Positions 1 to 60,367 of a stretch of 60,367 nt of DNA are shown piece by piece (the stretch's first letter is position 1; the number at the start of each line of letters is the position of its first letter). The notes below the pieces were generated by a model, which was given only the letters and a program-made list of their open reading frames with translations, was not told where the DNA came from and made no database searches. The position numbers and the translations under genes were made by a program. This stretch comes from Clostridia bacterium (GTDB lineage Bacteria; Bacillota; Clostridia; Oscillospirales; Acutalibacteraceae), in contig JAFXLD010000035.1 of NCBI GenBank assembly GCA_017531385.1, forward strand, positions 1 to 60,367, read 5' to 3'.

Positions 1-1
1 C

Positions 2-379
2 GAGCTTGATGCAACAACACGCTATGACCTTCACACACGTCTTGAAGGTATGCCGAAGCACAAAAAGGTTTGTCACGGTGATCTTAACCCTTCAAATATC
101 ATTATCACAGAAGACGGCACACCTTATATCCTTGACTGGGCACACGCTACACAGGGTAACGCTTCAGCAGATGCTGCAAGAACTTACCTTCTCTTCTGGC
201 TTAACGGTGATATCGAAGGTGCAAAGACATATCTTGATACCTTCTGCAAGAATAGCAACACAGCTAAGCAGTACGTTCAGAAGTGGATGCCCATCGTTGC
301 AGCTTCACAGTCTGTAAAGGGCAATGAGAAAGAAAGAGAGTTCCTTCTCTCTTGGGTTGATGTAGTTGATTACGAATAA
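2..379 (+). CDS. Phosphotransferase-fold kinase, C-terminal part (start outside window)
   Basis: The reading frame is open from the first bases, so only the last 125 residues are seen. It carries the catalytic-loop motif HGDLNPSNI followed by ILDWAHA, the pattern of aminoglycoside/choline/homoserine-type kinases (APH superfamily): the Asp of HGD is the catalytic base and the Asp of LDW binds metal. These kinases move the ATP gamma-phosphate to a small hydroxyl substrate; the substrate cannot be read from this fragment. It ends 22 bases before the first ferredoxin gene, so it may belong to the hydrogenase operon, but its role there is unknown. Confidence 0.75.
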   Translation, partial: ELDATTRYDLHTRLEGMPKHKKVCHGDLNPSNIIITEDGTPYILDWAHATQGNASADAARTYLLFWLNGDIEGAKTYLDTFCKNSNTAKQYVQKWMPIVAASQSVKGNEKEREFLLSWVDVVDYE

Positions 380-401
380 TTCAGATAAGGAGACTAAGAT
401 A

Positions 402-641
402 ATGAAAGTAACAGTATGTATCGGTTCCTCTTGTCATATCAAGGGTTCACGTCAGGTAGTAGAGCAGCTTCAGTATCTTATTGCAGAGAACAATCTCGGC
501 GATAAGGTGGAGCTCGGCGGTACATTCTGCATGGGCAAATGCCAGCAGGGTGTCTGTGTAACGGTAGATAACGATTTCTTCTCAGTTACTCCCGAAACAG
601 TAGAAGATTTCTTTAATAAGAACGTAAAGGAAAAGGTATAA
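402..641 (+). CDS. Thioredoxin-fold [2Fe-2S] ferredoxin (NuoE/HydC-like), 79 aa
   Basis: A small stand-alone ferredoxin of the thioredoxin-like family, related to the C-terminal half of NuoE and hydrogenase HydC subunits. Four cysteines in the expected spacing are visible: CIGSSC near the N-terminus and CMGKC in the middle. It should shuttle single electrons to or from the hydrogenases downstream. The start at 402 is preferred over an in-frame start at 366 because AAGGAG lies directly upstream of 402 and family members begin with MKVxVCxGSSCH. The next gene begins one base after its stop, so the two are co-transcribed and probably translationally coupled. Confidence 0.85.
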   Translation: MKVTVCIGSSCHIKGSRQVVEQLQYLIAENNLGDKVELGGTFCMGKCQQGVCVTVDNDFFSVTPETVEDFFNKNVKEKV

Positions 642-642
642 T

Positions 643-900
643 ATGCTGATTCAGGTTTGTGTAGGCAGCTCCTGCCACTTAAAGGGTTCGCCCGAAATCG
701 TGGAGCTTCTGCAGAAGGCCGTCAGTGATTATCATCTTGAAGACGAGGTTGCGCTTGCCGGCAGTTTCTGTATCGGCAAGTGCAATCGCATTGGTGTAAC
801 CCTGCAGGTCGATGATGATATTTACACCGGCGTAACTAAGGAAAGCTTCAAAGAGTTTTTTGAGGAAAACGTGCTTCAGAAATTAAACGAAGGGAAGTAA
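643..900 (+). CDS. Second thioredoxin-fold [2Fe-2S] ferredoxin, 85 aa
   Basis: A paralogue of the preceding gene with the same layout: CVGSSCHLKGS near the N-terminus and FCIGKCNR in the middle supply four candidate iron-sulfur ligands. The tandem pair probably arose by duplication. Two copies just ahead of two different [FeFe] hydrogenases suggest, as an inference, that each serves a different hydrogenase or a different redox potential. The stop lies six bases before the next start. Confidence 0.85.
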   Translation: MLIQVCVGSSCHLKGSPEIVELLQKAVSDYHLEDEVALAGSFCIGKCNRIGVTLQVDDDIYTGVTKESFKEFFEENVLQKLNEGK

Positions 901-906
901 CGGATA

Positions 907-2586
907 ATGCCTAATTGTCTGACACTTAAAAAATCAAACTGCAAAAACTGCTATAAATGTATCCGCCATTGTCCTGTAAAGGCGATCCGTTTTTCAGGCA
1001 ACCAGGCGCACATCATCGGTAATGAGTGTATTCTCTGCGGTCAGTGCTTTGTGGTATGTCCGCAGAACGCAAAGGAGATTGTTGACGAAACGGAGAAGGT
1101 TAAGGTGCTTCTTCAGTCGGGTGAGCCCGTGATTGTTTCGCTTGCTCCGTCTTTTATTGCAAACTATGACGGTGCAGGAATCAATTCAATGAGAAAAGCC
1201 CTTAAAAAGCTTGGCTTCTATGATGTTGAAGAAACTGCAATCGGTGCAACAATCGTTAAAAACGAATATGAAAGAATGATTGCCGAAGAAGAAAGAGATA
1301 TTATCATTTCTTCCTGCTGTCACTCAATTAACCTTCTTATTCAGAAGCATTATCCTTTTGCTCTCGAATATCTTGCAGACGTTGTTTCTCCCATGCAGGC
1401 TCACTGTAAAGATATCAAGAGCCGTTATAATAATGCAAAGACGGTTTTTATCGGTCCCTGCGTTGCAAAAAAAGACGAAGCAGAGCATTACGAGGGAATT
1501 GTTGATGCTGTGCTTACATTTGAAGAATTAACCGAATGGTTAAAGACTGAAAATATTGAAATTGAGTCTGAAACGGATAAGGATATTTGTTCCCGTGCAA
1601 GATTTTTCCCCACAACGGGCGGTGTTCTTAAAACAATGGCACAGGAAAACACCGGCTTTACATATCTTGCTCTTGACGGTGTCGAAAACTGTATCGCCGC
1701 ACTTAAAGATATTGAAAGCGGTAAAATTCATAAATGCTTTATTGAAATGTCTGCTTGTGTGGGCAGCTGTATGGGCGGTCCTGTAATGGAAAAATATCAC
1801 CGTTCTGCTTCGGTAAAGGATTATATCACAATTGCAAATTATGCAGGTGAAAAGGATTTCGAGGTTTCTTCTCCGAAGGCTGCAGAGCTCAAAAAGCATT
1901 TTGAATTTATTGAGCAGCGTTTGCCTCAGCCCTCCGAATACGAAATCAATACAGTTCTTCGTCAGATGGGTAAATTCAAGCCCGAGCAGGAGCTTAACTG
2001 CGGTTCCTGCGGTTATAATACCTGCCGTGACAAGGCAGCTGCAATAATTCACGGAAAAGCAGAAATTTCAATGTGTCTGCCCTTCCTCAAGGATAAAGCA
2101 GAAAGCTTTTCAGATACAATTGTTAACAGCTCACCCAACGGTCTTATTGTTCTTAACGATCAGCTTGAGGTTCAGCAGATAAACAAGTCAGCAAGAGAAA
2201 TTATGAATATCCGCTATGCCTCCGACGTGCTCGGGACTCAGGTTATCAGAATTCTTGATCCCACACCGTTCATGAAGGTCCGTGATACAGGCGCAGGTAT
2301 TTACAATGAACGGGTTTACTTTGCTGAATACAAGCGTTATATTGAGCAGACAATTGTGTATGACCGTGATTCAAGACTGCTTGTAGGAATTCTCAGAGAC
2401 GTGACCGATGAACAGCACGAAAGAGAAAAGAAGGAAAGCATCAGTAAGCAGACTATAGAGGTTGCTGATAAGGTTGTCGAAAAGCAGATGCGTATCGTTC
2501 AGGAAATCGCATCACTTCTGGGTGAAACAGCAGCAGAAACAAAAATTGCTCTTGCAAAGCTGAAGGAGTCAATAACCAATGAATGA
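907..2586 (+). CDS. PAS-domain [FeFe] hydrogenase, sensory (group C, HydS-like)
   Basis: A 559-residue iron hydrogenase with a sensory tail. In order: two [4Fe-4S] ferredoxin motifs (CKNCYKCIRHCP near residues 12-22, CILCGQCFVVCP near 41-52), the H-cluster domain (about 75-300), a further Cys cluster CGSCGYNTC (about 365-373, FeS-domain type) and a PAS domain (about 400-500). H-cluster ligands are visible: SSCC (C137/C138), PCVAKK (C185), and C284 and C288 in the MSACVGSCMGG segment. The usual proline after the first Cys pair is replaced by His. PAS-tailed hydrogenases of this kind are regarded as hydrogen or redox sensors rather than bulk catalysts. The next gene is a phosphatase overlapping by 8 bases, which supports a signalling role; that role is inferred. 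Confidence 0.88.
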   Translation: MPNCLTLKKSNCKNCYKCIRHCPVKAIRFSGNQAHIIGNECILCGQCFVVCPQNAKEIVDETEKVKVLLQSGEPVIVSLAPSFIANYDGAGINSMRKALKKLGFYDVEETAIGATIVKNEYERMIAEEERDIIISSCCHSINLLIQKHYPFALEYLADVVSPMQAHCKDIKSRYNNAKTVFIGPCVAKKDEAEHYEGIVDAVLTFEELTEWLKTENIEIESETDKDICSRARFFPTTGGVLKTMAQENTGFTYLALDGVENCIAALKDIESGKIHKCFIEMSACVGSCMGGPVMEKYHRSASVKDYITIANYAGEKDFEVSSPKAAELKKHFEFIEQRLPQPSEYEINTVLRQMGKFKPEQELNCGSCGYNTCRDKAAAIIHGKAEISMCLPFLKDKAESFSDTIVNSSPNGLIVLNDQLEVQQINKSAREIMNIRYASDVLGTQVIRILDPTPFMKVRDTGAGIYNERVYFAEYKRYIEQTIVYDRDSRLLVGILRDVTDEQHEREKKESISKQTIEVADKVVEKQMRIVQEIASLLGETAAETKIALAKLKESITNE

Positions 2587-3751
2587 TTTATGTGCTGATA
2601 TCGGATATAAAAGTATAAATCATTACGGCGAAGAGCTTTGCGGTGACCATGTTGGTATTGTGGAGCCCGGTGATGATTCTACGGTTATAGTTCTTTCTGA
2701 CGGTCTAGGCAGCGGTGTAAAAGCAAGCATCCTTTCTACGCTTACGTCAAAGATTATTTCAACAATGCTTGCCGAAGGCTTATCACTTGAAGAATGTGTT
2801 GAAACCATTGCAGCAACATTGCCTGTCTGCTCGGTAAGAGGTGTTGCATATTCAACCTTCACAATTATTCACCTGAAAAATAATCAGACTGCTGAGCTTA
2901 TTCAATATGATAATCCCCATGCAATTGTTATCCGTGATGAAAAAAACTGGGATTATCCGAAAACAGAAATGAATATCGGCGGAAAGAAAATTTTCAAATC
3001 CGTCATTCAGCTGCAGGAAAATGATATTTTTGTTGCAATGAGTGATGGCTGTCCCCATGCCGGTATAGGAATTTCTTATTATTTCGGTTGGAAAAGGGAA
3101 GATATTGTCGATTTTGTTGAAACTCTTGTGCCTGCAGGCTATACGGCAAAAACTCTTTCAACTATGCTTGTTGACGAATGTGATAAGCTTTACGGTCACA
3201 AGCCCGGAGATGATGCAACCGCCTGTGTTGTGCGAATCAGGAAAAGAGTTCCGATGAATATGCTTTTCGGACCTCCCTCCAACCGTGATGATGCCGACAG
3301 AATGATGTCTCTTTTCTTCTCCAAGGAAGGAAAGCACATTATCTGCGGCGGTACCACTTCATCAATTGCCGCAAAATTTCTCGGCAAGCCCCTTAAGGCA
3401 ACACTTAGCTTTGAACAGAGCGATGTTCCTCCAACAGCGGAGCTTGAGGGTGTTGACCTTGTAACCGAGGGCGTTATAACGGTAAATAAAGTCGTAGAAT
3501 ATGCTGCGGATTACCTCGGTGAAAACAGACATTATGAGCATTGGAGCTTCAAGAGAGACGGTGCTTCGCTTATCTGCCGTCTGCTGTTTGAAGAGGCAAC
3601 AGATATCAATTTCTATGTCGGCAGAGCCATAAATCCTGCTCATCAGAATCCTGATCTACCCATAAATTTCAACATTAAAATGAATCTTGTTGAGGAGCTT
3701 TCAAAGTCTCTCAGAAAAATGGGTAAAAGGATAAAAGTAAGTTATTTCTAA
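2579..3751 (+). CDS. SpoIIE/PP2C-type serine/threonine phosphatase
   Basis: A 390-residue protein whose N-terminal half is a PPM/SpoIIE phosphatase: LSDGLGSG, VAMSDG and KPGDDAT supply the acidic residues that hold the two catalytic metal ions. The C-terminal third (about residues 230-390) matches nothing I recognise. The gene overlaps the stop of the PAS hydrogenase by 8 bases and has GAAGGAG at 2562-2568. Such phosphatases are known neighbours of sensory [FeFe] hydrogenases, so it may pass on the hydrogenase signal by dephosphorylating an unknown protein; that link is inference from context. Confidence 0.85.
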   Translation: MNDLCADIGYKSINHYGEELCGDHVGIVEPGDDSTVIVLSDGLGSGVKASILSTLTSKIISTMLAEGLSLEECVETIAATLPVCSVRGVAYSTFTIIHLKNNQTAELIQYDNPHAIVIRDEKNWDYPKTEMNIGGKKIFKSVIQLQENDIFVAMSDGCPHAGIGISYYFGWKREDIVDFVETLVPAGYTAKTLSTMLVDECDKLYGHKPGDDATACVVRIRKRVPMNMLFGPPSNRDDADRMMSLFFSKEGKHIICGGTTSSIAAKFLGKPLKATLSFEQSDVPPTAELEGVDLVTEGVITVNKVVEYAADYLGENRHYEHWSFKRDGASLICRLLFEEATDINFYVGRAINPAHQNPDLPINFNIKMNLVEELSKSLRKMGKRIKVSYF

Positions 3752-3763
3752 GGAGATGACAGC

Positions 3764-5185
3764 ATGAGAAAATTTGATACTAAAGTGCAGTATCTTAAAT
3801 ATAAGGTTTTGCGTCAGGTTGCTCACGAGGCATGGAATGACACACTTCTGCAGAATCTTATTGACATTCCGCAGAAAATTGTACCCGGCAAAACATCAAC
3901 AATGCGCTGCTGCGTTTATAAGGAACGTGCAATTCTCGGTGAGCGTGTCAAGCTTGCCATGGGCGGCGATAAGGAAAATCCCAATGTTATCGAGGTTATC
4001 GACATCGCATGTGACGAATGTCCTGCTGCAGGTTATGAGGTAACGGATTCCTGCCGTGGCTGTCTTGCTCACAGATGTGAGGATGTTTGCAAACGCGGTG
4101 CGATTTCCTTTGATCACAACCATGTCGCCCATATTGATAAGTCCAAGTGTGTTGAGTGCGGTCAGTGTGCAAAGGTTTGTCCTTTTGCTGCAATTGTCAA
4201 CCGTAAGCGTCCTTGTCAGATTGCTTGTAAAGTAAAGGCGATTTCAATCAATGACGATAATGCTGCGAAGATTGATAATAACAAATGTATTCAGTGCGGC
4301 GCTTGTGTTTATCAGTGTCCGTTCGGTGCTATCAGCGACAAATCATACATTCTCAATGTTATCGACATCTTGAAAAAGAGTCAGAATAATGAAAAATATA
4401 AGGTTTATGCCGTTGTTGCTCCGTCGATATCCAGCCAGTTTACTTATGCTAAACTCGGTCAGGTAATCACAGGACTTAAGGAGCTCGGCTTCTTTACAGT
4501 TGTTGAAGCTGCCCTCGGTGCCGATATGGTTGCAATGAGCGAAGCTAAAGAGCTCAGTGAAAAGGAGTTTCTTACAAGCTCCTGCTGTCCTGCATTTGTG
4601 CAGTATATCAAGTCAGCATACCCTGCTCTTGTACCGTATATTTCGCATAATCTGTCCCCTATGGCTATGCTTGCAAAGTATATCAAGGAAACAAGTGAAG
4701 GCGCAAAGGTTGTCTTTATCGGACCTTGTACGGCAAAGAAAGCGGAAGCACAGCTTGAATCCGTAAAGCCTTATGTGGATAGTGTTCTTACGTTTGAAGA
4801 GCTTCAGGCACTCTTCGACAGTAAGGATGTTGATATCACAACTCTTCCCGAAGATGTTCTTGATAATGCATCTTATTTCGGAAGAATATTTGCCCGTTCA
4901 GGCGGACTTTCAGATGCAGTTGTTCAGGCTCTGACTGAACAGAAGATTGAATTCAAGGTAAAGCCTGCAGTCTGCGACGGTATTGAAGCTTGCAAAACAG
5001 CTCTTCTTAAAAAGAGTAAAAATGTTCTTGATGCAAACTTTATCGAAGGTATGGCTTGTACAGGCGGTTGTATCGGCGGTGCAGGCTGCCTTACACACGG
5101 AGAAAAGAACAAATCCGAAGTAGATAAATACGGTAAAGAAGCATTTGAAAAAACAATCAGTGATGCTGTTTCTATCTTGAAATAG
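3764..5185 (+). CDS. [FeFe] hydrogenase with two-cluster ferredoxin domain (group B type)
   Basis: A 473-residue iron hydrogenase. The N-terminal part is rich in cysteine, and two [4Fe-4S] motifs follow (CVECGQCAKVCP about 129-140, CIQCGACVYQCP about 175-186). The H-cluster motifs are complete: TSSCCPAF (C274/C275), GPCTAKK (C322), and GMACTGGCIGGAGC (C432, C436). The last motif is typical of the poorly characterised group B enzymes of Clostridia. It probably evolves or consumes H2 with ferredoxin in the cytoplasm. AAGGAGATGAC precedes the start, 12 bases after the phosphatase gene. It is the last gene before a double hairpin. Confidence 0.9.
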   Translation: MRKFDTKVQYLKYKVLRQVAHEAWNDTLLQNLIDIPQKIVPGKTSTMRCCVYKERAILGERVKLAMGGDKENPNVIEVIDIACDECPAAGYEVTDSCRGCLAHRCEDVCKRGAISFDHNHVAHIDKSKCVECGQCAKVCPFAAIVNRKRPCQIACKVKAISINDDNAAKIDNNKCIQCGACVYQCPFGAISDKSYILNVIDILKKSQNNEKYKVYAVVAPSISSQFTYAKLGQVITGLKELGFFTVVEAALGADMVAMSEAKELSEKEFLTSSCCPAFVQYIKSAYPALVPYISHNLSPMAMLAKYIKETSEGAKVVFIGPCTAKKAEAQLESVKPYVDSVLTFEELQALFDSKDVDITTLPEDVLDNASYFGRIFARSGGLSDAVVQALTEQKIEFKVKPAVCDGIEACKTALLKKSKNVLDANFIEGMACTGGCIGGAGCLTHGEKNKSEVDKYGKEAFEKTISDAVSILK

Positions 5186-5198
5186 CTAAAAATAAATT

Positions 5199-5248
5199 CC
5201 TGCATATTACATATCTTTTTTGTCTTCGTTATGTAATGTGCAGGTTTT
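5199..5248 (+). terminator. Long hairpin terminator after hydrogenase operon
   Basis: Arms of 15 bases with one mismatch (CCTGCATATTACATA against TATGTAATGTGCAGG) enclose a T-rich loop, and TTTTAT follows. It starts 13 bases after the hydrogenase stop, so it most likely ends the hydrogenase transcript. Confidence 0.75.
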
Positions 5249-5260
5249 ATCATTATTTAT

Positions 5261-5282
5261 GTCGCCCGTTTTTTCGGGCGAC
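5261..5282. terminator. Convergent hairpin between hydrogenase and island genes
   Basis: GTCGCCCG and CGGGCGAC form a perfect 8-bp stem around a T-rich loop. It lies just past the end of the minus-strand TnpV gene, so it can terminate either converging transcript. It is close to where the mobile island appears to begin. Confidence 0.65.
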
Positions 5283-5288
5283 AATTAT

Positions 5289-5645
5289 TTATTGGAATAT
5301 TAAATCATTACAAACTATCTCAGTTGCTTTTTGCTGAATGTTACCCATTCGCTGTATCCATTCCCATTGGTTATGCTCTTTAAACTCTTCTGTAATGCCT
5401 TCAGTTTCTTTCATCTGTTCAACAATCGTATTAAACATGTGCTGAGTTTGAATTTCTATCTCGATACAGTGCTGATAAAGTTTGCCGTCTGTAAGTAAGG
5501 TTATAAATAAAGCTTTCTTATGTTTAAGAAGGTAATCTTTATGCAACATACCCCATTTACCGAGCCTGACATTCGCTTCTTCGGGAGGGAGTGTGAGGTT
5601 GGGTATCATAAAATCATTAACCTGTCTGTATGTAATATTTTTCAT
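5289..5645 (-). CDS. tnpV: TnpV-family transposon-encoded protein, copy 1
   Basis: A short protein of the TnpV family, common accessory proteins of Tn4451-like and other Clostridial integrative elements; their biochemical role is not established. The start at 5645 (MKNITYR) is preferred over 5657 because it aligns with the second copy at 7899 (MSDITYR), and AAAGGATG sits at a proper distance. It shares the NLTLPPEE and LGKWGM segments with that copy. It is translated after the small gene at 5654-5932, with nearly touching ends. Confidence 0.8.
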   Translation of the reverse strand: MKNITYRQVNDFMIPNLTLPPEEANVRLGKWGMLHKDYLLKHKKALFITLLTDGKLYQHCIEIEIQTQHMFNTIVEQMKETEGITEEFKEHNQWEWIQRMGNIQQKATEIVCNDLIFQ

Positions 5646-5653
5646 AGTAGCAT

Positions 5654-5932
5654 TCATCCTTTCGTATTCTTAACAAATGTATCGTATGCAAATTTAGCAC
5701 CAAGCCTGAAGCCTGATATAAAGCTGTCAGCATTACTTGTTGTTGAAAATTCAATATAAGAGCTGACATAGCTTTGGAACAAGTCCTTTTCTTCACCGGT
5801 TAGTCTTGCTGCGAGTTGTTCTTCTTTCTCTGCAAGGTTACTCAGTTTCTTTTTGATCTTATGTGTTAATTCTGAATTGACTTCTTGCGGTTCAAGGTTG
5901 CCGTAGTAGAAATCCTCTATGATATTAGCCAT
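5654..5932 (-). CDS. DUF6809-like small helical protein, copy 1
   Basis: A 92-residue, mostly helical charged protein with no catalytic motif that I can see. It begins MANIIEDFYYGNLEPQE and ends GFRLGAKFAYDTFV, and closely matches the protein at 7614. It resembles the DUF6809-type proteins that travel with tnpV in Clostridial elements; that name is from memory, not a search. The start at 5932 is chosen over the upstream in-frame start at 5965 because it aligns with the paralogue and follows the stop of the 54-residue gene by 4 bases. Confidence 0.75.
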   Translation of the reverse strand: MANIIEDFYYGNLEPQEVNSELTHKIKKKLSNLAEKEEQLAARLTGEEKDLFQSYVSSYIEFSTTSNADSFISGFRLGAKFAYDTFVKNTKG

Positions 5933-5936
5933 AATA

Positions 5937-6101
5937 TCACCACTTTCTATTCCCACTCTTATCAATGATTTTTAGGAGCAATTCATTAACATCTTCAGTA
6001 GGCAAGTCCTCAGCCAAAAGCATATTGCGAAACTCATTCATACCATTGATAAGCAAGTTACACTCAAAATCCGTAAACTTAATTTTTGTTTTTCTTTCCA
6101 T
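5937..6101 (-). CDS. 54-residue conserved-type small protein upstream of TnpV pair
   Basis: An open frame of 54 residues starting MERKTKIKFTDFE and ending DKSGNRKW. It has a strong AGGAGG site 8 bases before the ATG and ends 4 bases before the DUF6809-like start, so it is the first gene of a three-gene operon. The pattern (basic N-terminus, then a helical segment ending in NELLLKIID) recalls short accessory proteins common in gut Firmicutes elements. I do not know its function. There is no counterpart in front of the second DUF6809/TnpV pair. Its ribosome site lies inside the inverted repeat at 6107-6153. Confidence 0.7.
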   Translation of the reverse strand: MERKTKIKFTDFECNLLINGMNEFRNMLLAEDLPTEDVNELLLKIIDKSGNRKW

Positions 6102-6106
6102 AACAA

Positions 6107-6153
6107 AACCTCCTGTTACTTGGTAATTTCATTTTACCTTATAACAGGAGGTT
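6107..6153 (-). promoter_or_regulatory. Inverted repeat that can mask the ribosome site of the 54-aa gene
   Basis: AACCTCCTGTTA (6107-6118) and TAACAGGAGGTT (6142-6153) are a perfect 12-bp inverted repeat with a 23-base loop. The loop holds a further GGTAA/TTACC stem. On the minus strand the downstream arm contains the AGGAGG ribosome site of the gene starting at 6101, so a folded mRNA would hide it. Confidence 0.6.
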
Positions 6154-6239
6154 AGTCGAATGTACGGATTTATTTTTGGTAGCCGCTACCGAAATTTTTG
6201 CAAGAAAAAGCTCGTATACAAGATATCATATTTTTTGTA

Positions 6240-7250
6240 TCATTTTTTTGCTGCTGTTATTTCTCTAAGTTGATTTTGAATTGCTTTTGCTGCGGGTGAT
6301 TGTGCATTTTTAATTATATCTGCAAATTCTATCTTCAATGCATTAACTTCGGCCATATCTGCAGCTAATTGTTGTTGTAATCCTAATATTTCTTTAGCAG
6401 AAGACATATCAGCTATTTGCTGTTTTATTGCCAACAATTCAGCGGGTTGTGCTTTCGAAATAATATCTCGAATGTTGATAATCTCTTTTGTTGAGTCCAA
6501 TAATCTCATAGCAGATTTCAACTCAGCATTAAAGGCTTCGGTCATCTTTTCGGGCTCTTCTTCTGCGATTTCGATGATTTTGCCTATTTCTTCATCTAAC
6601 TGGTCATTTATTTTTTTGAAGAGTTTTTTTGCATCCTTGTATGTTTTGGTATTAATATTATGTGCATGCATTGTGTCATTGCGATAAATCTTAGCCGAAA
6701 TAAAATTTTCTCTTAGTTCTGATACAGCATTTGCACCAATTAAAATGTCCCACCTTGTATTTTCTTCAATTAGATTTAAACTTTTAATAATTTCGTCTTT
6801 TGTAAAGGCCCAGCTTTTATCATTTACAGTTGCTCTGACCTTTTTTACAAAGTTGTCATCTGTAAATATAAGTGTAAAAATTTCACCCAAGTCTTTGTTT
6901 TCTAATCCATATATATTTTCGGCAATTTCATCTCCTTTGTTTAATGCACTTTTAAGATACAATAGTTTTCTTAACTTTCGTTCGAATTCATTTATAAAAG
7001 GGAACAATGTTTTATTGTAATAAGCAGAGCTCCCATTGCTTAAAACTGTGGGAGAAAAATTGTTTGTTATGTAGTCATTAATATCGGAAAGGATTTTTGC
7101 TCCGTCTTCGTTTTCCCCTGGCACAGAATATGTTACAATCCAACAATCTGAATTATCGAATTTATAAATATCTTTACTTGCTTTAATAGGTTCATATGCT
7201 TCTATTTCAGTTTTGTTTGTATCGTCAATAAACAAATATTCTTGTATCAT
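6240..7250 (-). CDS. HEPN-like protein with RNxxxH motif, putative defence ribonuclease
   Basis: A 336-residue protein, not recognised as a named family. Residues about 80-215 look like a HEPN domain: a helix INEFERKLRKLLYL (about 86-99), then a second helical part ending in YRNDTMHAHN, where R190-N191 and H195 make the RNxxxH signature of metal-independent HEPN ribonucleases. The last 110 residues are predicted coiled coil (many Lys/Glu/Ala heptads). The N-terminal 80 residues are a separate beta-rich segment. AAGGAGAG precedes the start and a good promoter lies 80 bases upstream. It stands alone between two inverted copies of the TnpV pair and next to restriction genes, so an anti-phage or toxin role is likely but inferred. 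Confidence 0.6.
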   Translation of the reverse strand: MIQEYLFIDDTNKTEIEAYEPIKASKDIYKFDNSDCWIVTYSVPGENEDGAKILSDINDYITNNFSPTVLSNGSSAYYNKTLFPFINEFERKLRKLLYLKSALNKGDEIAENIYGLENKDLGEIFTLIFTDDNFVKKVRATVNDKSWAFTKDEIIKSLNLIEENTRWDILIGANAVSELRENFISAKIYRNDTMHAHNINTKTYKDAKKLFKKINDQLDEEIGKIIEIAEEEPEKMTEAFNAELKSAMRLLDSTKEIINIRDIISKAQPAELLAIKQQIADMSSAKEILGLQQQLAADMAEVNALKIEFADIIKNAQSPAAKAIQNQLREITAAKK

Positions 7251-7317
7251 ATGATTATCTCTCCTTCATTACCACAATATACAATTTGTTTATATAGTAA
7301 TTAAATAAGTTTATTTT

Positions 7318-7574
7318 GTAGTTTTCTTTACAATTATAACACTTTATGTCGTTCTTTGCAATCTATAAAGAATATTATAGAAAACTACCTGATACACGTA
7401 TAGATTATCTATCTTGTATCAAGTGGATAATGCATATTACATATAAACAAAAAATCCGAACGCTTCACCAATCGGTAAAATGTTCGGATTATTTGTTTCT
7501 GGGATGAAAGATAACAACGGATTTGCTAAAACAATTGTTTTAACGGCGTTATCATACACATTCTGTTTCATCCC
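7318..7574. repeat. Cluster of four inverted repeats in the 363-base gene-free gap
   Basis: The gap from 7251 to 7613 holds no gene but four successive palindromic units. They are 7318-7327/7379-7388 (10 bp); TGATAC/GTATCA at 7390-7421 enclosing ATAGAT/ATCTAT; AATCCGAAC/GTTCGGATT at 7453-7461/7482-7490; and GGGATGAAA/TTTCATCCC at 7501-7509/7566-7574, which encloses GATAAC/GTTATC and the 16-base palindrome TAAAACAATTGTTTTA. The last unit is a nested 74-base hairpin directly ahead of the second TnpV operon. Confidence 0.7.
7333..7361 (-). promoter_or_regulatory. Promoter of the HEPN-like gene
   Basis: Read on the minus strand: -35 TTGCAA (7356-7361), 17-base spacer, -10 TATAAT (7333-7338). It lies 83 bases before the start codon. 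The 10-bp inverted repeat GTAGTTTTCT/AGAAAACTAC (7318-7327 and 7379-7388) brackets this promoter and could be an operator. Confidence 0.65.
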
Positions 7575-7613
7575 GAAAAAGTCCTTTCATAGTATAAACG
7601 AGGAGATGAATTG

Positions 7614-7892
7614 ATGTCAACATTTATTGAAGAATTATACTATGGAAACATCGAGCCGCAGGAATTGAATTCCGAATTGTCATCAAGGCTCAAAAACAAA
7701 CTAAGTGAGCTTACAGAAAAGGAAGAACAGCTCACAGCAAAACTGACCGCAGAGTATAAGAAACTGTTTCTTGACTACGCAAATACATACAATGAGTTTT
7801 TGAGTATAAGCAATTCCGATAGCTTTATGTCAGGTTTCAGGCTTGGTGCTAAATTTACTTACGACACCTTTGTTAAAGGTCAGAAAGGATGA
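7614..7892 (+). CDS. DUF6809-like small helical protein, copy 2
   Basis: A 92-residue paralogue of the gene at 5654-5932, in opposite orientation. It shares EELYYGNIEPQELNSEL at the N-terminus and SGFRLGAKFTYDTFVKG at the C-terminus. The start at 7614 is chosen because AGGAG (7601-7605) is 8 bases away; an adjacent TTG at 7611 would be too close. Function is unknown. The paired copies facing away from the HEPN gene suggest either two elements nested side by side or duplication with inversion. Confidence 0.75.
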   Translation: MSTFIEELYYGNIEPQELNSELSSRLKNKLSELTEKEEQLTAKLTAEYKKLFLDYANTYNEFLSISNSDSFMSGFRLGAKFTYDTFVKGQKG

Positions 7893-7898
7893 AAAATT

Positions 7899-8255
7899 AT
7901 GTCAGACATTACTTATCGTCAAGTCAATGGTTATCTTATACCAAATCTCACCCTACCACCCGAAGAATCAAACATCCACCTCGGGAAATGGGGAATGATA
8001 TATAAGGATTATCTTCTTAAATATAAGAAAGTATTATTCACAACTATGCTCGCTGAGGGTAAACTATGGCAGCACCTTGTTGACATTGACACTCAAGCAC
8101 AGCAGATGTTTGATAAACTTGTTGAGCAGATAAAAAGAGATGAAGGCATTACTGAACAACTGAAAGAAGTGAATCAGTTGGAGTGGGTACAGAGAGTAAA
8201 TAATGTTGAAATACAGGTTTCTGAAATGATAATTCATCAATTTTTACTTATATAA
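7899..8255 (+). CDS. tnpV: TnpV-family transposon-encoded protein, copy 2
   Basis: A 118-residue TnpV-family protein, clearly related to the copy at 5289-5645 but diverged through its second half, so the duplication is not recent. AAAGGATG precedes the ATG, and the gene follows the DUF6809-like stop by 6 bases. It is followed at once by a perfect 13-bp hairpin that separates it from the oppositely transcribed hsdM. Confidence 0.8.
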   Translation: MSDITYRQVNGYLIPNLTLPPEESNIHLGKWGMIYKDYLLKYKKVLFTTMLAEGKLWQHLVDIDTQAQQMFDKLVEQIKRDEGITEQLKEVNQLEWVQRVNNVEIQVSEMIIHQFLLI

Positions 8256-8256
8256 A

Positions 8257-8290
8257 TTAGCGCCTATGGTATAAAAGCCATAGGCGCTAA
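8257..8290. terminator. Bidirectional terminator between tnpV copy 2 and hsdM
   Basis: TTAGCGCCTATGG and CCATAGGCGCTAA make a perfect 13-bp stem with an 8-base loop. It lies between converging genes (stops at 8255 and 8301), so it can end both transcripts. Confidence 0.8.
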
Positions 8291-8300
8291 TCATATATTT

Positions 8301-9911
8301 TTATTTTAATTCAGGCAACCCAAGTTCTCTTAAAAACTGATTGTGTTTATATTTTGCTTTTTGGATATCCTTTTCAATTCTTGTAAGTTCTTTACTTACC
8401 TCAATGAGATCAACGGGTTCTTCTACAGTTGCTGTACTTACATAACGAGAAATGTTTAAGTTATAGTTATTGTTTTTGATTTCCTCTAACGATACACGAC
8501 GCGAATATTTCTTATCATCTTCCTTTCTATATTGATAGGTTTCAACAATTTTATCAATGTGTTCAGGAAGTAGAATATTTTGCCGCTTACTCTTTTCGAA
8601 ATAATCGCTGGCGTTAATAAACAATACATCATCAAACTTTTTACATTTTTTGAGAACAATGATACATACGGGAATCCCTGTTGAAAAGAACAGATTTGCT
8701 GGAAGTCCAATAATTGTATCGATATGCCCATCCAACAGCAACTTTTTACGAATAGCTTCTTCTGATCCGCCACGGAAAAGAACACCGTGAGGAAGGATAA
8801 TAGCCATTGTTCCTTCGTCACTTAAGAAATGGAAACCGTGAAGTAAGAATGCAAAATCGGCTGCAGATTTTGGAGCAACACCGTAATTTTTAAATCGGAA
8901 ATCCTCCTTCATAGACTCTTTAGGTTCCCACCTTAAACTAAACGGAGGATTTGCTACCACAGCATCACACTGTAATTTTTTTGACGGGTTCATTTCCTTA
9001 AGCAAGTTCCAGTCATTTGCCAAGGAGTCTCCGTGGAAAATCTGGAACTCCGAATCCTTAAGTCCATGAAGAATCATGTTCATGCGAGCAAGATTGTAAG
9101 TTGTGATGTTCTTTTCTTGTCCATAGATTTGTCCTATGTTATTAGAACCCAATTGTTTCTTTACGTTTATCAGTAGCGAGCCTGAACCACAAGCAAAGTC
9201 CAAAACATTTTTTAGACGTGTCTTTTTGCCTGTGCTGGGATCTTGACTATCTAAGGTAACGATACGCGAAAGAATGGTAGATACTTGCTGAGGAGTATAG
9301 AACTCACCGGCCTTTTTGCCCGAACCAGCAGCGAATTGACCTATAAGATATTCGTACGCATCACCCAACAAATCTGAATCGTTAGGGAACTCAGAAAGTC
9401 CCTTTGCGATTTCAGTTATTACCGAACAAAGCATAGTGTTACGTGCAGAATAGTTTTTTCCTAATTTTTCAGAATCAAGATTAACTTCAGAGAACAATCC
9501 ATGAAATTTACTGTCAAATGACTCGTTTTCAATATATTTTAATCCGGCTTGAAGTGTTTTTAAGAGACCGTTACTCTGCGTTTTCGCAAGCTCATATATA
9601 TAGTCCCACAAATAATTGGGCTTAATAACATAATGAACTTTACGGCGCATTTGCTTCTCAAATTCCGCAACATCGTCTTTGTTATTATTGTACCACAAAG
9701 CCAGTGCGCGCCAAGGCTCTGTTTGTTTCAAATCAAAATAATCTTTGCCTAGTTCTTTCTTTACAGCTTCTTCGTAATTATCAGAAAGATACCGCAGAAA
9801 GAGAAAGGAGAGCATATAGTCACGGAAATCGTCAGCATTCATTGCGCCACGAAGTTTATTTGCTATTCCCCATAACGTTGCGCCCAATTGTTTCTGTTGA
9901 TTATTTTCCAT
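8301..9911 (-). CDS. hsdM: Type I restriction-modification DNA methyltransferase subunit HsdM
   Basis: A 536-residue N6-adenine methyltransferase, the M subunit that with HsdS methylates the host recognition site. It has the helical HsdM N-terminal domain (about 1-150), the AdoMet motif FACGSGSLL and the catalytic motif NPPF (segment VANPPFSLRW). Length is normal for the family. It is the last gene of the operon hsdR-hsdS-anticodon nuclease-hsdM. Its ATG overlaps the preceding stop by one base (TAATG), so translation is coupled. Confidence 0.93.
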   Translation of the reverse strand: MENNQQKQLGATLWGIANKLRGAMNADDFRDYMLSFLFLRYLSDNYEEAVKKELGKDYFDLKQTEPWRALALWYNNNKDDVAEFEKQMRRKVHYVIKPNYLWDYIYELAKTQSNGLLKTLQAGLKYIENESFDSKFHGLFSEVNLDSEKLGKNYSARNTMLCSVITEIAKGLSEFPNDSDLLGDAYEYLIGQFAAGSGKKAGEFYTPQQVSTILSRIVTLDSQDPSTGKKTRLKNVLDFACGSGSLLINVKKQLGSNNIGQIYGQEKNITTYNLARMNMILHGLKDSEFQIFHGDSLANDWNLLKEMNPSKKLQCDAVVANPPFSLRWEPKESMKEDFRFKNYGVAPKSAADFAFLLHGFHFLSDEGTMAIILPHGVLFRGGSEEAIRKKLLLDGHIDTIIGLPANLFFSTGIPVCIIVLKKCKKFDDVLFINASDYFEKSKRQNILLPEHIDKIVETYQYRKEDDKKYSRRVSLEEIKNNNYNLNISRYVSTATVEEPVDLIEVSKELTRIEKDIQKAKYKHNQFLRELGLPELK

Positions 9912-11026
9912 TATTTATCACCTACATGTAAAACAAAATTGTATTTGTTTTTTAGCTTGTTGAAAACATCCAAGAAAAGTTCTTCGTTGTCTGGAACTAA
10001 CTCTTTTGCTTCATATCTAAAAACGTTTTTATGGGATAATGTATTTACTATTCGAGAAACTCGATCTACATCATCAATACCAATTTGTTCAAGAACATAC
10101 CCGATTCTTCCCACACCTAAAAAAGAAGCTACATTTTCTAAAACTTGCCTTAAAATACTAAAATGATAAGCATATAATTTATTCTCATTAACAGCATTTT
10201 GAAGAATCTGTAAAAGCTCTAAGTGGTATAAAAATACCTCTTTTTTGCAACTCGTTAATTTTAATTCAGATCCATTGTTTTTTAATATGTATTGTTGCAA
10301 ATGATTTTTATATGCTTGAGATTTTTCTCCTTTTCCCAACCAATCAGACAAAATCGCGAAGAATCCAACATGGTGTGTCGTTATAATAATTTTTCTATCT
10401 TCATAATGATTATCAATCAAATCCATTAATGAGGAAGCCGTTACGAATATATTATGCTCATCAAGACTTGAAACTGGATCATCAATGAAAAAATGACTAT
10501 TCTGCGTACCTGTCCAACCATTAATATCGAATAAAGTTAGAAAAAAGCACCAAATAAAAATTTGTTCTTCTCCCCTAGAAATTTTAATAGCATCGAGTTC
10601 TTCATCTTTTTCATCTGTTTGAGGATAAAAACTGATTGACTCAATACCTTTGGAAGTATCATCATAAAAATTAAATTTATAATCAAATTTCGGTTTATAT
10701 ATTGCTAGCTTTTCATTCAATTTTGTTTCATCTAAGGATGAGTGGTATTGATTTAAACTGGAAGGCAAAACCATTAATCTAATTTGTTCCCCAGTATTTT
10801 CTGCATCATTTTGCCAATAAAACAAATCTTCACTATAAGCATTGTAGTAAACGCCAGCATGTTTTCCACCATTGTTAGCTTTAGTTAAATCTTTGTATTT
10901 CACAGATAAACGCGTTTTACCCGTTCCGTTAAAAGCATATACGAGAACGATAGTTTTGTCTGAAGAAATAATTTGTTCAGATATACCTGCCAAATTTTCG
11001 TCCAAAGATGTTTTTTTGTCACTCAT
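9911..11026 (-). CDS. PrrC-like anticodon nuclease (ABC-type ATPase + nuclease domain)
   Basis: A 371-residue ABC-class ATPase lying inside the type I restriction operon. Walker A is NGTGKT (33-38, in YAFNGTGKTRLS), the ABC signature is ISRGEEQ (149-155), Walker B is HFFIDDP (178-184) and the switch is TTHH. The C-terminal part shows R293-x3-E297 and then S331-H332, the same order and near the same spacing as the Arg-Glu-His triad of E. coli PrrC, which cuts tRNA-Lys when phage proteins disarm the restriction enzyme. Size and location also fit PrrC. It overlaps hsdS and hsdM by 4 and 1 bases. tRNA cleavage here is inferred; a RloC-like or other ATPase is the alternative. Confidence 0.72.
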   Translation of the reverse strand: MSDKKTSLDENLAGISEQIISSDKTIVLVYAFNGTGKTRLSVKYKDLTKANNGGKHAGVYYNAYSEDLFYWQNDAENTGEQIRLMVLPSSLNQYHSSLDETKLNEKLAIYKPKFDYKFNFYDDTSKGIESISFYPQTDEKDEELDAIKISRGEEQIFIWCFFLTLFDINGWTGTQNSHFFIDDPVSSLDEHNIFVTASSLMDLIDNHYEDRKIIITTHHVGFFAILSDWLGKGEKSQAYKNHLQQYILKNNGSELKLTSCKKEVFLYHLELLQILQNAVNENKLYAYHFSILRQVLENVASFLGVGRIGYVLEQIGIDDVDRVSRIVNTLSHKNVFRYEAKELVPDNEELFLDVFNKLKNKYNFVLHVGDK

Positions 11027-12300
11027 TTTAATACCTCCTCAATTGAAGGAAATAGTTCAACAATCAATCCTTTTTTATGTGACTGTAACATTCTAATTCT
11101 GTTTTCTTGCTCAAATATTAAAATATCCATACTCTTCAAAAAAATAGCAATTTTCTGTTGTTCTTTAGGGTCAGGACACACGGGTACGGGCATTTCCATA
11201 AAATCTTCTGTCGAGATATTGATACGATCGTGTCTTGCACCGGTGTTTGATTTGCTATTTATATACTTGTGCCATAGTGTTGTTTTAAAATAGTACTCAT
11301 AAAAGCCATGATCTTCCTCTTTGAATCTAAAAATAGTATACAAAGGAGACATAATCCCTCGTCCAATTTTATTTTTTGAGATAGGTCCTACGGGAGCAAG
11401 TGTTGATATTCGAGGATTATATACATAATCACCTTTTTCAATCACATAGTAGTTAGAAAGATTATTTCCACTAACAATTTTCCGATCAAAATATTCATTT
11501 TGAGCAACAACCCCGTTAATTGCAGAATTGGTGAGAACACGTTTAATACTATTGTCTTTGTTTTTTAAGATTACTCTATCTGCTATATCACTCAATTTAA
11601 CATGTTTCCACATGCCTGATTTGAGATAGTCGTGAAATCTTTGATTTGGATTCTTGTTTTCGTCCGTTGGGAAGAGGCTTTGCAATAGTCCAATCTTGTG
11701 TTTTTTCAAAACATCAAGCTTAGAAATTTCACTAATAATTAGTTTGTCAATTTCCGATAAAACCTCTACAATTTTTTTCTGTTCCTTTTTGGCGGGTAAA
11801 GCAATTGGCATATTCCATAAATAATTACAATCAACGTTTAAGGAGCCATGCGCACGTGCGCCGACCTCTATATATTTCCTTAACCATTTACCATGATAGT
11901 TGCTTTGGAAAAGTTGGTTAATAAAGTCTGGCACACATTCTGTATCGGTTATTCTAAAACAAATAAATATACTGTTAGGCAACGCTGCTTCATGATAATC
12001 TTCAAGCATAGCAATATAGCCCTCAGGAAATTGTTTTGTGGAACTTTTGTTATAGGCAAAGTCATTCTTCCTAATAATATAATAATTCTTATAAGAATTA
12101 CCTGCTATTTCTCTTCCAAACTTTTCTTTCTGAGGCACCAATCCTTTTCCGGCGGTAACACTCATAAGAATGCAGTTTTTCGACCCGACTTTTTCTTCGA
12201 TAGGCTCGGAAATCGCTCCTAATGTTGTGATTTCCCACTCGGGATAAGAATTAAATTCCTGAAATCGAAGTTTAGGAAGAACTGTTTTTTTATCACTCAT
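11023..12300 (-). CDS. hsdS: Type I restriction-modification specificity subunit HsdS
   Basis: A 425-residue DNA-recognition subunit. It has two target-recognition halves, each ending in a conserved helix: LPAKKEQKKIVEVLSEIDKL in the middle and DPKEQQKIAIFLKSMDIL near the end. These helices set the spacing between the two half sites and bind HsdM. The start at 12300 (MSDKKTVL) is preferred over 12306 because the next gene starts with almost the same sequence (MSDKKTSL). It overlaps the end of hsdR by 8 bases. Confidence 0.92.
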   Translation of the reverse strand: MSDKKTVLPKLRFQEFNSYPEWEITTLGAISEPIEEKVGSKNCILMSVTAGKGLVPQKEKFGREIAGNSYKNYYIIRKNDFAYNKSSTKQFPEGYIAMLEDYHEAALPNSIFICFRITDTECVPDFINQLFQSNYHGKWLRKYIEVGARAHGSLNVDCNYLWNMPIALPAKKEQKKIVEVLSEIDKLIISEISKLDVLKKHKIGLLQSLFPTDENKNPNQRFHDYLKSGMWKHVKLSDIADRVILKNKDNSIKRVLTNSAINGVVAQNEYFDRKIVSGNNLSNYYVIEKGDYVYNPRISTLAPVGPISKNKIGRGIMSPLYTIFRFKEEDHGFYEYYFKTTLWHKYINSKSNTGARHDRINISTEDFMEMPVPVCPDPKEQQKIAIFLKSMDILIFEQENRIRMLQSHKKGLIVELFPSIEEVLK

Positions 12301-15295
12301 ATGCATTTAACCCCACGATTTCATGTCCATTTGCTAATTTCTTTAATAACGGAATTAAATCTTCCATTAATTCCAGCTCTTTTCTTGTACGAGCCTTCCA
12401 ACCAAGCTCTAAAGGAGCTAACAAATCACTCAATTTTTCCCCATCAAAAATCATACGGTCAATGATTTCGTTAATGAAAATATTGAGAGACTGAAGTTCA
12501 ATACCATGCTTTTCTGCAATTGACGATATTGCATTAGCGTTTTTTTCTGCCTTGAATTTTTGATAGCCGTCTTTAATTTCTTGTTCATTTAATGCTTCAC
12601 CAATCTTAAGCGTGTTAATGTAAGCAATGATATCTTCACGCTCATCCATCAGATTGGAAGAAGAACAAAGCAAATCAACAAGTTGTTGTTTATTCATTTT
12701 CTGCTTCTTGGGTTCGCTCTGTGTGTATTTAGAGATAAGTCCTATAATATAATCATAATCAATAATAGCAGAAGAGAACAAAACGAATTCGAAGTCGATA
12801 TCATCAATTTCGGGTTTGTTTTCTTTGCTCTTGTTTTGCTGTTCCTTTAATCTTTGCGCGGTGTCAATATATACACCTCGGAAAGCACGCAATGTGTCTT
12901 TCGGCAATAATTCTTCAATTCGAGCAGCATCTTCTTCTTTTAATTCGGTATATTGTTCCAACTGAGTTTTAAGGCGCTGTACTTCCTTAAATCTTTGTAT
13001 AAACTCTCCACGTGCGATATCGCCTTTGAGATTTGCAACTTCCTCCGGCTTGCATTCAAGTCCCTGAGAAGACATGAATTTTTCAAGAGTATCGATTGCC
13101 TTGTCGAATTTTTCTATAACAACCGGAGCAGGATCAACGAGCCAAATTTCCTTTGCACGAGAACTGTTTTGTTCTCCTGAGAACAGCGCAATCGCCTCGT
13201 CCACCTCTTTTTCTTGTCCTCTAAAATCAAGAATGTTTCCGTATGGCTTTGTACCATTCAAAATTCTATTGGTTCTCGAAAAAGCCTGAATGAGTCCATG
13301 ATGTTTCAAATTCTTATCTACATACAAGGTATTTAAGAATTTTGAATCAAATCCAGTTAGCAGCATATCAACAACGATGGTAATATCGATTTTGTTCTTA
13401 TGAGGATAATCGGCGTTAGAATACTGCTGATCTTTAATTCTTTTTTGAATGTCTTGATAGTACACATCGAATTCGGCTATGGTGCTATTTGTACCGTACC
13501 TGCTATCATATTCAAGCATGATTTTTTGCAGAGCTTTTTTCTTTTTGTCAGGTTCGACCGAGTTATCCATTTTTTCCTGAGGAAGATCATCTTGGATTTG
13601 CTGAATATCCTTATTACCTTCTGCAGGGGGCGAAAATACGCATGCGATATTTAAAGGAGTAAAATCATTATTCGTATTCTTGATATACTCGGATTGCATA
13701 GAAGCAAATAAATCATAATATTCAATTGCATCGTTGATTGAAGATGTTGCCAAAATTGCGTTGAATCTTCTTCCCGCGGTAACAATATCATGCTTGGATA
13801 AGATTGTTTCTACTACTGCTTTTTTGTGTGCCAAGTCAGAGGGCTTTATTGATTTACCATCTGAATCCGGCTTGAAATAGTCGATGTGGAAACGCAAAAC
13901 ATTCTTGTCATCAATAGCATTAGTAATCGTGTATGCATGAAGTTCCTTTTCAAAAATATCTTTGGTGGTAGAATAAGAACCTATCGTGCCATCGATTTGT
14001 TTGTATGTTGCATTATCCTCAAAGATGGGAGTACCCGTAAATCCAAAAAGCTGTGCATTTGGGAAAAACTCTTTGATTGCCTTATGATTTTCACCAAACT
14101 GAGAACGATGACATTCATCAAATATAATGACAATACGCTTATCGCGCAAAGGAGCTAAACGTTCTTTGTATGTCATCTCACCTTTTTTCTTCTTCGCTTG
14201 ATTCCGTTTGCTATCATCATCAAGTGCCAACCCTAATTTTTGTATCGTTGTGACAATAACTTTATCACGATAATTGTCCGAAAGAAGTCTTTTGACAAGT
14301 CTTTCGGTATTTGTATTTTCTTCGACACAACCTTCTTGGAATTTATTAAATTCCTCACGCGTTTGTCTATCAAGGTCTTTTCTGTCTACAACAAACAGAC
14401 ACTTCGTAATGTCTTTGTTGTCTTTAAGAAGAGTAGATGCTTTAAACGAAGTGAGCGTTTTTCCACTTCCGGTAGTATGCCAAATGTATCCATTGCCACG
14501 ATTTTGTTCGATACAATCCATAATTGCACGAACAGCATAAATCTGGTAAGGACGCATGATCATTATTTTTTTTTCACTTGCAACTAACACCATATACTTG
14601 CTGATCAATTGTCCAAGTGCACATTTGCGTAGCAATGTTTGTGAGAAGTCGTGCAAATGAGTGATTTTCTTATTGTTTTCATCTGCCAATTGGTATATGG
14701 GCAAAAAACGTTCATCTGCATTAAAGCAAAAGTGTTCCTTAGAGTTGTTTGCAAAATAATAAGTGTTGCTTTCATTACTAACGATGAAAAGCTGCATAAA
14801 GCACAAAAGAGAGTTTGTATATCCATTGCCCGGATCGTTCTTATACTCTACAATTTGTTCCATAGCTCTTCTTGGTGTGACCTGAAGAGCTTTTAACTCT
14901 ATTTGAACAACAGGAACTCCATTTATGAGTAAAATAACATCATATCTATGGTTGCTGTTATCTGTGTTAATACGCAATTGATTTACTACTTCAAAGTTAT
15001 TCTTACACCAATCAGTTGTATTTACGATAGTGTACTGAAGTGGAGTGTCATCATCACGCTTAAATGTGTTTGTTTCGCGTAAAATTTTTGCAGCCTCATA
15101 CACGTCCGAAGTAATTAGGCTTTCTTTTAATCGCACAAATTCAGCATCGCTCAAATGTACTTTGTTCAACTGTTCAAATTTCTGTCTAAAGTTTTCTTCA
15201 AGAGATGCCTTATCCTTAATATCCTCGCGATAGATGTATTTTAGCTCTTTTAATTTTTCTATAAGAGATATTTCAATTTGGCTTTCAGTTCTCAT
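12293..15295 (-). CDS. hsdR: Type I restriction endonuclease/translocase subunit HsdR
   Basis: A 1000-residue motor subunit. The N-terminal nuclease shows the PD-(D/E)xK pattern D119 with E133-L-K135 (QIELKAL). The superfamily 2 helicase motor follows: Walker A TTGSGKT (about 274-280), DECH (393-396) and FTGTP. The C-terminal helical part contacts the methyltransferase core. Full-length and without visible lesion, so restriction is probably active. GGAGG precedes the ATG. It is first in the operon, which suits co-ordinated R, S, nuclease and M expression; no separate hsdM promoter is obvious. Confidence 0.95.
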   Translation of the reverse strand: MRTESQIEISLIEKLKELKYIYREDIKDKASLEENFRQKFEQLNKVHLSDAEFVRLKESLITSDVYEAAKILRETNTFKRDDDTPLQYTIVNTTDWCKNNFEVVNQLRINTDNSNHRYDVILLINGVPVVQIELKALQVTPRRAMEQIVEYKNDPGNGYTNSLLCFMQLFIVSNESNTYYFANNSKEHFCFNADERFLPIYQLADENNKKITHLHDFSQTLLRKCALGQLISKYMVLVASEKKIMIMRPYQIYAVRAIMDCIEQNRGNGYIWHTTGSGKTLTSFKASTLLKDNKDITKCLFVVDRKDLDRQTREEFNKFQEGCVEENTNTERLVKRLLSDNYRDKVIVTTIQKLGLALDDDSKRNQAKKKKGEMTYKERLAPLRDKRIVIIFDECHRSQFGENHKAIKEFFPNAQLFGFTGTPIFEDNATYKQIDGTIGSYSTTKDIFEKELHAYTITNAIDDKNVLRFHIDYFKPDSDGKSIKPSDLAHKKAVVETILSKHDIVTAGRRFNAILATSSINDAIEYYDLFASMQSEYIKNTNNDFTPLNIACVFSPPAEGNKDIQQIQDDLPQEKMDNSVEPDKKKKALQKIMLEYDSRYGTNSTIAEFDVYYQDIQKRIKDQQYSNADYPHKNKIDITIVVDMLLTGFDSKFLNTLYVDKNLKHHGLIQAFSRTNRILNGTKPYGNILDFRGQEKEVDEAIALFSGEQNSSRAKEIWLVDPAPVVIEKFDKAIDTLEKFMSSQGLECKPEEVANLKGDIARGEFIQRFKEVQRLKTQLEQYTELKEEDAARIEELLPKDTLRAFRGVYIDTAQRLKEQQNKSKENKPEIDDIDFEFVLFSSAIIDYDYIIGLISKYTQSEPKKQKMNKQQLVDLLCSSSNLMDEREDIIAYINTLKIGEALNEQEIKDGYQKFKAEKNANAISSIAEKHGIELQSLNIFINEIIDRMIFDGEKLSDLLAPLELGWKARTRKELELMEDLIPLLKKLANGHEIVGLNAYE

Positions 15296-15364
15296 AATAC
15301 GACCTCCATATAAAGGATTATGCTAATATCTATAACTAACTTGAATAATATTATATAGATATAG

Positions 15365-16368
15365 TCAATTTGAAAATTGGTTGATTTCATTTTCTAACCG
15401 CTCAATACCTTTAAGAATAATCTCAAAATCAGGTTTATTTCCGAAAATCATATTCTGCATATGCTCGTAGTCATCTTTAAGTGCCTGCAGATTTCTTTCG
15501 GGTGGCATTAAGCGGATTGTGCCGACTTTTGCTTCGTCATATCTTGCCCAAGGACAACGGTAAAACTTTTCTTTGAACTGTACCACCTTGTTAAGCAACT
15601 CAATATCAGCAAGTGCTTCATCCTTAACGGGTGAATTCATCATACAGTACAAATCATAATAATGACGCGAGTATCTTGACGGAAAAGCTTTATCTTCGGG
15701 ACGGAATGCCTCACGGTGAAGAATTGTGACCTTTTCCCAAAATGTTCGTTTCGGAAGAACGGTAAGAATATCCGTTGTCGGCTGAGTGAAAACTTTCGGA
15801 TACTGAATAGCTGCATAAGGTGTAATAGGTCTTTCCTCGGCAGGTGTCCAAGCTGCAAGAGCACCAATCTCAAGACGGATAACCGGGAGAATTGAGCTGT
15901 CTCAAAACTGCGGTTGTATGCAAAAACCACCGTCTGCGGGTCGGTTTCATCTATGTAGCAATTAACCGATGTGCTGAGTTCATTCTGCAAGTCCGCAATA
16001 ATCGCAGGCATAAAAGTGATTTTTAAGAATTCTTCTGTGCGGCGGTTTGCCTCTTTGTTGAAAATATCCTGCTTTGTGTTACTGCGTTCTTCCCAAGGCT
16101 CGTTGAGGTCAAAACCAATTACTCGCCAATCGAGGATAAGGTCAATATCTTCGGAAAAACGCTCAATCAGACCGTAGGATTTTGAAAGACTTGTACCGCC
16201 TTTAAAGGCAATGCTGTCTTTCCACTCACAACGGTGAAAAAGATAATCAAGCATAAAGCACACCCAAAAGTCTTTTTCAATAATTGCATTTGTAAGACCC
16301 ATTTTTGCTGCAGTGTTCTGAAACAGAGCCTTGCGGTCATTTTCTTTTATTGTTGCAATGTTGCGCAT
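15365..16368 (-). pseudogene. AbiEii-type nucleotidyltransferase toxin, frameshifted
   Basis: The N-terminal part has the nucleotidyltransferase signature GGTSLSKSYGLIERFSEDID (GG-T/S and DxD). Near 15900 the frame is lost: reading frame 1 gives a senseless tail to 15640, while another frame continues with SSILPVIRLEIGALAAWTP and runs into LYCMMNSPVKDEALADIEL to the stop at 15365. One missing base in the segment encoding SFxDSS (about 15899-15904) explains it; restoring it gives exactly 335 codons. AbiEii adds nucleotides to RNA targets (tRNA acceptor stems in related toxins) to stop growth. Either a true inactivating deletion or a sequencing error. Confidence 0.82.
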
Positions 16369-16371
16369 AAT

Positions 16372-16980
16372 TCAACTCCTGCAAATCAGTTTGATGTACT
16401 CATATATCCAAGATGTTGCCGCTTTTGCTTCAGTGAGAAGAGCCTGTTTTTCGCTGTCGGCAAGATTGTTTTTCAGTTTTGTTAAAACCGTATCATCAAC
16501 ATTATCTTTACCGAGAGCTTTCAATGCTTGTACCACAAGTGCGGTTTTATATGAAAGCTTGGATATTTCCTTGTTTGTTGTCCGTTTGAATTTAATTGTG
16601 GTCTGCTCATAGGTGTATTCTTTGTAATTGCCGTCACTTACATAAACCCAAGCAGCGGGAATCTGTGTTGAAAGTCCGAGCAGATTCAATGAAGTATCAC
16701 CGCAGGGAACAATAGTCCAACCGTAATTTCGTGCAAGAGCGTGTGCGACTGCATCAGGCTCAGGGGCAACATACTCACCAAGGAAATCGTTATATTCGGG
16801 TTTGTAATAAACGCCACGCATTATTTTTGAGACAATTTTTTCCGTTTCCAATCGTGTCAGGCACACACTGGCTGTCTTTTTATCTGTAAGCAAAGCAAAA
16901 TCAATCGGTACAAAAACTGTGCCAACCTCTGCTTTTTGAATATCATTTTTTATTTGTGACAAAATAGCAGGTCGTTCCAT
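16372..16980 (-). CDS. AbiEi-type antitoxin / transcriptional regulator (DUF6088)
   Basis: A 202-residue protein of the type IV antitoxin AbiEi group: an N-terminal winged-helix part (about 1-65, ending MRGVYYKPEY) and a C-terminal antitoxin domain. It ends 4 bases before the toxin gene. In the AbiE family the antitoxin does not bind the toxin but represses the operon by binding inverted repeats at its promoter; the repeat at 16991-17020 fits that. The antitoxin frame is intact although the toxin frame is broken. Confidence 0.85.
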   Translation of the reverse strand: MERPAILSQIKNDIQKAEVGTVFVPIDFALLTDKKTASVCLTRLETEKIVSKIMRGVYYKPEYNDFLGEYVAPEPDAVAHALARNYGWTIVPCGDTSLNLLGLSTQIPAAWVYVSDGNYKEYTYEQTTIKFKRTTNKEISKLSYKTALVVQALKALGKDNVDDTVLTKLKNNLADSEKQALLTEAKAATSWIYEYIKLICRS

Positions 16981-16990
16981 AAACTCACCT

Positions 16991-17029
16991 CGTTGAAAAT
17001 AGTATATACTTTTTTCAACGAAATATCAA
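16991..17029 (-). promoter_or_regulatory. abiE promoter with overlapping inverted-repeat operator
   Basis: On the minus strand: -35 TTGATA (17024-17029), 17-base spacer, -10 TATACT (17001-17006). The inverted repeat CGTTGAAAA/TTTTCAACG (16991-16999 and 17012-17020) surrounds the -10 box, as expected for an AbiEi autorepression site. GAGGTGAG follows as ribosome site. Confidence 0.7.
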
Positions 17030-17079
17030 GAAAAATTTAAGATAACATCACTTTATTTAATAAAAATTTGAAAAACCTC

Positions 17080-17108
17080 TTGACAAAAGAACGTTTGTTC
17101 TATATAAT
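17080..17108 (+). promoter_or_regulatory. Promoter of the mobility module with SOS (LexA) box
   Basis: TTGACA (17080-17085), 17-base spacer, TATAAT (17103-17108): a near-consensus promoter. The spacer holds GAACGTTTGTTC (17089-17100), which fits the Gram-positive LexA/DinR operator core GAAC-N4-GTTC. LexA bound here would block the promoter until DNA damage. It faces the relaxase-recombinase genes. Confidence 0.75.
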
Positions 17109-17180
17109 GTAGTCACAATCAAAATTACAATTGAATATTGATTGCACTTCGGTGCGTAAGGCAACTCAGAAATAATACTC

Positions 17181-17284
17181 AAATAGCCGTTACATTTCTT
17201 ATGAACACTTTGCTTAAAAGGCTTGAATTTAATGCCCTTAAGGAAGTTGTTGGTATGGAATGTAACGGCTATTTTTGTTTTGTG
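17181..17284 (+). terminator. Attenuator-like 16-bp perfect hairpin in mobility-module leader
   Basis: AAATAGCCGTTACATT (17181-17196) and AATGTAACGGCTATTT (17259-17274) are perfectly complementary over 16 bp, with a 62-base loop; TTGTTTTGTG follows. It lies 73 bases downstream of the SOS promoter and before any good gene start, so it may stop most transcripts before the relaxase gene. Confidence 0.65.
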
Positions 17285-17291
17285 CGTAAAA

Positions 17292-17453
17292 AGCGAAGGG
17301 TGAATTTGCTCCTTCGCTCATGCCTGCAGAAAAGTTTCTGAATAGTCAGGAACATTTAGTCTCGCTTATGTCGATATATAAGTGAGGAAGGTTCCTCAAG
17401 CTGCAGGCAAAAGCCTCGCAGAGCCCACGGACATCTTTGCAGACGGTCAGGCT
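17292..17453 (+). other. Highly structured leader / oriT-proximal region
   Basis: Four properly nested or successive stems: AGCGAAGG/CCTTCGCT (17292-17299, 17311-17318); outer GCCTGCAG/CTGCAGGC (17322-17329, 17401-17408), enclosing AGGAAC/GTTCCT and CTCGCTTAT/ATAAGTGAG (one G-U pair); then AGCCT/AGGCT (17412-17416, 17449-17453). No plausible protein is encoded. It may be a structured RNA, relaxosome DNA, or both. It accounts for most of the 543-base gap 16981-17523. Confidence 0.6.
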
Positions 17454-17454
17454 G

Positions 17455-17490
17455 AAAGTGTCATAGTGGGTTACGCACTTTGAAAAAGTA
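17455..17490 (+). other. Putative MobV-type origin of transfer (oriT)
   Basis: AAAGTG (17455-17460) and CACTTT (17476-17481) form an inverted repeat around TCATAGTGGGTTACG. The core TAGTGGGTTA resembles the pMV158/MobM nick region TAGTGTG^TTA, so nicking would be expected between GGG and TTA at 17470/17471. It lies 34 bases before the MobV relaxase gene, the usual place for MobV origins. Confidence 0.62.
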
Positions 17491-17523
17491 GCGGAACAAA
17501 AATCAGCGAAAGGAGGTGAAAAA

Positions 17524-18741
17524 ATGAGAAGTAATTACAGCGTTGCAAGGGTAGTTACTCATACGCAATCAACCATCGGTAAATACGAAAGACACAACGA
17601 ACGCAAGAACGAACACTATCAGAATATGAATGTTGATTTATCACGGACCGAGATGAATGTGCATTTCAAAAGTTGCGGTGAACTGACCTACAACGAGCAG
17701 TTAGACAAGCTTATTTCAGACGGTAAGGTTTCTATGCGTGGACTTAAAAAAGATGCAAAGGTGTTTGATGAGGTTATCTTTGATGTCAATACGGACTACT
17801 TTGAAGGACATGGCGGTTATGAATACGCAAAGAGATTCTATGCAGATGCATACCGTTTTGCTGTTACTCTGTACGGCGAAGAAAATATCATCTCAGCCGT
17901 AATGCATGCAGATGAACTAAACATAGCACTGTCCGAAGAAAAAGGAAATCCTATCTATCACTACCATATGCATCTTGTCGCTCTGCCCGTTGTCGAAAAA
18001 CAGATACTTTGGACTAAACGGTGCAAAGATAAATCTTTGGTTGGCAAAGTAAAAGAAACAGTTAATCAGATAAGTCATTCGAAGAAGTGGAAATCACCGC
18101 AGGCAGTTGATGAAAACGGTAACCCCCGATACAACGAAAAAGGCAAGCCAATTTTAATCCCGTCATACAGCATCTTACAGGACGACTTTTTTGAATATAT
18201 GAACTCCGCAGGATACACAGACATTATAAGAGGCATTAAAGGAAGCACAACAGAACACTTAACTGGTCTGCAATACGAAATACAGCAGGATACAAAACGT
18301 TTAAAGGATATTGAAAGTAAACTGCAAAAAACAGAAACACAATATGAAGAAGTCAAAACAGTACACAAAATGTTTTCGGAAATCGAAAGCATGGGAAAGA
18401 AAACTCTGACCGGCAAGGTAACGGTCTCAAAAGAAGATTACGATGATTTAAGCAATATGGCCAAGGAATGCGTTATCGTAAGAGGTCAGGTAAAAACACT
18501 TGAAGAAGAAAACAAAAGACTCTCTAAAAGATGCTGGGATTTACAGAGCAGAATCAACAGACTTGAAGCACAGCTATATGAACTGAAACAGATTTGTGCT
18601 CCGTATTTGGAAGCCTTGAAGGCTATGCCTGAAAAAGTAAAGGCATTTATTGATGATGTTCTGAAAACTGTCCGAAAGGACAAGCCGGAACAACAAGTAA
18701 AATTTAAAAATGGAAGGAAGTATAAAAATTATGAAAGATAA
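17524..18741 (+). CDS. MobV-family relaxase (Pre/Mob)
   Basis: A 405-residue DNA-nicking relaxase that starts conjugative transfer at oriT. The N-terminal domain has the MobV motif HNERKNEHYQNMNVDLS (H24, R27, N34, D38) and the metal-binding cluster HADE (128-131) plus HYHMH (146-150). Residues about 245-345 are long coiled coil, normal in this family. GAAAGGAGGTG precedes the start. The element carries no type IV secretion genes here, so it is mobilizable rather than self-transmissible. Expression is probably under the SOS-box promoter at 17080. Confidence 0.9.
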   Translation: MRSNYSVARVVTHTQSTIGKYERHNERKNEHYQNMNVDLSRTEMNVHFKSCGELTYNEQLDKLISDGKVSMRGLKKDAKVFDEVIFDVNTDYFEGHGGYEYAKRFYADAYRFAVTLYGEENIISAVMHADELNIALSEEKGNPIYHYHMHLVALPVVEKQILWTKRCKDKSLVGKVKETVNQISHSKKWKSPQAVDENGNPRYNEKGKPILIPSYSILQDDFFEYMNSAGYTDIIRGIKGSTTEHLTGLQYEIQQDTKRLKDIESKLQKTETQYEEVKTVHKMFSEIESMGKKTLTGKVTVSKEDYDDLSNMAKECVIVRGQVKTLEEENKRLSKRCWDLQSRINRLEAQLYELKQICAPYLEALKAMPEKVKAFIDDVLKTVRKDKPEQQVKFKNGRKYKNYER

Positions 18742-19639
18742 AAAAGAATCTTTATTGGAAAAAGCGGCTAAAGCTTTTACTGAGCCGACAAAGGAATTAA
18801 ACATACCCCTTGATGAATTGCAGCCATTCAGGAATCACCCGTACAAGGTACGTGATGATGAAGAGATGGAAATGCTGACTAAAAGCATAAAGGAAAACGG
18901 AGTCCTCACACCGATAATCGTAACATATATGGATGTGAGAAAAACCAAGTATGACATCATATCGGGTCACCGCAGATATTTAGCCTGCAAAAAGTTGGGG
19001 CTTGAAACAATACCTGCAGTATTTAAGGAATTCACTTATGAAGAAGCGGTTATTGCTATGGTTGATTCCAACTTGCAGAGAGAACATATCTTACCGTCCG
19101 AAAAAGCGAAGGCATATAAAATGAAAATGGATGCAATGAAACAACAAGGCAGGCGAACGGATTTAACTTCGGTCCAACTTGGTCCGAAGTTGACGGCAGA
19201 AGACATTTCAACAGAGGACAGTCCGTCTCAAGTGAAGCGGTATATACGGCTGACAAAGCTGATACCCGAGTTGCTCGATAAAGTTGATGAAGGCAAAATC
19301 GCACTCACTCCTGCTGTTGAGCTTTCGTATCTGCGTGTAGACGAGCAAAAGAATTTACTCGAAACAATGAACAGCGAAGATTGTACACCCTCACTGTCAC
19401 AGGCGCAGCAGTTACGCAACTTATCCCTTGCGGAATTGCTTACTATGGACCAAATCTTTGCAGTGATGAGCAAGTCAAAAGCGAATCAGAGAGAAAAGAT
19501 AACCATAAAACTTGATGACATACGGAAATTCATACCCAAAGACTATACGCAAAAGCAGGTCAGCGAGTTATTAATCGCTTTGCTTGAAAAATGGTCTAAA
19601 CAACAGAACAAAACCAGAAGTGATAAGGGGGCAAGATAA
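18731..19639 (+). CDS. ParB/RepB-family nuclease-fold DNA-binding protein
   Basis: A 302-residue ParB-like protein. The N-terminal ParB domain shows ISGHRRYLACKKLG (about residues 79-92) and NLQREHILPSEKA, the CTP/DNA-binding boxes; a helix-turn-helix segment follows (QVKRYIRLTKLIPELLDKVD). ParB-like genes occur regularly between the relaxase and tnpX in Clostridial mobilizable elements, where they may help maintain the circular form. The start at 18731 (MKDKKES) is preferred over 18710 because GGAAGG precedes it; the gene overlaps the relaxase end by 11 bases. No parA neighbour is present. Confidence 0.85.
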   Translation: MKDKKESLLEKAAKAFTEPTKELNIPLDELQPFRNHPYKVRDDEEMEMLTKSIKENGVLTPIIVTYMDVRKTKYDIISGHRRYLACKKLGLETIPAVFKEFTYEEAVIAMVDSNLQREHILPSEKAKAYKMKMDAMKQQGRRTDLTSVQLGPKLTAEDISTEDSPSQVKRYIRLTKLIPELLDKVDEGKIALTPAVELSYLRVDEQKNLLETMNSEDCTPSLSQAQQLRNLSLAELLTMDQIFAVMSKSKANQREKITIKLDDIRKFIPKDYTQKQVSELLIALLEKWSKQQNKTRSDKGAR

Positions 19640-19914
19640 TGAAATATTGGCAAATGTTAAAATTCAAGATTATCGAAACAATCGGCAACACCCGTGCTGA
19701 ATTAAAACTCAATAAAGATGGCGATGCAAATGAATATATCATCAACGGTGTGCGTTATGTAGTTTCAACACAGTACAGTAAAACCGAAACAATGACACTC
19801 AAGGACAGAATTAAAAAATATATAGGTAGCGATTTTGCACATTTGACAACCGCTGAAGATATAAATACAATTAACAAAGAATGTGTATGTATGACTGCCG
19901 GAAAGGAGGACTAA
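19639..19914 (+). CDS. TnpW-like transposon-encoded small protein
   Basis: A 91-residue protein starting at a TAATG junction with the ParB-like gene. The stretch INGVRYVVSTQYSKTETMTL followed by KDRIKKYIG resembles TnpW, a small protein found directly before tnpX in Tn4451-type elements; its role is unknown. The fit is judged by eye and is moderate. It ends in another TAATG overlap with the recombinase gene, so all four mobility genes are translationally linked. Confidence 0.65.
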   Translation: MKYWQMLKFKIIETIGNTRAELKLNKDGDANEYIINGVRYVVSTQYSKTETMTLKDRIKKYIGSDFAHLTTAEDINTINKECVCMTAGKED

Positions 19915-21596
19915 TGCAGTCAAATAATATTGGCATTACTGCTCTCTACTGCCGTCTTTCACGAGATGACGGCAATAAAGAAAATGAGAGTAACTCTATC
20001 GAAAATCAAAAATTGATGTTAGCGAGGTATGCTAAGGAGAAAGGTTTCGAAAACACCAGATTTTATGTTGATGACGGTTTTACCGGTACAAACTTCAACC
20101 GACCTGATTTCAAGCGAATGATGGAAGATGTTGAAGCGGGATATATCTCAACTATTATCGTTAAGGATATGTCCCGATTCGGAAGAAACTATGTTGAGGT
20201 TGGCCTTTATACCGAGTCTTACTTTCCCGAAAACAATATCCGCTTTATTGCTATTACCGATTTGGTTGATAGTGCTGACGGTGAAAATGAAATAATTCCG
20301 TTCAAAAATGTTATGAACGAGATGTATGCAAGAGATATTTCGAAGAAAGTACGGTCAGCCAAAAGAATCCGTGGCAATATGGGTGAACCGCTTTCTCAAC
20401 CACCTTACGGATATATGAAAGACCCACAGAATCCAAAAAAGTGGGTTGTTGAGCCTGAGGCTGCTAAGGTGGTAAAAAAGATTTTTGAACTTTACCTTGA
20501 AGGCTATGGTCAAGAGAAGATTGCATGGTATCTGCAAGACAATGGTATAAAGAACTGTACGGCATATTGGCAAGAAAGAGGTATTGGCAGAGGCGGTAAA
20601 AAGGTGCAGCCTAACCCATACAAATGGAAAAGCTCAACAATACGTCAGATTCTTGTCCGTCAGGAATATTGCGGTGATGTGGTGAACTTCAAAACCTATT
20701 CACAATCTTTTAAAAACAAGAAACGTCATATGAGTCCGAAAGAAGATTTAAAAATCTTCAAGGATGTTCACGAACCAATAATTTCCCGTGACACCTATGA
20801 AGCAGTACAAAGGCTTGTTGGCACCTGTAAACGCCGAGACCCTTTGCCTCAGAATGGAAAGAAAAACATTTTTTGTGATTTTCTTGTTTGTGCCGAATGC
20901 GGCCATAAGCTGTGGTATCATGTAAACACCCGAAACAAAGATATTCACTATTTCAGTTGTTCTAATTATGTAAAGGATTACAGAGGTAGTTGCCAACACA
21001 GGCATTATGTAAGAGCAGATGCCATTGAACAAATTGTTTCGATGGAAATCAAGAAACTTGCAAACTACCTTAAGAATAATGAGGATGAGCTTGTTGAAGT
21101 GCTTACAATGAAAACTGAAGCGGATATTCAGGCTGAAAGAAAATATCTTAATGCAGAGCTTCAGAGATGTACTTCACGACAGAATACCGTAAACTCTCTT
21201 TACGAAAAACTTTATGAGGATAATGCTCTCGGTAAAGTAACAGATGCTTGGTTCCTGCATATGTCTCAGAAATACGAGATAGAAAAAGCGGAGTTAAAAA
21301 AGAAAATGGCAAAGATTCACGAGGACCTTGAAGCTTTGAACGAAAGAAAAAAGGACAAGGATGTGTTTGTGGAATCTGTAAGACGGTTTATACAGATGGA
21401 CAAACTTACAACACCGCTTCTCAGAGAACTCATTGATCACATTGACGTTTATGAAACAGAGGGTACAGGCAAAAACAAAACTCAAAGAATTGTAATTCAT
21501 TACCGATTTGTAGGAAACATTGAAATTCCGTCGGATGAAGAAAATTTCAAATTGGATATGAGGCAAGGTATGGCGGTTGAATACCTCACGGCATAA
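19914..21596 (+). CDS. tnpX: Large serine recombinase, TnpX type
   Basis: A 560-residue site-specific recombinase expected to excise and integrate the island as a circle. The catalytic domain begins ALYCRLSRDD with nucleophile S16 and contains DMSRFGRNY and the invertase helix; the recombinase domain and a zinc ribbon follow (CAECG and a later Cys pair near YFSCSNYVKDYRGSC). A C-terminal coiled coil (about 390-470) matches the family. The start at 19914 is preferred over 19881 because AAAGGAGG is 6 bases away. TnpX-type enzymes use very short, often GA, crossover sites. Confidence 0.92.
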   Translation: MQSNNIGITALYCRLSRDDGNKENESNSIENQKLMLARYAKEKGFENTRFYVDDGFTGTNFNRPDFKRMMEDVEAGYISTIIVKDMSRFGRNYVEVGLYTESYFPENNIRFIAITDLVDSADGENEIIPFKNVMNEMYARDISKKVRSAKRIRGNMGEPLSQPPYGYMKDPQNPKKWVVEPEAAKVVKKIFELYLEGYGQEKIAWYLQDNGIKNCTAYWQERGIGRGGKKVQPNPYKWKSSTIRQILVRQEYCGDVVNFKTYSQSFKNKKRHMSPKEDLKIFKDVHEPIISRDTYEAVQRLVGTCKRRDPLPQNGKKNIFCDFLVCAECGHKLWYHVNTRNKDIHYFSCSNYVKDYRGSCQHRHYVRADAIEQIVSMEIKKLANYLKNNEDELVEVLTMKTEADIQAERKYLNAELQRCTSRQNTVNSLYEKLYEDNALGKVTDAWFLHMSQKYEIEKAELKKKMAKIHEDLEALNERKKDKDVFVESVRRFIQMDKLTTPLLRELIDHIDVYETEGTGKNKTQRIVIHYRFVGNIEIPSDEENFKLDMRQGMAVEYLTA

Positions 21597-21603
21597 CAAA
21601 AAA

Positions 21604-21698
21604 GAGCAGGCTAAAACCTGCTCGATACATAAATTGAATACTATGAAGAAACACAAAAAAATCGAGTGTTCATCACTTAAATCCGTAATGAACACTCG
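21604..21698 (-). terminator. Two hairpins between tnpX and tRNA-Tyr
   Basis: GAGCAGG/CCTGCTC (21604-21610, 21617-21623) and CGAGTGTTCAT/ATGAACACTCG (21663-21673, 21688-21698). On the minus strand each is followed by a run of six or seven T, so both read as intrinsic terminators for the leftward tRNA transcript. The first may also stop tnpX readthrough. The island's right end probably lies in or near this stretch. Confidence 0.75.
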
Positions 21699-21701
21699 AA
21701 A

Positions 21702-21786
<85 letters not shown>

Positions 21787-21821
21787 ATCTTATTTTATTT
21801 TAGCTGAGAGAGCATAAAAAA

Positions 21822-21897
21822 TGGAGCTGGTGGACGGACTCGAACCCCCGACCTGCTGATTACAAATCAGCTGCTCTACCAACTGAGCTACACCAGC
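21822..21897 (-). tRNA. tRNA-Thr (anticodon TGT)
   Basis: A 76-base tRNA with encoded CCA. The acceptor stem pairs GCTGGTG with CACCAGC, the D arm reads AGCTCAGTTGGTAGAGC, the anticodon loop is TTTGTAA with anticodon TGT, and the T arm contains GGTTCGAGTCC. It is the first gene after the promoter at 21918-21946. Confidence 0.95.
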
Positions 21898-21917
21898 AAC
21901 TCTCTAACGCGAGACAT

Positions 21918-21946
21918 AATATATCACATAAAAACGATATTGTCAA
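21918..21946 (-). promoter_or_regulatory. Promoter of the tRNA-Thr/tRNA-Tyr operon
   Basis: On the minus strand: TTGACA (21941-21946), 17-base spacer, TATATT (21918-21923), 20 bases before the 5' end of tRNA-Thr. Confidence 0.8.
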
Positions 21947-22048
21947 GCCTTTTTTTGAATTTTTTTAAAATTTCCGAATAAAATTTTTTTATGCGGTTTT
22001 TTGTCGGATTCTTTATATATAAAAATATAAAATAATTATAAAAAGGTA

Positions 22049-22077
22049 TTGAGTATCTCTATAAGCCGTGTTATAAT
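22049..22077 (+). promoter_or_regulatory. Promoter of the sulfatase gene
   Basis: TTGAGT (22049-22054), 17-base spacer, TATAAT (22072-22077), 39 bases before the start. The rest of the stretch between the tRNAs and this gene is A+T-rich and shows nothing else. Confidence 0.7.
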
Positions 22078-22116
22078 AAAGTGATTTAATATTACTACTG
22101 TAAAAAGGTGTGTTTT

Positions 22117-23421
22117 ATGGCTGATAATATTATATTTTATTTTTCAGATCAACAGCGATGGGACACTTTCAATGAAACCCTGATGCCGAATCTTACAGAG
22201 CTTGCTTCTGACGGTGTTTCTTTTTCAGATGCTTATACCTGCCAGCCTGTTTGCGGTCCTGCAAGGGCATGTCTTCAGACAGGGGAGTATGCAACGGGCT
22301 CAGGTGCTTACTGGAACGGCATACCGCTTTCCTCGGATATAAAGCCTCTTGCGGAGCATTTCAATGATGCGGGTTATGACACCGCATACATCGGTAAGTG
22401 GCATCTTGCATCGGACAGATTTCCCGGAATGGGTTTCCATTGTGAGAAAACAGCAGTACCCGAAGAAAAACGGGGCGGTTATAAATACTGGCGTGCGGCA
22501 GACGTGCTGGAGTTTACTTCTCACGGTTATGACGGTTATGTTTTCGATGAAAATAACAACAGAATCGACTTCAAAGGCTACCGTGCTGACTGCATAAACG
22601 ACTTTGCACTTGAATTTATTGAAAATCACAACGGTGAAAAACCGTTTTTTATGTTTGTTTCTCAGCTTGAGCCTCATCATCAGAACGATCATAACCGTTT
22701 TGAGGGTCCTGTTGATACGGTGAATAAATTCAGGAACTATCCTTTACCCGATGACCTGACTTTTCTTGATGGTGATTATGAGAAAGAATATCCCGATTAT
22801 GTTTCTGCAATAAACAGACTTGATGATAACCTCGGCAGACTTATCGAATGTCTGAAAAAGAAAGGCATTTATGAAAATACCGTAATTATCTACACCAGCG
22901 ACCACGGATGTCATTTCAAAACGAGAAATGCTGAATATAAACGCTCGTGTCATGACAGTGCAACGCACATTCCTCTTGTGATTTCAGGCGGTGCATTCAA
23001 AGGCGGAAAAACAGATGAAAGAATGGTCAGTCTTATAGATTTGCCTCCGACTCTGCTTTCGCTTGCAGGAATTGAAATTCCTCAGCATTATAAGGGCAAC
23101 GATTTGTGCGGTAAAACCGAGCGTGAATGTGTGTTTATGCAGATAAGCGAATCACAGGTAGGCAGAGCAATCCGTACAAAGGATTATAAATATTCGGTAA
23201 GAGCGCCGAAAAACGGTCAGATGTGTCACAGCTCAGGAATTTATTTTGAAGATTATCTGTATGACCTGAAAAAAGATCCTTGCGAGAAAAATAATCTTGT
23301 AAAGGATAAAGAGTACAAAGAAATCAGAGAAAAACTCAAAAAAATGCTTGTGCATGAAATGGTGAATGCAGGAGAAAAAGAGCCTGTTATAATTTCAGCA
23401 TTAAAAGTGAAGCAAGCATAA
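22117..23421 (+). CDS. Sulfatase-family hydrolase
   Basis: A 434-residue alkaline-phosphatase-superfamily hydrolase. The sulfatase signature CGPAR (in PVCGPARACLQTG) offers the Cys that an anaerobic sulfatase-maturing enzyme turns into formylglycine. Metal residues appear as SDQQRWD at the N-terminus and TSDHG in the C-terminal half. No signal peptide, so a cytoplasmic enzyme acting on an imported sulfate or phosphonate ester is likely. The start at 22117 is chosen for its AAAAAGG site; a GTG at 22108 is in frame. No maturing enzyme gene is in the window. Substrate unknown. Confidence 0.88.
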   Translation: MADNIIFYFSDQQRWDTFNETLMPNLTELASDGVSFSDAYTCQPVCGPARACLQTGEYATGSGAYWNGIPLSSDIKPLAEHFNDAGYDTAYIGKWHLASDRFPGMGFHCEKTAVPEEKRGGYKYWRAADVLEFTSHGYDGYVFDENNNRIDFKGYRADCINDFALEFIENHNGEKPFFMFVSQLEPHHQNDHNRFEGPVDTVNKFRNYPLPDDLTFLDGDYEKEYPDYVSAINRLDDNLGRLIECLKKKGIYENTVIIYTSDHGCHFKTRNAEYKRSCHDSATHIPLVISGGAFKGGKTDERMVSLIDLPPTLLSLAGIEIPQHYKGNDLCGKTERECVFMQISESQVGRAIRTKDYKYSVRAPKNGQMCHSSGIYFEDYLYDLKKDPCEKNNLVKDKEYKEIREKLKKMLVHEMVNAGEKEPVIISALKVKQA

Positions 23422-23468
23422 TTCAATTATTGTTTAAGATTTAATTTTTAATATAGGGAATGGTTAAG

Positions 23469-24740
23469 ATGAAAAATTTAAGAGAATTCACAAAAGAAGA
23501 ACTCGGCGCATTTATTGCCGAGAATCAGAAGCGTTATGATGACATCAAGGCTCAGGGACTTGCAATTGATATGTCAAGAGGCAAGCCCTCACCCGTACAG
23601 CTTGATATGGCTTTTGAGGATTTTAAAAAGGCTTTTGAAATCACGGATTATTACAGCAAGACAGGTTTTGACTGCAGAAACTACGGTCTTCTTGACGGTA
23701 TTGCAGAAGCTAAGGAGCTTTTTGCAGAGCTTCTCGGCGTTGAATCAAAAAATATCATCATCGGCGGTAACGCAAGCCTTGAACTGATGTTCAGCTTTAT
23801 CAGCCAGTGCTGGAGCCACGGTATCGGTGGTTGCAAACCCTGGAGTCAGCAGGAAAATGTGAAGTTCATCGCTGTTGTCCCCGGTTATGACCGTCATTTC
23901 GGCATCGCTGAATACTTCGGCATCAAGATGGTCAATGTACCCATCAGCGAAACAGGTCCCGACATGGACAAGGTTGAAGAGCTTGTTAAGGATCCTTCTG
24001 TCAAGGGTATGTTCTGTGTTCCCAAGTATTCAAATCCCGACGGTTTTACATATTCAGAGGAAACTGTTGAACGTCTTGCAAAGATGAAACCTGCAGCACC
24101 CGACTTCAGAGTTATCTGGGATAACGCTTATATTATCCATGAGATTTACGAAGAAGGCGACGAACTTGCAAATATCTTCGATTACGCAAAGAAATACGGA
24201 ACAGAAAATAATTTCGTTGAGTTCTGCTCAACATCAAAGATAACATTCCCCGGCGCAGGTATTTCTGCTCTTGCGGCATCAGATGCAAACATAAAGGAAA
24301 TCCTTAAAAGACTCACAATCCAGATTATCAGCTATGACAAGATGAATCAGCTCCGTCACGCAAGAATGTATCCCACAGTTGATGACCTTAAAGCTGTTAT
24401 GAAGAAACATGCAACTATTATGCGTCCCAAGTTCGATGCAGTTCTCAGCGTTCTCGAGAAAGAACTCGGCGGTCTGGGTATTGCATCATGGCACAAACCC
24501 GGCGGCGGATATTTCGTTTCTCTTAATGTTGACACAGGCAGTGCAAAATATGCAGGTCAGCTCTGCAAAGATGCAGGTCTCACTCTCACAGGTGTAGGTG
24601 CAACATTCCCCTATAAGAATGACCCCGAAGACAAAAATATCAGAATCGCACCCTCGTATCCTTCAGTTGAGGAGCTTGAAAAGGCTGCAGAACTTCTTTG
24701 CGTGGCAGTTAAACTTGCAGCAGCAGAGGCACTGTCATGA
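23469..24740 (+). CDS. MocR-type class I aminotransferase (aspartate aminotransferase-like)
   Basis: A 423-residue PLP-dependent aminotransferase of the Aminotran_MocR group; relatives such as Corynebacterium AspT use aspartate. Visible motifs are [18 protein letters not shown] (cofactor-binding Asn-Pro), WDNAY and the PLP lysine in [11 protein letters not shown]. The free-standing enzyme has no DNA-binding domain despite the group name. The start at 23469 is chosen because AGGGA is 9 bases upstream; 23460 would leave no room. It overlaps ispF by 4 bases. Confidence 0.87.
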
Positions 24741-25213
24741 TAAGGGTCGGTCACGGATACGATGTACACCGTTTTGCAGAAAACAGAGACTTGTTGTTAG
24801 GCGGTGTGAAGATCGATTATGAAATGGGACTTTTAGGCCATTCCGATGCCGATGTACTTCTGCACGCAGTCAGCGATGCACTTTTAGGTGCCGCAGCACT
24901 CGGTGACATCGGAAAGCATTTTCCCGACAGCGATGAAAGATACAAAGGTATCGACAGCATGATACTTTTAAGACACGTTGTATCATTGCTTAAAGAAAAA
25001 GGCTATACGGTTGTCAATGTTGATGCAACTGTAATAGCCCAGAAGCCCAGAATCGGCAAATACACACAGCAGATGGCTGAGAATATTGCTTCTGCCTGCG
25101 GTGTGGAAACGGACAGAATCAATGTCAAGGCAACAACCGAGGAAAATCTCGGTTTTACGGGCAGACTTGAGGGGATATCCTCTCATGCGGTTTGCCTTAT
25201 AGAATCAATTTAA
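24737..25213 (+). CDS. ispF: 2-C-methyl-D-erythritol 2,4-cyclodiphosphate synthase
   Basis: A 158-residue enzyme of the non-mevalonate isoprenoid pathway that cyclises CDP-methylerythritol 2-phosphate with loss of CMP. It begins [12 protein letters not shown], with the zinc ligands DVH and the later His in [25 protein letters not shown] closes the active site. Length is normal. It stands apart from ispD and overlaps the aminotransferase by ATGA. Confidence 0.96.
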
Positions 25214-25247
25214 ATCAGAAACAAATCTTACACAGGCGGTGATTTAA

Positions 25248-26153
25248 TTGAAATTTTTCGGTTTACTCTCAATTTCGGACACTCTTGGCTCCACATGGGA
25301 CAGATTTGCAGGAGCTGTAATGAGTCTGAACTCTTTCAAAGACATACTCGATATATTGTTTGTTGCAATTATTGTGTATGCGTTGATAGTTCAGATGAGA
25401 AAAACCCAGTCCATTCAGATATTCAAAGGTGTTGCACTTGTTGCCGTTCTTTACCTTGTGGTAAACCTCTTTGAAATGAATGCGAGTAAATTTATTTTCA
25501 GCAATGTTATCAGCAATTTGCTTATAATCTTTGTAATAGTCTTCAGCGGTGAAATACGGCAGGCTCTCGAAAGAATGGGACAGAAACGTAATTTTGCTTT
25601 TTTGTCGCTTTTCAGCTCAAAGGGGAATAACGAAGAAACTTACGATGTTATCAACAATGTCTGTCGTGCGTGTGCACAGATGAGTGAGAGCAGAACAGGT
25701 TCACTCATTGTTTTTCAGAGAAAGTCATTGCTCGGCGACATCACAAGACAGAGTGTTCCCATTGATTCATGTGTTACAACGGAAATGCTTCTGAGTATAT
25801 TTTATCCCAAAGCCGCACTTCATGACGGTGCAATTGTTATTAAAGACGGCAGAATCGTTGCCGCAAGATGTGTTGTACCTCTTAAAAATGAAAAAGAAGT
25901 CACAGAGCATGTGGGAACACGTCACAGAGCAGCAATTGAAGTTTCACTTCGTTCAGATGCAATTGCCGTTGTTACAAGTGAAGAAACAGGCATCATCTCC
26001 GTTGCAAAGGACGGAAAACTGCAGAGAGGTCTTTCCGATGCAGAGCTTCGTGAAATTCTTGCAGAGCTTCTTATCGGTTCGGATAACGATGAAAATGATT
26101 CGGCAAAGAAGAAGTTTTCATTCAGAAAGTCAAAGGGGGACAGAACAAAATGA
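25248..26153 (+). CDS. cdaA: Diadenylate cyclase CdaA
   Basis: A 301-residue membrane enzyme that makes cyclic di-AMP from two ATP. Hydrophobic segments (about 30-90) precede the DAC domain with the DGA motif (LHDGAIVIKDGRI) and the RHR motif (GTRHRAAIE). The start is TTG at 25248 after GGCGGTGAT. It overlaps cdaR by ATGA, the standard pairing, but glmM does not follow as in most Firmicutes. Cyclic di-AMP governs potassium balance and cell-wall stress. Confidence 0.94.
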   Translation: MKFFGLLSISDTLGSTWDRFAGAVMSLNSFKDILDILFVAIIVYALIVQMRKTQSIQIFKGVALVAVLYLVVNLFEMNASKFIFSNVISNLLIIFVIVFSGEIRQALERMGQKRNFAFLSLFSSKGNNEETYDVINNVCRACAQMSESRTGSLIVFQRKSLLGDITRQSVPIDSCVTTEMLLSIFYPKAALHDGAIVIKDGRIVAARCVVPLKNEKEVTEHVGTRHRAAIEVSLRSDAIAVVTSEETGIISVAKDGKLQRGLSDAELREILAELLIGSDNDENDSAKKKFSFRKSKGDRTK

Positions 26154-27184
26154 GTAATGCTCCCGCAAAAAAAGAAAAAAAAGTGAAGACACTCAATGAC
26201 CTGATAAATAACAATAAGTTTGTGTTATTTCTTTCACTTTTAATTGCATTTATTATCTGGGTTGCGGTTGCGATGTATGCAAGCCCCGAAGAATCGTTTA
26301 CGATATACAATGTACCTATTACGATCAACACCGAAAACAGTCTTGTTGCTCAGAAAGGCTATAAGAATTTCTGGCAGAGTGATGAAAAAATAGATGTAAC
26401 GGTGACAGGTCCGAGATATCTTATAACATCTCTTACACCTGATGATATTCTTGTGTCGGCAAATCTTAATACGGTTGATTCCTCCGGTGTTTCACAACTG
26501 GCGCTTAAAGTTTCTTTAAAAGAAAACAGTCAGGATATAACAATTTCAGCACAATCAAAAACATCTGTTGATATTTATTTTGATACTGAACTTGAGAAAA
26601 AATTTGATATCCAGCTGGATCAGACGCTTATATCGGAAAAGCTGGCAGACGGTTATCAACTGAACTCTGCTGACCTTACGGTTTCATCTGTTACCCTTAA
26701 AGGTCCTGAAACTGAAATGAATAAGATCGTCAGTGTGATTGCCGATCCGCAGTACCCGGAAGATCTGCTCTTTGAAACAATAACACTTCCTGTTTCATTG
26801 AGTCTTGAGGGTGCAAATGTTTCCGAAACAGTTTCGGTAAATAAATATGTTACGTTCGTTGAGGATCATGAATATTTTGTAAAGGTCAATATTGATAAAA
26901 TGGCTGAACTGACACCCGAAGTTGTTTTTACGGGTGAACAGACAGGTGAAACAACGGTAGATTTCAATATTGATAAAATTATTGCAAAAATCGATACCGG
27001 GTTCGGTTATGACAGTGATACACTGCCTGTATTAACTGTGGATTATTCGGAACTTTCCGAGGGACAGAATGTTTATTCGGTAGATGCTTCCGAAATTGAA
27101 CTGCCGGACGGAGTAAGTCTTCCCGACAGTACATTTACATTCAATATAAAAATTACATTCAGTGCTACAAATACAGATGCCTGA
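26150..27184 (+). CDS. cdaR: CdaR (YbbR-domain regulator of CdaA)
   Basis: A 344-residue extracytoplasmic protein anchored by one N-terminal transmembrane helix (about 24-41, FVLFLSLLIAFIIWVAVAMY). Several YbbR repeats follow, for example VTGPRYLITSLTPDDI and LKGPETEMNKI. CdaR binds and modulates CdaA at the membrane. It overlaps cdaA by four bases. Confidence 0.9.
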   Translation: MSNAPAKKEKKVKTLNDLINNNKFVLFLSLLIAFIIWVAVAMYASPEESFTIYNVPITINTENSLVAQKGYKNFWQSDEKIDVTVTGPRYLITSLTPDDILVSANLNTVDSSGVSQLALKVSLKENSQDITISAQSKTSVDIYFDTELEKKFDIQLDQTLISEKLADGYQLNSADLTVSSVTLKGPETEMNKIVSVIADPQYPEDLLFETITLPVSLSLEGANVSETVSVNKYVTFVEDHEYFVKVNIDKMAELTPEVVFTGEQTGETTVDFNIDKIIAKIDTGFGYDSDTLPVLTVDYSELSEGQNVYSVDASEIELPDGVSLPDSTFTFNIKITFSATNTDA

Positions 27185-27202
27185 TGATTGGAGTGAGGGA
27201 CA

Positions 27203-28594
27203 ATGCAAAAAAGAATAGTTTCGGTTACAGCGATGCTGATTGCATTTCTGATATTTCTGAGCGGTTGTGAAGCGTTGACCCTCAATTCTCCCGAAAATCT
27301 TGTAAGACCGCCTAAACTTTCAGGTGAAGACGGTAAATTGCAGGCAGCTTTTGAAAAGGCTGTGAGTGAAAAGGGCGAATATATTCTGAAATATCCGTCT
27401 GCAGGCGAATATCGCTCAGCGTTTATCCGCTATGATTGCGATAATGACGGAAATGATGAAGCATTTGTTTTCTATTCACTCAAAGCCGAAGAAATGCTTG
27501 TACACATGTATATGCTGGATTATTCGGATAATGAATGGATTCCTATGTCGGACACACCCGGTGAGGGAAATGATGTTTATTCAATAGATTTCTGTGATCT
27601 GAACAGTGACGGGATTGATGAGATTTTCGTCGGCTGGAGTTCAATTGATTCAAAGGCAAACAAAAAGCTCTCCGTTTATTGTTCTCAGAAAAATTCACAG
27701 GAGCTCAACTACAATATCCTTGCAATTGAATCATATACAGCAATGTATACTGCTGATCTTGATTTTGACGGCGAAAAGGAAATACTGCTTGCTCTTATCA
27801 ATTCAACTTCCGATACTTATACCACCGAAGCCAGACTTCTTAAAATGTCAGAATCCGGAAATTCGGGATATCAGATAAGCGCAGTCGGTCAGGTAAGTCT
27901 GTTTTCAGGAATAACTTCAATAATGGCAATAACATCAGGAAGAGCTGACGGAAGACGATACATTTACATTGATGAAGTTGCAGGCGATGCCTACCTTACG
28001 GAAATGCTTTATTGGGACCGTGAGAACAATACTCTTGCATCGGCGATAACATTTGATGAAATTTCGGTTGCAAGCTGTCCCACAAGCCGTTCTTTGCCGC
28101 TGTTATGTAAAAACATTGACAGAGATGATGAAATAGAGATTCCTGTTACAAAGCTGATGCAGGACAGCAGTATTGTAAGAAAAAAAACACAGGGCACAGA
28201 AGTTATCACCCTGACTGAAAATGTTTATATTACAAACTGGAAAAAATTTGACGAAGGCAATTTTTTAACTGCCGACAGTTATATAAAAAATGAAGATGAC
28301 GGATTCATTATAAAATATGATGAAGAAACAATGAAGGATTGGTGCGTCAGATTTTATCCGGATGAGGGCATGTCCCAGTTTTTCCTTCTTGAAAATGCAG
28401 ATAATCCCGATGTTGATAACGAATCCGTGCTTTTGTTTACAATAAGTGCCGTTGATGTGAATGAAAATATCAGTGAGGCGACACTTCTTGAAACAGGAGA
28501 AAAACATCAGTATGCTTATAAAATCACTGAAGCAGGTGAAGAATACGGTATAACACGCAGTGAGATACTGTCATTTTTCTCCATTTCGGAATAA
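27203..28594 (+). CDS. Lipoprotein with Asp-rich calcium-loop-like repeats
   Basis: A 463-residue predicted lipoprotein: signal peptide with lipobox LSGC (Cys22). Three loops, DCDNDGNDEAFVFY, DLNSDGIDEIFVGW and DLDFDGEKEILLAL, have the DxDxDGxxE form of calcium-binding VCBS/FG-GAP-like blades, so the N-terminal two-thirds are probably a beta-propeller. It matches no enzyme I know. It sits between cdaR and a two-component system and may be the outer sensor of that system; this is inference. Confidence 0.7.
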   Translation: MQKRIVSVTAMLIAFLIFLSGCEALTLNSPENLVRPPKLSGEDGKLQAAFEKAVSEKGEYILKYPSAGEYRSAFIRYDCDNDGNDEAFVFYSLKAEEMLVHMYMLDYSDNEWIPMSDTPGEGNDVYSIDFCDLNSDGIDEIFVGWSSIDSKANKKLSVYCSQKNSQELNYNILAIESYTAMYTADLDFDGEKEILLALINSTSDTYTTEARLLKMSESGNSGYQISAVGQVSLFSGITSIMAITSGRADGRRYIYIDEVAGDAYLTEMLYWDRENNTLASAITFDEISVASCPTSRSLPLLCKNIDRDDEIEIPVTKLMQDSSIVRKKTQGTEVITLTENVYITNWKKFDEGNFLTADSYIKNEDDGFIIKYDEETMKDWCVRFYPDEGMSQFFLLENADNPDVDNESVLLFTISAVDVNENISEATLLETGEKHQYAYKITEAGEEYGITRSEILSFFSISE

Positions 28595-28610
28595 CAGGGA
28601 GTTTTTTGAA

Positions 28611-29318
28611 ATGAAACGAATATTGATTGCCGAAGACGAAACCGCAATCAGAGATTTTATTGTAATCAATCTTAAACGCAGCGGTTATGATGTCACAGAG
28701 GCATGCAACGGCAGAGAAGCTGTTGAAAAATATGATGAATGTGCAGGCGATTTTGATATTGCCTTGCTTGATATAATGATGCCTGAGATGGATGGGCTTG
28801 AAGTGTGCAAATATTTAAGACAGAAAAGCAGTACCATAGGAATTATCATGCTTACTGCAAAGTCACAGGAAATGGATAAGGTCACAGGACTTCTTGTGGG
28901 TGCCGATGATTATGTTATCAAACCGTTTTCTCCATCTGAGCTGATGGCACGTGTGGATGCTGTTTACAGACGTGTTTCGGTGAATAAAGAGCTCGCAGAT
29001 AAAAACAGGAATAACGGTGATATTGTGGTAAGCGGAGAGTTTTCATTGAATCTAAGAAGCAGAACGCTTCATAAAAATGATGAGCCCATTGAACTTACAC
29101 AGGTTGAGTTCCAGATTATGGAATATTTTATGAGCAATCCCGGAGCATCGCTTTCAAGATTTGATATTCTCAGTTATGTATGGGGCGATGCGTATTACGG
29201 CGATGAAAAAGTTGTTGACGTTAATATAAGACGTCTGAGAATGAAGATTGAAGATGATTCTTCAAACCCCGAGCATCTGACAACAGTCTGGGGAATGGGT
29301 TACAAATGGGTTCCCTAA
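28611..29318 (+). CDS. OmpR/PhoB-family response regulator
   Basis: A 235-residue regulator: receiver domain (about 1-120) with the phosphorylation site LLDIMMPE, conserved LTAKSQ and IKPF, then a winged-helix domain (about 140-233, ending TTVWGMGYKWVP). The start at 28611 is preferred; the frame runs back to 28560 inside the lipoprotein gene but family members begin MKRILIAEDE. The partner kinase follows after 24 bases. Confidence 0.93.
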   Translation: MKRILIAEDETAIRDFIVINLKRSGYDVTEACNGREAVEKYDECAGDFDIALLDIMMPEMDGLEVCKYLRQKSSTIGIIMLTAKSQEMDKVTGLLVGADDYVIKPFSPSELMARVDAVYRRVSVNKELADKNRNNGDIVVSGEFSLNLRSRTLHKNDEPIELTQVEFQIMEYFMSNPGASLSRFDILSYVWGDAYYGDEKVVDVNIRRLRMKIEDDSSNPEHLTTVWGMGYKWVP

Positions 29319-29342
29319 AAAAATAAAAAGGAGGAATACGGT

Positions 29343-30764
29343 ATGCGTACAGGCGGTATAACAAGACGATGGATTATGAATACGTTAAGCGTTATTCTGC
29401 TTATTCTTGTGATCGTCAATGTCAGTGCATCCGTATTCATCAAAAGTTATTATTACGAAATGGCTGAATCCACCATTGATTCAAAGGTGCAGAAAACAGC
29501 CGTACAGACATTTTTCAATAATTATGTTAATTCGGACAGTAATCTGTTTGCCGAAGGTGCAAGAGAATTTGCAGAAAGCTTCGGATACAGCTATCTTATG
29601 GATGTCTGGGTTGTGGACAGTAACGGAAATGTTCTTGTTTCCTCGGCAGGATTTTCGGTTGATGATTCTACCGTAATGCCTGATTTTGACAATGCCAGAA
29701 CTGCAGAAACAGGTACAGGTACATGGACAGGTCGCAACAGCCGTGGTGAAAAAATACTTGCAAAAGCTTTCACAATCACAAATTCTGACGGTTCACTGGC
29801 AGGTGCAGTCAGATTGATAGTTTCCCTTGAAGATCTTGACAGACAGCATGTTGTATACACATTATTTATAATGTTTTTGTGTATTATAGCACTGGCACTT
29901 GTTGCAGTTTCGGGCTTGTTCTTTGTCCGTTCAATCGTACGTCCTGTGGGACGGATAAACGAAACGGCAAAACTCATTGCAAAGGGTGACTTTAACGCAA
30001 GGGTTGAAAACAGTAACAGCAACGATGAAATCAGTGAGCTGTGTGACACGGTCAACTATATGTCGGAAGAAATCGCAAGAGCCGATAAAGTTAAAAACGA
30101 CTTTATTTCCACGGTATCGCACGAACTCAGGACACCTCTTACCGCAATCAAAGGCTGGGCAGAAACGATACGTGATATCGGTGATGAGGAAATGACTGCA
30201 AAAGGCATTGATGTTATCATAAGTGAATCAGACCGACTTTATAATATTGTTGAAGATCTTCTGGATTTTTCAAAAATGCAGAGCGGAAGAATGACTATGC
30301 GTTCCGAGCCTGTGGATATTGTCCGTGAGCTTGATTCTGCTATTGAGGTGTTCAGAGACCGTGCAAAGCGTGAAGGCATAACCCTTGTTTACAGCATACC
30401 CGATATTACAGCGCCGATGTCTGCAGACAGAAATCTTATAAAACAGGTTTTTGCAAATATACTTGACAATGCGTTCAAATATACGGAAAGCGGCGGCAGA
30501 GTTGCAATATTTGCAGAGAGATGTGAAGATAATCTTGTTGTATCGATAGCTGATACGGGGTGCGGAATCTCAAAAGAGGATCTGCCTCATATAACCGAAA
30601 AATTCTATAAGGCAAATATGTCCGTAAGAGGTTCGGGCATCGGTCTTGCCGTTGTTGATGAGATCATAAAACTGCATAACGGCAAGCTTGACATAGCAAG
30701 TACACAGGGTAAGGGGACTGTTGTTACAATCTTTTTACCCATTGACGATACAATTATAATATGA
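29343..30764 (+). CDS. Membrane sensor histidine kinase (HAMP)
   Basis: A 473-residue kinase: transmembrane helix 1 (about 12-34), an extracytoplasmic sensor of about 140 residues, helix 2 (TLFIMFLCIIALALVAVSG), HAMP, HisKA with phosphorylated His in STVSHELRTPL, and the ATPase with NILDNAFKYT and ADTGCGIS. The length and layout are like WalK/PhoR but no PAS domain is visible. Partner of the upstream regulator; signal unknown, possibly cell-wall related given cdaA nearby. Confidence 0.92.
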   Translation: MRTGGITRRWIMNTLSVILLILVIVNVSASVFIKSYYYEMAESTIDSKVQKTAVQTFFNNYVNSDSNLFAEGAREFAESFGYSYLMDVWVVDSNGNVLVSSAGFSVDDSTVMPDFDNARTAETGTGTWTGRNSRGEKILAKAFTITNSDGSLAGAVRLIVSLEDLDRQHVVYTLFIMFLCIIALALVAVSGLFFVRSIVRPVGRINETAKLIAKGDFNARVENSNSNDEISELCDTVNYMSEEIARADKVKNDFISTVSHELRTPLTAIKGWAETIRDIGDEEMTAKGIDVIISESDRLYNIVEDLLDFSKMQSGRMTMRSEPVDIVRELDSAIEVFRDRAKREGITLVYSIPDITAPMSADRNLIKQVFANILDNAFKYTESGGRVAIFAERCEDNLVVSIADTGCGISKEDLPHITEKFYKANMSVRGSGIGLAVVDEIIKLHNGKLDIASTQGKGTVVTIFLPIDDTIII

Positions 30765-30782
30765 TAAAAGGAATTGATGAAT

Positions 30783-31823
30783 ATGGCAGAAAATAAAGAA
30801 ATGAATCCGAGACTCGGTAAAGCAGGCGGTCAGGCTCTCATGGAGGGTATCATGATGAACGGACCTCAGGGTGCTGCAATGTCTGTAAGAAAAACAGACG
30901 GTACTATAGTGACCGTTCCAAAAGAATTCAAGCATATCCGTGACAAAGTCAAAATTCTCGGACTTCCCGTTATAAGAGGTATTGTGAACTTTATTGAATC
31001 AATGGTTCTGGGCTATAAATGTCTTATGGAATCGGCAGAACTTTCGGGACAGCTTGAGCTTGAAGAATCAGAAGAGGAGATGTCGAAGCTCGATAAATGG
31101 CTCAGCGACCATTTCGGACCGAAAATGATGGCAGTTATTTCAGGAATTGCAATGGTACTCGGCGTTGTGCTTGCATTCGGACTGTTCGTTTATGCACCGT
31201 CAAAGGTTGTCGGACTTTTTGATACTCATGTGCTGAATGATTTTATGCTCAATCATGCAATGAGACCTCTTTTTGAGGGTATTATCAGAATCGCAATCTT
31301 CATAGGTTATCTTGCAGCAGTTACAAATATGAAAGACATCAAGCGTGTTTTCATGTATCACGGTGCAGAACATAAAACAATATTCTGCTACGAAGCAGGT
31401 GAAGAGCTTACCGTTGAAAACGTCAGAAAATATTCACGTTTTCATCCCAGATGCGGCACAAGCTTTATGTTTATTATCCTTATAATAAGTATTCTCGCAT
31501 CATCAGCACTTGCAGTTGTGCTTAATATGTTCCCCGAGCTTAAAATCGGCGGTGTGCATATTCTGAATGTTGCATGGGCATGGTCTGTTATAAAAATTCT
31601 CATCATGCCTCTTGTTATGGGTGTTGGTTATGAATTTCTCAAGTTCTCAGGCAAACACGATAACAAAATCATGCGTGTTCTTATCGCTCCCGGTCTCTGG
31701 ATGCAGAGACTTACCACAAAAGAACCTGATGACAGCATGATTGAAGTCGGCATCACAGCACTGAAGGCAGTTACCGAAGGTATGCCCGAAGAACAGGCAG
31801 ACGGAGAAACAGAGAGTGACTGA
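30783..31823 (+). CDS. DUF1385 membrane protein
   Basis: A 346-residue integral membrane protein of the DUF1385 family, characteristically next to prmC. It starts near GGQALMEGIMMNGPQG, has several hydrophobic helices and the motif YHGAEHKTIFCYEAGE with HPRCGTSF, suggesting a metal site (His, Glu, Cys). Biochemical role unknown. The start at 30783 is taken because AAGGA is 10 bases upstream; 30777 is an equally in-frame ATG. It overlaps prmC by 8 bases. Confidence 0.87.
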   Translation: MAENKEMNPRLGKAGGQALMEGIMMNGPQGAAMSVRKTDGTIVTVPKEFKHIRDKVKILGLPVIRGIVNFIESMVLGYKCLMESAELSGQLELEESEEEMSKLDKWLSDHFGPKMMAVISGIAMVLGVVLAFGLFVYAPSKVVGLFDTHVLNDFMLNHAMRPLFEGIIRIAIFIGYLAAVTNMKDIKRVFMYHGAEHKTIFCYEAGEELTVENVRKYSRFHPRCGTSFMFIILIISILASSALAVVLNMFPELKIGGVHILNVAWAWSVIKILIMPLVMGVGYEFLKFSGKHDNKIMRVLIAPGLWMQRLTTKEPDDSMIEVGITALKAVTEGMPEEQADGETESD

Positions 31824-32676
31824 TATAAGAGCACTTCTGAAAGAAGCAGAAAAAAAACTTGTCACATCCGATGCACCCGATGTTGATGCTTATGAAATTT
31901 TCCGTTTTGTCACGGGTCTCGGCAGAACCGATATTCTGCTGAACCCCTGTGCCGAAATCAGCGAAGAAAAACTCTGTAAGTTTTCAGCACTTATTGAAAA
32001 ACGGGCATCGGGTTATCCTCTTCAGTATATACTGGGTGAATGGGATTTTTACGGACTGAGTTTCTTTGTCAATGAGGGGGTACTAATTCCCAGAAACGAA
32101 ACGGAGCAGATTGCCGACGAAGCCTGTAAATTTCTCAGAAACAAAAAAGATAAAATTATCTTTGATTTATGTACGGGCAGTGGTTGTATAGGTCTTTCTG
32201 TTGCAGCCAATAATCCCGATTGTAAGGTGTATCTTGCGGATATTTCACCCTTTGCGATTGAATGTGCCGAGAAAAACCGCAAAGCCCTTGCACTCAATAA
32301 TGTTCAGATCATATCATATGATATTTTCAAAGGGTTTAAGGAAAGCGGTCTGCCAACACCCGATGTGATTCTTTCAAATCCTCCTTATGTTACGAGAGAA
32401 GAATTTGAAACTTTGCAGACCGAAATATTTTATGAACCCGAAAGTGCAATAGTATGCGAGGGTGACGGACTTGATTTTTACCGCTGTCTTGCGGAAAAAT
32501 GGCTTCCGTATCTCAATGAAAACGGATTTTTTATGTTTGAAAGCGGAGAAGAACAACCCGGAAAAATAACCCAAATCATAAAACACACAACTGCTTCTGA
32601 TTTTCATGCAGAGTGTTGTGATGATATATACGGTGTGTGCCGTTTTGTAAAAGGAGGAAAAACTGATGCTTTTTGA
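31816..32676 (+). CDS. prmC: Release factor glutamine methyltransferase
   Basis: A 286-residue methyltransferase that methylates the GGQ glutamine of release factors RF1 and RF2. AdoMet motif DLCTGSGCIGLSVA and catalytic NPPY (ILSNPPYVTREEF) are present. GTG start at 31816 inside the DUF1385 gene end. prfA is not next to it in this window. Confidence 0.93.
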   Translation: MTDIRALLKEAEKKLVTSDAPDVDAYEIFRFVTGLGRTDILLNPCAEISEEKLCKFSALIEKRASGYPLQYILGEWDFYGLSFFVNEGVLIPRNETEQIADEACKFLRNKKDKIIFDLCTGSGCIGLSVAANNPDCKVYLADISPFAIECAEKNRKALALNNVQIISYDIFKGFKESGLPTPDVILSNPPYVTREEFETLQTEIFYEPESAIVCEGDGLDFYRCLAEKWLPYLNENGFFMFESGEEQPGKITQIIKHTTASDFHAECCDDIYGVCRFVKGGKTDAF

Positions 32677-33364
32677 TATTATGGATTACATCCGTGAGGG
32701 CGAATATGCACTTCTTATGATTAATCTTGCATCAATTTTATTTGTAATTTTTTGTACATTGCCCATTCATGAATATGCGCACGCATGGACAGCAGTAAAA
32801 CTCGGTGACGATACTCCGAGACTTGCGGGAAGACTGACACTCAGACCCATGGCGCATATCGACCCGATTGGTGCTCTTATGATTCTTCTTGTGGGATTCG
32901 GTTATGCAAAGCCTGTTCAGGTAAATATGCACAACCTTAAAAACGGAAGAAAGAGCTTTGCATTGGTGGCTCTTGCAGGACCGCTTTCCAATCTTATAAT
33001 GGCTCTGATTTTTACATTCTGTGAAACTGTAATTTATGTTATTGCATACAACGCAAGCATACCTGTAAATGTGTATATGGCTCTTTCAAGCTTTTTCAGC
33101 TTTGCGGCAAGTATAAATATTTCACTGGCAGTATTCAATCTTCTTCCCATACCGCCTCTTGACGGCTCAAGAATAGCAAATCTTCTGCTTCCTTCAAAAT
33201 ATTATTATACAATTATGAAGTATGAAAGATATATCATGATCGGTATGTTTGTGCTTCTTTGGACAGGTATTCTTTCAAAACCTCTGTCACTTCTTGCCGG
33301 ACTTGTGTCTGTAGGCTTTGATTTTATCACAAGATTACCGTTTTCACTTGTGGGATTGATTTGA
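32666..33364 (+). CDS. Site-2 protease family (M50) membrane metallopeptidase
   Basis: A 232-residue, multi-helix membrane zinc protease. HEYAHA (about 35-40) is the HExxH zinc motif and PPLDGSRI supplies the third ligand Asp. Small members like this usually lack PDZ domains, as here. It overlaps prmC by 11 bases and precedes scpA, a neighbour order frequent in Clostridia. Substrate unknown. Confidence 0.9.
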   Translation: MLFDIMDYIREGEYALLMINLASILFVIFCTLPIHEYAHAWTAVKLGDDTPRLAGRLTLRPMAHIDPIGALMILLVGFGYAKPVQVNMHNLKNGRKSFALVALAGPLSNLIMALIFTFCETVIYVIAYNASIPVNVYMALSSFFSFAASINISLAVFNLLPIPPLDGSRIANLLLPSKYYYTIMKYERYIMIGMFVLLWTGILSKPLSLLAGLVSVGFDFITRLPFSLVGLI

Positions 33365-33366
33365 TT

Positions 33367-34095
33367 ATGGATAAACCGCAGTATAAAACCGAGGTTTTTG
33401 AAGGGCCTCTTGATCTGCTTCTGCATCTGATTTCAAAACATAAGCTCAATATCAACGATATTCCGATTTTTGAGCTTGTGGAGCAGTATATTGCATATGT
33501 TCAGCTGATGCAGGAAGAAAATATGGAAATAGCCAGTGAATTTCTTGAAATGGCAGCAAGACTTGTTTATATAAAAACCGTGTCGCTTCTGCCTGTTTAC
33601 GAAGAAGCTGAGAATTTGAAAAAAGAGCTTACGGGTGAACTTATTGAGTATCAGACCTGTAAGATTATGGCAAAGAAGCTTTCCGAACAATCAGGTGGTA
33701 CAGACAAAATGGTCCGTATTCCCACAGAGGTTGAAGCTGACCTGACTTATTCAAGATTGCATGATGCTCTCGAGCTTTACACTGCATACATAAATGCGGC
33801 AGGCAAAAAGCTTAAAAATTTACCACCGCCGGAAGATTCATTCAAAGAAATTGTTGAAAAAGCCGTGGTTTCCGTATCGGTTAAAATAGATAATATCTAT
33901 TCTATCGTTATGAAAACGGGAAAAATCAGAGTTTTCGATGTTTTCTCAATGGCAAAGAGCCGAAGTGAGCTTGTAGCTTCATTTCTTGCGATTCTCGAAA
34001 TGGCAAAGAATAAGAAAATCCTGCTTACGGGAGAACTTGAGAACCTGAGCATTGAAATTGATTTTAATGAAGAGGAGGCTGATGAAAACGGATAA
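33367..34095 (+). CDS. scpA: Segregation and condensation protein A
   Basis: A 242-residue kleisin that with ScpB and SMC compacts and separates chromosomes. It begins KTEVFEGPLDLLLHLISKHK, the conserved SMC-head-binding start, and ends with a winged-helix part. The ATG at 33367 is preferred; a TTG at 33361 is also in frame. It overlaps scpB by 14 bases. Confidence 0.94.
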   Translation: MDKPQYKTEVFEGPLDLLLHLISKHKLNINDIPIFELVEQYIAYVQLMQEENMEIASEFLEMAARLVYIKTVSLLPVYEEAENLKKELTGELIEYQTCKIMAKKLSEQSGGTDKMVRIPTEVEADLTYSRLHDALELYTAYINAAGKKLKNLPPPEDSFKEIVEKAVVSVSVKIDNIYSIVMKTGKIRVFDVFSMAKSRSELVASFLAILEMAKNKKILLTGELENLSIEIDFNEEEADENG

Positions 34096-34657
34096 GCAAA
34101 AGTTAAAATCAGTCCTTGAAGCAGTTCTGTTTGCATCGGGAGAACCTCTCGATATAGAAAAAACAGCGAAAACGCTTCTTGTTGACAAGGAATCGATAGA
34201 AAACGTACTTTCCGAAATGACGGAAGAATATAAAAAAGACACTCACGGCATAGAGCTTCTGAATCTTGCAGGAAAGTATCAGTTTGCAACAAAAGAGGAG
34301 TTTGCTCCCGAAATCAGAGCTGTCCTGAGTATGAAAAAGAACACACCTTTGTCCTCTGCGGCATTTGAAGTTCTTGCAATAGTGGCTTACAATCAGCCCG
34401 TAACAAAAGCTTTTATCGAGCAGGTCAGAGGTGTTGACTGTTCGGGTGTTATTGCAACACTCTGTCAGAGAAATTTAATTGAGGAACACGGAAGACTTGA
34501 CTTACCCGGCAGACCTCTGCTATACTGTACAACGGATAACTTTTTGAGATGCTTTGAAATATCTTCGCTGGACGAGTTACCTGAGCTTCCCGAAAAGACG
34601 GAAAGTATAAATACAAGCGACAGTGAAGATGTTGACGGTCAGATGTCACTTATCTGA
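34082..34657 (+). CDS. scpB: Segregation and condensation protein B
   Basis: A 191-residue ScpB made of two winged helices, with the family block SSAAFEVLAIVAYNQPVTKAFIEQVRGVDC. The start at 34082 is chosen for its AGAGGAGG site; the frame extends back to 34052 without ribosome site. The C-terminal tail after residue 170 is acidic and probably disordered. Confidence 0.94.
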   Translation: MKTDKQKLKSVLEAVLFASGEPLDIEKTAKTLLVDKESIENVLSEMTEEYKKDTHGIELLNLAGKYQFATKEEFAPEIRAVLSMKKNTPLSSAAFEVLAIVAYNQPVTKAFIEQVRGVDCSGVIATLCQRNLIEEHGRLDLPGRPLLYCTTDNFLRCFEISSLDELPELPEKTESINTSDSEDVDGQMSLI

Positions 34658-34688
34658 CATACTATTATAAATAAAAGGAGGCGGTGCT

Positions 34689-35417
34689 TTGATTGTTCTT
34701 TACATACTGATCGGAATAGTGGTTCTGTTTGCACTTGTTCTGAGCATAAGAGCACATATTCATGTTGAATATGAAAAGGAATTGACAGCTTACGCAAAAT
34801 GGGCATTTATAAAAATTCCGTTGATTCCGTTTCCCGAAAAACAACCGAAACCCAAGAAGGACGAGCCTGTAAAAAAGGAAGAACCTCCTGCTGAGGAAAC
34901 TCCGAAGGAGCCTAAGCCAAAAGGACCTAATCCTTTAAAGACAATTTATGAGAATGAGCAGATACACGGAATACTTGAAATTCTGAGAAATCTTCTTGAG
35001 ATTATTGATAAATTCGGCAGACGATTAGTTAACTCCTTTGTGATAGATGAAATGTTCCTTGATATTGAGGTTACAAAGGGTGATGCGGCTCAGACTGCCG
35101 AAGAATACGGAAAAATATGCCGTACGGTATTTCCCGTAACGGGTGCTGTGTGTGCAAACTGCAATGTTAAAAAGTACTCAATTAATGTTGAACCCGATTA
35201 CATTGCAAATCCGGGTACAAGAGTGGCTTTTTCCATGGAGATTTCATTGAATCCGAGAAAACTCATTAATGCAGTTCTTGCCTTTGCATTCTCGGCTGTA
35301 TTTAAAATCGGTATCAGACTTATAAAAGACCTGAAACCGAAAACGCCCGCAGCCGTAGAACAGCAGAATACAGAAAAAACAAATGATATAAATACTATAG
35401 AGAGTGGTGCACAATAA
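34689..35417 (+). CDS. DUF2953 membrane-anchored protein
   Basis: A 242-residue protein with one N-terminal transmembrane helix, a Pro/Lys/Glu-rich linker (about 50-85) and a DUF2953 domain. TTG start at 34689 behind AAAGGAGG. Members of this family are found just ahead of ytfJ in spore formers; function unknown but probably sporulation-linked by context. It overlaps ytfJ by one base (TAATG). Confidence 0.83.
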   Translation: MIVLYILIGIVVLFALVLSIRAHIHVEYEKELTAYAKWAFIKIPLIPFPEKQPKPKKDEPVKKEEPPAEETPKEPKPKGPNPLKTIYENEQIHGILEILRNLLEIIDKFGRRLVNSFVIDEMFLDIEVTKGDAAQTAEEYGKICRTVFPVTGAVCANCNVKKYSINVEPDYIANPGTRVAFSMEISLNPRKLINAVLAFAFSAVFKIGIRLIKDLKPKTPAAVEQQNTEKTNDINTIESGAQ

Positions 35418-35836
35418 TGAAAAATCAGTCAGCAGAAAAAATTCTTGCAACAACAATCGAAAGAGTACGTGACCTTGTGGATGTAAGCACAATCGTAGGA
35501 GAGCCTATAAATGTAAGTGCAGATATCACAATCATCCCCATTTCAAAGGTTACATACGGCTTTGCATCAGGCGGTTCAGATTTCCCGTCAAAGAATAATG
35601 TTGAACTTTTCGGTGGTGGCGGTGGTGCCGGTATCACAATCAATCCCGTTGCATTCCTTGTATGTAATAAGGGTGAGGTTACAATCAAGCACATCACAGC
35701 ATCAGATAACGCTGCTGAAAGAGCTGTCAACCTTATTCCCGAAATGTTTGACAAGGTAACAAACTTTGTTGACAGACAGAAACATACTTCTGCTGTTGCA
35801 GAACCTGCTGTTGAAACAATCGTTGAAACAGAATAA
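35417..35836 (+). CDS. ytfJ: Spore protein YtfJ (GerW family)
   Basis: A 139-residue protein with the family blocks ITIIPISKVTYGFASGGSDF and a Gly-rich loop GGGGGAGITINPVAFL. GerW is needed for spore germination in Bacillus. A marker that the organism makes spores. Confidence 0.92.
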   Translation: MKNQSAEKILATTIERVRDLVDVSTIVGEPINVSADITIIPISKVTYGFASGGSDFPSKNNVELFGGGGGAGITINPVAFLVCNKGEVTIKHITASDNAAERAVNLIPEMFDKVTNFVDRQKHTSAVAEPAVETIVETE

Positions 35837-35864
35837 TTTCGTACAATACCTGTACTAAAACACT

Positions 35865-35894
35865 CCGCCGCTTACATAAATTTTATGTAGGCGG
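35865..35894 (+). promoter_or_regulatory. Hairpin overlapping the dacF ribosome site
   Basis: CCGCC (35865-35869) and GGCGG (35890-35894) close a stem with inner TACATAAA/TTTATGTA. The 3' arm forms part of GGCGGTGG, the ribosome site of the gene starting at 35903, so folding would hide it. No T-run follows, so it is not a normal terminator. Confidence 0.5.
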
Positions 35895-35902
35895 TGGTTG
35901 AT

Positions 35903-37045
35903 ATGCTGAAAAGAACAGTTGTAATTTTTATGGTACTGATATTGACATTTTTGTCAGGTTTTCAGGTGTTTAGTCTTGAAAGTGATAATTTGTCGGCAGT
36001 AAGTGCAGTGTTGTATTATCCCGAATATGAAAAAGTGCTGTTTGAAAAAAATTCAGATTCACTTCGTTCAATGGCAAGTACAACAAAAATTATGACATCC
36101 CTTATCGCACTGGAAGAATGTACACCGGACAGAGTTGTTGAAATAACGGCCGAAATGGTAAATGTTGAGGGCACTTCTTCGGGACTCAGGGCAGGCGACA
36201 AAATAACACTCAGGGACCTTGTTTACTGCATGATGCTCGAATCGGGCAACGATGCGGCAAACTCCGTTGCGATTGAACTTGGCGGAAGTTTTCAGGGCTT
36301 TGCAGAAATTATGAATAAAAGAGCCGCTGAAATCGGTATGAAAAACACGTCATTTGTGACACCCTCAGGGCTTGATGATGAAAATCATTACACCACAGCT
36401 TACGACATGGCTTTGCTTGCCGCAGAAGCTCTTGAAAACAGGGACTTTCGGGGCATCAGTAAAGAAACAAACAAAAAAGTAACCTTCGTCGATTCAGATA
36501 AAAGCGTAACGCTGTACAACCATAACAGGCTTCTTCGTGAGTATGACGGCTGTATCGGAATAAAAACAGGTTTTACGAAGAAAAGCGGCAGATGTCTTGT
36601 GAGTGCGGCTGAAAGAAACGGTATAATGTTGATTGCCGTTACTCTTAATGCAGGTGACGACTGGAACGACCACAAAAAAATGCTTGATTACGGCTTTTCC
36701 CGTGTTGATTCAGTGACTGCCGATAATGATTTTTCGCATTATTCCGTAAGAGTTGTCGGCGGTGCGGAAATAAACGCATATATTGAAAGTGACGATGTGA
36801 GCATTAATTTTATCAAGGGCGAAGGCAGTAATATCACAAGAAAAATTTTTCTTGAAAAATTTTTATATTCACCTGTAAATAAGGGTGACAAAATCGGTTT
36901 TGCCGAGTATTATAACGGCGACAGACTTATAAAAACCGTTCCTCTTACTGCAAAAAACAGCATTGAAATAAAGCAGAAAGAGAAGAGTGAAAATATATTG
37001 GACAGACTTTTCAGTCTGTTTGACAGTTGGTGGAAAAATGGCTGA
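35903..37045 (+). CDS. dacF: D-alanyl-D-alanine carboxypeptidase, DacF-like (S11)
   Basis: A 380-residue penicillin-binding carboxypeptidase that trims peptidoglycan side chains. Signal peptide (about 1-25), SxxK in ASTTKIM (nucleophile Ser), SGN in LESGNDAANS and KTG in IKTGFTKKSG are complete; a C-terminal beta domain and amphipathic anchor follow. Its place after scpAB-ytfJ matches the sporulation-linked DacF of Clostridia. The start at 35903 is chosen for GGCGGTGG upstream. Confidence 0.9.
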   Translation: MLKRTVVIFMVLILTFLSGFQVFSLESDNLSAVSAVLYYPEYEKVLFEKNSDSLRSMASTTKIMTSLIALEECTPDRVVEITAEMVNVEGTSSGLRAGDKITLRDLVYCMMLESGNDAANSVAIELGGSFQGFAEIMNKRAAEIGMKNTSFVTPSGLDDENHYTTAYDMALLAAEALENRDFRGISKETNKKVTFVDSDKSVTLYNHNRLLREYDGCIGIKTGFTKKSGRCLVSAAERNGIMLIAVTLNAGDDWNDHKKMLDYGFSRVDSVTADNDFSHYSVRVVGGAEINAYIESDDVSINFIKGEGSNITRKIFLEKFLYSPVNKGDKIGFAEYYNGDRLIKTVPLTAKNSIEIKQKEKSENILDRLFSLFDSWWKNG

Positions 37046-37808
37046 TAATAAAATCCGTCTGCAGAAATTTCTTGCAGAAAACGGCGTAGCATCAAGAAGA
37101 AAATCAGAAGAATTAATCGAAAGAGGCAAGGTAAGAGTAAACGGACATCCTGCATCTCTCGGTGATAAAGTTGACCCGAAAAAAGACCTTGTAACTGTTT
37201 CGGGTGAAAAAGTTGTACCCGTTTCATCGGGCAATGTCTACATCATGCTCAATAAACCCAGAGGATATGTCACAACCATGAGTGATGAAATGGGAAGAAA
37301 ATGCGTGGCTGAACTGGTTGCCGATATTGAAGAAAGAATTTTCCCCGTTGGCAGACTTGACAGGGATTCCGAAGGACTGCTTCTGTTTACAAATGACGGT
37401 GAATTTGCAAACATGATGACTCATCCGTCAATGCATATATCAAAAACTTACAGAGTTACCGTAAAACCTGCCGCAGACGAAGAACAGCTTGTGGCGCTCT
37501 CATCGGGTGTTGTAATTGACGGAAAGAAGACAATGCCTGCATCTGTTCAGGTTATGGGTGACGATTCGGAAAGAAGTGTTCTGCAGATAACCATACATGA
37601 AGGCAGAAACAGACAGATAAGAAAAATGTGCGAGGCAGTAGGTCTTGAAACGGTAAGACTCAAAAGAATTTCAATGGGTTCGCTGAAGCTCGGCAGCCTT
37701 TCCGTAGGTACTTACAGAGAACTGAAAAAAGAAGAGGTTTCAGCTCTCAAACGTGCCGCACAGAAAGCAAAATCTGCAAACGAACAGAAAAAAGGCAGAA
37801 GAAATTAA
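37038..37808 (+). CDS. rluB: 23S rRNA pseudouridine synthase RluB/RsuA family
   Basis: A 256-residue enzyme with an S4 RNA-binding domain (RLQKFLAENGVASRRKSEELI) and the catalytic Asp in GRLDRDSEGLLLFTND. The family turns a specific uridine of helix 89/90 of 23S rRNA into pseudouridine. The start at 37038 is preferred over 36987, which lies deep in dacF. The tail is rich in Lys/Arg. Confidence 0.93.
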   Translation: MADNKIRLQKFLAENGVASRRKSEELIERGKVRVNGHPASLGDKVDPKKDLVTVSGEKVVPVSSGNVYIMLNKPRGYVTTMSDEMGRKCVAELVADIEERIFPVGRLDRDSEGLLLFTNDGEFANMMTHPSMHISKTYRVTVKPAADEEQLVALSSGVVIDGKKTMPASVQVMGDDSERSVLQITIHEGRNRQIRKMCEAVGLETVRLKRISMGSLKLGSLSVGTYRELKKEEVSALKRAAQKAKSANEQKKGRRN

Positions 37809-37820
37809 CATCTGCACAAG

Positions 37821-37849
37821 TTGACAATAATCGGTTTATATTATATAAT
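37821..37849 (+). promoter_or_regulatory. Strong promoter of the yicC-priA-rsgA gene run
   Basis: TTGACA (37821-37826), 17-base spacer, TATAAT (37844-37849): full consensus in both boxes, 29 bases before yicC. Thirteen housekeeping genes follow with only short gaps. Confidence 0.85.
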
Positions 37850-37877
37850 GATTTAATAAAATAAAGGAGAAAACTCA

Positions 37878-38756
37878 ATGATAAAGAGTATGACAGGATA
37901 CGGCAGAGCCTGTGAACTGATTGACGGAATGAATATCACCGTTGAAATCAAGAGCGTAAACAGCCGTTATCTTGAATTTTCATCAAGAATATATAAAAAT
38001 TATTCATTTCTTGAGGACAAGCTCAAGACTTATGTGCGTCAGCTTATTTCAAGAGGTAAGGTTGAATGCAGTGTTCAGATTGATGCCCTTGAAACTGATG
38101 ATGTGGTGGTTCAGCTTAACGAATCGCTTGCATCAGGTTACATAGCTGCAATAAATACACTTTGCGAAAAATTCGGACTCGAAAATGATTACAAAGTATC
38201 GAATCTCGCAAGACACAATGATATTTTTGCCATAAGAAAAGCTCCCGCAGATGAGGATAAAATCTGGGAAGCTGTCATGAAGGTTCTTGACGAAGCTACA
38301 AAATCATTCATCTCAATGCGTGAAATCGAGGGTGAAAAGCTCAAAGAAGATATTCTTTCAAGAGCAGATACGATTATTTCTTATGTTGAAAAGGTTGAAA
38401 ACCGTTCTCCCGAAACAGTAAAGGAATATAATGAAAAGCTTCTCGGCAGAATGAAAGATCTTCTTGGTGACACAAATGTGGACGAGCAGAGACTTCTCAC
38501 AGAAGCTGCAATTTTTGCAGATAAAGTTGCCGTGGCAGAGGAAACAGTGAGACTGCGCAGTCATATTGAACAGCTTCATTCTTTCATGGAACTTGATGAA
38601 CCCATCGGCAGAAAGCTTGACTTCCTTGTTCAGGAAATCAACAGGGAAGCCAATACGATCGGTTCAAAAGCAAATGACATTGAAATTGCAAGAACTGTCA
38701 TTGACATCAAGGCAGAAGTTGAAAAAATCAGAGAACAGATTCAGAATATAGAATAA
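37878..38756 (+). CDS. yicC: YicC-family endoribonuclease
   Basis: A 292-residue protein that begins IKSMTGYGRAC and ends with REANTIGSKANDIEIAR, both diagnostic of YicC. Members have been shown to cut RNA in Escherichia and Bacillus. It commonly precedes remA-gmk-rpoZ in Firmicutes, as here. Confidence 0.94.
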   Translation: MIKSMTGYGRACELIDGMNITVEIKSVNSRYLEFSSRIYKNYSFLEDKLKTYVRQLISRGKVECSVQIDALETDDVVVQLNESLASGYIAAINTLCEKFGLENDYKVSNLARHNDIFAIRKAPADEDKIWEAVMKVLDEATKSFISMREIEGEKLKEDILSRADTIISYVEKVENRSPETVKEYNEKLLGRMKDLLGDTNVDEQRLLTEAAIFADKVAVAEETVRLRSHIEQLHSFMELDEPIGRKLDFLVQEINREANTIGSKANDIEIARTVIDIKAEVEKIREQIQNIE

Positions 38757-38765
38757 GGATTTATT

Positions 38766-39026
38766 ATGAAACTTGTTAATATCGGATTCGGAAATATGAT
38801 AAATTCGGCAAGAGTTATTGCGATTGTCAGCCCCGAATCAGCTCCAATCAAAAGAATGATTCTCGATTCAAAAGAAAAGGGAATGCTCATAGATGCCACT
38901 CACGGCAGAAAAACAAGATCTGTTATCATTGCAGACAGCGATCATATCATTCTTTCATATCTTCAGGCAGAAAAACTCGGAGAACGCTTTAACGATGATT
39001 CACAGGAGGATGTAATCGATGTGTGA
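38766..39026 (+). CDS. remA: RemA/DUF370 DNA-binding regulator
   Basis: An 86-residue protein of the RemA family; in Bacillus subtilis it activates matrix genes. It keeps the core [20 protein letters not shown] and the [13 protein letters not shown] segment. It overlaps gmk by 8 bases. Confidence 0.93.
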
Positions 39027-39585
39027 TCTGTATTCAAAACTCGTTGTTGTGTCCGGTCCGTCAGGTGCGGGAAAGGATACCGTGGTTGCAAAACTGCTTG
39101 AAAAAGACAGCGACATTTCTCTTTCCGTATCGGCAACGACAAGAGCTCCCAGAGGTAATGAACAGAACGGAGTTGAATATTACTTCCTCTCTGTTGAAGA
39201 ATTTCTTGAAAAAGTTGATAATGAAGGATTTATTGAGCATGAACAGTATGGTGCAAATCATTACGGTACGCTCAAATCCGATGTTGAAAAAAGACTTTCA
39301 GACGGAAAAACAGTTATTCTTGTTATAGAGGTCAAGGGTGCTGCAAATATAAAGAAAATGTATCCCGAGTCTCTGTCAATATTTATAATGCCACCGTCAC
39401 TGGACGTGCTTGAAAGCCGTCTGAGAGGCAGACAAACAGAGTCTGAAGCAGATATTCAGAAAAGACTCGGCATTGCAGCTGATGAAATGAGAAGAAGTGT
39501 TGATTATGACTTTATTGTTGTCAACGATACACTTGATGATGCTGTTAATGATGCTTATAACATAATAAAAAATCACAGTAAATAA
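39019..39585 (+). CDS. gmk: Guanylate kinase
   Basis: A 188-residue kinase making GDP from GMP and ATP. P-loop [14 protein letters not shown]-binding [16 protein letters not shown] and the lid ([19 protein letters not shown]) are complete. AGGAGG lies just upstream inside remA. Confidence 0.96.
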
Positions 39586-39600
39586 AGGAAGGGTATTTTT

Positions 39601-39795
39601 ATGCTTAATGTTGATCTTCAGAAGCTTATGAAGGGCGGTATCAGCCGTTATGAGCTTGTTTCCGCAACAGCAAAAAGAGCAAGAATGATTGTTGACGATG
39701 CTGTTGACGGTAAATATGTAATTATTGAAAAGCCCGTCAGTATTGCAGTTAAAGAACTTCAGGACGGTGCATGGAGCGTCCATAAGGAAGGCTGA
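39601..39795 (+). CDS. rpoZ: RNA polymerase omega subunit
   Basis: A 64-residue omega subunit, which helps fold the beta' subunit. It keeps the family motif SRYELVSATAKRAR. Its place between gmk and priA is the usual one. Confidence 0.9.
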   Translation: MLNVDLQKLMKGGISRYELVSATAKRARMIVDDAVDGKYVIIEKPVSIAVKELQDGAWSVHKEG

Positions 39796-39817
39796 TTTTT
39801 TTCAGAGGTGAGGCAAT

Positions 39818-42295
39818 TTGGCACATCTGTTGACAGCTTCCGTTGCCGTTGAAAATACGGCATACAGTTTTGATAAACTTTTTGATTACCTTATACCCGA
39901 GGCTCTGACCGGAAAGGTCGTACCGGGGTGTAGGGTTTTAGTCAGTTTCGGACGCGGTTCTAAGAAGCGACAGGGGTTCGTTTTCAGTGTGTCGGATTCT
40001 CCGGAAAACGGGACAGGCAAACTTAAAAAAATCTCGGAAGTGCTTGATGAAAAACCTCTTCTGAGCGATGAAATGCTGAAAATTGCTTCATTTCTTGCAG
40101 ACAGAACATTCTGTACATATTTTGATGCGGCAAAGTCTGTTCTGCCTTCGGGAATATATTTGCGTGTGTCGGAAACTTTTATGCTTTCACCGGATTATAC
40201 GGACGATAATCCGGAAGAATTGAGTCCCGAAGAACAGCAGATTGTAAGTTTCTTAAGAAAAAAAGACAAGCTTACAAGTGATGAAAAAATTTACAAAGAA
40301 CTGGGACTTTCTCCCGAAACAAAGCTTACAAAAAAGCTTTATGAAAAGGGAATACTGATAAAGAATGTTGATACATTCAGACGTATAAATGATGCAAAGG
40401 TCAAAATTGTTTCTCTTGCCGAAGAATTGCAGCAGGAAGGTGAACTGCCTTTTAAACCTACTCCCAAGCAGAAGCTTGTAATAGATTTGCTTCGCAATAT
40501 CGGCTCTGCAACATCAAAGGAAATCTCATATTATACAGGTGTTGCACAGGCTGTCATCGAAAATCTACACAAAAAAGGTGTGTTGGTTTATGATGATATG
40601 CCCGTTTACAGAACACCCTCTGCAATGCGCAATACTCCGAGAAAAAGTGACCCTATTGTGCTTTCTGAAATGCAGAACAACGCATATGAAAGGCTTTGTG
40701 CTCTGCGTGATAAAGATGAAGCCGCGGCGGCACTGCTTTACGGTGTAACGGGCAGTGGAAAAACAAAGGTTTACATGAAACTCATTGACGATGTTGCAGG
40801 TCAGGATAAAGGTGTTATTGTCCTTGTGCCTGAAATCGCACTCACTCCGCAGCTTCTGTCAATGTTCTATGCAAGATACGGCGAGAAAGTTGCCGTAATT
40901 CACAGCGGTCTTTCACAGGGTGAAAGGCTTGATGAATGGAAAAGAATTGCAAACGGCGAAGCAACCATTGCAGTCGGCACAAGAAGTGCATCATTTGCTC
41001 CCGTTAAAAATCTTTCCATGATTATAATTGACGAAGAGCAGGAAGGCTCCTATAAATCGGAAATGACACCCCGATATCATGCAAGGGATGTTGCAAGATT
41101 CAGGTGTGCATATAACAATGCTTTGCTGGTGCTTGCATCTGCAACGCCGTCTGTTGAGAGTTTTGCATATGCTCAAAACGGCAGATATGAGCTTATCGAG
41201 CTTTCCGAACGTTATTCAAAAACTGGACTACCCTCTGTTGTGACCGTTGATGTTTCCGATAAAGAAAATATGAACGGTATGCACACAATCAGCGCACCTC
41301 TTGCAGATGAAATAAGACAGAATCTTGAAAATAAACAGCAGACGATACTGCTTATAAACAGAAGAGGTTATAATACTTTTGTAGCCTGTACAAAATGCAA
41401 AAGTGTTGCAAGCTGTCCGAATTGCAGTATTTCGCTTACATATCACACTGCAAACGACAGATTGATGTGTCACTACTGCGGATATTCCGAAAGTGTGAGG
41501 ACAACCTGTAACGAATGCGGTGCAGATACAATAAAATTTTCGGGCTTCGGCACACAGAGAGTTCAGCAGGAGCTTGAAGTGCTTTTTCCCGATGCAAAGA
41601 TTCTCCGTATGGATGCAGATACAACCTCTGCTAAAAATTCACATGAAAAAAGCTTCCGTCTTTTTGCACAGGGTGAATACGATATAATGGTCGGCACGCA
41701 GATGGTTGCAAAAGGTCTTGATTTTCCCGATGTAACACTCGTTGGTGTAATTTCCGTTGACCAACAGCTTTATAATGACGATTTCAGGAGCACCGAAAGA
41801 GCTTTTGATCTGCTGACACAGGTTGTGGGCAGGTCGGGAAGAGGCGAAAAGTCGGGCAGAGCAGTTATTCAGACTCTGGCACCTGAAAATGCGGTAATTG
41901 AACTTGCCGCAGAGCAGGATTATACCGAATTTTATAAAACGGAAATAGCCATCAGAAAAGCACTTGTCTATCCTCCGTTCTGCGATATATGCGTTGTCGG
42001 TTTTTCGGCTCCGTCAGAAAATATGGTAAAAACAGCGGCGGGGTATTTTTTCAGAATGTTCAAAGAAAAACTGCAGGCAAATTATCCCGATGAAAAGGTT
42101 ATAGTGCTCGGTCCCGTTGCGCCGAAACTTGCAAAAATAAACAACAGTTTCAGAGAAAGACTTATTATAAAATGCCGTAACTCAGCTCATTTCAGAAATC
42201 TGATTTCGGAATGCCTGAAGGCATTTGCAACAAATAAATATTATTCAGAAAAGGTAACAGCTTATGCGGATATGAATCCGGACAGCTTGTATTGA
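39818..42295 (+). CDS. priA: Primosomal replication restart helicase PriA
   Basis: An 825-residue superfamily 2 helicase that reloads DnaB at stalled forks. N-terminal DNA-binding part, Walker A GVTGSGKT, Walker B DEEQEGSYK (DEEQ replaces the usual DEEH), and a zinc-binding insertion with eight cysteines (CTKCKSVASCPNC and CHYCG/CNECG). TTG start at 39818 after GAGGTGAGG. Confidence 0.95.
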   Translation: MAHLLTASVAVENTAYSFDKLFDYLIPEALTGKVVPGCRVLVSFGRGSKKRQGFVFSVSDSPENGTGKLKKISEVLDEKPLLSDEMLKIASFLADRTFCTYFDAAKSVLPSGIYLRVSETFMLSPDYTDDNPEELSPEEQQIVSFLRKKDKLTSDEKIYKELGLSPETKLTKKLYEKGILIKNVDTFRRINDAKVKIVSLAEELQQEGELPFKPTPKQKLVIDLLRNIGSATSKEISYYTGVAQAVIENLHKKGVLVYDDMPVYRTPSAMRNTPRKSDPIVLSEMQNNAYERLCALRDKDEAAAALLYGVTGSGKTKVYMKLIDDVAGQDKGVIVLVPEIALTPQLLSMFYARYGEKVAVIHSGLSQGERLDEWKRIANGEATIAVGTRSASFAPVKNLSMIIIDEEQEGSYKSEMTPRYHARDVARFRCAYNNALLVLASATPSVESFAYAQNGRYELIELSERYSKTGLPSVVTVDVSDKENMNGMHTISAPLADEIRQNLENKQQTILLINRRGYNTFVACTKCKSVASCPNCSISLTYHTANDRLMCHYCGYSESVRTTCNECGADTIKFSGFGTQRVQQELEVLFPDAKILRMDADTTSAKNSHEKSFRLFAQGEYDIMVGTQMVAKGLDFPDVTLVGVISVDQQLYNDDFRSTERAFDLLTQVVGRSGRGEKSGRAVIQTLAPENAVIELAAEQDYTEFYKTEIAIRKALVYPPFCDICVVGFSAPSENMVKTAAGYFFRMFKEKLQANYPDEKVIVLGPVAPKLAKINNSFRERLIIKCRNSAHFRNLISECLKAFATNKYYSEKVTAYADMNPDSLY

Positions 42296-42305
42296 GGTGA
42301 GAAAT

Positions 42306-42773
42306 ATGGCACTTAGAAAAATAAGAACAGAAGAAGATCCCGTATTGAAGAAAGTGAGCAAACCCGTTGTTGCTTTTGATGCAAAGCTCCATCTTCTTCT
42401 CGGAGATATGAAAGATACACTTAAAAAAGCAGACGGTGTGGGACTTGCAGCCGTGCAGATAGGTATTCTGCGCCGTGTTGTGCTTATAGATGTGGGCGAT
42501 GAACACGGAATGATAGAAGCTATCAACGGTGAAATTATCGAACGCAGGGGAGAACAGAGGGAAGTCGAAGGCTGTCTGTCACTTCCCGAAAAGTCAGGTA
42601 TAACATCACGTCCGATGTATGTTAAATTCAAAGCTCAGGACAGACACGGCAATTGGTTTGAAGCAGAGGGTGAAGGACTTTTTGCAAGATGCGTCTGCCA
42701 TGAATTTGACCATCTTGACGGTCACGTTTTTACCGAAAGACTCGCACCCGGTGAAAGAGTAAGATTAGACTGA
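42306..42773 (+). CDS. def: Peptide deformylase
   Basis: A 155-residue metal enzyme that removes the formyl group from new proteins. The three family motifs are GVGLAAVQIG, EGCLS and HEFDHLDG (metal Cys and two His, catalytic Glu). The start at 42306 is preferred over 42297. fmt follows, the standard pair. Confidence 0.96.
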   Translation: MALRKIRTEEDPVLKKVSKPVVAFDAKLHLLLGDMKDTLKKADGVGLAAVQIGILRRVVLIDVGDEHGMIEAINGEIIERRGEQREVEGCLSLPEKSGITSRPMYVKFKAQDRHGNWFEAEGEGLFARCVCHEFDHLDGHVFTERLAPGERVRLD

Positions 42774-42782
42774 GGTTAAAAT

Positions 42783-43718
42783 ATGAAAGTAATATATATG
42801 GGAACTCCCGATTTTGCCGTTCCCTGTCTTGAAAGACTTGTAAAAGAAGAAAAGTATGATGTTGTGTGCGTTGTGACACAGCCCGATAAGCCCAGAGGAA
42901 GAAAACAGGAATTGACACCGTCTGAAGTAAAGGTCTGTGCACTTGAACACGGAATTGAGGTTTATCAGCCTCAGACTCTCAGAACTGAGGAAGCATACGA
43001 ATATCTGAGTAAATTTGAACCCGATTACATCATAGTTGCGGCATACGGCAAAATTCTGCCGAAAAATATTCTTGAACTGCCCAAATTCGCATGTATCAAT
43101 GTTCACGGTTCACTTCTGCCGAAATACAGAGGTGCAGCACCCATTCAGAGAAGCGTTCTCGCAGGTGATGCAGTTACAGGCATCACAACAATGCTCATGG
43201 GTGAAGGTCTTGATACAGGTGATATGCTTCTGAAAAGCGAATACAAAATTGATATAAATGCAACATCGGGCGAAGTTTTTGACGCACTGGCACTCTCTGC
43301 ACCCGATCTGCTTATGGAAACAATAGAAAAATTTACAAAAGGTGAAATTATACCCGAAAAGCAGAACGAAAATGAGGCAACTCATGCGGCAATGCTTTCA
43401 AAGGAAGAGGCTGTAATTGACTGGAACAAAACAGCTCTTGAAATTCACAACACAATAAGAGGAATGGCACCGTGGCCTGTTGCATATACAGGTTACAAGG
43501 GCAAAAAATTAAAAATTTTTACCTCTTATTTAACTCACGAAAAAACATCGCTTCCTGCGGGTAAACTTAAAGAGGATAAAAATAAGATTCTTGTTGCCTG
43601 TGGTGACGGAAAACTGCTTGAAATTGCATCTTTACAGCTTGAAGGCGGAAAAAGACTTGAAGCAAAGCAGTTTCTTGCAGGACATCCCATAACGGCAGAA
43701 GACGAATTTGAATTATAA
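42783..43718 (+). CDS. fmt: Methionyl-tRNA formyltransferase
   Basis: A 311-residue transferase that formylates initiator tRNA. It has HGSLLPKYRGAAPIQR with the catalytic His, and the C-terminal tRNA-binding domain. Functional opposite of the preceding deformylase. Confidence 0.96.
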   Translation: MKVIYMGTPDFAVPCLERLVKEEKYDVVCVVTQPDKPRGRKQELTPSEVKVCALEHGIEVYQPQTLRTEEAYEYLSKFEPDYIIVAAYGKILPKNILELPKFACINVHGSLLPKYRGAAPIQRSVLAGDAVTGITTMLMGEGLDTGDMLLKSEYKIDINATSGEVFDALALSAPDLLMETIEKFTKGEIIPEKQNENEATHAAMLSKEEAVIDWNKTALEIHNTIRGMAPWPVAYTGYKGKKLKIFTSYLTHEKTSLPAGKLKEDKNKILVACGDGKLLEIASLQLEGGKRLEAKQFLAGHPITAEDEFEL

Positions 43719-43732
43719 GGAAGGTTTTTCAT

Positions 43733-44443
43733 ATGTTCGGTTATTACATGGACAGCACATGGTTATATTTAATTCTTGTTGTTCCTGCGTTTATAATATC
43801 GCTTATTGCTCAGGCTAAGGTTAAAACAACCTATTCAAAAATGGCAAAAGTGAGAAACACAAGCGGTTACACAGGTGCACAGGCAGCAGCCGCAGTTCTG
43901 CGTCATTACGGAATAATGGATGTAAGAATTGAAGAAACAAGCGGTAAGCTTTCGGACCATTTTGACCCCAGAAGCAAAGTTATCAGACTTTCCCGTGAAG
44001 TTTTTTACGGGAACAGCATTGCTGCCGTGGGAATTGCCTGTCACGAAGCAGGTCATGCGGCACAGCATGCTCAGGGGTATGTTCCCATAAAGGTAAGAAA
44101 CGCAATAATTCCTGTTTGTAATATAGGTTCATACCTCGGTATTCCTCTTGCTTTCGCAGGTTATTTTCTCGGCTTTGAGCCGTTGATTCTTGTGGGACTC
44201 GGACTTTATTCACTCATTGCTGTTTTTCAGCTCGTTACACTTCCCGTTGAGTTCAACGCAAGTGCAAGAGCAATAAGAGTTATTGATGAAAACGGTCTTC
44301 TTCGCAGTGATGAAGAAATTTCAGGCGCTAAAAAAGTGCTTGCGGCTGCTGCAATGACTTATGTTGCGGCTCTTGCGGTAACACTTGCCAACCTGCTGAG
44401 ATTTGCAATTCTTTTCCTCGGCAGAGGACGCAGACGAAATTGA
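43733..44443 (+). CDS. yugP: Zinc membrane peptidase, YugP family
   Basis: A 236-residue membrane metallopeptidase of the Zn_peptidase_2 family. One helix at the N-terminus, then HEAGHAAQH as zinc motif (about 104-112), then three or four hydrophobic helices. Between fmt and rsmB, a conserved order in Clostridia. Substrate unknown. Confidence 0.9.
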   Translation: MFGYYMDSTWLYLILVVPAFIISLIAQAKVKTTYSKMAKVRNTSGYTGAQAAAAVLRHYGIMDVRIEETSGKLSDHFDPRSKVIRLSREVFYGNSIAAVGIACHEAGHAAQHAQGYVPIKVRNAIIPVCNIGSYLGIPLAFAGYFLGFEPLILVGLGLYSLIAVFQLVTLPVEFNASARAIRVIDENGLLRSDEEISGAKKVLAAAAMTYVAALAVTLANLLRFAILFLGRGRRRN

Positions 44444-44463
44444 TTAAGGACGGATAATTTTTT

Positions 44464-45753
44464 ATGACAGATGCAAGACAAACAGCTTTTCATGCTCTTT
44501 CAAAAATGGAAAGAGATAATGCGTATTCAAATCTTCTGTTGCCCGAAATTGCGGCAGCAGAGGATCTTTCACGCCGTGATATGCTTCTTGCATACAGAAT
44601 CGTAAAAACTGTTCTCGAAAGAAAAATCACAATTGACTACAATCTGTCACTTTATCTTACACAGCCTCTAAAAAAACTGAAACCTCAGGTGCTCACAATT
44701 CTTCGTATGGGTACCGGTCAGCTTCTGTTTATGGATAAGATTCCGCCGTCAGCGGCAATCAATGAGAGTGTCAAGCTTTCAAAAAAGAACGGCTGTGCAT
44801 TTGCATCTGGACTTATCAATGCAGTGCTCCGTAAAATTTCAACAAATGGGCTTTCTCTTCCTGAAGATGGTGACAGTATAAAATTTTTAAGCATAAAATA
44901 TTCTTTCCCCGAATATATCTGCGAAAAATTTATTTCGTATTTTGGTTTTGAAACTGCTGAAAAAATCATGGCAAGCTCTCTGGGTGACGGAAATATCTAC
45001 ATAAGAAAAAACACTCTCAAAGACGGGAATTTCACTTTTGAATTTGAAAAAACAGATTTCCCCGAAAACTGTTATGTTATAAAAAATACGGGTGACATTG
45101 CACAGCTGACTGAGTTTAAAAACGGACTTTTCCATGTTCAGGATCTGTCCTCACAGCTTTGTTGCCGTGTGTTGTCACCGGAAAAAGGCGAAACGGTCAT
45201 TGATGTATGCTCTGCTCCGGGCGGTAAAACAATGACAATGGCACAGATGATGGGAAACGACGGCAGAATCATCTCTTGCGACATACATGAACATAAACTG
45301 AAACTCATAAACGATACTGCAAAAAGGCTCGGTATTGATATTGTCGAAACGCATCTTCGTGACGGAGCAGACAAAAATGCAGTTCTGCCGGAAGCTGATA
45401 AAATTCTTTGCGATGTGCCTTGTTCGGGCTTCGGTGTAACGGGTAAAAAGCCTGAAATAAAATATAAAAATCAGGAAGAAATCGCACTTCTTCCCGATTT
45501 GCAGCTTGAAATTCTTTTAAATTCTGCACAGTATCTGAAAAAAGGCGGAAAACTGGTGTATTCAACCTGTACACTTCTTCCCGAAGAAAATATTGAAGTG
45601 TGCAGAAAGTTTCTGAAAGAAAAAACGAATTTCAGAGCTGTTCATATTGATGATGAAATAAAAGGCAAGCGTGACGGTGAAGCGATTACCGTTCTGCCCT
45701 ATGATTATGACTGTGACGGCTTCTTTATTGCGGCATTTGAAAGGACTGAGTAA
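44464..45753 (+). CDS. rsmB: 16S rRNA cytosine-967 C5-methyltransferase
   Basis: A 429-residue methyltransferase: NusB-like N-terminal domain (about 1-130), AdoMet site DVCSAPGGKTMTMAQMM, active-site DVPCSGFGVTGKKPEIKY and STCTLLPEEN, giving the two conserved cysteines. Length is typical. Confidence 0.94.
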   Translation: MTDARQTAFHALSKMERDNAYSNLLLPEIAAAEDLSRRDMLLAYRIVKTVLERKITIDYNLSLYLTQPLKKLKPQVLTILRMGTGQLLFMDKIPPSAAINESVKLSKKNGCAFASGLINAVLRKISTNGLSLPEDGDSIKFLSIKYSFPEYICEKFISYFGFETAEKIMASSLGDGNIYIRKNTLKDGNFTFEFEKTDFPENCYVIKNTGDIAQLTEFKNGLFHVQDLSSQLCCRVLSPEKGETVIDVCSAPGGKTMTMAQMMGNDGRIISCDIHEHKLKLINDTAKRLGIDIVETHLRDGADKNAVLPEADKILCDVPCSGFGVTGKKPEIKYKNQEEIALLPDLQLEILLNSAQYLKKGGKLVYSTCTLLPEENIEVCRKFLKEKTNFRAVHIDDEIKGKRDGEAITVLPYDYDCDGFFIAAFERTE

Positions 45754-45756
45754 ATT

Positions 45757-46791
45757 ATGGAAAAAAGAGATATACTTTCAATGTCCCCGGATGAACTTTC
45801 TGCCGCACTTAAAGAGCTGAATGAACCTGCTTTCAGGGCAAAACAGATTTACTCATGGCTTCATTCGCAGTGTGTCACATCATTTGACGAAATGACAAAT
45901 ATTTCAAAGGCATTAAGGCAGAAACTTGATGACAATTTTGTCATATTTGGCGTATCTATTGAAAAAAAGTTGATTTCGGAGTATGATGATACTCAGAAAT
46001 ATCTTTTTAAACTTCATGACGGAGAATTTATTGAATCTGTTCTGATGAAATATAAATACGGCTATACGCTTTGTGTTTCCACACAGGTCGGTTGCCGTAT
46101 GGGATGCAAATTCTGTGCATCAACTCTTGACGGTGTTGTCAGAAATCTTACAGCATCGGAAATTCTATCTCAGATTTATGAAGCTCAGCGTGATAATGAT
46201 ATAAAAATCTCCCATGTTGTGCTTATGGGAATGGGCGAGCCGCTTGATAATTACGATAATGTCATGCGTTTTCTCGAACTTATAACAGACGAAAAAGGTC
46301 AGAATATGTCCATGCGTCATATTTCGCTTTCAACCTGCGGAGTTGTGCCTAAGATTTATGACCTTATGGAAAAAAATCTTCAGCTGACTCTCTCTGTTTC
46401 CCTTCATGCACCAAGTGACGAAATAAGAAGTGCAATGATGCCTGTAAACAGAAAATGGGGTGTTGATGAGCTTCTGACAGCCTGCAGAAAATATACGGAC
46501 AAAACCCACAGACGCATATCTTTTGAATATGCTATGGTAAGCGGCTCAAATGATTCCGATGACTGTGCCCGTCTTCTTGCAAAGAAACTCAAAGGCATAC
46601 TTTGTCATGTGAATCTTATTCCCGTAAACGAAGTAAAAGAAACATGCTGTAAAAAGAGCAGCAGAGAACGCATTGAAGCTTTTTCTGCAATACTTGAGAA
46701 AAACGGTTTTGCTGTTACGGTCAGACGAAAACTCGGCTCTGACATAAACGCATCATGCGGACAGTTAAGAAGAAACAGCAAAAACGTATAA
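45757..46791 (+). CDS. rlmN: Dual-specificity RNA methyltransferase RlmN (radical SAM)
   Basis: A 344-residue radical-SAM enzyme that methylates C2 of A2503 in 23S rRNA and A37 in some tRNAs. The cluster motif is CRMGCKFC; GMGEPLDNYDNV binds SAM and the resolving Cys is seen near the C-terminus (NASCGQLRR). It follows rsmB by 3 bases. Confidence 0.96.
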   Translation: MEKRDILSMSPDELSAALKELNEPAFRAKQIYSWLHSQCVTSFDEMTNISKALRQKLDDNFVIFGVSIEKKLISEYDDTQKYLFKLHDGEFIESVLMKYKYGYTLCVSTQVGCRMGCKFCASTLDGVVRNLTASEILSQIYEAQRDNDIKISHVVLMGMGEPLDNYDNVMRFLELITDEKGQNMSMRHISLSTCGVVPKIYDLMEKNLQLTLSVSLHAPSDEIRSAMMPVNRKWGVDELLTACRKYTDKTHRRISFEYAMVSGSNDSDDCARLLAKKLKGILCHVNLIPVNEVKETCCKKSSRERIEAFSAILEKNGFAVTVRRKLGSDINASCGQLRRNSKNV

Positions 46792-46825
46792 ATATTCGGC
46801 AAATTTTAATCCCGGAGGTGTTAAA

Positions 46826-47554
46826 ATGAAAATTTCTGCAAAAACAGATGTGGGAATGTGCAGAGCGTCAAATCAGGATTGTTATGCAATCGGAGAGATT
46901 CCCGAAGTCGGTGCATGGGCTGTTGTCTGTGACGGAATGGGCGGTCATGCGGGCGGTAATGTGGCAAGCGAAATGGCTGCCTTGAGAATCTCGGAAAGAA
47001 TAAAGACTAATTATCATCGCAGAATGCGTAATTTTTCAATCAAAAATATGCTTGAATCTGCAATCATTTCTGCAAGTGCAGATATTTTTGAACGTGCATC
47101 AAAGGATGAATCACTTTCAGGCATGGGAACAACCGCTGTTGTTGCTGTATGTGTAAACGGTGAATGTGTTGTTGCATCTGTTGGTGACAGCAGATGTTAT
47201 CATATTAAAAATGATGAAATTACTCAGATTACAAAAGATCATTCTCTGGTGCAGGAGCTTGTTGATTCAGGAGCAATTACACCGGAAGAAGCAAAAACTT
47301 ATCCTATGAGGAATGTTATTACAAGATCTGTTGGACTTAAAGATGATGTCCTTGTTGATTTTTTCGATGTCAGTTTTGAAAAAGGCGATAAGATTCTGCT
47401 TTGTACTGACGGACTGACAAATCATGTCAGCGATGAGGAAATTATAAAATGTACCTGTGATGATGAAATTTTCAATTATGCCGACAGACTTGTAAAGCTT
47501 GCAAACGAAAAGGGCGGCTCTGACAATATCACCGCTGTTGTGCTTGTCGGATAA
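46826..47554 (+). CDS. prpC: PP2C serine/threonine phosphatase PrpC/Stp
   Basis: A 242-residue phosphatase that reverses the kinase encoded next. Metal motifs VCDGMGGHAGG, SVGDSRCY, CTDGLTNHV and GGSDNITAVV are all present. AACCCGGAGG-type ribosome site. Confidence 0.95.
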   Translation: MKISAKTDVGMCRASNQDCYAIGEIPEVGAWAVVCDGMGGHAGGNVASEMAALRISERIKTNYHRRMRNFSIKNMLESAIISASADIFERASKDESLSGMGTTAVVAVCVNGECVVASVGDSRCYHIKNDEITQITKDHSLVQELVDSGAITPEEAKTYPMRNVITRSVGLKDDVLVDFFDVSFEKGDKILLCTDGLTNHVSDEEIIKCTCDDEIFNYADRLVKLANEKGGSDNITAVVLVG

Positions 47555-47568
47555 AACGGGAGGATAGT

Positions 47569-49872
47569 ATGGAGAATTATACCGGAAAATTATTGGGCGA
47601 CAGATATCAGCTTGAAAATATAATCGGCGAAGGCGGAATGGCTGATGTATATAAAGCCGTTGATAATGTTGATAACAAAACTGTTGCGGTAAAAATATTG
47701 AAAGAAGAATTCAGCAAAAATGATGACTTCCGCAGAAGATTCAAGAATGAATCAAAAGCGGTAGCCGTTCTTTCACATAAAAACATCGTTAAGGTTTATG
47801 ATGTAAGTTTCGGCGAGCAGATTCAGTATATCGTAATGGAATATATTGAGGGAATAACTCTTAAACAGTATATTCAGCAGAAAGGTGCACTTTCATTGAG
47901 AGAAGTTGTGCTTTTCGGAACTCAGATTTTAAGAGCTTTGCAGCATGCACATGAAAAAGGCGTTATTCATCGAGATATCAAGCCTCAGAATATCATGCTG
48001 CTAAATGATAATAAAACAATTAAAGTTGCAGACTTCGGAATTGCACGTTTTTCCAATAAAGGTGACACAAAAACCATGACCGACGGTGCCATCGGTTCTG
48101 TTCATTACATCAGTCCCGAACAGGCAAAGGGCGAGGTTGTTGATAACAAGACCGATATATATTCCGCAGGTGTGGTATTTTATGAAATGCTTACAGGACG
48201 GGTACCCTTTCAGTCCGACAGTGCTGTATCGGTTGCACTTATGCAGCTTCAGAAGGAAGCTGTAAGACCCAGAAGTATCAATTCTGCAATTCCCATAGGT
48301 CTTGAACAGATTACTATGCGTGCCATGAAGAAATCACCGAGAGGCAGATATCAGTCAGCAGCTGAAATGCTTCTTGATCTTGATGAATTCAGACGTAATC
48401 CCAATATAAAATTCGATCACAGTTCTTTTGCAGACAATGAACCTACAAAATATATTCCGACTGCGGGCAGACGTAATAATTATGCATCCGGCACTCCTGT
48501 AGGCACTGCTGATGTACCTGCACAGGAATATACAAGGACAACTGTTATTACGCAGGAACCTGATGAAGACGATTATGAAAACGAACTGATTGCAAAAAAG
48601 AATTATACTTTCCCGATTCTTGTGGGAATAATTTTTGTTCTCATTGTTGTTATAATCGGTATTGCATGGTTTATCTTTACAAATACAGATGAAGTCATCG
48701 TTCCTGAATTTGAAGGAAAGTATATTGAAGAAATCAGAGAAGACGATGAATATAAATATTTCTTTGAACACGGACTGATAGAAGAAAATCTTGTTTATAC
48801 AAAGGAATATGATGAGGGATATATTTTCTATCAGAGCGAAGAAGCCGGTAAAAAATTGCAGATTTCTTCCACAATGTCAACGATTATAAAGCTTAATATT
48901 GCATATACAAGTGAATCGATGACTGTTCCGGAATTCCCGGAAGGAACAAAACTTCAGGATGCAAAAAGTATTCTGCAGAAAATGGGCTTTAAAATAAAAA
49001 GCAAGGCAGTTGTTGATAACAGCGTGCCCGAAAGCACGGTTGTCAGAGTTGATCCTGCATCGGGTCAGAGTGTGGCTTACGGTTCAACCGTAACAGTTTA
49101 TTATGCTATTGACGATGAAGGAAAAATAGCTGTTCCGAGTGTTATCGGTGAAAGACTTTCTGTTGCAAAGGCAGAACTTGAAGATCTCGGTTTCAAGGTT
49201 GATGTCAGATACAGAGAATCACACGGTGGTGATGCAGGTCTGGTTATTGAACAGTCTGTTGCACCTGACACAGCAGTTATTGCAGGCAATACTGTAATTA
49301 CTATCTTTGTGGGAACCACATCAACAAAGACGACATCTGTTACCATTACACTTCCCGATCTTCAGGATTATGAAAATTTCCATGAATCGGTTTATGTATA
49401 TGTAGGCGGTTCACTTTACAAAACTTACAGTGGTGTAAAGCTTGACGGATCTACCCATACTGTTGAAATCGGCGGTTCTGCAAATACAACATTCAGAATT
49501 CTTATCGGCGATCAGGAGGTATGCTCGGGTAAAGTAGACTTCACCGCTGCTTCACCTTCAGTTACCGACAAGAATGTTTCACAGTATCAGGTGACTGCTC
49601 AGCCGACCTCTCCCACAACAACTCAACCTCCTGCTCCCACAGAACCCAGCGTATATACACTTCCTGATTATTCAAACAAAAAATATCTTGATTATTATAT
49701 GGATCTGATAAATATCGGTTTTGATAATATCGAACAGATCGACAGAGCTTCGGATACTGTTCCTGAGGGATATGTTATCGCCGTATCTGCAGAAAAGTCG
49801 GAATTTGCCAAGGATGAACTCCTGACAGCACCCATCAGGGTATATGTAAGTACGGGACCTGCCGCAGAATGA
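47569..49872 (+). CDS. prkC: Membrane serine/threonine kinase with PASTA repeats (PrkC)
   Basis: A 767-residue kinase. Kinase domain (about 1-270) with GEGGMADVY, VIHRDIKPQN and ADFGIA; one transmembrane helix (about 345-365, FPILVGIIFVLIVVIIGIAW); then three PASTA repeats, a beta domain, a Thr/Pro-rich linker and a last PASTA-like repeat. The outer part senses muropeptides and lipid II in relatives, with effects on spore germination and cell wall. The beta insertion and Thr/Pro linker before the last PASTA are less usual. Confidence 0.94.
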   Translation: MENYTGKLLGDRYQLENIIGEGGMADVYKAVDNVDNKTVAVKILKEEFSKNDDFRRRFKNESKAVAVLSHKNIVKVYDVSFGEQIQYIVMEYIEGITLKQYIQQKGALSLREVVLFGTQILRALQHAHEKGVIHRDIKPQNIMLLNDNKTIKVADFGIARFSNKGDTKTMTDGAIGSVHYISPEQAKGEVVDNKTDIYSAGVVFYEMLTGRVPFQSDSAVSVALMQLQKEAVRPRSINSAIPIGLEQITMRAMKKSPRGRYQSAAEMLLDLDEFRRNPNIKFDHSSFADNEPTKYIPTAGRRNNYASGTPVGTADVPAQEYTRTTVITQEPDEDDYENELIAKKNYTFPILVGIIFVLIVVIIGIAWFIFTNTDEVIVPEFEGKYIEEIREDDEYKYFFEHGLIEENLVYTKEYDEGYIFYQSEEAGKKLQISSTMSTIIKLNIAYTSESMTVPEFPEGTKLQDAKSILQKMGFKIKSKAVVDNSVPESTVVRVDPASGQSVAYGSTVTVYYAIDDEGKIAVPSVIGERLSVAKAELEDLGFKVDVRYRESHGGDAGLVIEQSVAPDTAVIAGNTVITIFVGTTSTKTTSVTITLPDLQDYENFHESVYVYVGGSLYKTYSGVKLDGSTHTVEIGGSANTTFRILIGDQEVCSGKVDFTAASPSVTDKNVSQYQVTAQPTSPTTTQPPAPTEPSVYTLPDYSNKKYLDYYMDLINIGFDNIEQIDRASDTVPEGYVIAVSAEKSEFAKDELLTAPIRVYVSTGPAAE

Positions 49873-49873
49873 T

Positions 49874-50755
49874 ATGATAAAAGAAAATTGTATTATAATG
49901 AAGTCAACTGCGGGATTTTACTATGTCCGCAGTGAAGACGGCGAGATAACCGAATGCCGTGCAAGAGGTGTTTTCAGAAAACAGAAAATCACACCTCTTG
50001 TCGGTGACAAGGTTTCCATTGAAACGGATGAAACAAGAGGTACGGTTACTGATATTTATGAGAGAAGAAATTCTCTTGTCCGTCCTCCTGTTGCTAATCT
50101 TGATAAGCTTATCATAATATCATCTGTTGCAGAGCCTGCTCCGAATCTTCTGATAATTGATAAGCTGACGGCTATGGCCGTTGATAAAAATATCGAACCT
50201 GTTGTGGTGTTTTCAAAATCAGATCTGAGTGATGCGTCTGAGTATGTTGAAATTTATAAAAAAGCCGGTATCGAATCATTTGCAGTATCATCAAAAACAG
50301 GTGAGGGAATAGAAAAATTCAAAAATATTTTTGAATCATCTGTCTGTGCACTTACAGGAAACACAGGTGTGGGCAAATCGTCAATTCTCAATTCCGTTGA
50401 CCCTCAGCTTGCACTTGCAACGGCTCATATCAGCAATAAGCTCGGCAGAGGCAGACATACCACAAGAACTGTGGAGCTTTATGAGCTTTTCGGCGGATAT
50501 ATTGCCGATACTCCCGGTTTTTCGTCGCTTGATTTTGAAAATATTGAAATTATTCTTAAAGAAAATCTTCAGTTCTGTTTTCCCGAATTTGACGAGTATC
50601 TCGGACAGTGCAAATTTGTATCATGTGCCCATATAGGTGAAAAAGGATGCAGGATATGCGAAGCTGTCAGAAACGGTGAAATTCCTGAGAGCCGTCATGA
50701 AAGTTATAAGATGATGTATGACGAAGTCAAGGATTATAAGGAATGGGAACACTGA
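49874..50755 (+). CDS. rsgA: Ribosome small-subunit GTPase RsgA (CpgA)
   Basis: A 293-residue circularly permuted GTPase that checks 30S maturation. OB domain at the N-terminus, GTPase motifs in permuted order with NTGVGKSSILN and DTPGFSSL, and a zinc motif at the C-terminus (CKFVSCAHIGEKGC). It begins 2 bases after prkC, the usual order prpC-prkC-rsgA. Confidence 0.95.
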   Translation: MIKENCIIMKSTAGFYYVRSEDGEITECRARGVFRKQKITPLVGDKVSIETDETRGTVTDIYERRNSLVRPPVANLDKLIIISSVAEPAPNLLIIDKLTAMAVDKNIEPVVVFSKSDLSDASEYVEIYKKAGIESFAVSSKTGEGIEKFKNIFESSVCALTGNTGVGKSSILNSVDPQLALATAHISNKLGRGRHTTRTVELYELFGGYIADTPGFSSLDFENIEIILKENLQFCFPEFDEYLGQCKFVSCAHIGEKGCRICEAVRNGEIPESRHESYKMMYDEVKDYKEWEH

Positions 50756-50794
50756 ACAATAATTTGGTGGCGTTAAGCCACACAAATTATTGTT
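50755..50794 (+). terminator. Hairpin after rsgA
   Basis: AACAATAATTTG (50755-50766) pairs with CAAATTATTGTT (50783-50794), with an inner TGGC/GCCA stem. The following T-run is weak (TTTGTACTTG), so termination may be partial and the two small genes downstream may be reached. Confidence 0.6.
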
Positions 50795-50862
50795 TGTACT
50801 TGCACCAATATGAAAAACTCCCCGTATAATGTGATGAACATTCATTACGGGGAGGTATTTTT

Positions 50863-51021
50863 TTGAAGCGTAACTATAATAAAAAGAACTGCAACATTGG
50901 AATTGCTTTTGTTGCATTGGGTGTCGGAATTGTTGCGGTGTGTATATTTCCCTCAGAATGGATTGTTGCGATTTCTGCCATAACACTGGTTGTTGCAGGA
51001 GTAATGCTTATGAAACGGTGA
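50863..51021 (+). CDS. Small two-helix membrane protein, 52 aa, upstream of spoVM
   Basis: TTG start after GGGGAGGT with good spacing. The product, starting MKRNYNKKNCNIG, has two hydrophobic helices (about 13-28 and 34-49) joined by PSEW and ends MLMKR, so it should be a hairpin membrane protein. Conserved-looking in position, unknown in function. It ends 13 bases before spoVM, and a role in spore coat or membrane is a guess from context. Confidence 0.7.
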   Translation: MKRNYNKKNCNIGIAFVALGVGIVAVCIFPSEWIVAISAITLVVAGVMLMKR

Positions 51022-51034
51022 GGGAGGAAAGTGA

Positions 51035-51121
51035 ATGAAAATCCTTGTTATCGAAAGCCCCAAGTTCCTTAAAGGAATACTCAGAATGGTGTTTAAGCTG
51101 AAAAAAGCAGAGGATTTATAA
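51035..51121 (+). CDS. spoVM: Stage V sporulation protein SpoVM, 28 aa
   Basis: The 28-residue product begins MKILVIESPKFLKGILRMVF. Bacillus SpoVM is MKFYTIKLPKFLGGIVRAML..., and the shared pattern is MK-x3-I-x2-PKFL-x-GI-[VL]-R with Pro at the same position. SpoVM is an amphipathic helix that recognises the positively curved forespore membrane and recruits coat ATPase SpoIVA. GGGAGGAAA precedes the ATG. Synteny agrees: in Bacillus, spoVM also lies downstream of prpC-prkC-rsgA. Confidence 0.9.
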   Translation: MKILVIESPKFLKGILRMVFKLKKAEDL

Positions 51122-51138
51122 TTTTATTCTGAGCTGAA

Positions 51139-51174
51139 AAATTACAGCAGAGATGTTGCACTCTGCTGTAATTT
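51139..51174. terminator. Bidirectional terminator between spoVM and htpG
   Basis: AAATTACAGCAGAG and CTCTGCTGTAATTT are a perfect 14-bp stem with an 8-base loop, with A and T runs on either side. It serves both converging genes. Confidence 0.85.
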
Positions 51175-51176
51175 CT

Positions 51177-53051
51177 TTATTTAATCATAAGCTCACTGAT
51201 AAGTGAACTGAATTCTGCCGGATCTTCAATTGAAAGACCGCTGATGAGTCTTGCCTGCATATAAAGCAGTTTTGCGAATTTTGCAAGCGTTTCATCGTCA
51301 AGGCTTCTGAGCTTTTCTGCAATGGGATGTGATGCGTTTATTTCAAGCACGGTTTCGGCTTTTACACCGTTTGCACCCGGCATTGCGTTGAGCACTTTTT
51401 CCATTTCTGTTGAAAGCATACCTTCGCTTGTAAGACAGGCAGGATGATTTTTAAGTGCATTTGTGAAACGTACTTCAGTAATGCTATCACCGAGAGCTTC
51501 TTTCATCTTTGTGAGCATATCCTTTGCATCTTCGTTTTCTTTCTTAAGCTCTTCTTTTTCAGCATCGGTGTCAAGATCAAGCTTGTCTGCACACACATTC
51601 ACAAAATGCTTGTCATCGTATGCAATAAGCATCTGAATCGCAAATTCGTCAACATTGTCTGTGAAATAAAGGATTTCGTAGCCCTTGTCTTTGACTGCTT
51701 CAACCTGAGGAAGCATATCAATTTTTGCCTTTGTTTCGCCACAGGCATAATAAATCTTATTCTGTCCCTCTTTCATTCTTTCTGTATATTCAGCAAGAGT
51801 GGAAAGCTTGTCTTCATATGATGAAACAAACATGATAAGGTCTTTGAGCGCATCTTTGTTAGCACCGTAGCTTTCATAAATGCCGAATTTTAACTGCATA
51901 CCGAATGATCTGAAAAATTCTTCGTATGTTTCTCTGTCATTTTTAAGCATGTTCTGAAGCTCGGATTTGATCTTCTTTTCAATTGTCTTTGCAATCAGCT
52001 TCAACTGATAATCGTGCTGAAGAACTTCACGGGAAATGTTGAGTGAAAGATCAGCACTGTCCACAAGACCTTTTACAAAGCTGAAATAGTCAGGGAGCAG
52101 GTCGGGACATTTGTCCATGATAAGTACGCCGTTTGAATAAAGCTGAAGACCTTTTTCGTAGTTCTTTGTATAGTAATCATAGGGTGCTCTTTTAGGAATA
52201 AAAAGAAGTGCATCATATGTTGCCTGACCTTCAACTTTGCTGTGTACAACCTTTGCAGGCTTTTCAAAATCGAAGAATTTGTCCTGATAGAATGTGTCAT
52301 ATTCGTCAGCTGTGATTTCGTTCTTGTTCTTTCTCCAGAGAGGAATCATGCTGTTGAGTGTTCTTGTTTCAATGACAGTTTCGTATTCGCCCTCTTTGCC
52401 TTCGACAGGCTGAGATGTTTCAACATCCATTGTGATGGGGTAACGGATATAATCTGAATATTTTTTAACGATTGAAGAAAGACGGTAAGTATCAAGAAAT
52501 TCGCTGTATTTGTCGGCATCTGTATCCTCTTTGAGATAAAGAGTAATAACTGTACCTGCTGTATCTTTCTGTGCAGTTTCGATGGTATAGCCTTCTGCAC
52601 CTTCGCTGACCCAGAGATTTGCATTTTCTTCACCGAAAGCACGGGAAAGAACAGTTACCTTGTCGCTTACCATGAATGCAGAATAGAAACCTACACCGAA
52701 CTGACCGATGATTTCAACATCTGTTTTTTCGTCCATGTTTTTCTTGAAATCAAGAGAACCGCTTCTTGCGATTGTGCCGAGATTGTTTTCAAGCTCTTCT
52801 GCAGTCATACCGCAGCCATTATCCTCAATTGTAAGTGTTCTCGAGTTCTTATCGGGTGTGATTGTGATTCTGAAATCACCCTTGTCAAGACCTACAGAAT
52901 TATCTGTAAGTGAACGGAAATAGAGCTTGTCAATTGCGTCGCTTGCATTTGAGATAAGCTCTCTGAGGAAAATCTCCTTGTGTGTATAAATGGAATTGAT
53001 CATCATATCAAGCAATTTTTTTGATTCTGCTCTGAATTGCTTTTTACGCAT
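51177..53051 (-). CDS. htpG: Hsp90-family chaperone HtpG
   Basis: A 624-residue chaperone. N-terminal ATPase with ELISNASDAIDKL, IEDNGCGMT and GQFGVGFYSAFM, middle domain and C-terminal dimer domain are all recognisable. The start at 53051 is preferred; a GTG at 53060 is also in frame. A perfect CIRCE site precedes it, so heat control by HrcA is expected. Confidence 0.95.
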   Translation of the reverse strand: MRKKQFRAESKKLLDMMINSIYTHKEIFLRELISNASDAIDKLYFRSLTDNSVGLDKGDFRITITPDKNSRTLTIEDNGCGMTAEELENNLGTIARSGSLDFKKNMDEKTDVEIIGQFGVGFYSAFMVSDKVTVLSRAFGEENANLWVSEGAEGYTIETAQKDTAGTVITLYLKEDTDADKYSEFLDTYRLSSIVKKYSDYIRYPITMDVETSQPVEGKEGEYETVIETRTLNSMIPLWRKNKNEITADEYDTFYQDKFFDFEKPAKVVHSKVEGQATYDALLFIPKRAPYDYYTKNYEKGLQLYSNGVLIMDKCPDLLPDYFSFVKGLVDSADLSLNISREVLQHDYQLKLIAKTIEKKIKSELQNMLKNDRETYEEFFRSFGMQLKFGIYESYGANKDALKDLIMFVSSYEDKLSTLAEYTERMKEGQNKIYYACGETKAKIDMLPQVEAVKDKGYEILYFTDNVDEFAIQMLIAYDDKHFVNVCADKLDLDTDAEKEELKKENEDAKDMLTKMKEALGDSITEVRFTNALKNHPACLTSEGMLSTEMEKVLNAMPGANGVKAETVLEINASHPIAEKLRSLDDETLAKFAKLLYMQARLISGLSIEDPAEFSSLISELMIK

Positions 53052-53073
53052 TTTAATCACCTTTAAATAATTA

Positions 53074-53100
53074 TTAGCACTCTGTATAATAGAGTGCTAA
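53074..53100 (-). promoter_or_regulatory. CIRCE operator (HrcA site) of htpG
   Basis: TTAGCACTC (53074-53082), 9-base spacer, GAGTGCTAA (53092-53100): identical to the CIRCE consensus. It lies 22 bases before the htpG start and just downstream of its promoter. Confidence 0.93.
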
Positions 53101-53104
53101 ATAT

Positions 53105-53132
53105 AGTATAGCTCAAAAATTGGTAAAGTCAA
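53105..53132 (-). promoter_or_regulatory. Promoter of htpG
   Basis: On the minus strand: TTGACT (53127-53132), 16-base spacer, TATACT (53105-53110). The transcript would start within or at the edge of the CIRCE site, as in other HrcA-controlled genes. Confidence 0.7.
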
Positions 53133-53181
53133 CACTTTTTTTTAAAAATTATTTGAAAGTAAAAATTTTTGATGTATAATG

Positions 53182-53535
53182 TTATTTGGATTTAGGCTTC
53201 GTCATGAACGCAACGGTAACACCCGACAGGAGTGCAGCCATAACACCTGCCGAGCAGGAAGTCAGAGGACCCGTAAGAGCACCGATAAGCCCTTGTTCTT
53301 CGATTGCTTTTTTTGTACCTTCAACAAGAGTGTAGCCGAAGCCTGTAAGCGGTACTGTTGCGCCTGCACCTGCAAACTCCTTGATAGGTTCGTAAAGTCC
53401 TATGGCGGAAATTATAACACCCGTAACAACATAACCCACCAGAATTTTACCCGGAGTGAGCTTTGTGTTATCTATAAGCACTTGTCCTATAACACAGATA
53501 AGTCCGCCCACAAGAAAAGCTTTAAGAAAATCCAT
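53182..53535 (-). CDS. spoVAE: Stage V sporulation protein AE (SpoVAE-type)
   Basis: A 117-residue membrane protein with three or four hydrophobic helices, PLTGFGYTLVEGTKKAIEEQG and a Gly-rich end, as in SpoVAE/SpoVAEb of the forespore dipicolinic-acid channel. The start at 53535 is preferred with GAGGTG upstream. It stands alone: no spoVAC or spoVAD is adjacent, which differs from the usual spoVA operon. Confidence 0.85.
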   Translation of the reverse strand: MDFLKAFLVGGLICVIGQVLIDNTKLTPGKILVGYVVTGVIISAIGLYEPIKEFAGAGATVPLTGFGYTLVEGTKKAIEEQGLIGALTGPLTSCSAGVMAALLSGVTVAFMTKPKSK

Positions 53536-53600
53536 TTTCAACACCTCATAAACAGTTTTTGCCGTTGATTGGATTTTATACAGAAAAAGGAGCTGAGAAA

Positions 53601-54392
53601 ATGCTTATTTGTCCCGTATGCAGAAATAAACTTATAAAAAATGAACGTGCATATATATGCGAAAAAAATCACAGTTTTGATATGGCAAAAGAGGGTTATG
53701 TGAATCTTCTTACAGGTAAGCATAAGGCTGGTGAGCTTATCGGTGACAACCGTGATATGGCTCGTGCAAGACGCACTTTTCTCGAAAAAGGTTACTATGA
53801 TTTTCTTGCCGATGAACTTTCTAAATATATAAGTCAGGATGATAAACTTCTCGACATATCATGCGGAGAGGGATATTATACCGATTATATGAGAAGAAAA
53901 ACAGGTGCTGATGTATCGGGTTTTGATATTTCAAAGGAAATGATACGGCTTGCGGCAAAAAAATACAAAGATGTAAACTTTTTCGTTGCCAACATTGCAA
54001 AAATTCCGGTGAAAAGTGAAAGTATTGATGTTGCTGTGCAGATATGTGCTCCGTTTTCGGAAAAAGAATTTGCAAGAATCCTGAAAAAAGAAGGAATATT
54101 GCTTTCCGTAGTGCCGGGAAAAAGACATCTGTGGGGACTTAAAGAGCTTCTGTATGAAAATCCCTATGAAAACAATGAAGATAATACAGAGTATGAGAGC
54201 CTTAAAAAAATTGACAGCATTACAATCAATACAAAAGTAACACTTTCGGGACAGGAAGAAATAATGAGCCTTTTTGCCATGACACCGTACTATTATAAGA
54301 CGTCAGAAAAAGACAGACAGAAACTTGAAAATACGGATTCGCTTACAACTGAATTGGAATTTGTAATAAGAAAATTTATAATATCTGAATAA
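53601..54392 (+). CDS. rlmA: 23S rRNA guanine N1-methyltransferase RlmA family
   Basis: A 263-residue methyltransferase: N-terminal zinc ribbon CPVCRNKL with a second pair Cys/His (CEKNHSFD), then the AdoMet domain with DISCGEGYYTDYM. RlmA enzymes methylate G745 or G748 of 23S rRNA and can affect macrolide binding. AAAGGAG precedes the start at 53601; the frame runs back to 53559. Confidence 0.9.
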   Translation: MLICPVCRNKLIKNERAYICEKNHSFDMAKEGYVNLLTGKHKAGELIGDNRDMARARRTFLEKGYYDFLADELSKYISQDDKLLDISCGEGYYTDYMRRKTGADVSGFDISKEMIRLAAKKYKDVNFFVANIAKIPVKSESIDVAVQICAPFSEKEFARILKKEGILLSVVPGKRHLWGLKELLYENPYENNEDNTEYESLKKIDSITINTKVTLSGQEEIMSLFAMTPYYYKTSEKDRQKLENTDSLTTELEFVIRKFIISE

Positions 54393-54400
54393 TATAAAAA

Positions 54401-54428
54401 CGGTACTGTGTTTGCAGTACCGCTTTTG
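54401..54428. terminator. Terminator between rlmA and the DtxR-family gene
   Basis: CGGTACTG and CAGTACCG (54401-54408, 54415-54422), then CTTTT on the plus strand and an A run before. It can stop both converging transcripts. Confidence 0.75.
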
Positions 54429-54429
54429 C

Positions 54430-54795
54430 TTATTCTGAGGTTTGTAATCTTTTGATAGCTTCAAAAGTTTCGTCGCTTAAGATGTGCTCTATTTTGCAGG
54501 CATCTTCCGATGCTGTTTCTTCACTTACACCGATGGATGTGAGCACGGATGTGAGAATTCTGTGACGTTCAAAAATTTTGTCTGCATGGTTTTTTCCCGA
54601 TTCTGTAAGAGTGATGTGACCGTTACCGTCAACGGAAATAAAACCGCCGTTTCTGAGAAGTCCGACAGCACGACTTACACTGGGTTTTGAATAGCCCATG
54701 TATTCGCCGATATCAATGGCTCTTACGTGTTCGAGTCTTTTTGATAAAATCAGAATCGTTTCAAGATACATTTCGCCCGATTCCTGTATATGCAT
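54430..54795 (-). CDS. DtxR/MntR-family metal-dependent regulator
   Basis: A 121-residue regulator: winged helix with GEYMGYSKPSVSRAVGLL and a dimer/metal part with HRILTSVLTSIGVSEETASEDACKIEH (Glu, Cys and His are candidate metal ligands). The short form without SH3 domain matches MntR-like members that sense manganese or iron. It lies downstream of glmS on the same strand; no transporter gene is adjacent. Confidence 0.88.
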   Translation of the reverse strand: MHIQESGEMYLETILILSKRLEHVRAIDIGEYMGYSKPSVSRAVGLLRNGGFISVDGNGHITLTESGKNHADKIFERHRILTSVLTSIGVSEETASEDACKIEHILSDETFEAIKRLQTSE

Positions 54796-54845
54796 AATAA
54801 TCACCTGTTTTTATAATATCACAGATTGATATTTTTTTCAAGTTA

Positions 54846-56669
54846 TTATTCAACGGTTACGGATTTTGCAAGATTTCTCGGTTTGTCTATATCTCTTCCC
54901 ATTTCAAGTGCTGTGTAATATGCAAGCAGCTGTATTGCAGTTGCCGCAGAAAAGGGGTGACAGTAAGACGGTTCTGACGGAAGTGTGATTACGCAATCCG
55001 ATATTTCTTTTATGATGTCTGCATCTTCACAGCAAACGGAAATGATAACGGCACCTCTTGATTTTACTTCTTCTATATTGCTTCTCATTTTTTCAAAAAA
55101 CTTTTTGTCAGTTGCAATTGCAATTACCGGTGTACCGTCTTCAATCAGGGAAATTGTGCCGTGTTTCAGTTCACTTGCGGCATATGCTTCCGAGTGGATG
55201 TAGGTTATTTCCTTGAGCTTCAGAGATGCCTCCTGCCCTAAATAATTATCATAGCCTCTGCCGATAAAAAACGCATTATTGCATTCTGAGAGGATTTTTG
55301 CAGCCTTTTCAAATGGTGCGGTGTTCTTCAGAATGGAGGGAATGGAATTGCTGAAAACCGTGCTGAAAGAATGCAGAATATTTTTTGTTTCATCACTTGT
55401 GAGCGTATTCTTTACAAGTGCGATTTTCAGTGCAAGGATAAACAGAACTTCACACTGAACATTGAATGCCTTTGTTGAGGCAACGGCAATTTCCCGTCCT
55501 GCAAGGGTATAAATGACCTTTTCGGATTCTTCGGCAATCGTTGAGCCTTGTGTATTTACAACCGACAATGTCCGTATATTCTTTTCATTCAGCATTCGCA
55601 AAGCAGCAAGTGAATCTGCAGTTTCACCCGATTGTGAAATTATTATTGCCATATCGTTAGCTCTGAGTATCGGTTCAGAGTATCGGAATTCACCTGCAGT
55701 TTCTGTTGTCACAGGTGTTTTTGCAAGTTTTTCAATGAAATATTTGCCCATAAGTCCTGCATGAAGTGCAGTTCCGCAGGCTACGATATGAATTGTTCCG
55801 ATATCTGCAAAAAATGAATCATCAGATATAGTTTCCGAAAAATCAGGCAGAAAATCCTTTGTTATGCTGCTGAAAGTATCTTTCATTACATCCGGTTCTT
55901 CAAAAATTTCTTTCAGCATGAAGTGACTGAAACCACCTTTCTGAATTTCATCAGCATTTCTTTGGGCAGTTTCATGTTTCACCGATTTTTCATTTCCGTC
56001 AGTATCAAAAATACGCACGGAATCCTTTGTTATCATTGCAGTATCTCCGTCTTCAAGACGTATATATTTGTTTGTATGTTTTAAAAATGCCGAAATATCC
56101 GATGCTATGAACATACCGTTTTCTCCCGTGCCGATAAGTAACGGGCTGTCTTTTCTCAAAGCAAAAACGGTGCCCGGAATGTCGGAAAATATAATTCCCA
56201 GTGCGTATGAGCCTTTCAGACGTTTGTGTGTGTTTATTATTGATTTTATCGGATCATGTGTTTCTTCATATTCTTTATCGAGTATTTTTGCAATAACTTC
56301 TGTGTCCGTGTCGGAATAAAAAAGTGAATCGTCAAATTCTTTTTTCAGTTCTTTGTAATTTTCAATGATTCCGTTGTGCACTATCATCACGTTGTCTGTA
56401 CCATGAGGATGCGCATTTGTTTCGGAGGGTTTTCCGTGGGTAGCCCAACGTGTGTGACCTATTCCGCAGAAAGTATTTTCGGGAAAATGTACCGATGCTT
56501 TCTTCCTGAGTTCGGAAACTCTGCCCTGTGTTTTTACCGTTGAAATTCCGTTGTCTGTAAACAAACTCATTCCTGCCGAATCGTATCCTCTGTATTCAAG
56601 AGCGCTGAGTGAGTTTATTATAATTTCTTTTGCATTGTCATTTCCCGTGTAACCGATAATTCCGCACAT
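54846..56669 (-). CDS. glmS: Glutamine-fructose-6-phosphate aminotransferase
   Basis: A 607-residue enzyme that makes glucosamine-6-phosphate, the first step of UDP-GlcNAc supply. N-terminal glutaminase starts MCGIIGYTG (Cys2 nucleophile); two sugar-isomerase domains follow; the C-terminus ends KSVTVE as in the family. AAAGGGGT precedes the start. Confidence 0.96.
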   Translation of the reverse strand: MCGIIGYTGNDNAKEIIINSLSALEYRGYDSAGMSLFTDNGISTVKTQGRVSELRKKASVHFPENTFCGIGHTRWATHGKPSETNAHPHGTDNVMIVHNGIIENYKELKKEFDDSLFYSDTDTEVIAKILDKEYEETHDPIKSIINTHKRLKGSYALGIIFSDIPGTVFALRKDSPLLIGTGENGMFIASDISAFLKHTNKYIRLEDGDTAMITKDSVRIFDTDGNEKSVKHETAQRNADEIQKGGFSHFMLKEIFEEPDVMKDTFSSITKDFLPDFSETISDDSFFADIGTIHIVACGTALHAGLMGKYFIEKLAKTPVTTETAGEFRYSEPILRANDMAIIISQSGETADSLAALRMLNEKNIRTLSVVNTQGSTIAEESEKVIYTLAGREIAVASTKAFNVQCEVLFILALKIALVKNTLTSDETKNILHSFSTVFSNSIPSILKNTAPFEKAAKILSECNNAFFIGRGYDNYLGQEASLKLKEITYIHSEAYAASELKHGTISLIEDGTPVIAIATDKKFFEKMRSNIEEVKSRGAVIISVCCEDADIIKEISDCVITLPSEPSYCHPFSAATAIQLLAYYTALEMGRDIDKPRNLAKSVTVE

Positions 56670-56730
56670 AATAAGACCCCTTTAAAAATTATTCCATAAT
56701 AGATTATGCCCGTATTTCCGTTTTTAAAAC

Positions 56731-56764
56731 GAAACAGCACCCGATTTACACCGGATGCTGTTTC
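56731..56764. promoter_or_regulatory. Hairpin in the glmS 5' leader
   Basis: GAAACAGCACCCG (56731-56743) and CGGATGCTGTTTC (56752-56764) form a 13-bp stem with one mismatch or wobble. It lies in the roughly 170-base leader of the minus-strand glmS transcript, followed by GTTTTAAAAAC. It could be an attenuator. On the plus strand it precedes the tiny ORF at 56780. Confidence 0.5.
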
Positions 56765-56779
56765 TTGAAGGAGTATATT

Positions 56780-56866
56780 ATGAAAAACGTTAGAAGAAAT
56801 CATAATTATCTGACATATTTAATTGCTCTGTCTTACATATATATGTATAGCACAATTCTTATATAA
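56780..56866 (+). CDS. Possible 28-residue hydrophobic small ORF
   Basis: ATG with GAAGGAG 6 bases upstream; the product MKNVRRNHNYLTYL... has a basic start and a hydrophobic tail, like very small membrane proteins. It lies opposite the glmS leader. The 254-base gap it occupies also holds the glmS promoter. It may be chance. Confidence 0.3.
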   Translation: MKNVRRNHNYLTYLIALSYIYMYSTILI

Positions 56867-56872
56867 AGTCAA
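56844..56872 (-). promoter_or_regulatory. Promoter of glmS
   Basis: On the minus strand: TTGACT (56867-56872), 17-base spacer, TATACA (56844-56849). It gives a leader of about 170 bases. Confidence 0.7.
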
Positions 56873-56923
56873 TAGTTTTGTTGAGTATTGTGCAGAAAAA
56901 TACATAATGTCCGGGGTGATTTA

Positions 56924-58201
56924 ATGGAAATTCTGAGAAGAGGCAGTCGTGGTTCGCTTGTGAGTATGGCTCAGCTTGCATTGAAGAGAGCAGGTTTTTA
57001 TACGGGCGCACTTGACGGCATTTTCGGTATAAAAACAGAATCGTCAGTAAGATATTTTCAGTATCTTAACCGACTGGGGACTGATGGGATAGTAGGAACT
57101 GCAACATGGAATCTGTTGGAAAAATACATCAAAGGGTATTTCAGATATTCATTGAAAAGAGGCGATACATACTGGCTTCTAGCCAATAAATACGGAACAA
57201 GTGTCAGAGCGATAATGCTTGCAAATCCCGATATCAATGAAAACTTTTTAAGAGTGGGACAAATAATAAATATTCCTTTCGGTTTTAATGTAGTGCCTTC
57301 CGATATCCCGTATTCATCATATCTTACACAGCTTGTTATTCAGGGGCTGATAACAAGGTATCCTTTTATGGAATTGTCCGTTTGCGGAAAAAGTGTTATG
57401 GGGAAGGATATTTACTGCATAAAAACAGGAACAGGCAGAAAGGAAGTATTTTACAATGCGGCTCATCATGCAAATGAATGGATAACCGTGCCGGTCCTTC
57501 TGAAATTTCTGGAGCAATATGCTTCTGCATATGCATTCGGCGGCCGTATAAACGGTGAAAACGTATCACAGCTTTATAATGAAACAACGCTTTATACCGT
57601 TCCTCTTGTGAATCCTGACGGTATTGATCTTGTGACAGGTGCACTGACAAGCGGTGATTATTATGACAGCGCTGTGAGAATTTCCGAAAATTATCCTTCC
57701 ATAAGTTTTCCTGACGGATGGAAAGCAAATATTTCGGGAACAGACCTGAATCTCAATTATCCTGCTAACTGGGAAAGGGCAAGGGAGCTTAAATTTGAAC
57801 AAGGATTTGTTTCACCTGCGCCGAGAGATTATGTGGGAGACACACCGTTGTCTGAACCTGAAAGCAGAGCTATGTATGATTTCACGCTGGAACATGATTT
57901 CAGACTTATTCTTGCATATCACACGCAGGGAGAAATTATTTTCTGGAAATATCTTGATTATGATCCTCCGAGATCGGAGGAAATCGGAAATATCATGAGT
58001 GAAAAAAGCGGTTATTCTCTGGAAATAACACCCGAATATTCTTCTTTTGCAGGATATAAAGACTGGTTTATTCAAACTTATAACCGACCGGGATATACAA
58101 TTGAGGCAGGACTTGGTGAAAATCCGTTGCCTCTTTCGCAGTTTGATAAGATTTACCGTGACAATGTGGGAATCCTTGTGACAGGTCTTGCCGAAGTGTG
58201 A
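56924..58201 (+). CDS. M14 gamma-D-glutamyl-diamino acid endopeptidase with PG-binding and LysM domains
   Basis: A 425-residue murein peptidase. In order: peptidoglycan-binding domain (about 5-65, LKRAGFYTGALDGIFG), LysM (about 75-120, GDTYWLLANKYGTS) and an M14 carboxypeptidase-type domain. HHANEW gives zinc His and Glu, a later AYHTQGE gives the second His, and TIEAGLGENPLP the catalytic Glu. The layout matches sporulation endopeptidase I of Bacillus sphaericus. No signal peptide, so a forespore or mother-cell role is likely. The start at 56924 follows GGGGTGAT. Confidence 0.87.
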   Translation: MEILRRGSRGSLVSMAQLALKRAGFYTGALDGIFGIKTESSVRYFQYLNRLGTDGIVGTATWNLLEKYIKGYFRYSLKRGDTYWLLANKYGTSVRAIMLANPDINENFLRVGQIINIPFGFNVVPSDIPYSSYLTQLVIQGLITRYPFMELSVCGKSVMGKDIYCIKTGTGRKEVFYNAAHHANEWITVPVLLKFLEQYASAYAFGGRINGENVSQLYNETTLYTVPLVNPDGIDLVTGALTSGDYYDSAVRISENYPSISFPDGWKANISGTDLNLNYPANWERARELKFEQGFVSPAPRDYVGDTPLSEPESRAMYDFTLEHDFRLILAYHTQGEIIFWKYLDYDPPRSEEIGNIMSEKSGYSLEITPEYSSFAGYKDWFIQTYNRPGYTIEAGLGENPLPLSQFDKIYRDNVGILVTGLAEV

Positions 58202-58229
58202 AAATTTGTACCTTATTTTAAGAATATGT

Positions 58230-58258
58230 TTGACTTTTTTAGTTTTATGTAGTAAAAT
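58230..58258 (+). promoter_or_regulatory. Promoter of the secreted anchored protein gene
   Basis: TTGACT (58230-58235), 17-base spacer, TAAAAT (58253-58258), 35 bases before the start. Confidence 0.65.
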
Positions 58259-58293
58259 AAGATGAATATATTGCTTAAAAGGGTGAAGAAAAA

Positions 58294-59001
58294 ATGAAAA
58301 ACACTGCTGTAAAAAAAATTTCGGCAGTATTGCTCACTTTTATACTGATGTTTGCTTTTGCTTCAAATGCATTTGCGGAAACTATTCAGGACAGACTCGA
58401 ACAACAGCTTGGCAATCTCGGTGAACAGTATGAATCTTCAGATTCTGAGACACAGGAATCAATGCAGGATCAGTTATCTTCGCTGCTTGAAGGCGCAGGA
58501 CTCGGAAATATTGACCTTGGCAGTCTTGGTGATATGGATATCGGCGCACTTCTCGGCGGAATGGGTGATAATCTTGCCCTTGACAGTGTTCTCGGACTTG
58601 TTACAGACGCATTTTCGAGTGGTATGGGTATGATTGAAGACGCAATCGGCGGCGGTCTCGGCACATCAGATGGCTCAAACACAGCCACAACAAAGCCTTC
58701 AGCAGGCGGTTCTCCCAATGTTATTATCGCAAACACCAACCCCGTCAGTTCAACGGTTGCTGTGGGTGTTCCTCAGGAAAATATGCCTGTAACAAATGCT
58801 CCCACTACATATAACCCGGGTTCAACAACTGCTGAGAATATTGTCGGTGCAGGAGTAACAACAGCCGGCACAACAGCTCCTTCAGTTTTGGTTGATGATA
58901 CCATGAGTTCATCTTCTGTTGCTGTTCTTGTGGGCTTGTCCGTTGCAACAATTGCGGTTATTGTTGCCATTGTAATTTTCTTCGTGCTGAAAAAGAAATA
59001 A
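58294..59001 (+). CDS. Secreted protein with C-terminal membrane anchor, unknown
   Basis: A 235-residue protein, family not recognised. Signal peptide (about 1-28, ending ASNAFAE), a Gln/Glu-rich helical segment, a Gly/Asp/Leu-rich low-complexity part (LGNIDLGSLGDMDIGALLGGMGD), a Thr/Ser/Pro-rich stalk and a C-terminal helix (VAVLVGLSVATIAVIVAIVIFFVLKKK). It is therefore a small surface stalk protein. It is a monocistron between a promoter and a hairpin. Confidence 0.7.
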   Translation: MKNTAVKKISAVLLTFILMFAFASNAFAETIQDRLEQQLGNLGEQYESSDSETQESMQDQLSSLLEGAGLGNIDLGSLGDMDIGALLGGMGDNLALDSVLGLVTDAFSSGMGMIEDAIGGGLGTSDGSNTATTKPSAGGSPNVIIANTNPVSSTVAVGVPQENMPVTNAPTTYNPGSTTAENIVGAGVTTAGTTAPSVLVDDTMSSSSVAVLVGLSVATIAVIVAIVIFFVLKKK

Positions 59002-59014
59002 TTTTAATTTAATA

Positions 59015-59043
59015 TTGACTTTTTTTTATGCTGGTACTAAAAT
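59015..59043 (+). promoter_or_regulatory. Candidate promoter of ilvE
   Basis: TTGACT (59015-59020), 17-base spacer, TAAAAT (59038-59043), the same boxes as the promoter at 58230. The -10 lies inside the palindrome 59028-59055. Confidence 0.55.
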
Positions 59044-59065
59044 TAGTATCAGCATTTATTTTTTG
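59028..59065 (+). terminator. Terminator of the surface protein gene, overlapping ilvE promoter
   Basis: ATGCTGGTACTAA and TTAGTATCAGCAT (59028-59055) pair almost perfectly and TTATTTTTT follows. It can end the upstream transcript or, as DNA palindrome, be an operator for ilvE. Confidence 0.65.
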
Positions 59066-59079
59066 AGAGGAAGAAACTT

Positions 59080-60144
59080 ATGGAAATAAGAATAGAAAAA
59101 ACACAGACCCCTAAAGTAAAACCTGCCGATGAAAGCAAACTCGGTTTCGGTAATTATTATACAGACCACATGTTTATCATGAATTATGACGAGGGACAGG
59201 GCTGGCATGATCCCAGAATCGTTCCTTACGGTCCTATTGAACTTGATCCCGCCGCAATGTGTCTTCATTACGGTCAGGAGGTTTTTGAAGGTCTTAAGGC
59301 ATACCGTTGCGAAAACGGCGATATCAGACTTTTCAGACCTGACAGAAACATGGCAAGACTCAATATATCAAATGAGCGTCTCTGTATCCCTCAGATTGAC
59401 GAAGAATTTGCAGTCGAAGCAATCAAGACTCTTGTAAAGGTTGATGAAGACTGGATTCCTTCAGCAGAGGGCACATCACTTTATATCCGTCCCTTTATTT
59501 TTGCTGTTGATGCACACCTCGGTGTTCATGCTGCAAAGCATCTTCTCTTCGTGATTATCCTTTCACCTGTCGGTGCTTACTATCCCGAAGGACTCAATCC
59601 CGTTAAAATCTATGTTGAGAATAACTATGTCCGTGCCGTCAAAGGCGGTATGGGTGCAGCTAAGACAGGCGGTAACTATGCTGCAGGTCTCAAGGCTCAG
59701 GATGATGCTGATAAGGTAGGCTATGCTCAGGTTCTCTGGCTTGACGGTGTTGAGAGAAAGTATATTGAAGAAGTCGGTGCAATGAACGTTTTCTTTGTTC
59801 TTGACGGTGAAGTTGTTACACCCGATTTCCAGGGTGCAATTCTCAGCGGTATCACAAGAATGTCATGTATCGAAATCATGAAGTCATGGGGCATGAATGT
59901 TTCTGAGAGAAGACTTTCAATTGACGAACTTGCAAAGGCTTATGACGACGGCAGACTTCTTGAAGCTTTCGGCAGCGGTACAGCAGCAGTTATTTCTCCA
60001 ATCGGTGAACTCAAATGGGGCGACAAGATCATGACAATCAATAACGGCGAAATCGGTGAAGTTTCACAGAAGCTTTACGACACACTTACAGGTATCCAGT
60101 GGGGCAAGATTGAAGGTCCCGAAGGCTGGAGTGTTAAAATCTGA
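59080..60144 (+). CDS. ilvE: Branched-chain amino acid aminotransferase
   Basis: A 354-residue PLP enzyme (class IV) for the last step of valine, leucine and isoleucine synthesis. Visible: HYGQEVFEGLKAYR, the PLP lysine in MGAAKTGGNYAAGLKAQ, and EEVGAMNVFFV. Length and order match the long bacterial form. GAGAGGAAG precedes the start. No T-box or other riboswitch is seen upstream. Confidence 0.95.
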   Translation: MEIRIEKTQTPKVKPADESKLGFGNYYTDHMFIMNYDEGQGWHDPRIVPYGPIELDPAAMCLHYGQEVFEGLKAYRCENGDIRLFRPDRNMARLNISNERLCIPQIDEEFAVEAIKTLVKVDEDWIPSAEGTSLYIRPFIFAVDAHLGVHAAKHLLFVIILSPVGAYYPEGLNPVKIYVENNYVRAVKGGMGAAKTGGNYAAGLKAQDDADKVGYAQVLWLDGVERKYIEEVGAMNVFFVLDGEVVTPDFQGAILSGITRMSCIEIMKSWGMNVSERRLSIDELAKAYDDGRLLEAFGSGTAAVISPIGELKWGDKIMTINNGEIGEVSQKLYDTLTGIQWGKIEGPEGWSVKI

Positions 60145-60152
60145 TTTTTACG

Positions 60153-60178
60153 GGGCTGTATTCCGCAGCCCTGAATTT
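60153..60178 (+). terminator. Terminator of ilvE
   Basis: GGGCTG and CAGCCC (60153-60158, 60166-60171) with a 7-base loop, then TGAATTTTTTAT. Confidence 0.8.
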
Positions 60179-60214
60179 TTTATAAACAATAATTTATCGT
60201 GCTGTGCCCGACAA

Positions 60215-60367
60215 TAGTTAGGAGTGAGGAGTGAGAAGTTAGGAGTTTATGAAGGGGCTTTGCCCCTTACCCCATTATAATGCAGTTTGTTTGCAAATGG
60301 CGGTATATCGCAAAAATTTCTTTTTCACTAATAGAGCGATAGCGGAACAAGTGCGCAGCACTTCCGA
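60215..60367. repeat. Intergenic dispersed-type repeat, continuing beyond window
   Basis: Short imperfect direct repeats of GTTAGGAG/GTGAGGAG are followed by a hairpin GGGGCTTTGCCCC and, near the end, a palindrome AAGTGCGCAGCACTT. There is no gene. The style is that of dispersed intergenic repeats seen in gut Clostridia, but only one copy is visible here. Confidence 0.5.

What the first reader, a model, noticed from the sequence alone, without database searches (positions are those of the whole stretch)
5289..21650. Mobilizable defence island combining one DNA and three RNA-targeting systems
Between the hydrogenase terminator and a tRNA pair lies a cargo of defence-type genes (HEPN-like, type I restriction with embedded PrrC-like nuclease, AbiE) joined to a complete MobV-ParB-TnpW-TnpX mobility module. 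The combination suggests layered defence: DNA restriction first, then tRNA or RNA attack if restriction fails. The genes are seen; the joint function is inferred.
Basis: partly seen in the sequence, partly recalled or inferred. Interest (0 to 1): 0.75.

Follow-up and report, generated by a model that had tools for sequence, protein, structure and literature searches.

The report
tRNA-end mobile element carrying phage defences
A 14-kb piece of mobile DNA appears to have inserted itself exactly at the end of a tRNA gene, to bring a replacement stop signal for that gene, and to carry a DNA-restriction system with a built-in tRNA-cutting enzyme; related elements use the ends of many different tRNA genes.

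Summary
The gene calls are largely right; the left border and part of the function are not. The mobile element is 14.2 kb (7500-21701), not 5289-21650. Its right end abuts the 3' CCA of tRNA-Tyr; its left end is a second CCA (TGG at 7500), outside which lies a terminator like those directly behind tRNA-Tyr in four other genomes. So tRNA-Tyr is the target, and the element supplies its own terminator hairpin. Among 70 loci with kin recombinases (window included) a tRNA 3' end follows in 10 of 10 (>=75% identity), 30 of 39 (55-74%), 8 of 11 (44-54%) and 0 of 10 (37-43%); one 84% copy left out of that count has none. Near-identical recombinases sit at different tRNAs. One kin element has an empty-site counterpart. 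Cargo: a type I R-M operon with PrrC between hsdS and hsdM, AbiEi, and an AbiEii split by a frame change. The HEPN-like gene and the outer TnpV pair lie outside. "One DNA plus three RNA systems" reduces to one R-M/PrrC unit, a known kind. Serine recombinases at tRNA genes are reported as rare; a many-tRNA TnpX clade with a portable terminator is a new variant.

The parts
7453..7490 (-). terminator hairpin just outside the left end; read as the displaced native terminator of tRNA-Tyr
   Evidence: same type lies directly behind tRNA-Tyr in G343, G301, G177, G321; similar ones also elsewhere; stretch 7440-7499 folds at -27.3 kcal/mol
7500..7523 (-). left end of the element with the core CCA (TGG 7500-7502 on +)
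   Evidence: homology with left ends of G170:C52 and G343:C4 begins at 7496; 5 mismatches to the family signature, not significant alone
7611..7892 (+). DUF6809 protein
   Evidence: PF20648 E 3.6e-22
7899..8255 (+). TnpV
   Evidence: PF14198 E 1.1e-37
8301..9911 (-). HsdM, type I methyltransferase
   Evidence: PF02384 E 1.2e-106
9911..11026 (-). PrrC-type anticodon nuclease candidate
   Evidence: PADLOC PrrC E 1.5e-105; R293, E297, H332 and ATPase motifs invariant in 6 of 6
11023..12306 (-). HsdS, specificity subunit
   Evidence: PF01420 E 7.7e-12, two stretches; PADLOC
12293..15295 (-). HsdR, restriction subunit
   Evidence: EcoR124_C E 4.4e-68, HSDR_N, SWI2_SNF2
15365..16368 (-). AbiEii, split over two frames, probably not functional as assembled
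   Evidence: two ORFs match positions 3-148 and 211-303 of one 309-position model
16372..16980 (-). AbiEi antitoxin
   Evidence: PADLOC AbiEi E 5.4e-62; Pfam DUF6088
17454..17481 (+). putative oriT
   Evidence: core TAGTGGGTTA exact in 8 of 12 distinct upstream stretches; likeness to MobV nick sites is recalled
17524..18741 (+). MobV-type relaxase
   Evidence: PF01076 E 1.4e-41
18710..19639 (+). ParB-like protein
   Evidence: PF02195 E 4.6e-20
19639..19914 (+).
   Evidence: tblastn matches next to tnpX in kin; no family model
19881..21596 (+). TnpX-type large serine recombinase
   Evidence: Resolvase, Recombinase, Zn_ribbon, DUF4368; TnpX 2mhc E 4e-39
21663..21698 (-). right end with the hairpin that now stands as terminator of tRNA-Tyr
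   Evidence: recurs behind other tRNAs in kin copies; stretch 21640-21701 folds at -25.3 kcal/mol
21702..21786 (-). tRNA-Tyr(GTA), integration target; core TGG 21702-21704
   Evidence: homology with 9 of 10 other genus genomes starts at 21702
5289..5965 (-). outside the element: TnpV/DUF6809 pair
   Evidence: PF14198 E 7.7e-39, PF20648 E 1.3e-21; dispersed cassette
6240..7250 (-). outside the element: 336-aa HEPN-like ORF (motif only)
   Evidence: RNDxMH kept in a 50% identical homologue; no family above cut-off, no fold match

Best explanation
The feature is a 14.2-kb integrative and mobilizable element (7500-21701) that a TnpX-type serine recombinase inserted at the 3' CCA of tRNA-Tyr. Inferred steps: TnpX joins the circular form to the tRNA end through the CCA; the tRNA stays whole; its own terminator is pushed 14.2 kb away and the hairpin at the element's right end takes its place; MobV nicks near 17454-17481 so that the circle travels through a helper conjugative element. 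The cargo operon hsdR-hsdS-prrC-hsdM should restrict unmodified DNA and, as in the studied E. coli system, keep PrrC silent until a phage blocks restriction, when PrrC cuts a tRNA anticodon loop. AbiE is probably broken as assembled. Shown here by sequence: the genes, the right end, the left end by homology, the CCA repeat, the tRNA link across kin, an empty-site counterpart of a kin element, conserved PrrC motifs. Not shown: excision, transfer, restriction, tRNA cleavage.
For: Homology with 9 of 10 other genus genomes starts exactly at the tRNA 3' end. Kin recombinases are followed by an antisense tRNA 3' end in 10/10, 30/39, 8/11 and 0/10 loci by falling identity. Empty-site comparison G322/G371 and CCA at both junctions. 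Left-end pattern 51 hits against 3 for the reversed control in 28 genomes; 6 of the 51 are right ends. Left ends of G170 and G343 align from window 7496. Native-type terminator outside 7500. PrrC triad invariant in 6 of 6 and hsdS-prrC-hsdM order in plasmids.
Against: The left-end signature in the window has 5 mismatches, reached by 3 of 20 one-strand shuffles and by one other site at 60123. No empty tRNA-Tyr site with this exact left flank was found. Terminators like the one at 7453-7490 also occur elsewhere. Four of 13 other genus copies of the right end are not followed by an intact tRNA, and the 84% copy G000:C22 has neither hairpin nor tRNA in the 172 bases before its contig ends. The genome is a fragmented assembly. 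Function of the cargo is untested.
Confidence: 0.78

Rival explanations
1. The mobile element is the whole first-stage interval (5289-21650), with the outer TnpV pair and the HEPN-like gene as part of it.
For: Symmetric TnpV/DUF6809 pairs flank the HEPN-like ORF; a 42-bp stretch at 5284-5325 next to the hydrogenase recurs in G004, and in G317 and G209 before another gene.
Against: Homology to kin left ends begins at 7496 and a tRNA-type terminator lies just outside; TnpV/DUF6809 cassettes are dispersed, with matches on nine other contigs of this genome in the rows shown, so they mark no border; in kin elements the cassette lies just inside the end in the orientation of the second pair.
Confidence: 0.1
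2. The element is larger and includes the hydrogenase operon, with its left end off the contig.
For: No second end with at most 3 mismatches in the window; the hydrogenase segment is more alike between genera than a core gene pair is: G209 87% over 1-5325 against 67%.
Against: The diverged left end at 7500 and the native-type terminator outside it; hydrogenase segments of about 10 kb occur in other settings without this element.
Confidence: 0.05
3. The borders are as I give them, but the R-M/PrrC/AbiE cargo serves mainly to keep the element from being lost (addiction), not to stop phages.
For: Toxin-antitoxin and type II R-M genes on ICEs and IMEs are discussed as addiction systems (PMC5704250, passage).
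Against: That statement is for type II R-M and TA; in the studied case PrrC answers phage T4's anti-restriction factor (PMC3874165, PMC2610378, passages); AbiEii is split.
Confidence: 0.2

Closest known systems
Tn4451/Tn4453 integrative mobilizable elements (TnpX)
   Same: Single large serine recombinase of TnpX type (2mhc), MobV-type relaxase, TnpV
   Different: Tn4451 and relatives insert with low specificity (PMC5704250, passage); here the target is a tRNA 3' CCA, the ends carry a terminator hairpin, and the cargo is R-M/PrrC/AbiE
EcoprrI/PrrC, type IC restriction with embedded anticodon nuclease
   Same: prrC inside an hsd operon; Arg-x3-Glu-...-His triad; HsdR of EcoR124 type
   Different: About 33% identical to the plasmid protein annotated as anticodon nuclease; order R-S-C-M; carried on a mobilizable element; activity untested
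Dehalococcoides ssrA islands (DsiA/DsiB serine recombinases)
   Same: Serine recombinases at the 3' part of an essential tRNA-like gene, with parB in the module of a relative (PMC3146451, passages)
   Different: There tmRNA with a 20-bp repeat and insertion in the T loop; here many tRNAs, a CCA repeat and a supplied terminator
Mycobacterium AICEs at tRNA-Leu and phage phiRSM1 at tRNA-Ser
   Same: Serine recombinase at tRNA genes (PMC3218068, passages)
   Different: One tRNA each; here one recombinase clade at Tyr, Ser, Gln, Pro, Leu, Arg and Met tRNA genes
IME_Rho_tet
   Same: IME of gut bacteria with serine recombinase and 21-bp terminal inverted repeats (PMC12904643, passages)
   Different: Inserts largely in small MAFF2 ORFs; 'tRNA', 'ParB' and 'MobV' have no occurrence in that text

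Membership tests
TnpX-type (Tn4451-like) IME | Large serine recombinase of TnpX type | tested here: met
   Domains; best PDB sequence TnpX 2mhc, E 4e-39
TnpX-type (Tn4451-like) IME | MobV-type relaxase and oriT | tested here: met
   Mob_Pre E 1.4e-41; NCBIfam MobV below its cut-off; conserved stretch before mobV, 8 of 12 exact, oriT itself inferred
TnpX-type (Tn4451-like) IME | Low insertion specificity, as described for Tn4451 | tested here: not met
   tRNA 3' ends in 48 of 60 loci with kin at 44% identity or more, window included
TnpX-type (Tn4451-like) IME | Excision as a circle | not testable with these tools
   No reads held
Genomic island at a tRNA gene | Gene kept whole, target repeat at both ends, empty site in relatives | tested here: met
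   Kin element G322 against G371; for the window itself the repeat is 3 bp and no exact empty site was found
PrrC anticodon nuclease | ABC-ATPase motifs and Arg-x3-Glu-...-His triad | tested here: met
   Invariant in 6 of 6 aligned sequences; triad as in PMC2610378
PrrC anticodon nuclease | Linked to a type I R-M operon | tested here: met
   Overlaps hsdS by 4 bp and hsdM by 1 bp
PrrC anticodon nuclease | Cuts a tRNA anticodon loop on release from the Hsd complex | not testable with these tools
   Needs an assay
AbiE toxin-antitoxin | Intact antitoxin AbiEi | tested here: met
   PADLOC E 5.4e-62
AbiE toxin-antitoxin | Intact toxin AbiEii | tested here: not met
   Two frames; assembly error not excluded
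HEPN ribonuclease (ORF 6240-7250) | HEPN family match or fold with R-x4-6-H motif | tested here: inconclusive
   Motif kept in one homologue; no family above cut-off; weak model, no fold match at E<=0.001

The most novel reading that the evidence does not exclude
One clade of TnpX recombinases recognises what tRNA genes share at their 3' end (acceptor/T arm and CCA) and not one particular gene, and so hops between Tyr, Ser, Gln, Pro, Leu, Arg and Met tRNA genes. Each element ends in a terminator hairpin that replaces the one it displaces, so the tRNA gene is spared. This would be a family of naturally many-target yet gene-sparing serine integrases, here delivering an R-M/PrrC defence that itself cuts tRNA.
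Probability: 0.6. Interest if true: 0.68.

Novelty: new variant of a known kind. Interest (0 to 1): 0.52.

Why it matters
Integration of serine recombinases into tRNA genes is called rare (PMC3218068, passage), and serine-recombinase IMEs are described as disrupting dispensable genes or inserting with low specificity (PMC5704250, passages). Here a broad recombinase clade uses tRNA 3' ends, seems to leave the gene whole and supplies a new terminator. If true, this predicts the att sites of many elements at once, helps explain why varied cargo, defence included, collects behind tRNA genes in these bacteria, and offers candidate integrases with several harmless landing sites. It also corrects the reading of this locus as a four-system defence island.

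Tried and rejected
The 42-bp stretch shared with G004, G209 and G317 was first read as a left end and then dropped. 2) Hydrogenase operon inside the element: considered after one search found no second end with at most 3 mismatches; dropped. 3) Empty tRNA-Gln site for G321: nine congener or kin loci share the tRNA cluster, but nothing of their 3' flanks matched the 20 kb of G321 examined. 4) search for related loci with PrrC in genome contigs: 1 relative. 5) PrrC against PDB sequences: none at E<=0.01. 6) HEPN-like ORF: two-sequence model, mean pLDDT 62; no PDB match at E<=0.001. 7) PADLOC scan of 9 of the 10 ORFs of 150 aa or more listed in the fetched cargo stretch of the G322 element: no match at 1e-5. 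8) Paper searches: no paper on a tRNA-targeting TnpX clade appeared in the titles and abstracts listed; that is no proof that none exists. Papers were seen as passages only, the rest as listings.

Rows dropped before the count: of the rows listed I examined 70. Not examined among the better ones: G253:C13 (79%, partial), G389:C6 (seven stops), G001:C82 (partial), G258:C28, G097 and G086 (44%). Left out although known: G000:C22 (84%; no tRNA before its contig ends) and G000:C97 (55%; tRNA-Pro). With these two the first class would be 10 of 11 and the second 31 of 40. Two misses in the second class (L105, L133) had only 122 and 106 bases left behind tnpX.
Full report
What was checked. The nearest solved sequence of the recombinase is the catalytic domain of TnpX (2mhc, E 4e-39). 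The 91-aa ORF called TnpW matches no family scanned. AbiEii is in two frames: the ORF 15640-16368 matches positions 3-148 and the ORF 15365-15652 positions 211-303 of one 309-position model. The window is a whole contig of a 107-contig genome scored 83% complete, so this may be a mutation or an error.

Right end. In 9 of the 10 other genomes of the genus, homology with the window starts exactly at 21702, the 3' end of tRNA-Tyr; the tenth, G001, showed no tRNA-Tyr match there. The end of tnpX and its terminator recur in 13 other copies that I fetched from the genus; 12 of 13 also have a hairpin like that at 21663-21698 (by eye; the exception is G000:C22), and 9 of 13 abut an intact tRNA-Pro or tRNA-Leu. 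In G001 two copies are followed by a tRNA fragment only. The hairpin therefore belongs to the element and now stands as terminator of tRNA-Tyr.

Kin survey. Kin of the recombinase were found in 120 of 398 genomes of the family at E<=1e-100. I examined 70 loci: the 30 that the call returned (the window among them), 20 of the next rows, and 20 rows at 37-47% identity taken largely for their place on long contigs. An antisense tRNA within 250 nt behind tnpX was found in 10 of 10 (>=75% identity), 30 of 39 (55-74%), 8 of 11 (44-54%) and 0 of 10 (37-43%). Rows left out, among them a negative one at 84%, are told under Tried and rejected. The first class holds eight tRNA-Tyr, one tRNA-Ser and one tRNA-Gln. 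Near-identical recombinases sit at different tRNAs: Tyr/Ser 97.7%, Gln/Tyr 98.0%, Leu/Pro 97.0%.

Empty site and ends of kin. G322:C11 has an element at tRNA-Ser(GCT). In G371:C4 the same region is 97% identical up to the tRNA end; a host terminator follows, and 1.1 kb on comes sequence (94%) that in G322 lies beyond the element. The 1.1 kb between is not in G322, so the left border there is read from the end sequence and not from this alignment. In the 14 other genomes with a match to this tRNA pair, the match ends at the tRNA end (2 of the 16 asked had no such match). The G322 element has CCA at both junctions and outward ends alike in sequence, about 23.0 kb apart. A pattern from its left end with up to 3 mismatches hit 51 places in 28 genomes, against 3 for the reversed control pattern. 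Six of the 51 are right ends, and those in G008 and G010 look like chance. The other ends printed run into CCA and then, in most by eye, a hairpin with a T-run. Two more elements with both ends measure about 15.0 kb (G261) and 25.9 kb (G321).

Left end in the window. With at most 3 mismatches to the end signature only the right end is found. The diverged left end is at 7500-7523, minus strand, with 5 mismatches in 20 positions; alone this is no better than chance (3 of 20 one-strand shuffles reach 5, and another 5-mismatch site lies at 60123). What places it is homology: the left ends of G170:C52 (78% over 379 columns) and G343:C4 (76% over 381) align with the window from 7496 on. The terminator just outside (7453-7490) is of the type directly behind tRNA-Tyr in G343, G301, G177 and G321, the four most alike of 39 distinct tRNA-Tyr 3' flanks, nine of which have the element type of end. 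Against this, similar terminators also occur at other places. The two terminators fold at -27.3 and -25.3 kcal/mol. The element is thus 7500-21701, 14,202 bp with one copy of the CCA. No exact empty tRNA-Tyr site with this flank was found.

Consequences. The HEPN-like ORF and the outer TnpV/DUF6809 pair are outside. TnpV/DUF6809 cassettes are dispersed: the rows shown have matches on nine other contigs of this genome. The HEPN-like ORF has a 50% identical homologue in G109 next to a DUF4391 gene; what it does is open.

Cargo. PrrC lies between hsdS and hsdM with overlaps of 4 and 1 bp. R293, E297, H332 and ATPase motifs are invariant in six of six aligned sequences. PrrC-like genes occur in 113 plasmid records. 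Of four that I opened, three show hsdR ... hsdS-PrrC-hsdM, two of these with one or two genes between R and S; in the fourth the gene behind PrrC is not listed. ORF sizes in a Chitinophagaceae contig fit the same order. This is a known kind of system: EcoprrI restricts DNA and holds PrrC until a phage blocks restriction (PMC3874165, PMC2610378, passages). In the genus PrrC was found in 1 of 11 genomes, this one. Kin elements carry other things: radical-SAM, PqqD and ABC-transporter genes in G261, acetyltransferase-like ORFs in G321 (by eye), large ORFs without a PADLOC match in G322.

Transfer. A stretch before mobV with the core TAGTGGGTTA is exact in 8 of 12 distinct upstream stretches, the window included. 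Its likeness to the MobV nick site is recalled; I propose it as oriT.

Literature. A review says that most IMEs with one tyrosine recombinase use sites such as tRNA 3' ends, that serine-recombinase IMEs disrupt dispensable genes, and that Tn4451 inserts with low specificity (PMC5704250, passages). [quoted passage not shown] Dehalococcoides ssrA islands use serine recombinases at tmRNA (PMC3146451, passages). So the principle has precedents; a many-tRNA TnpX clade with a portable terminator did not appear in the listings of my searches.

Verdict. The more interesting finding is where and how this recombinase clade integrates.

Noticed in passing
window 1-5325; L237 (G209:C35), L239 (G317:C29), L240 (G004:C41): A hydrogenase segment of about 10 kb is 97% identical between G004 and G209 (other genus), while a core gene pair is 67% identical between the window and G209; recent transfer, or contamination of a bin. 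In G004, G317 and G209 the last 42 bp of the outer tnpV follow the hydrogenase, then a MATE-like gene.
   Followed up: partly
window 5289-6200 and 7611-8255; many contigs of G000, G209, G343: TnpV/DUF6809 cassettes are dispersed at 70-84% identity in many copies per genome, often just inside the left end of TnpX elements.
   Followed up: partly
window 6240-7250; L344 (G109:C5) 349-2132: The HEPN-like ORF has a homologue overlapping a DUF4391 gene, a possible two-gene system; the DUF4391 partner is missing in the window.
   Followed up: partly
L073 (G001:C68), L075 (G001:C14), L127 (G322:C4): Some right ends are followed by a tRNA fragment cut short; in L127 an intact tRNA-Arg of the same kind stands further on. 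Perhaps decay, perhaps a second way of integrating.
   Followed up: no
L165 6754-15493 (G322:C11 element): Four consecutive ORFs (898, 1396, 167, 427 aa) in the cargo of a kin element, no PADLOC match and no Pfam match except a weak DUF2971: a possible unknown system.
   Followed up: partly
window 22108-23421: A sulfatase gene stands between the tRNA pair and the conserved aminotransferase gene; G003 has a match across it, while G004 and G008 have only a few hundred bases there.
   Followed up: no
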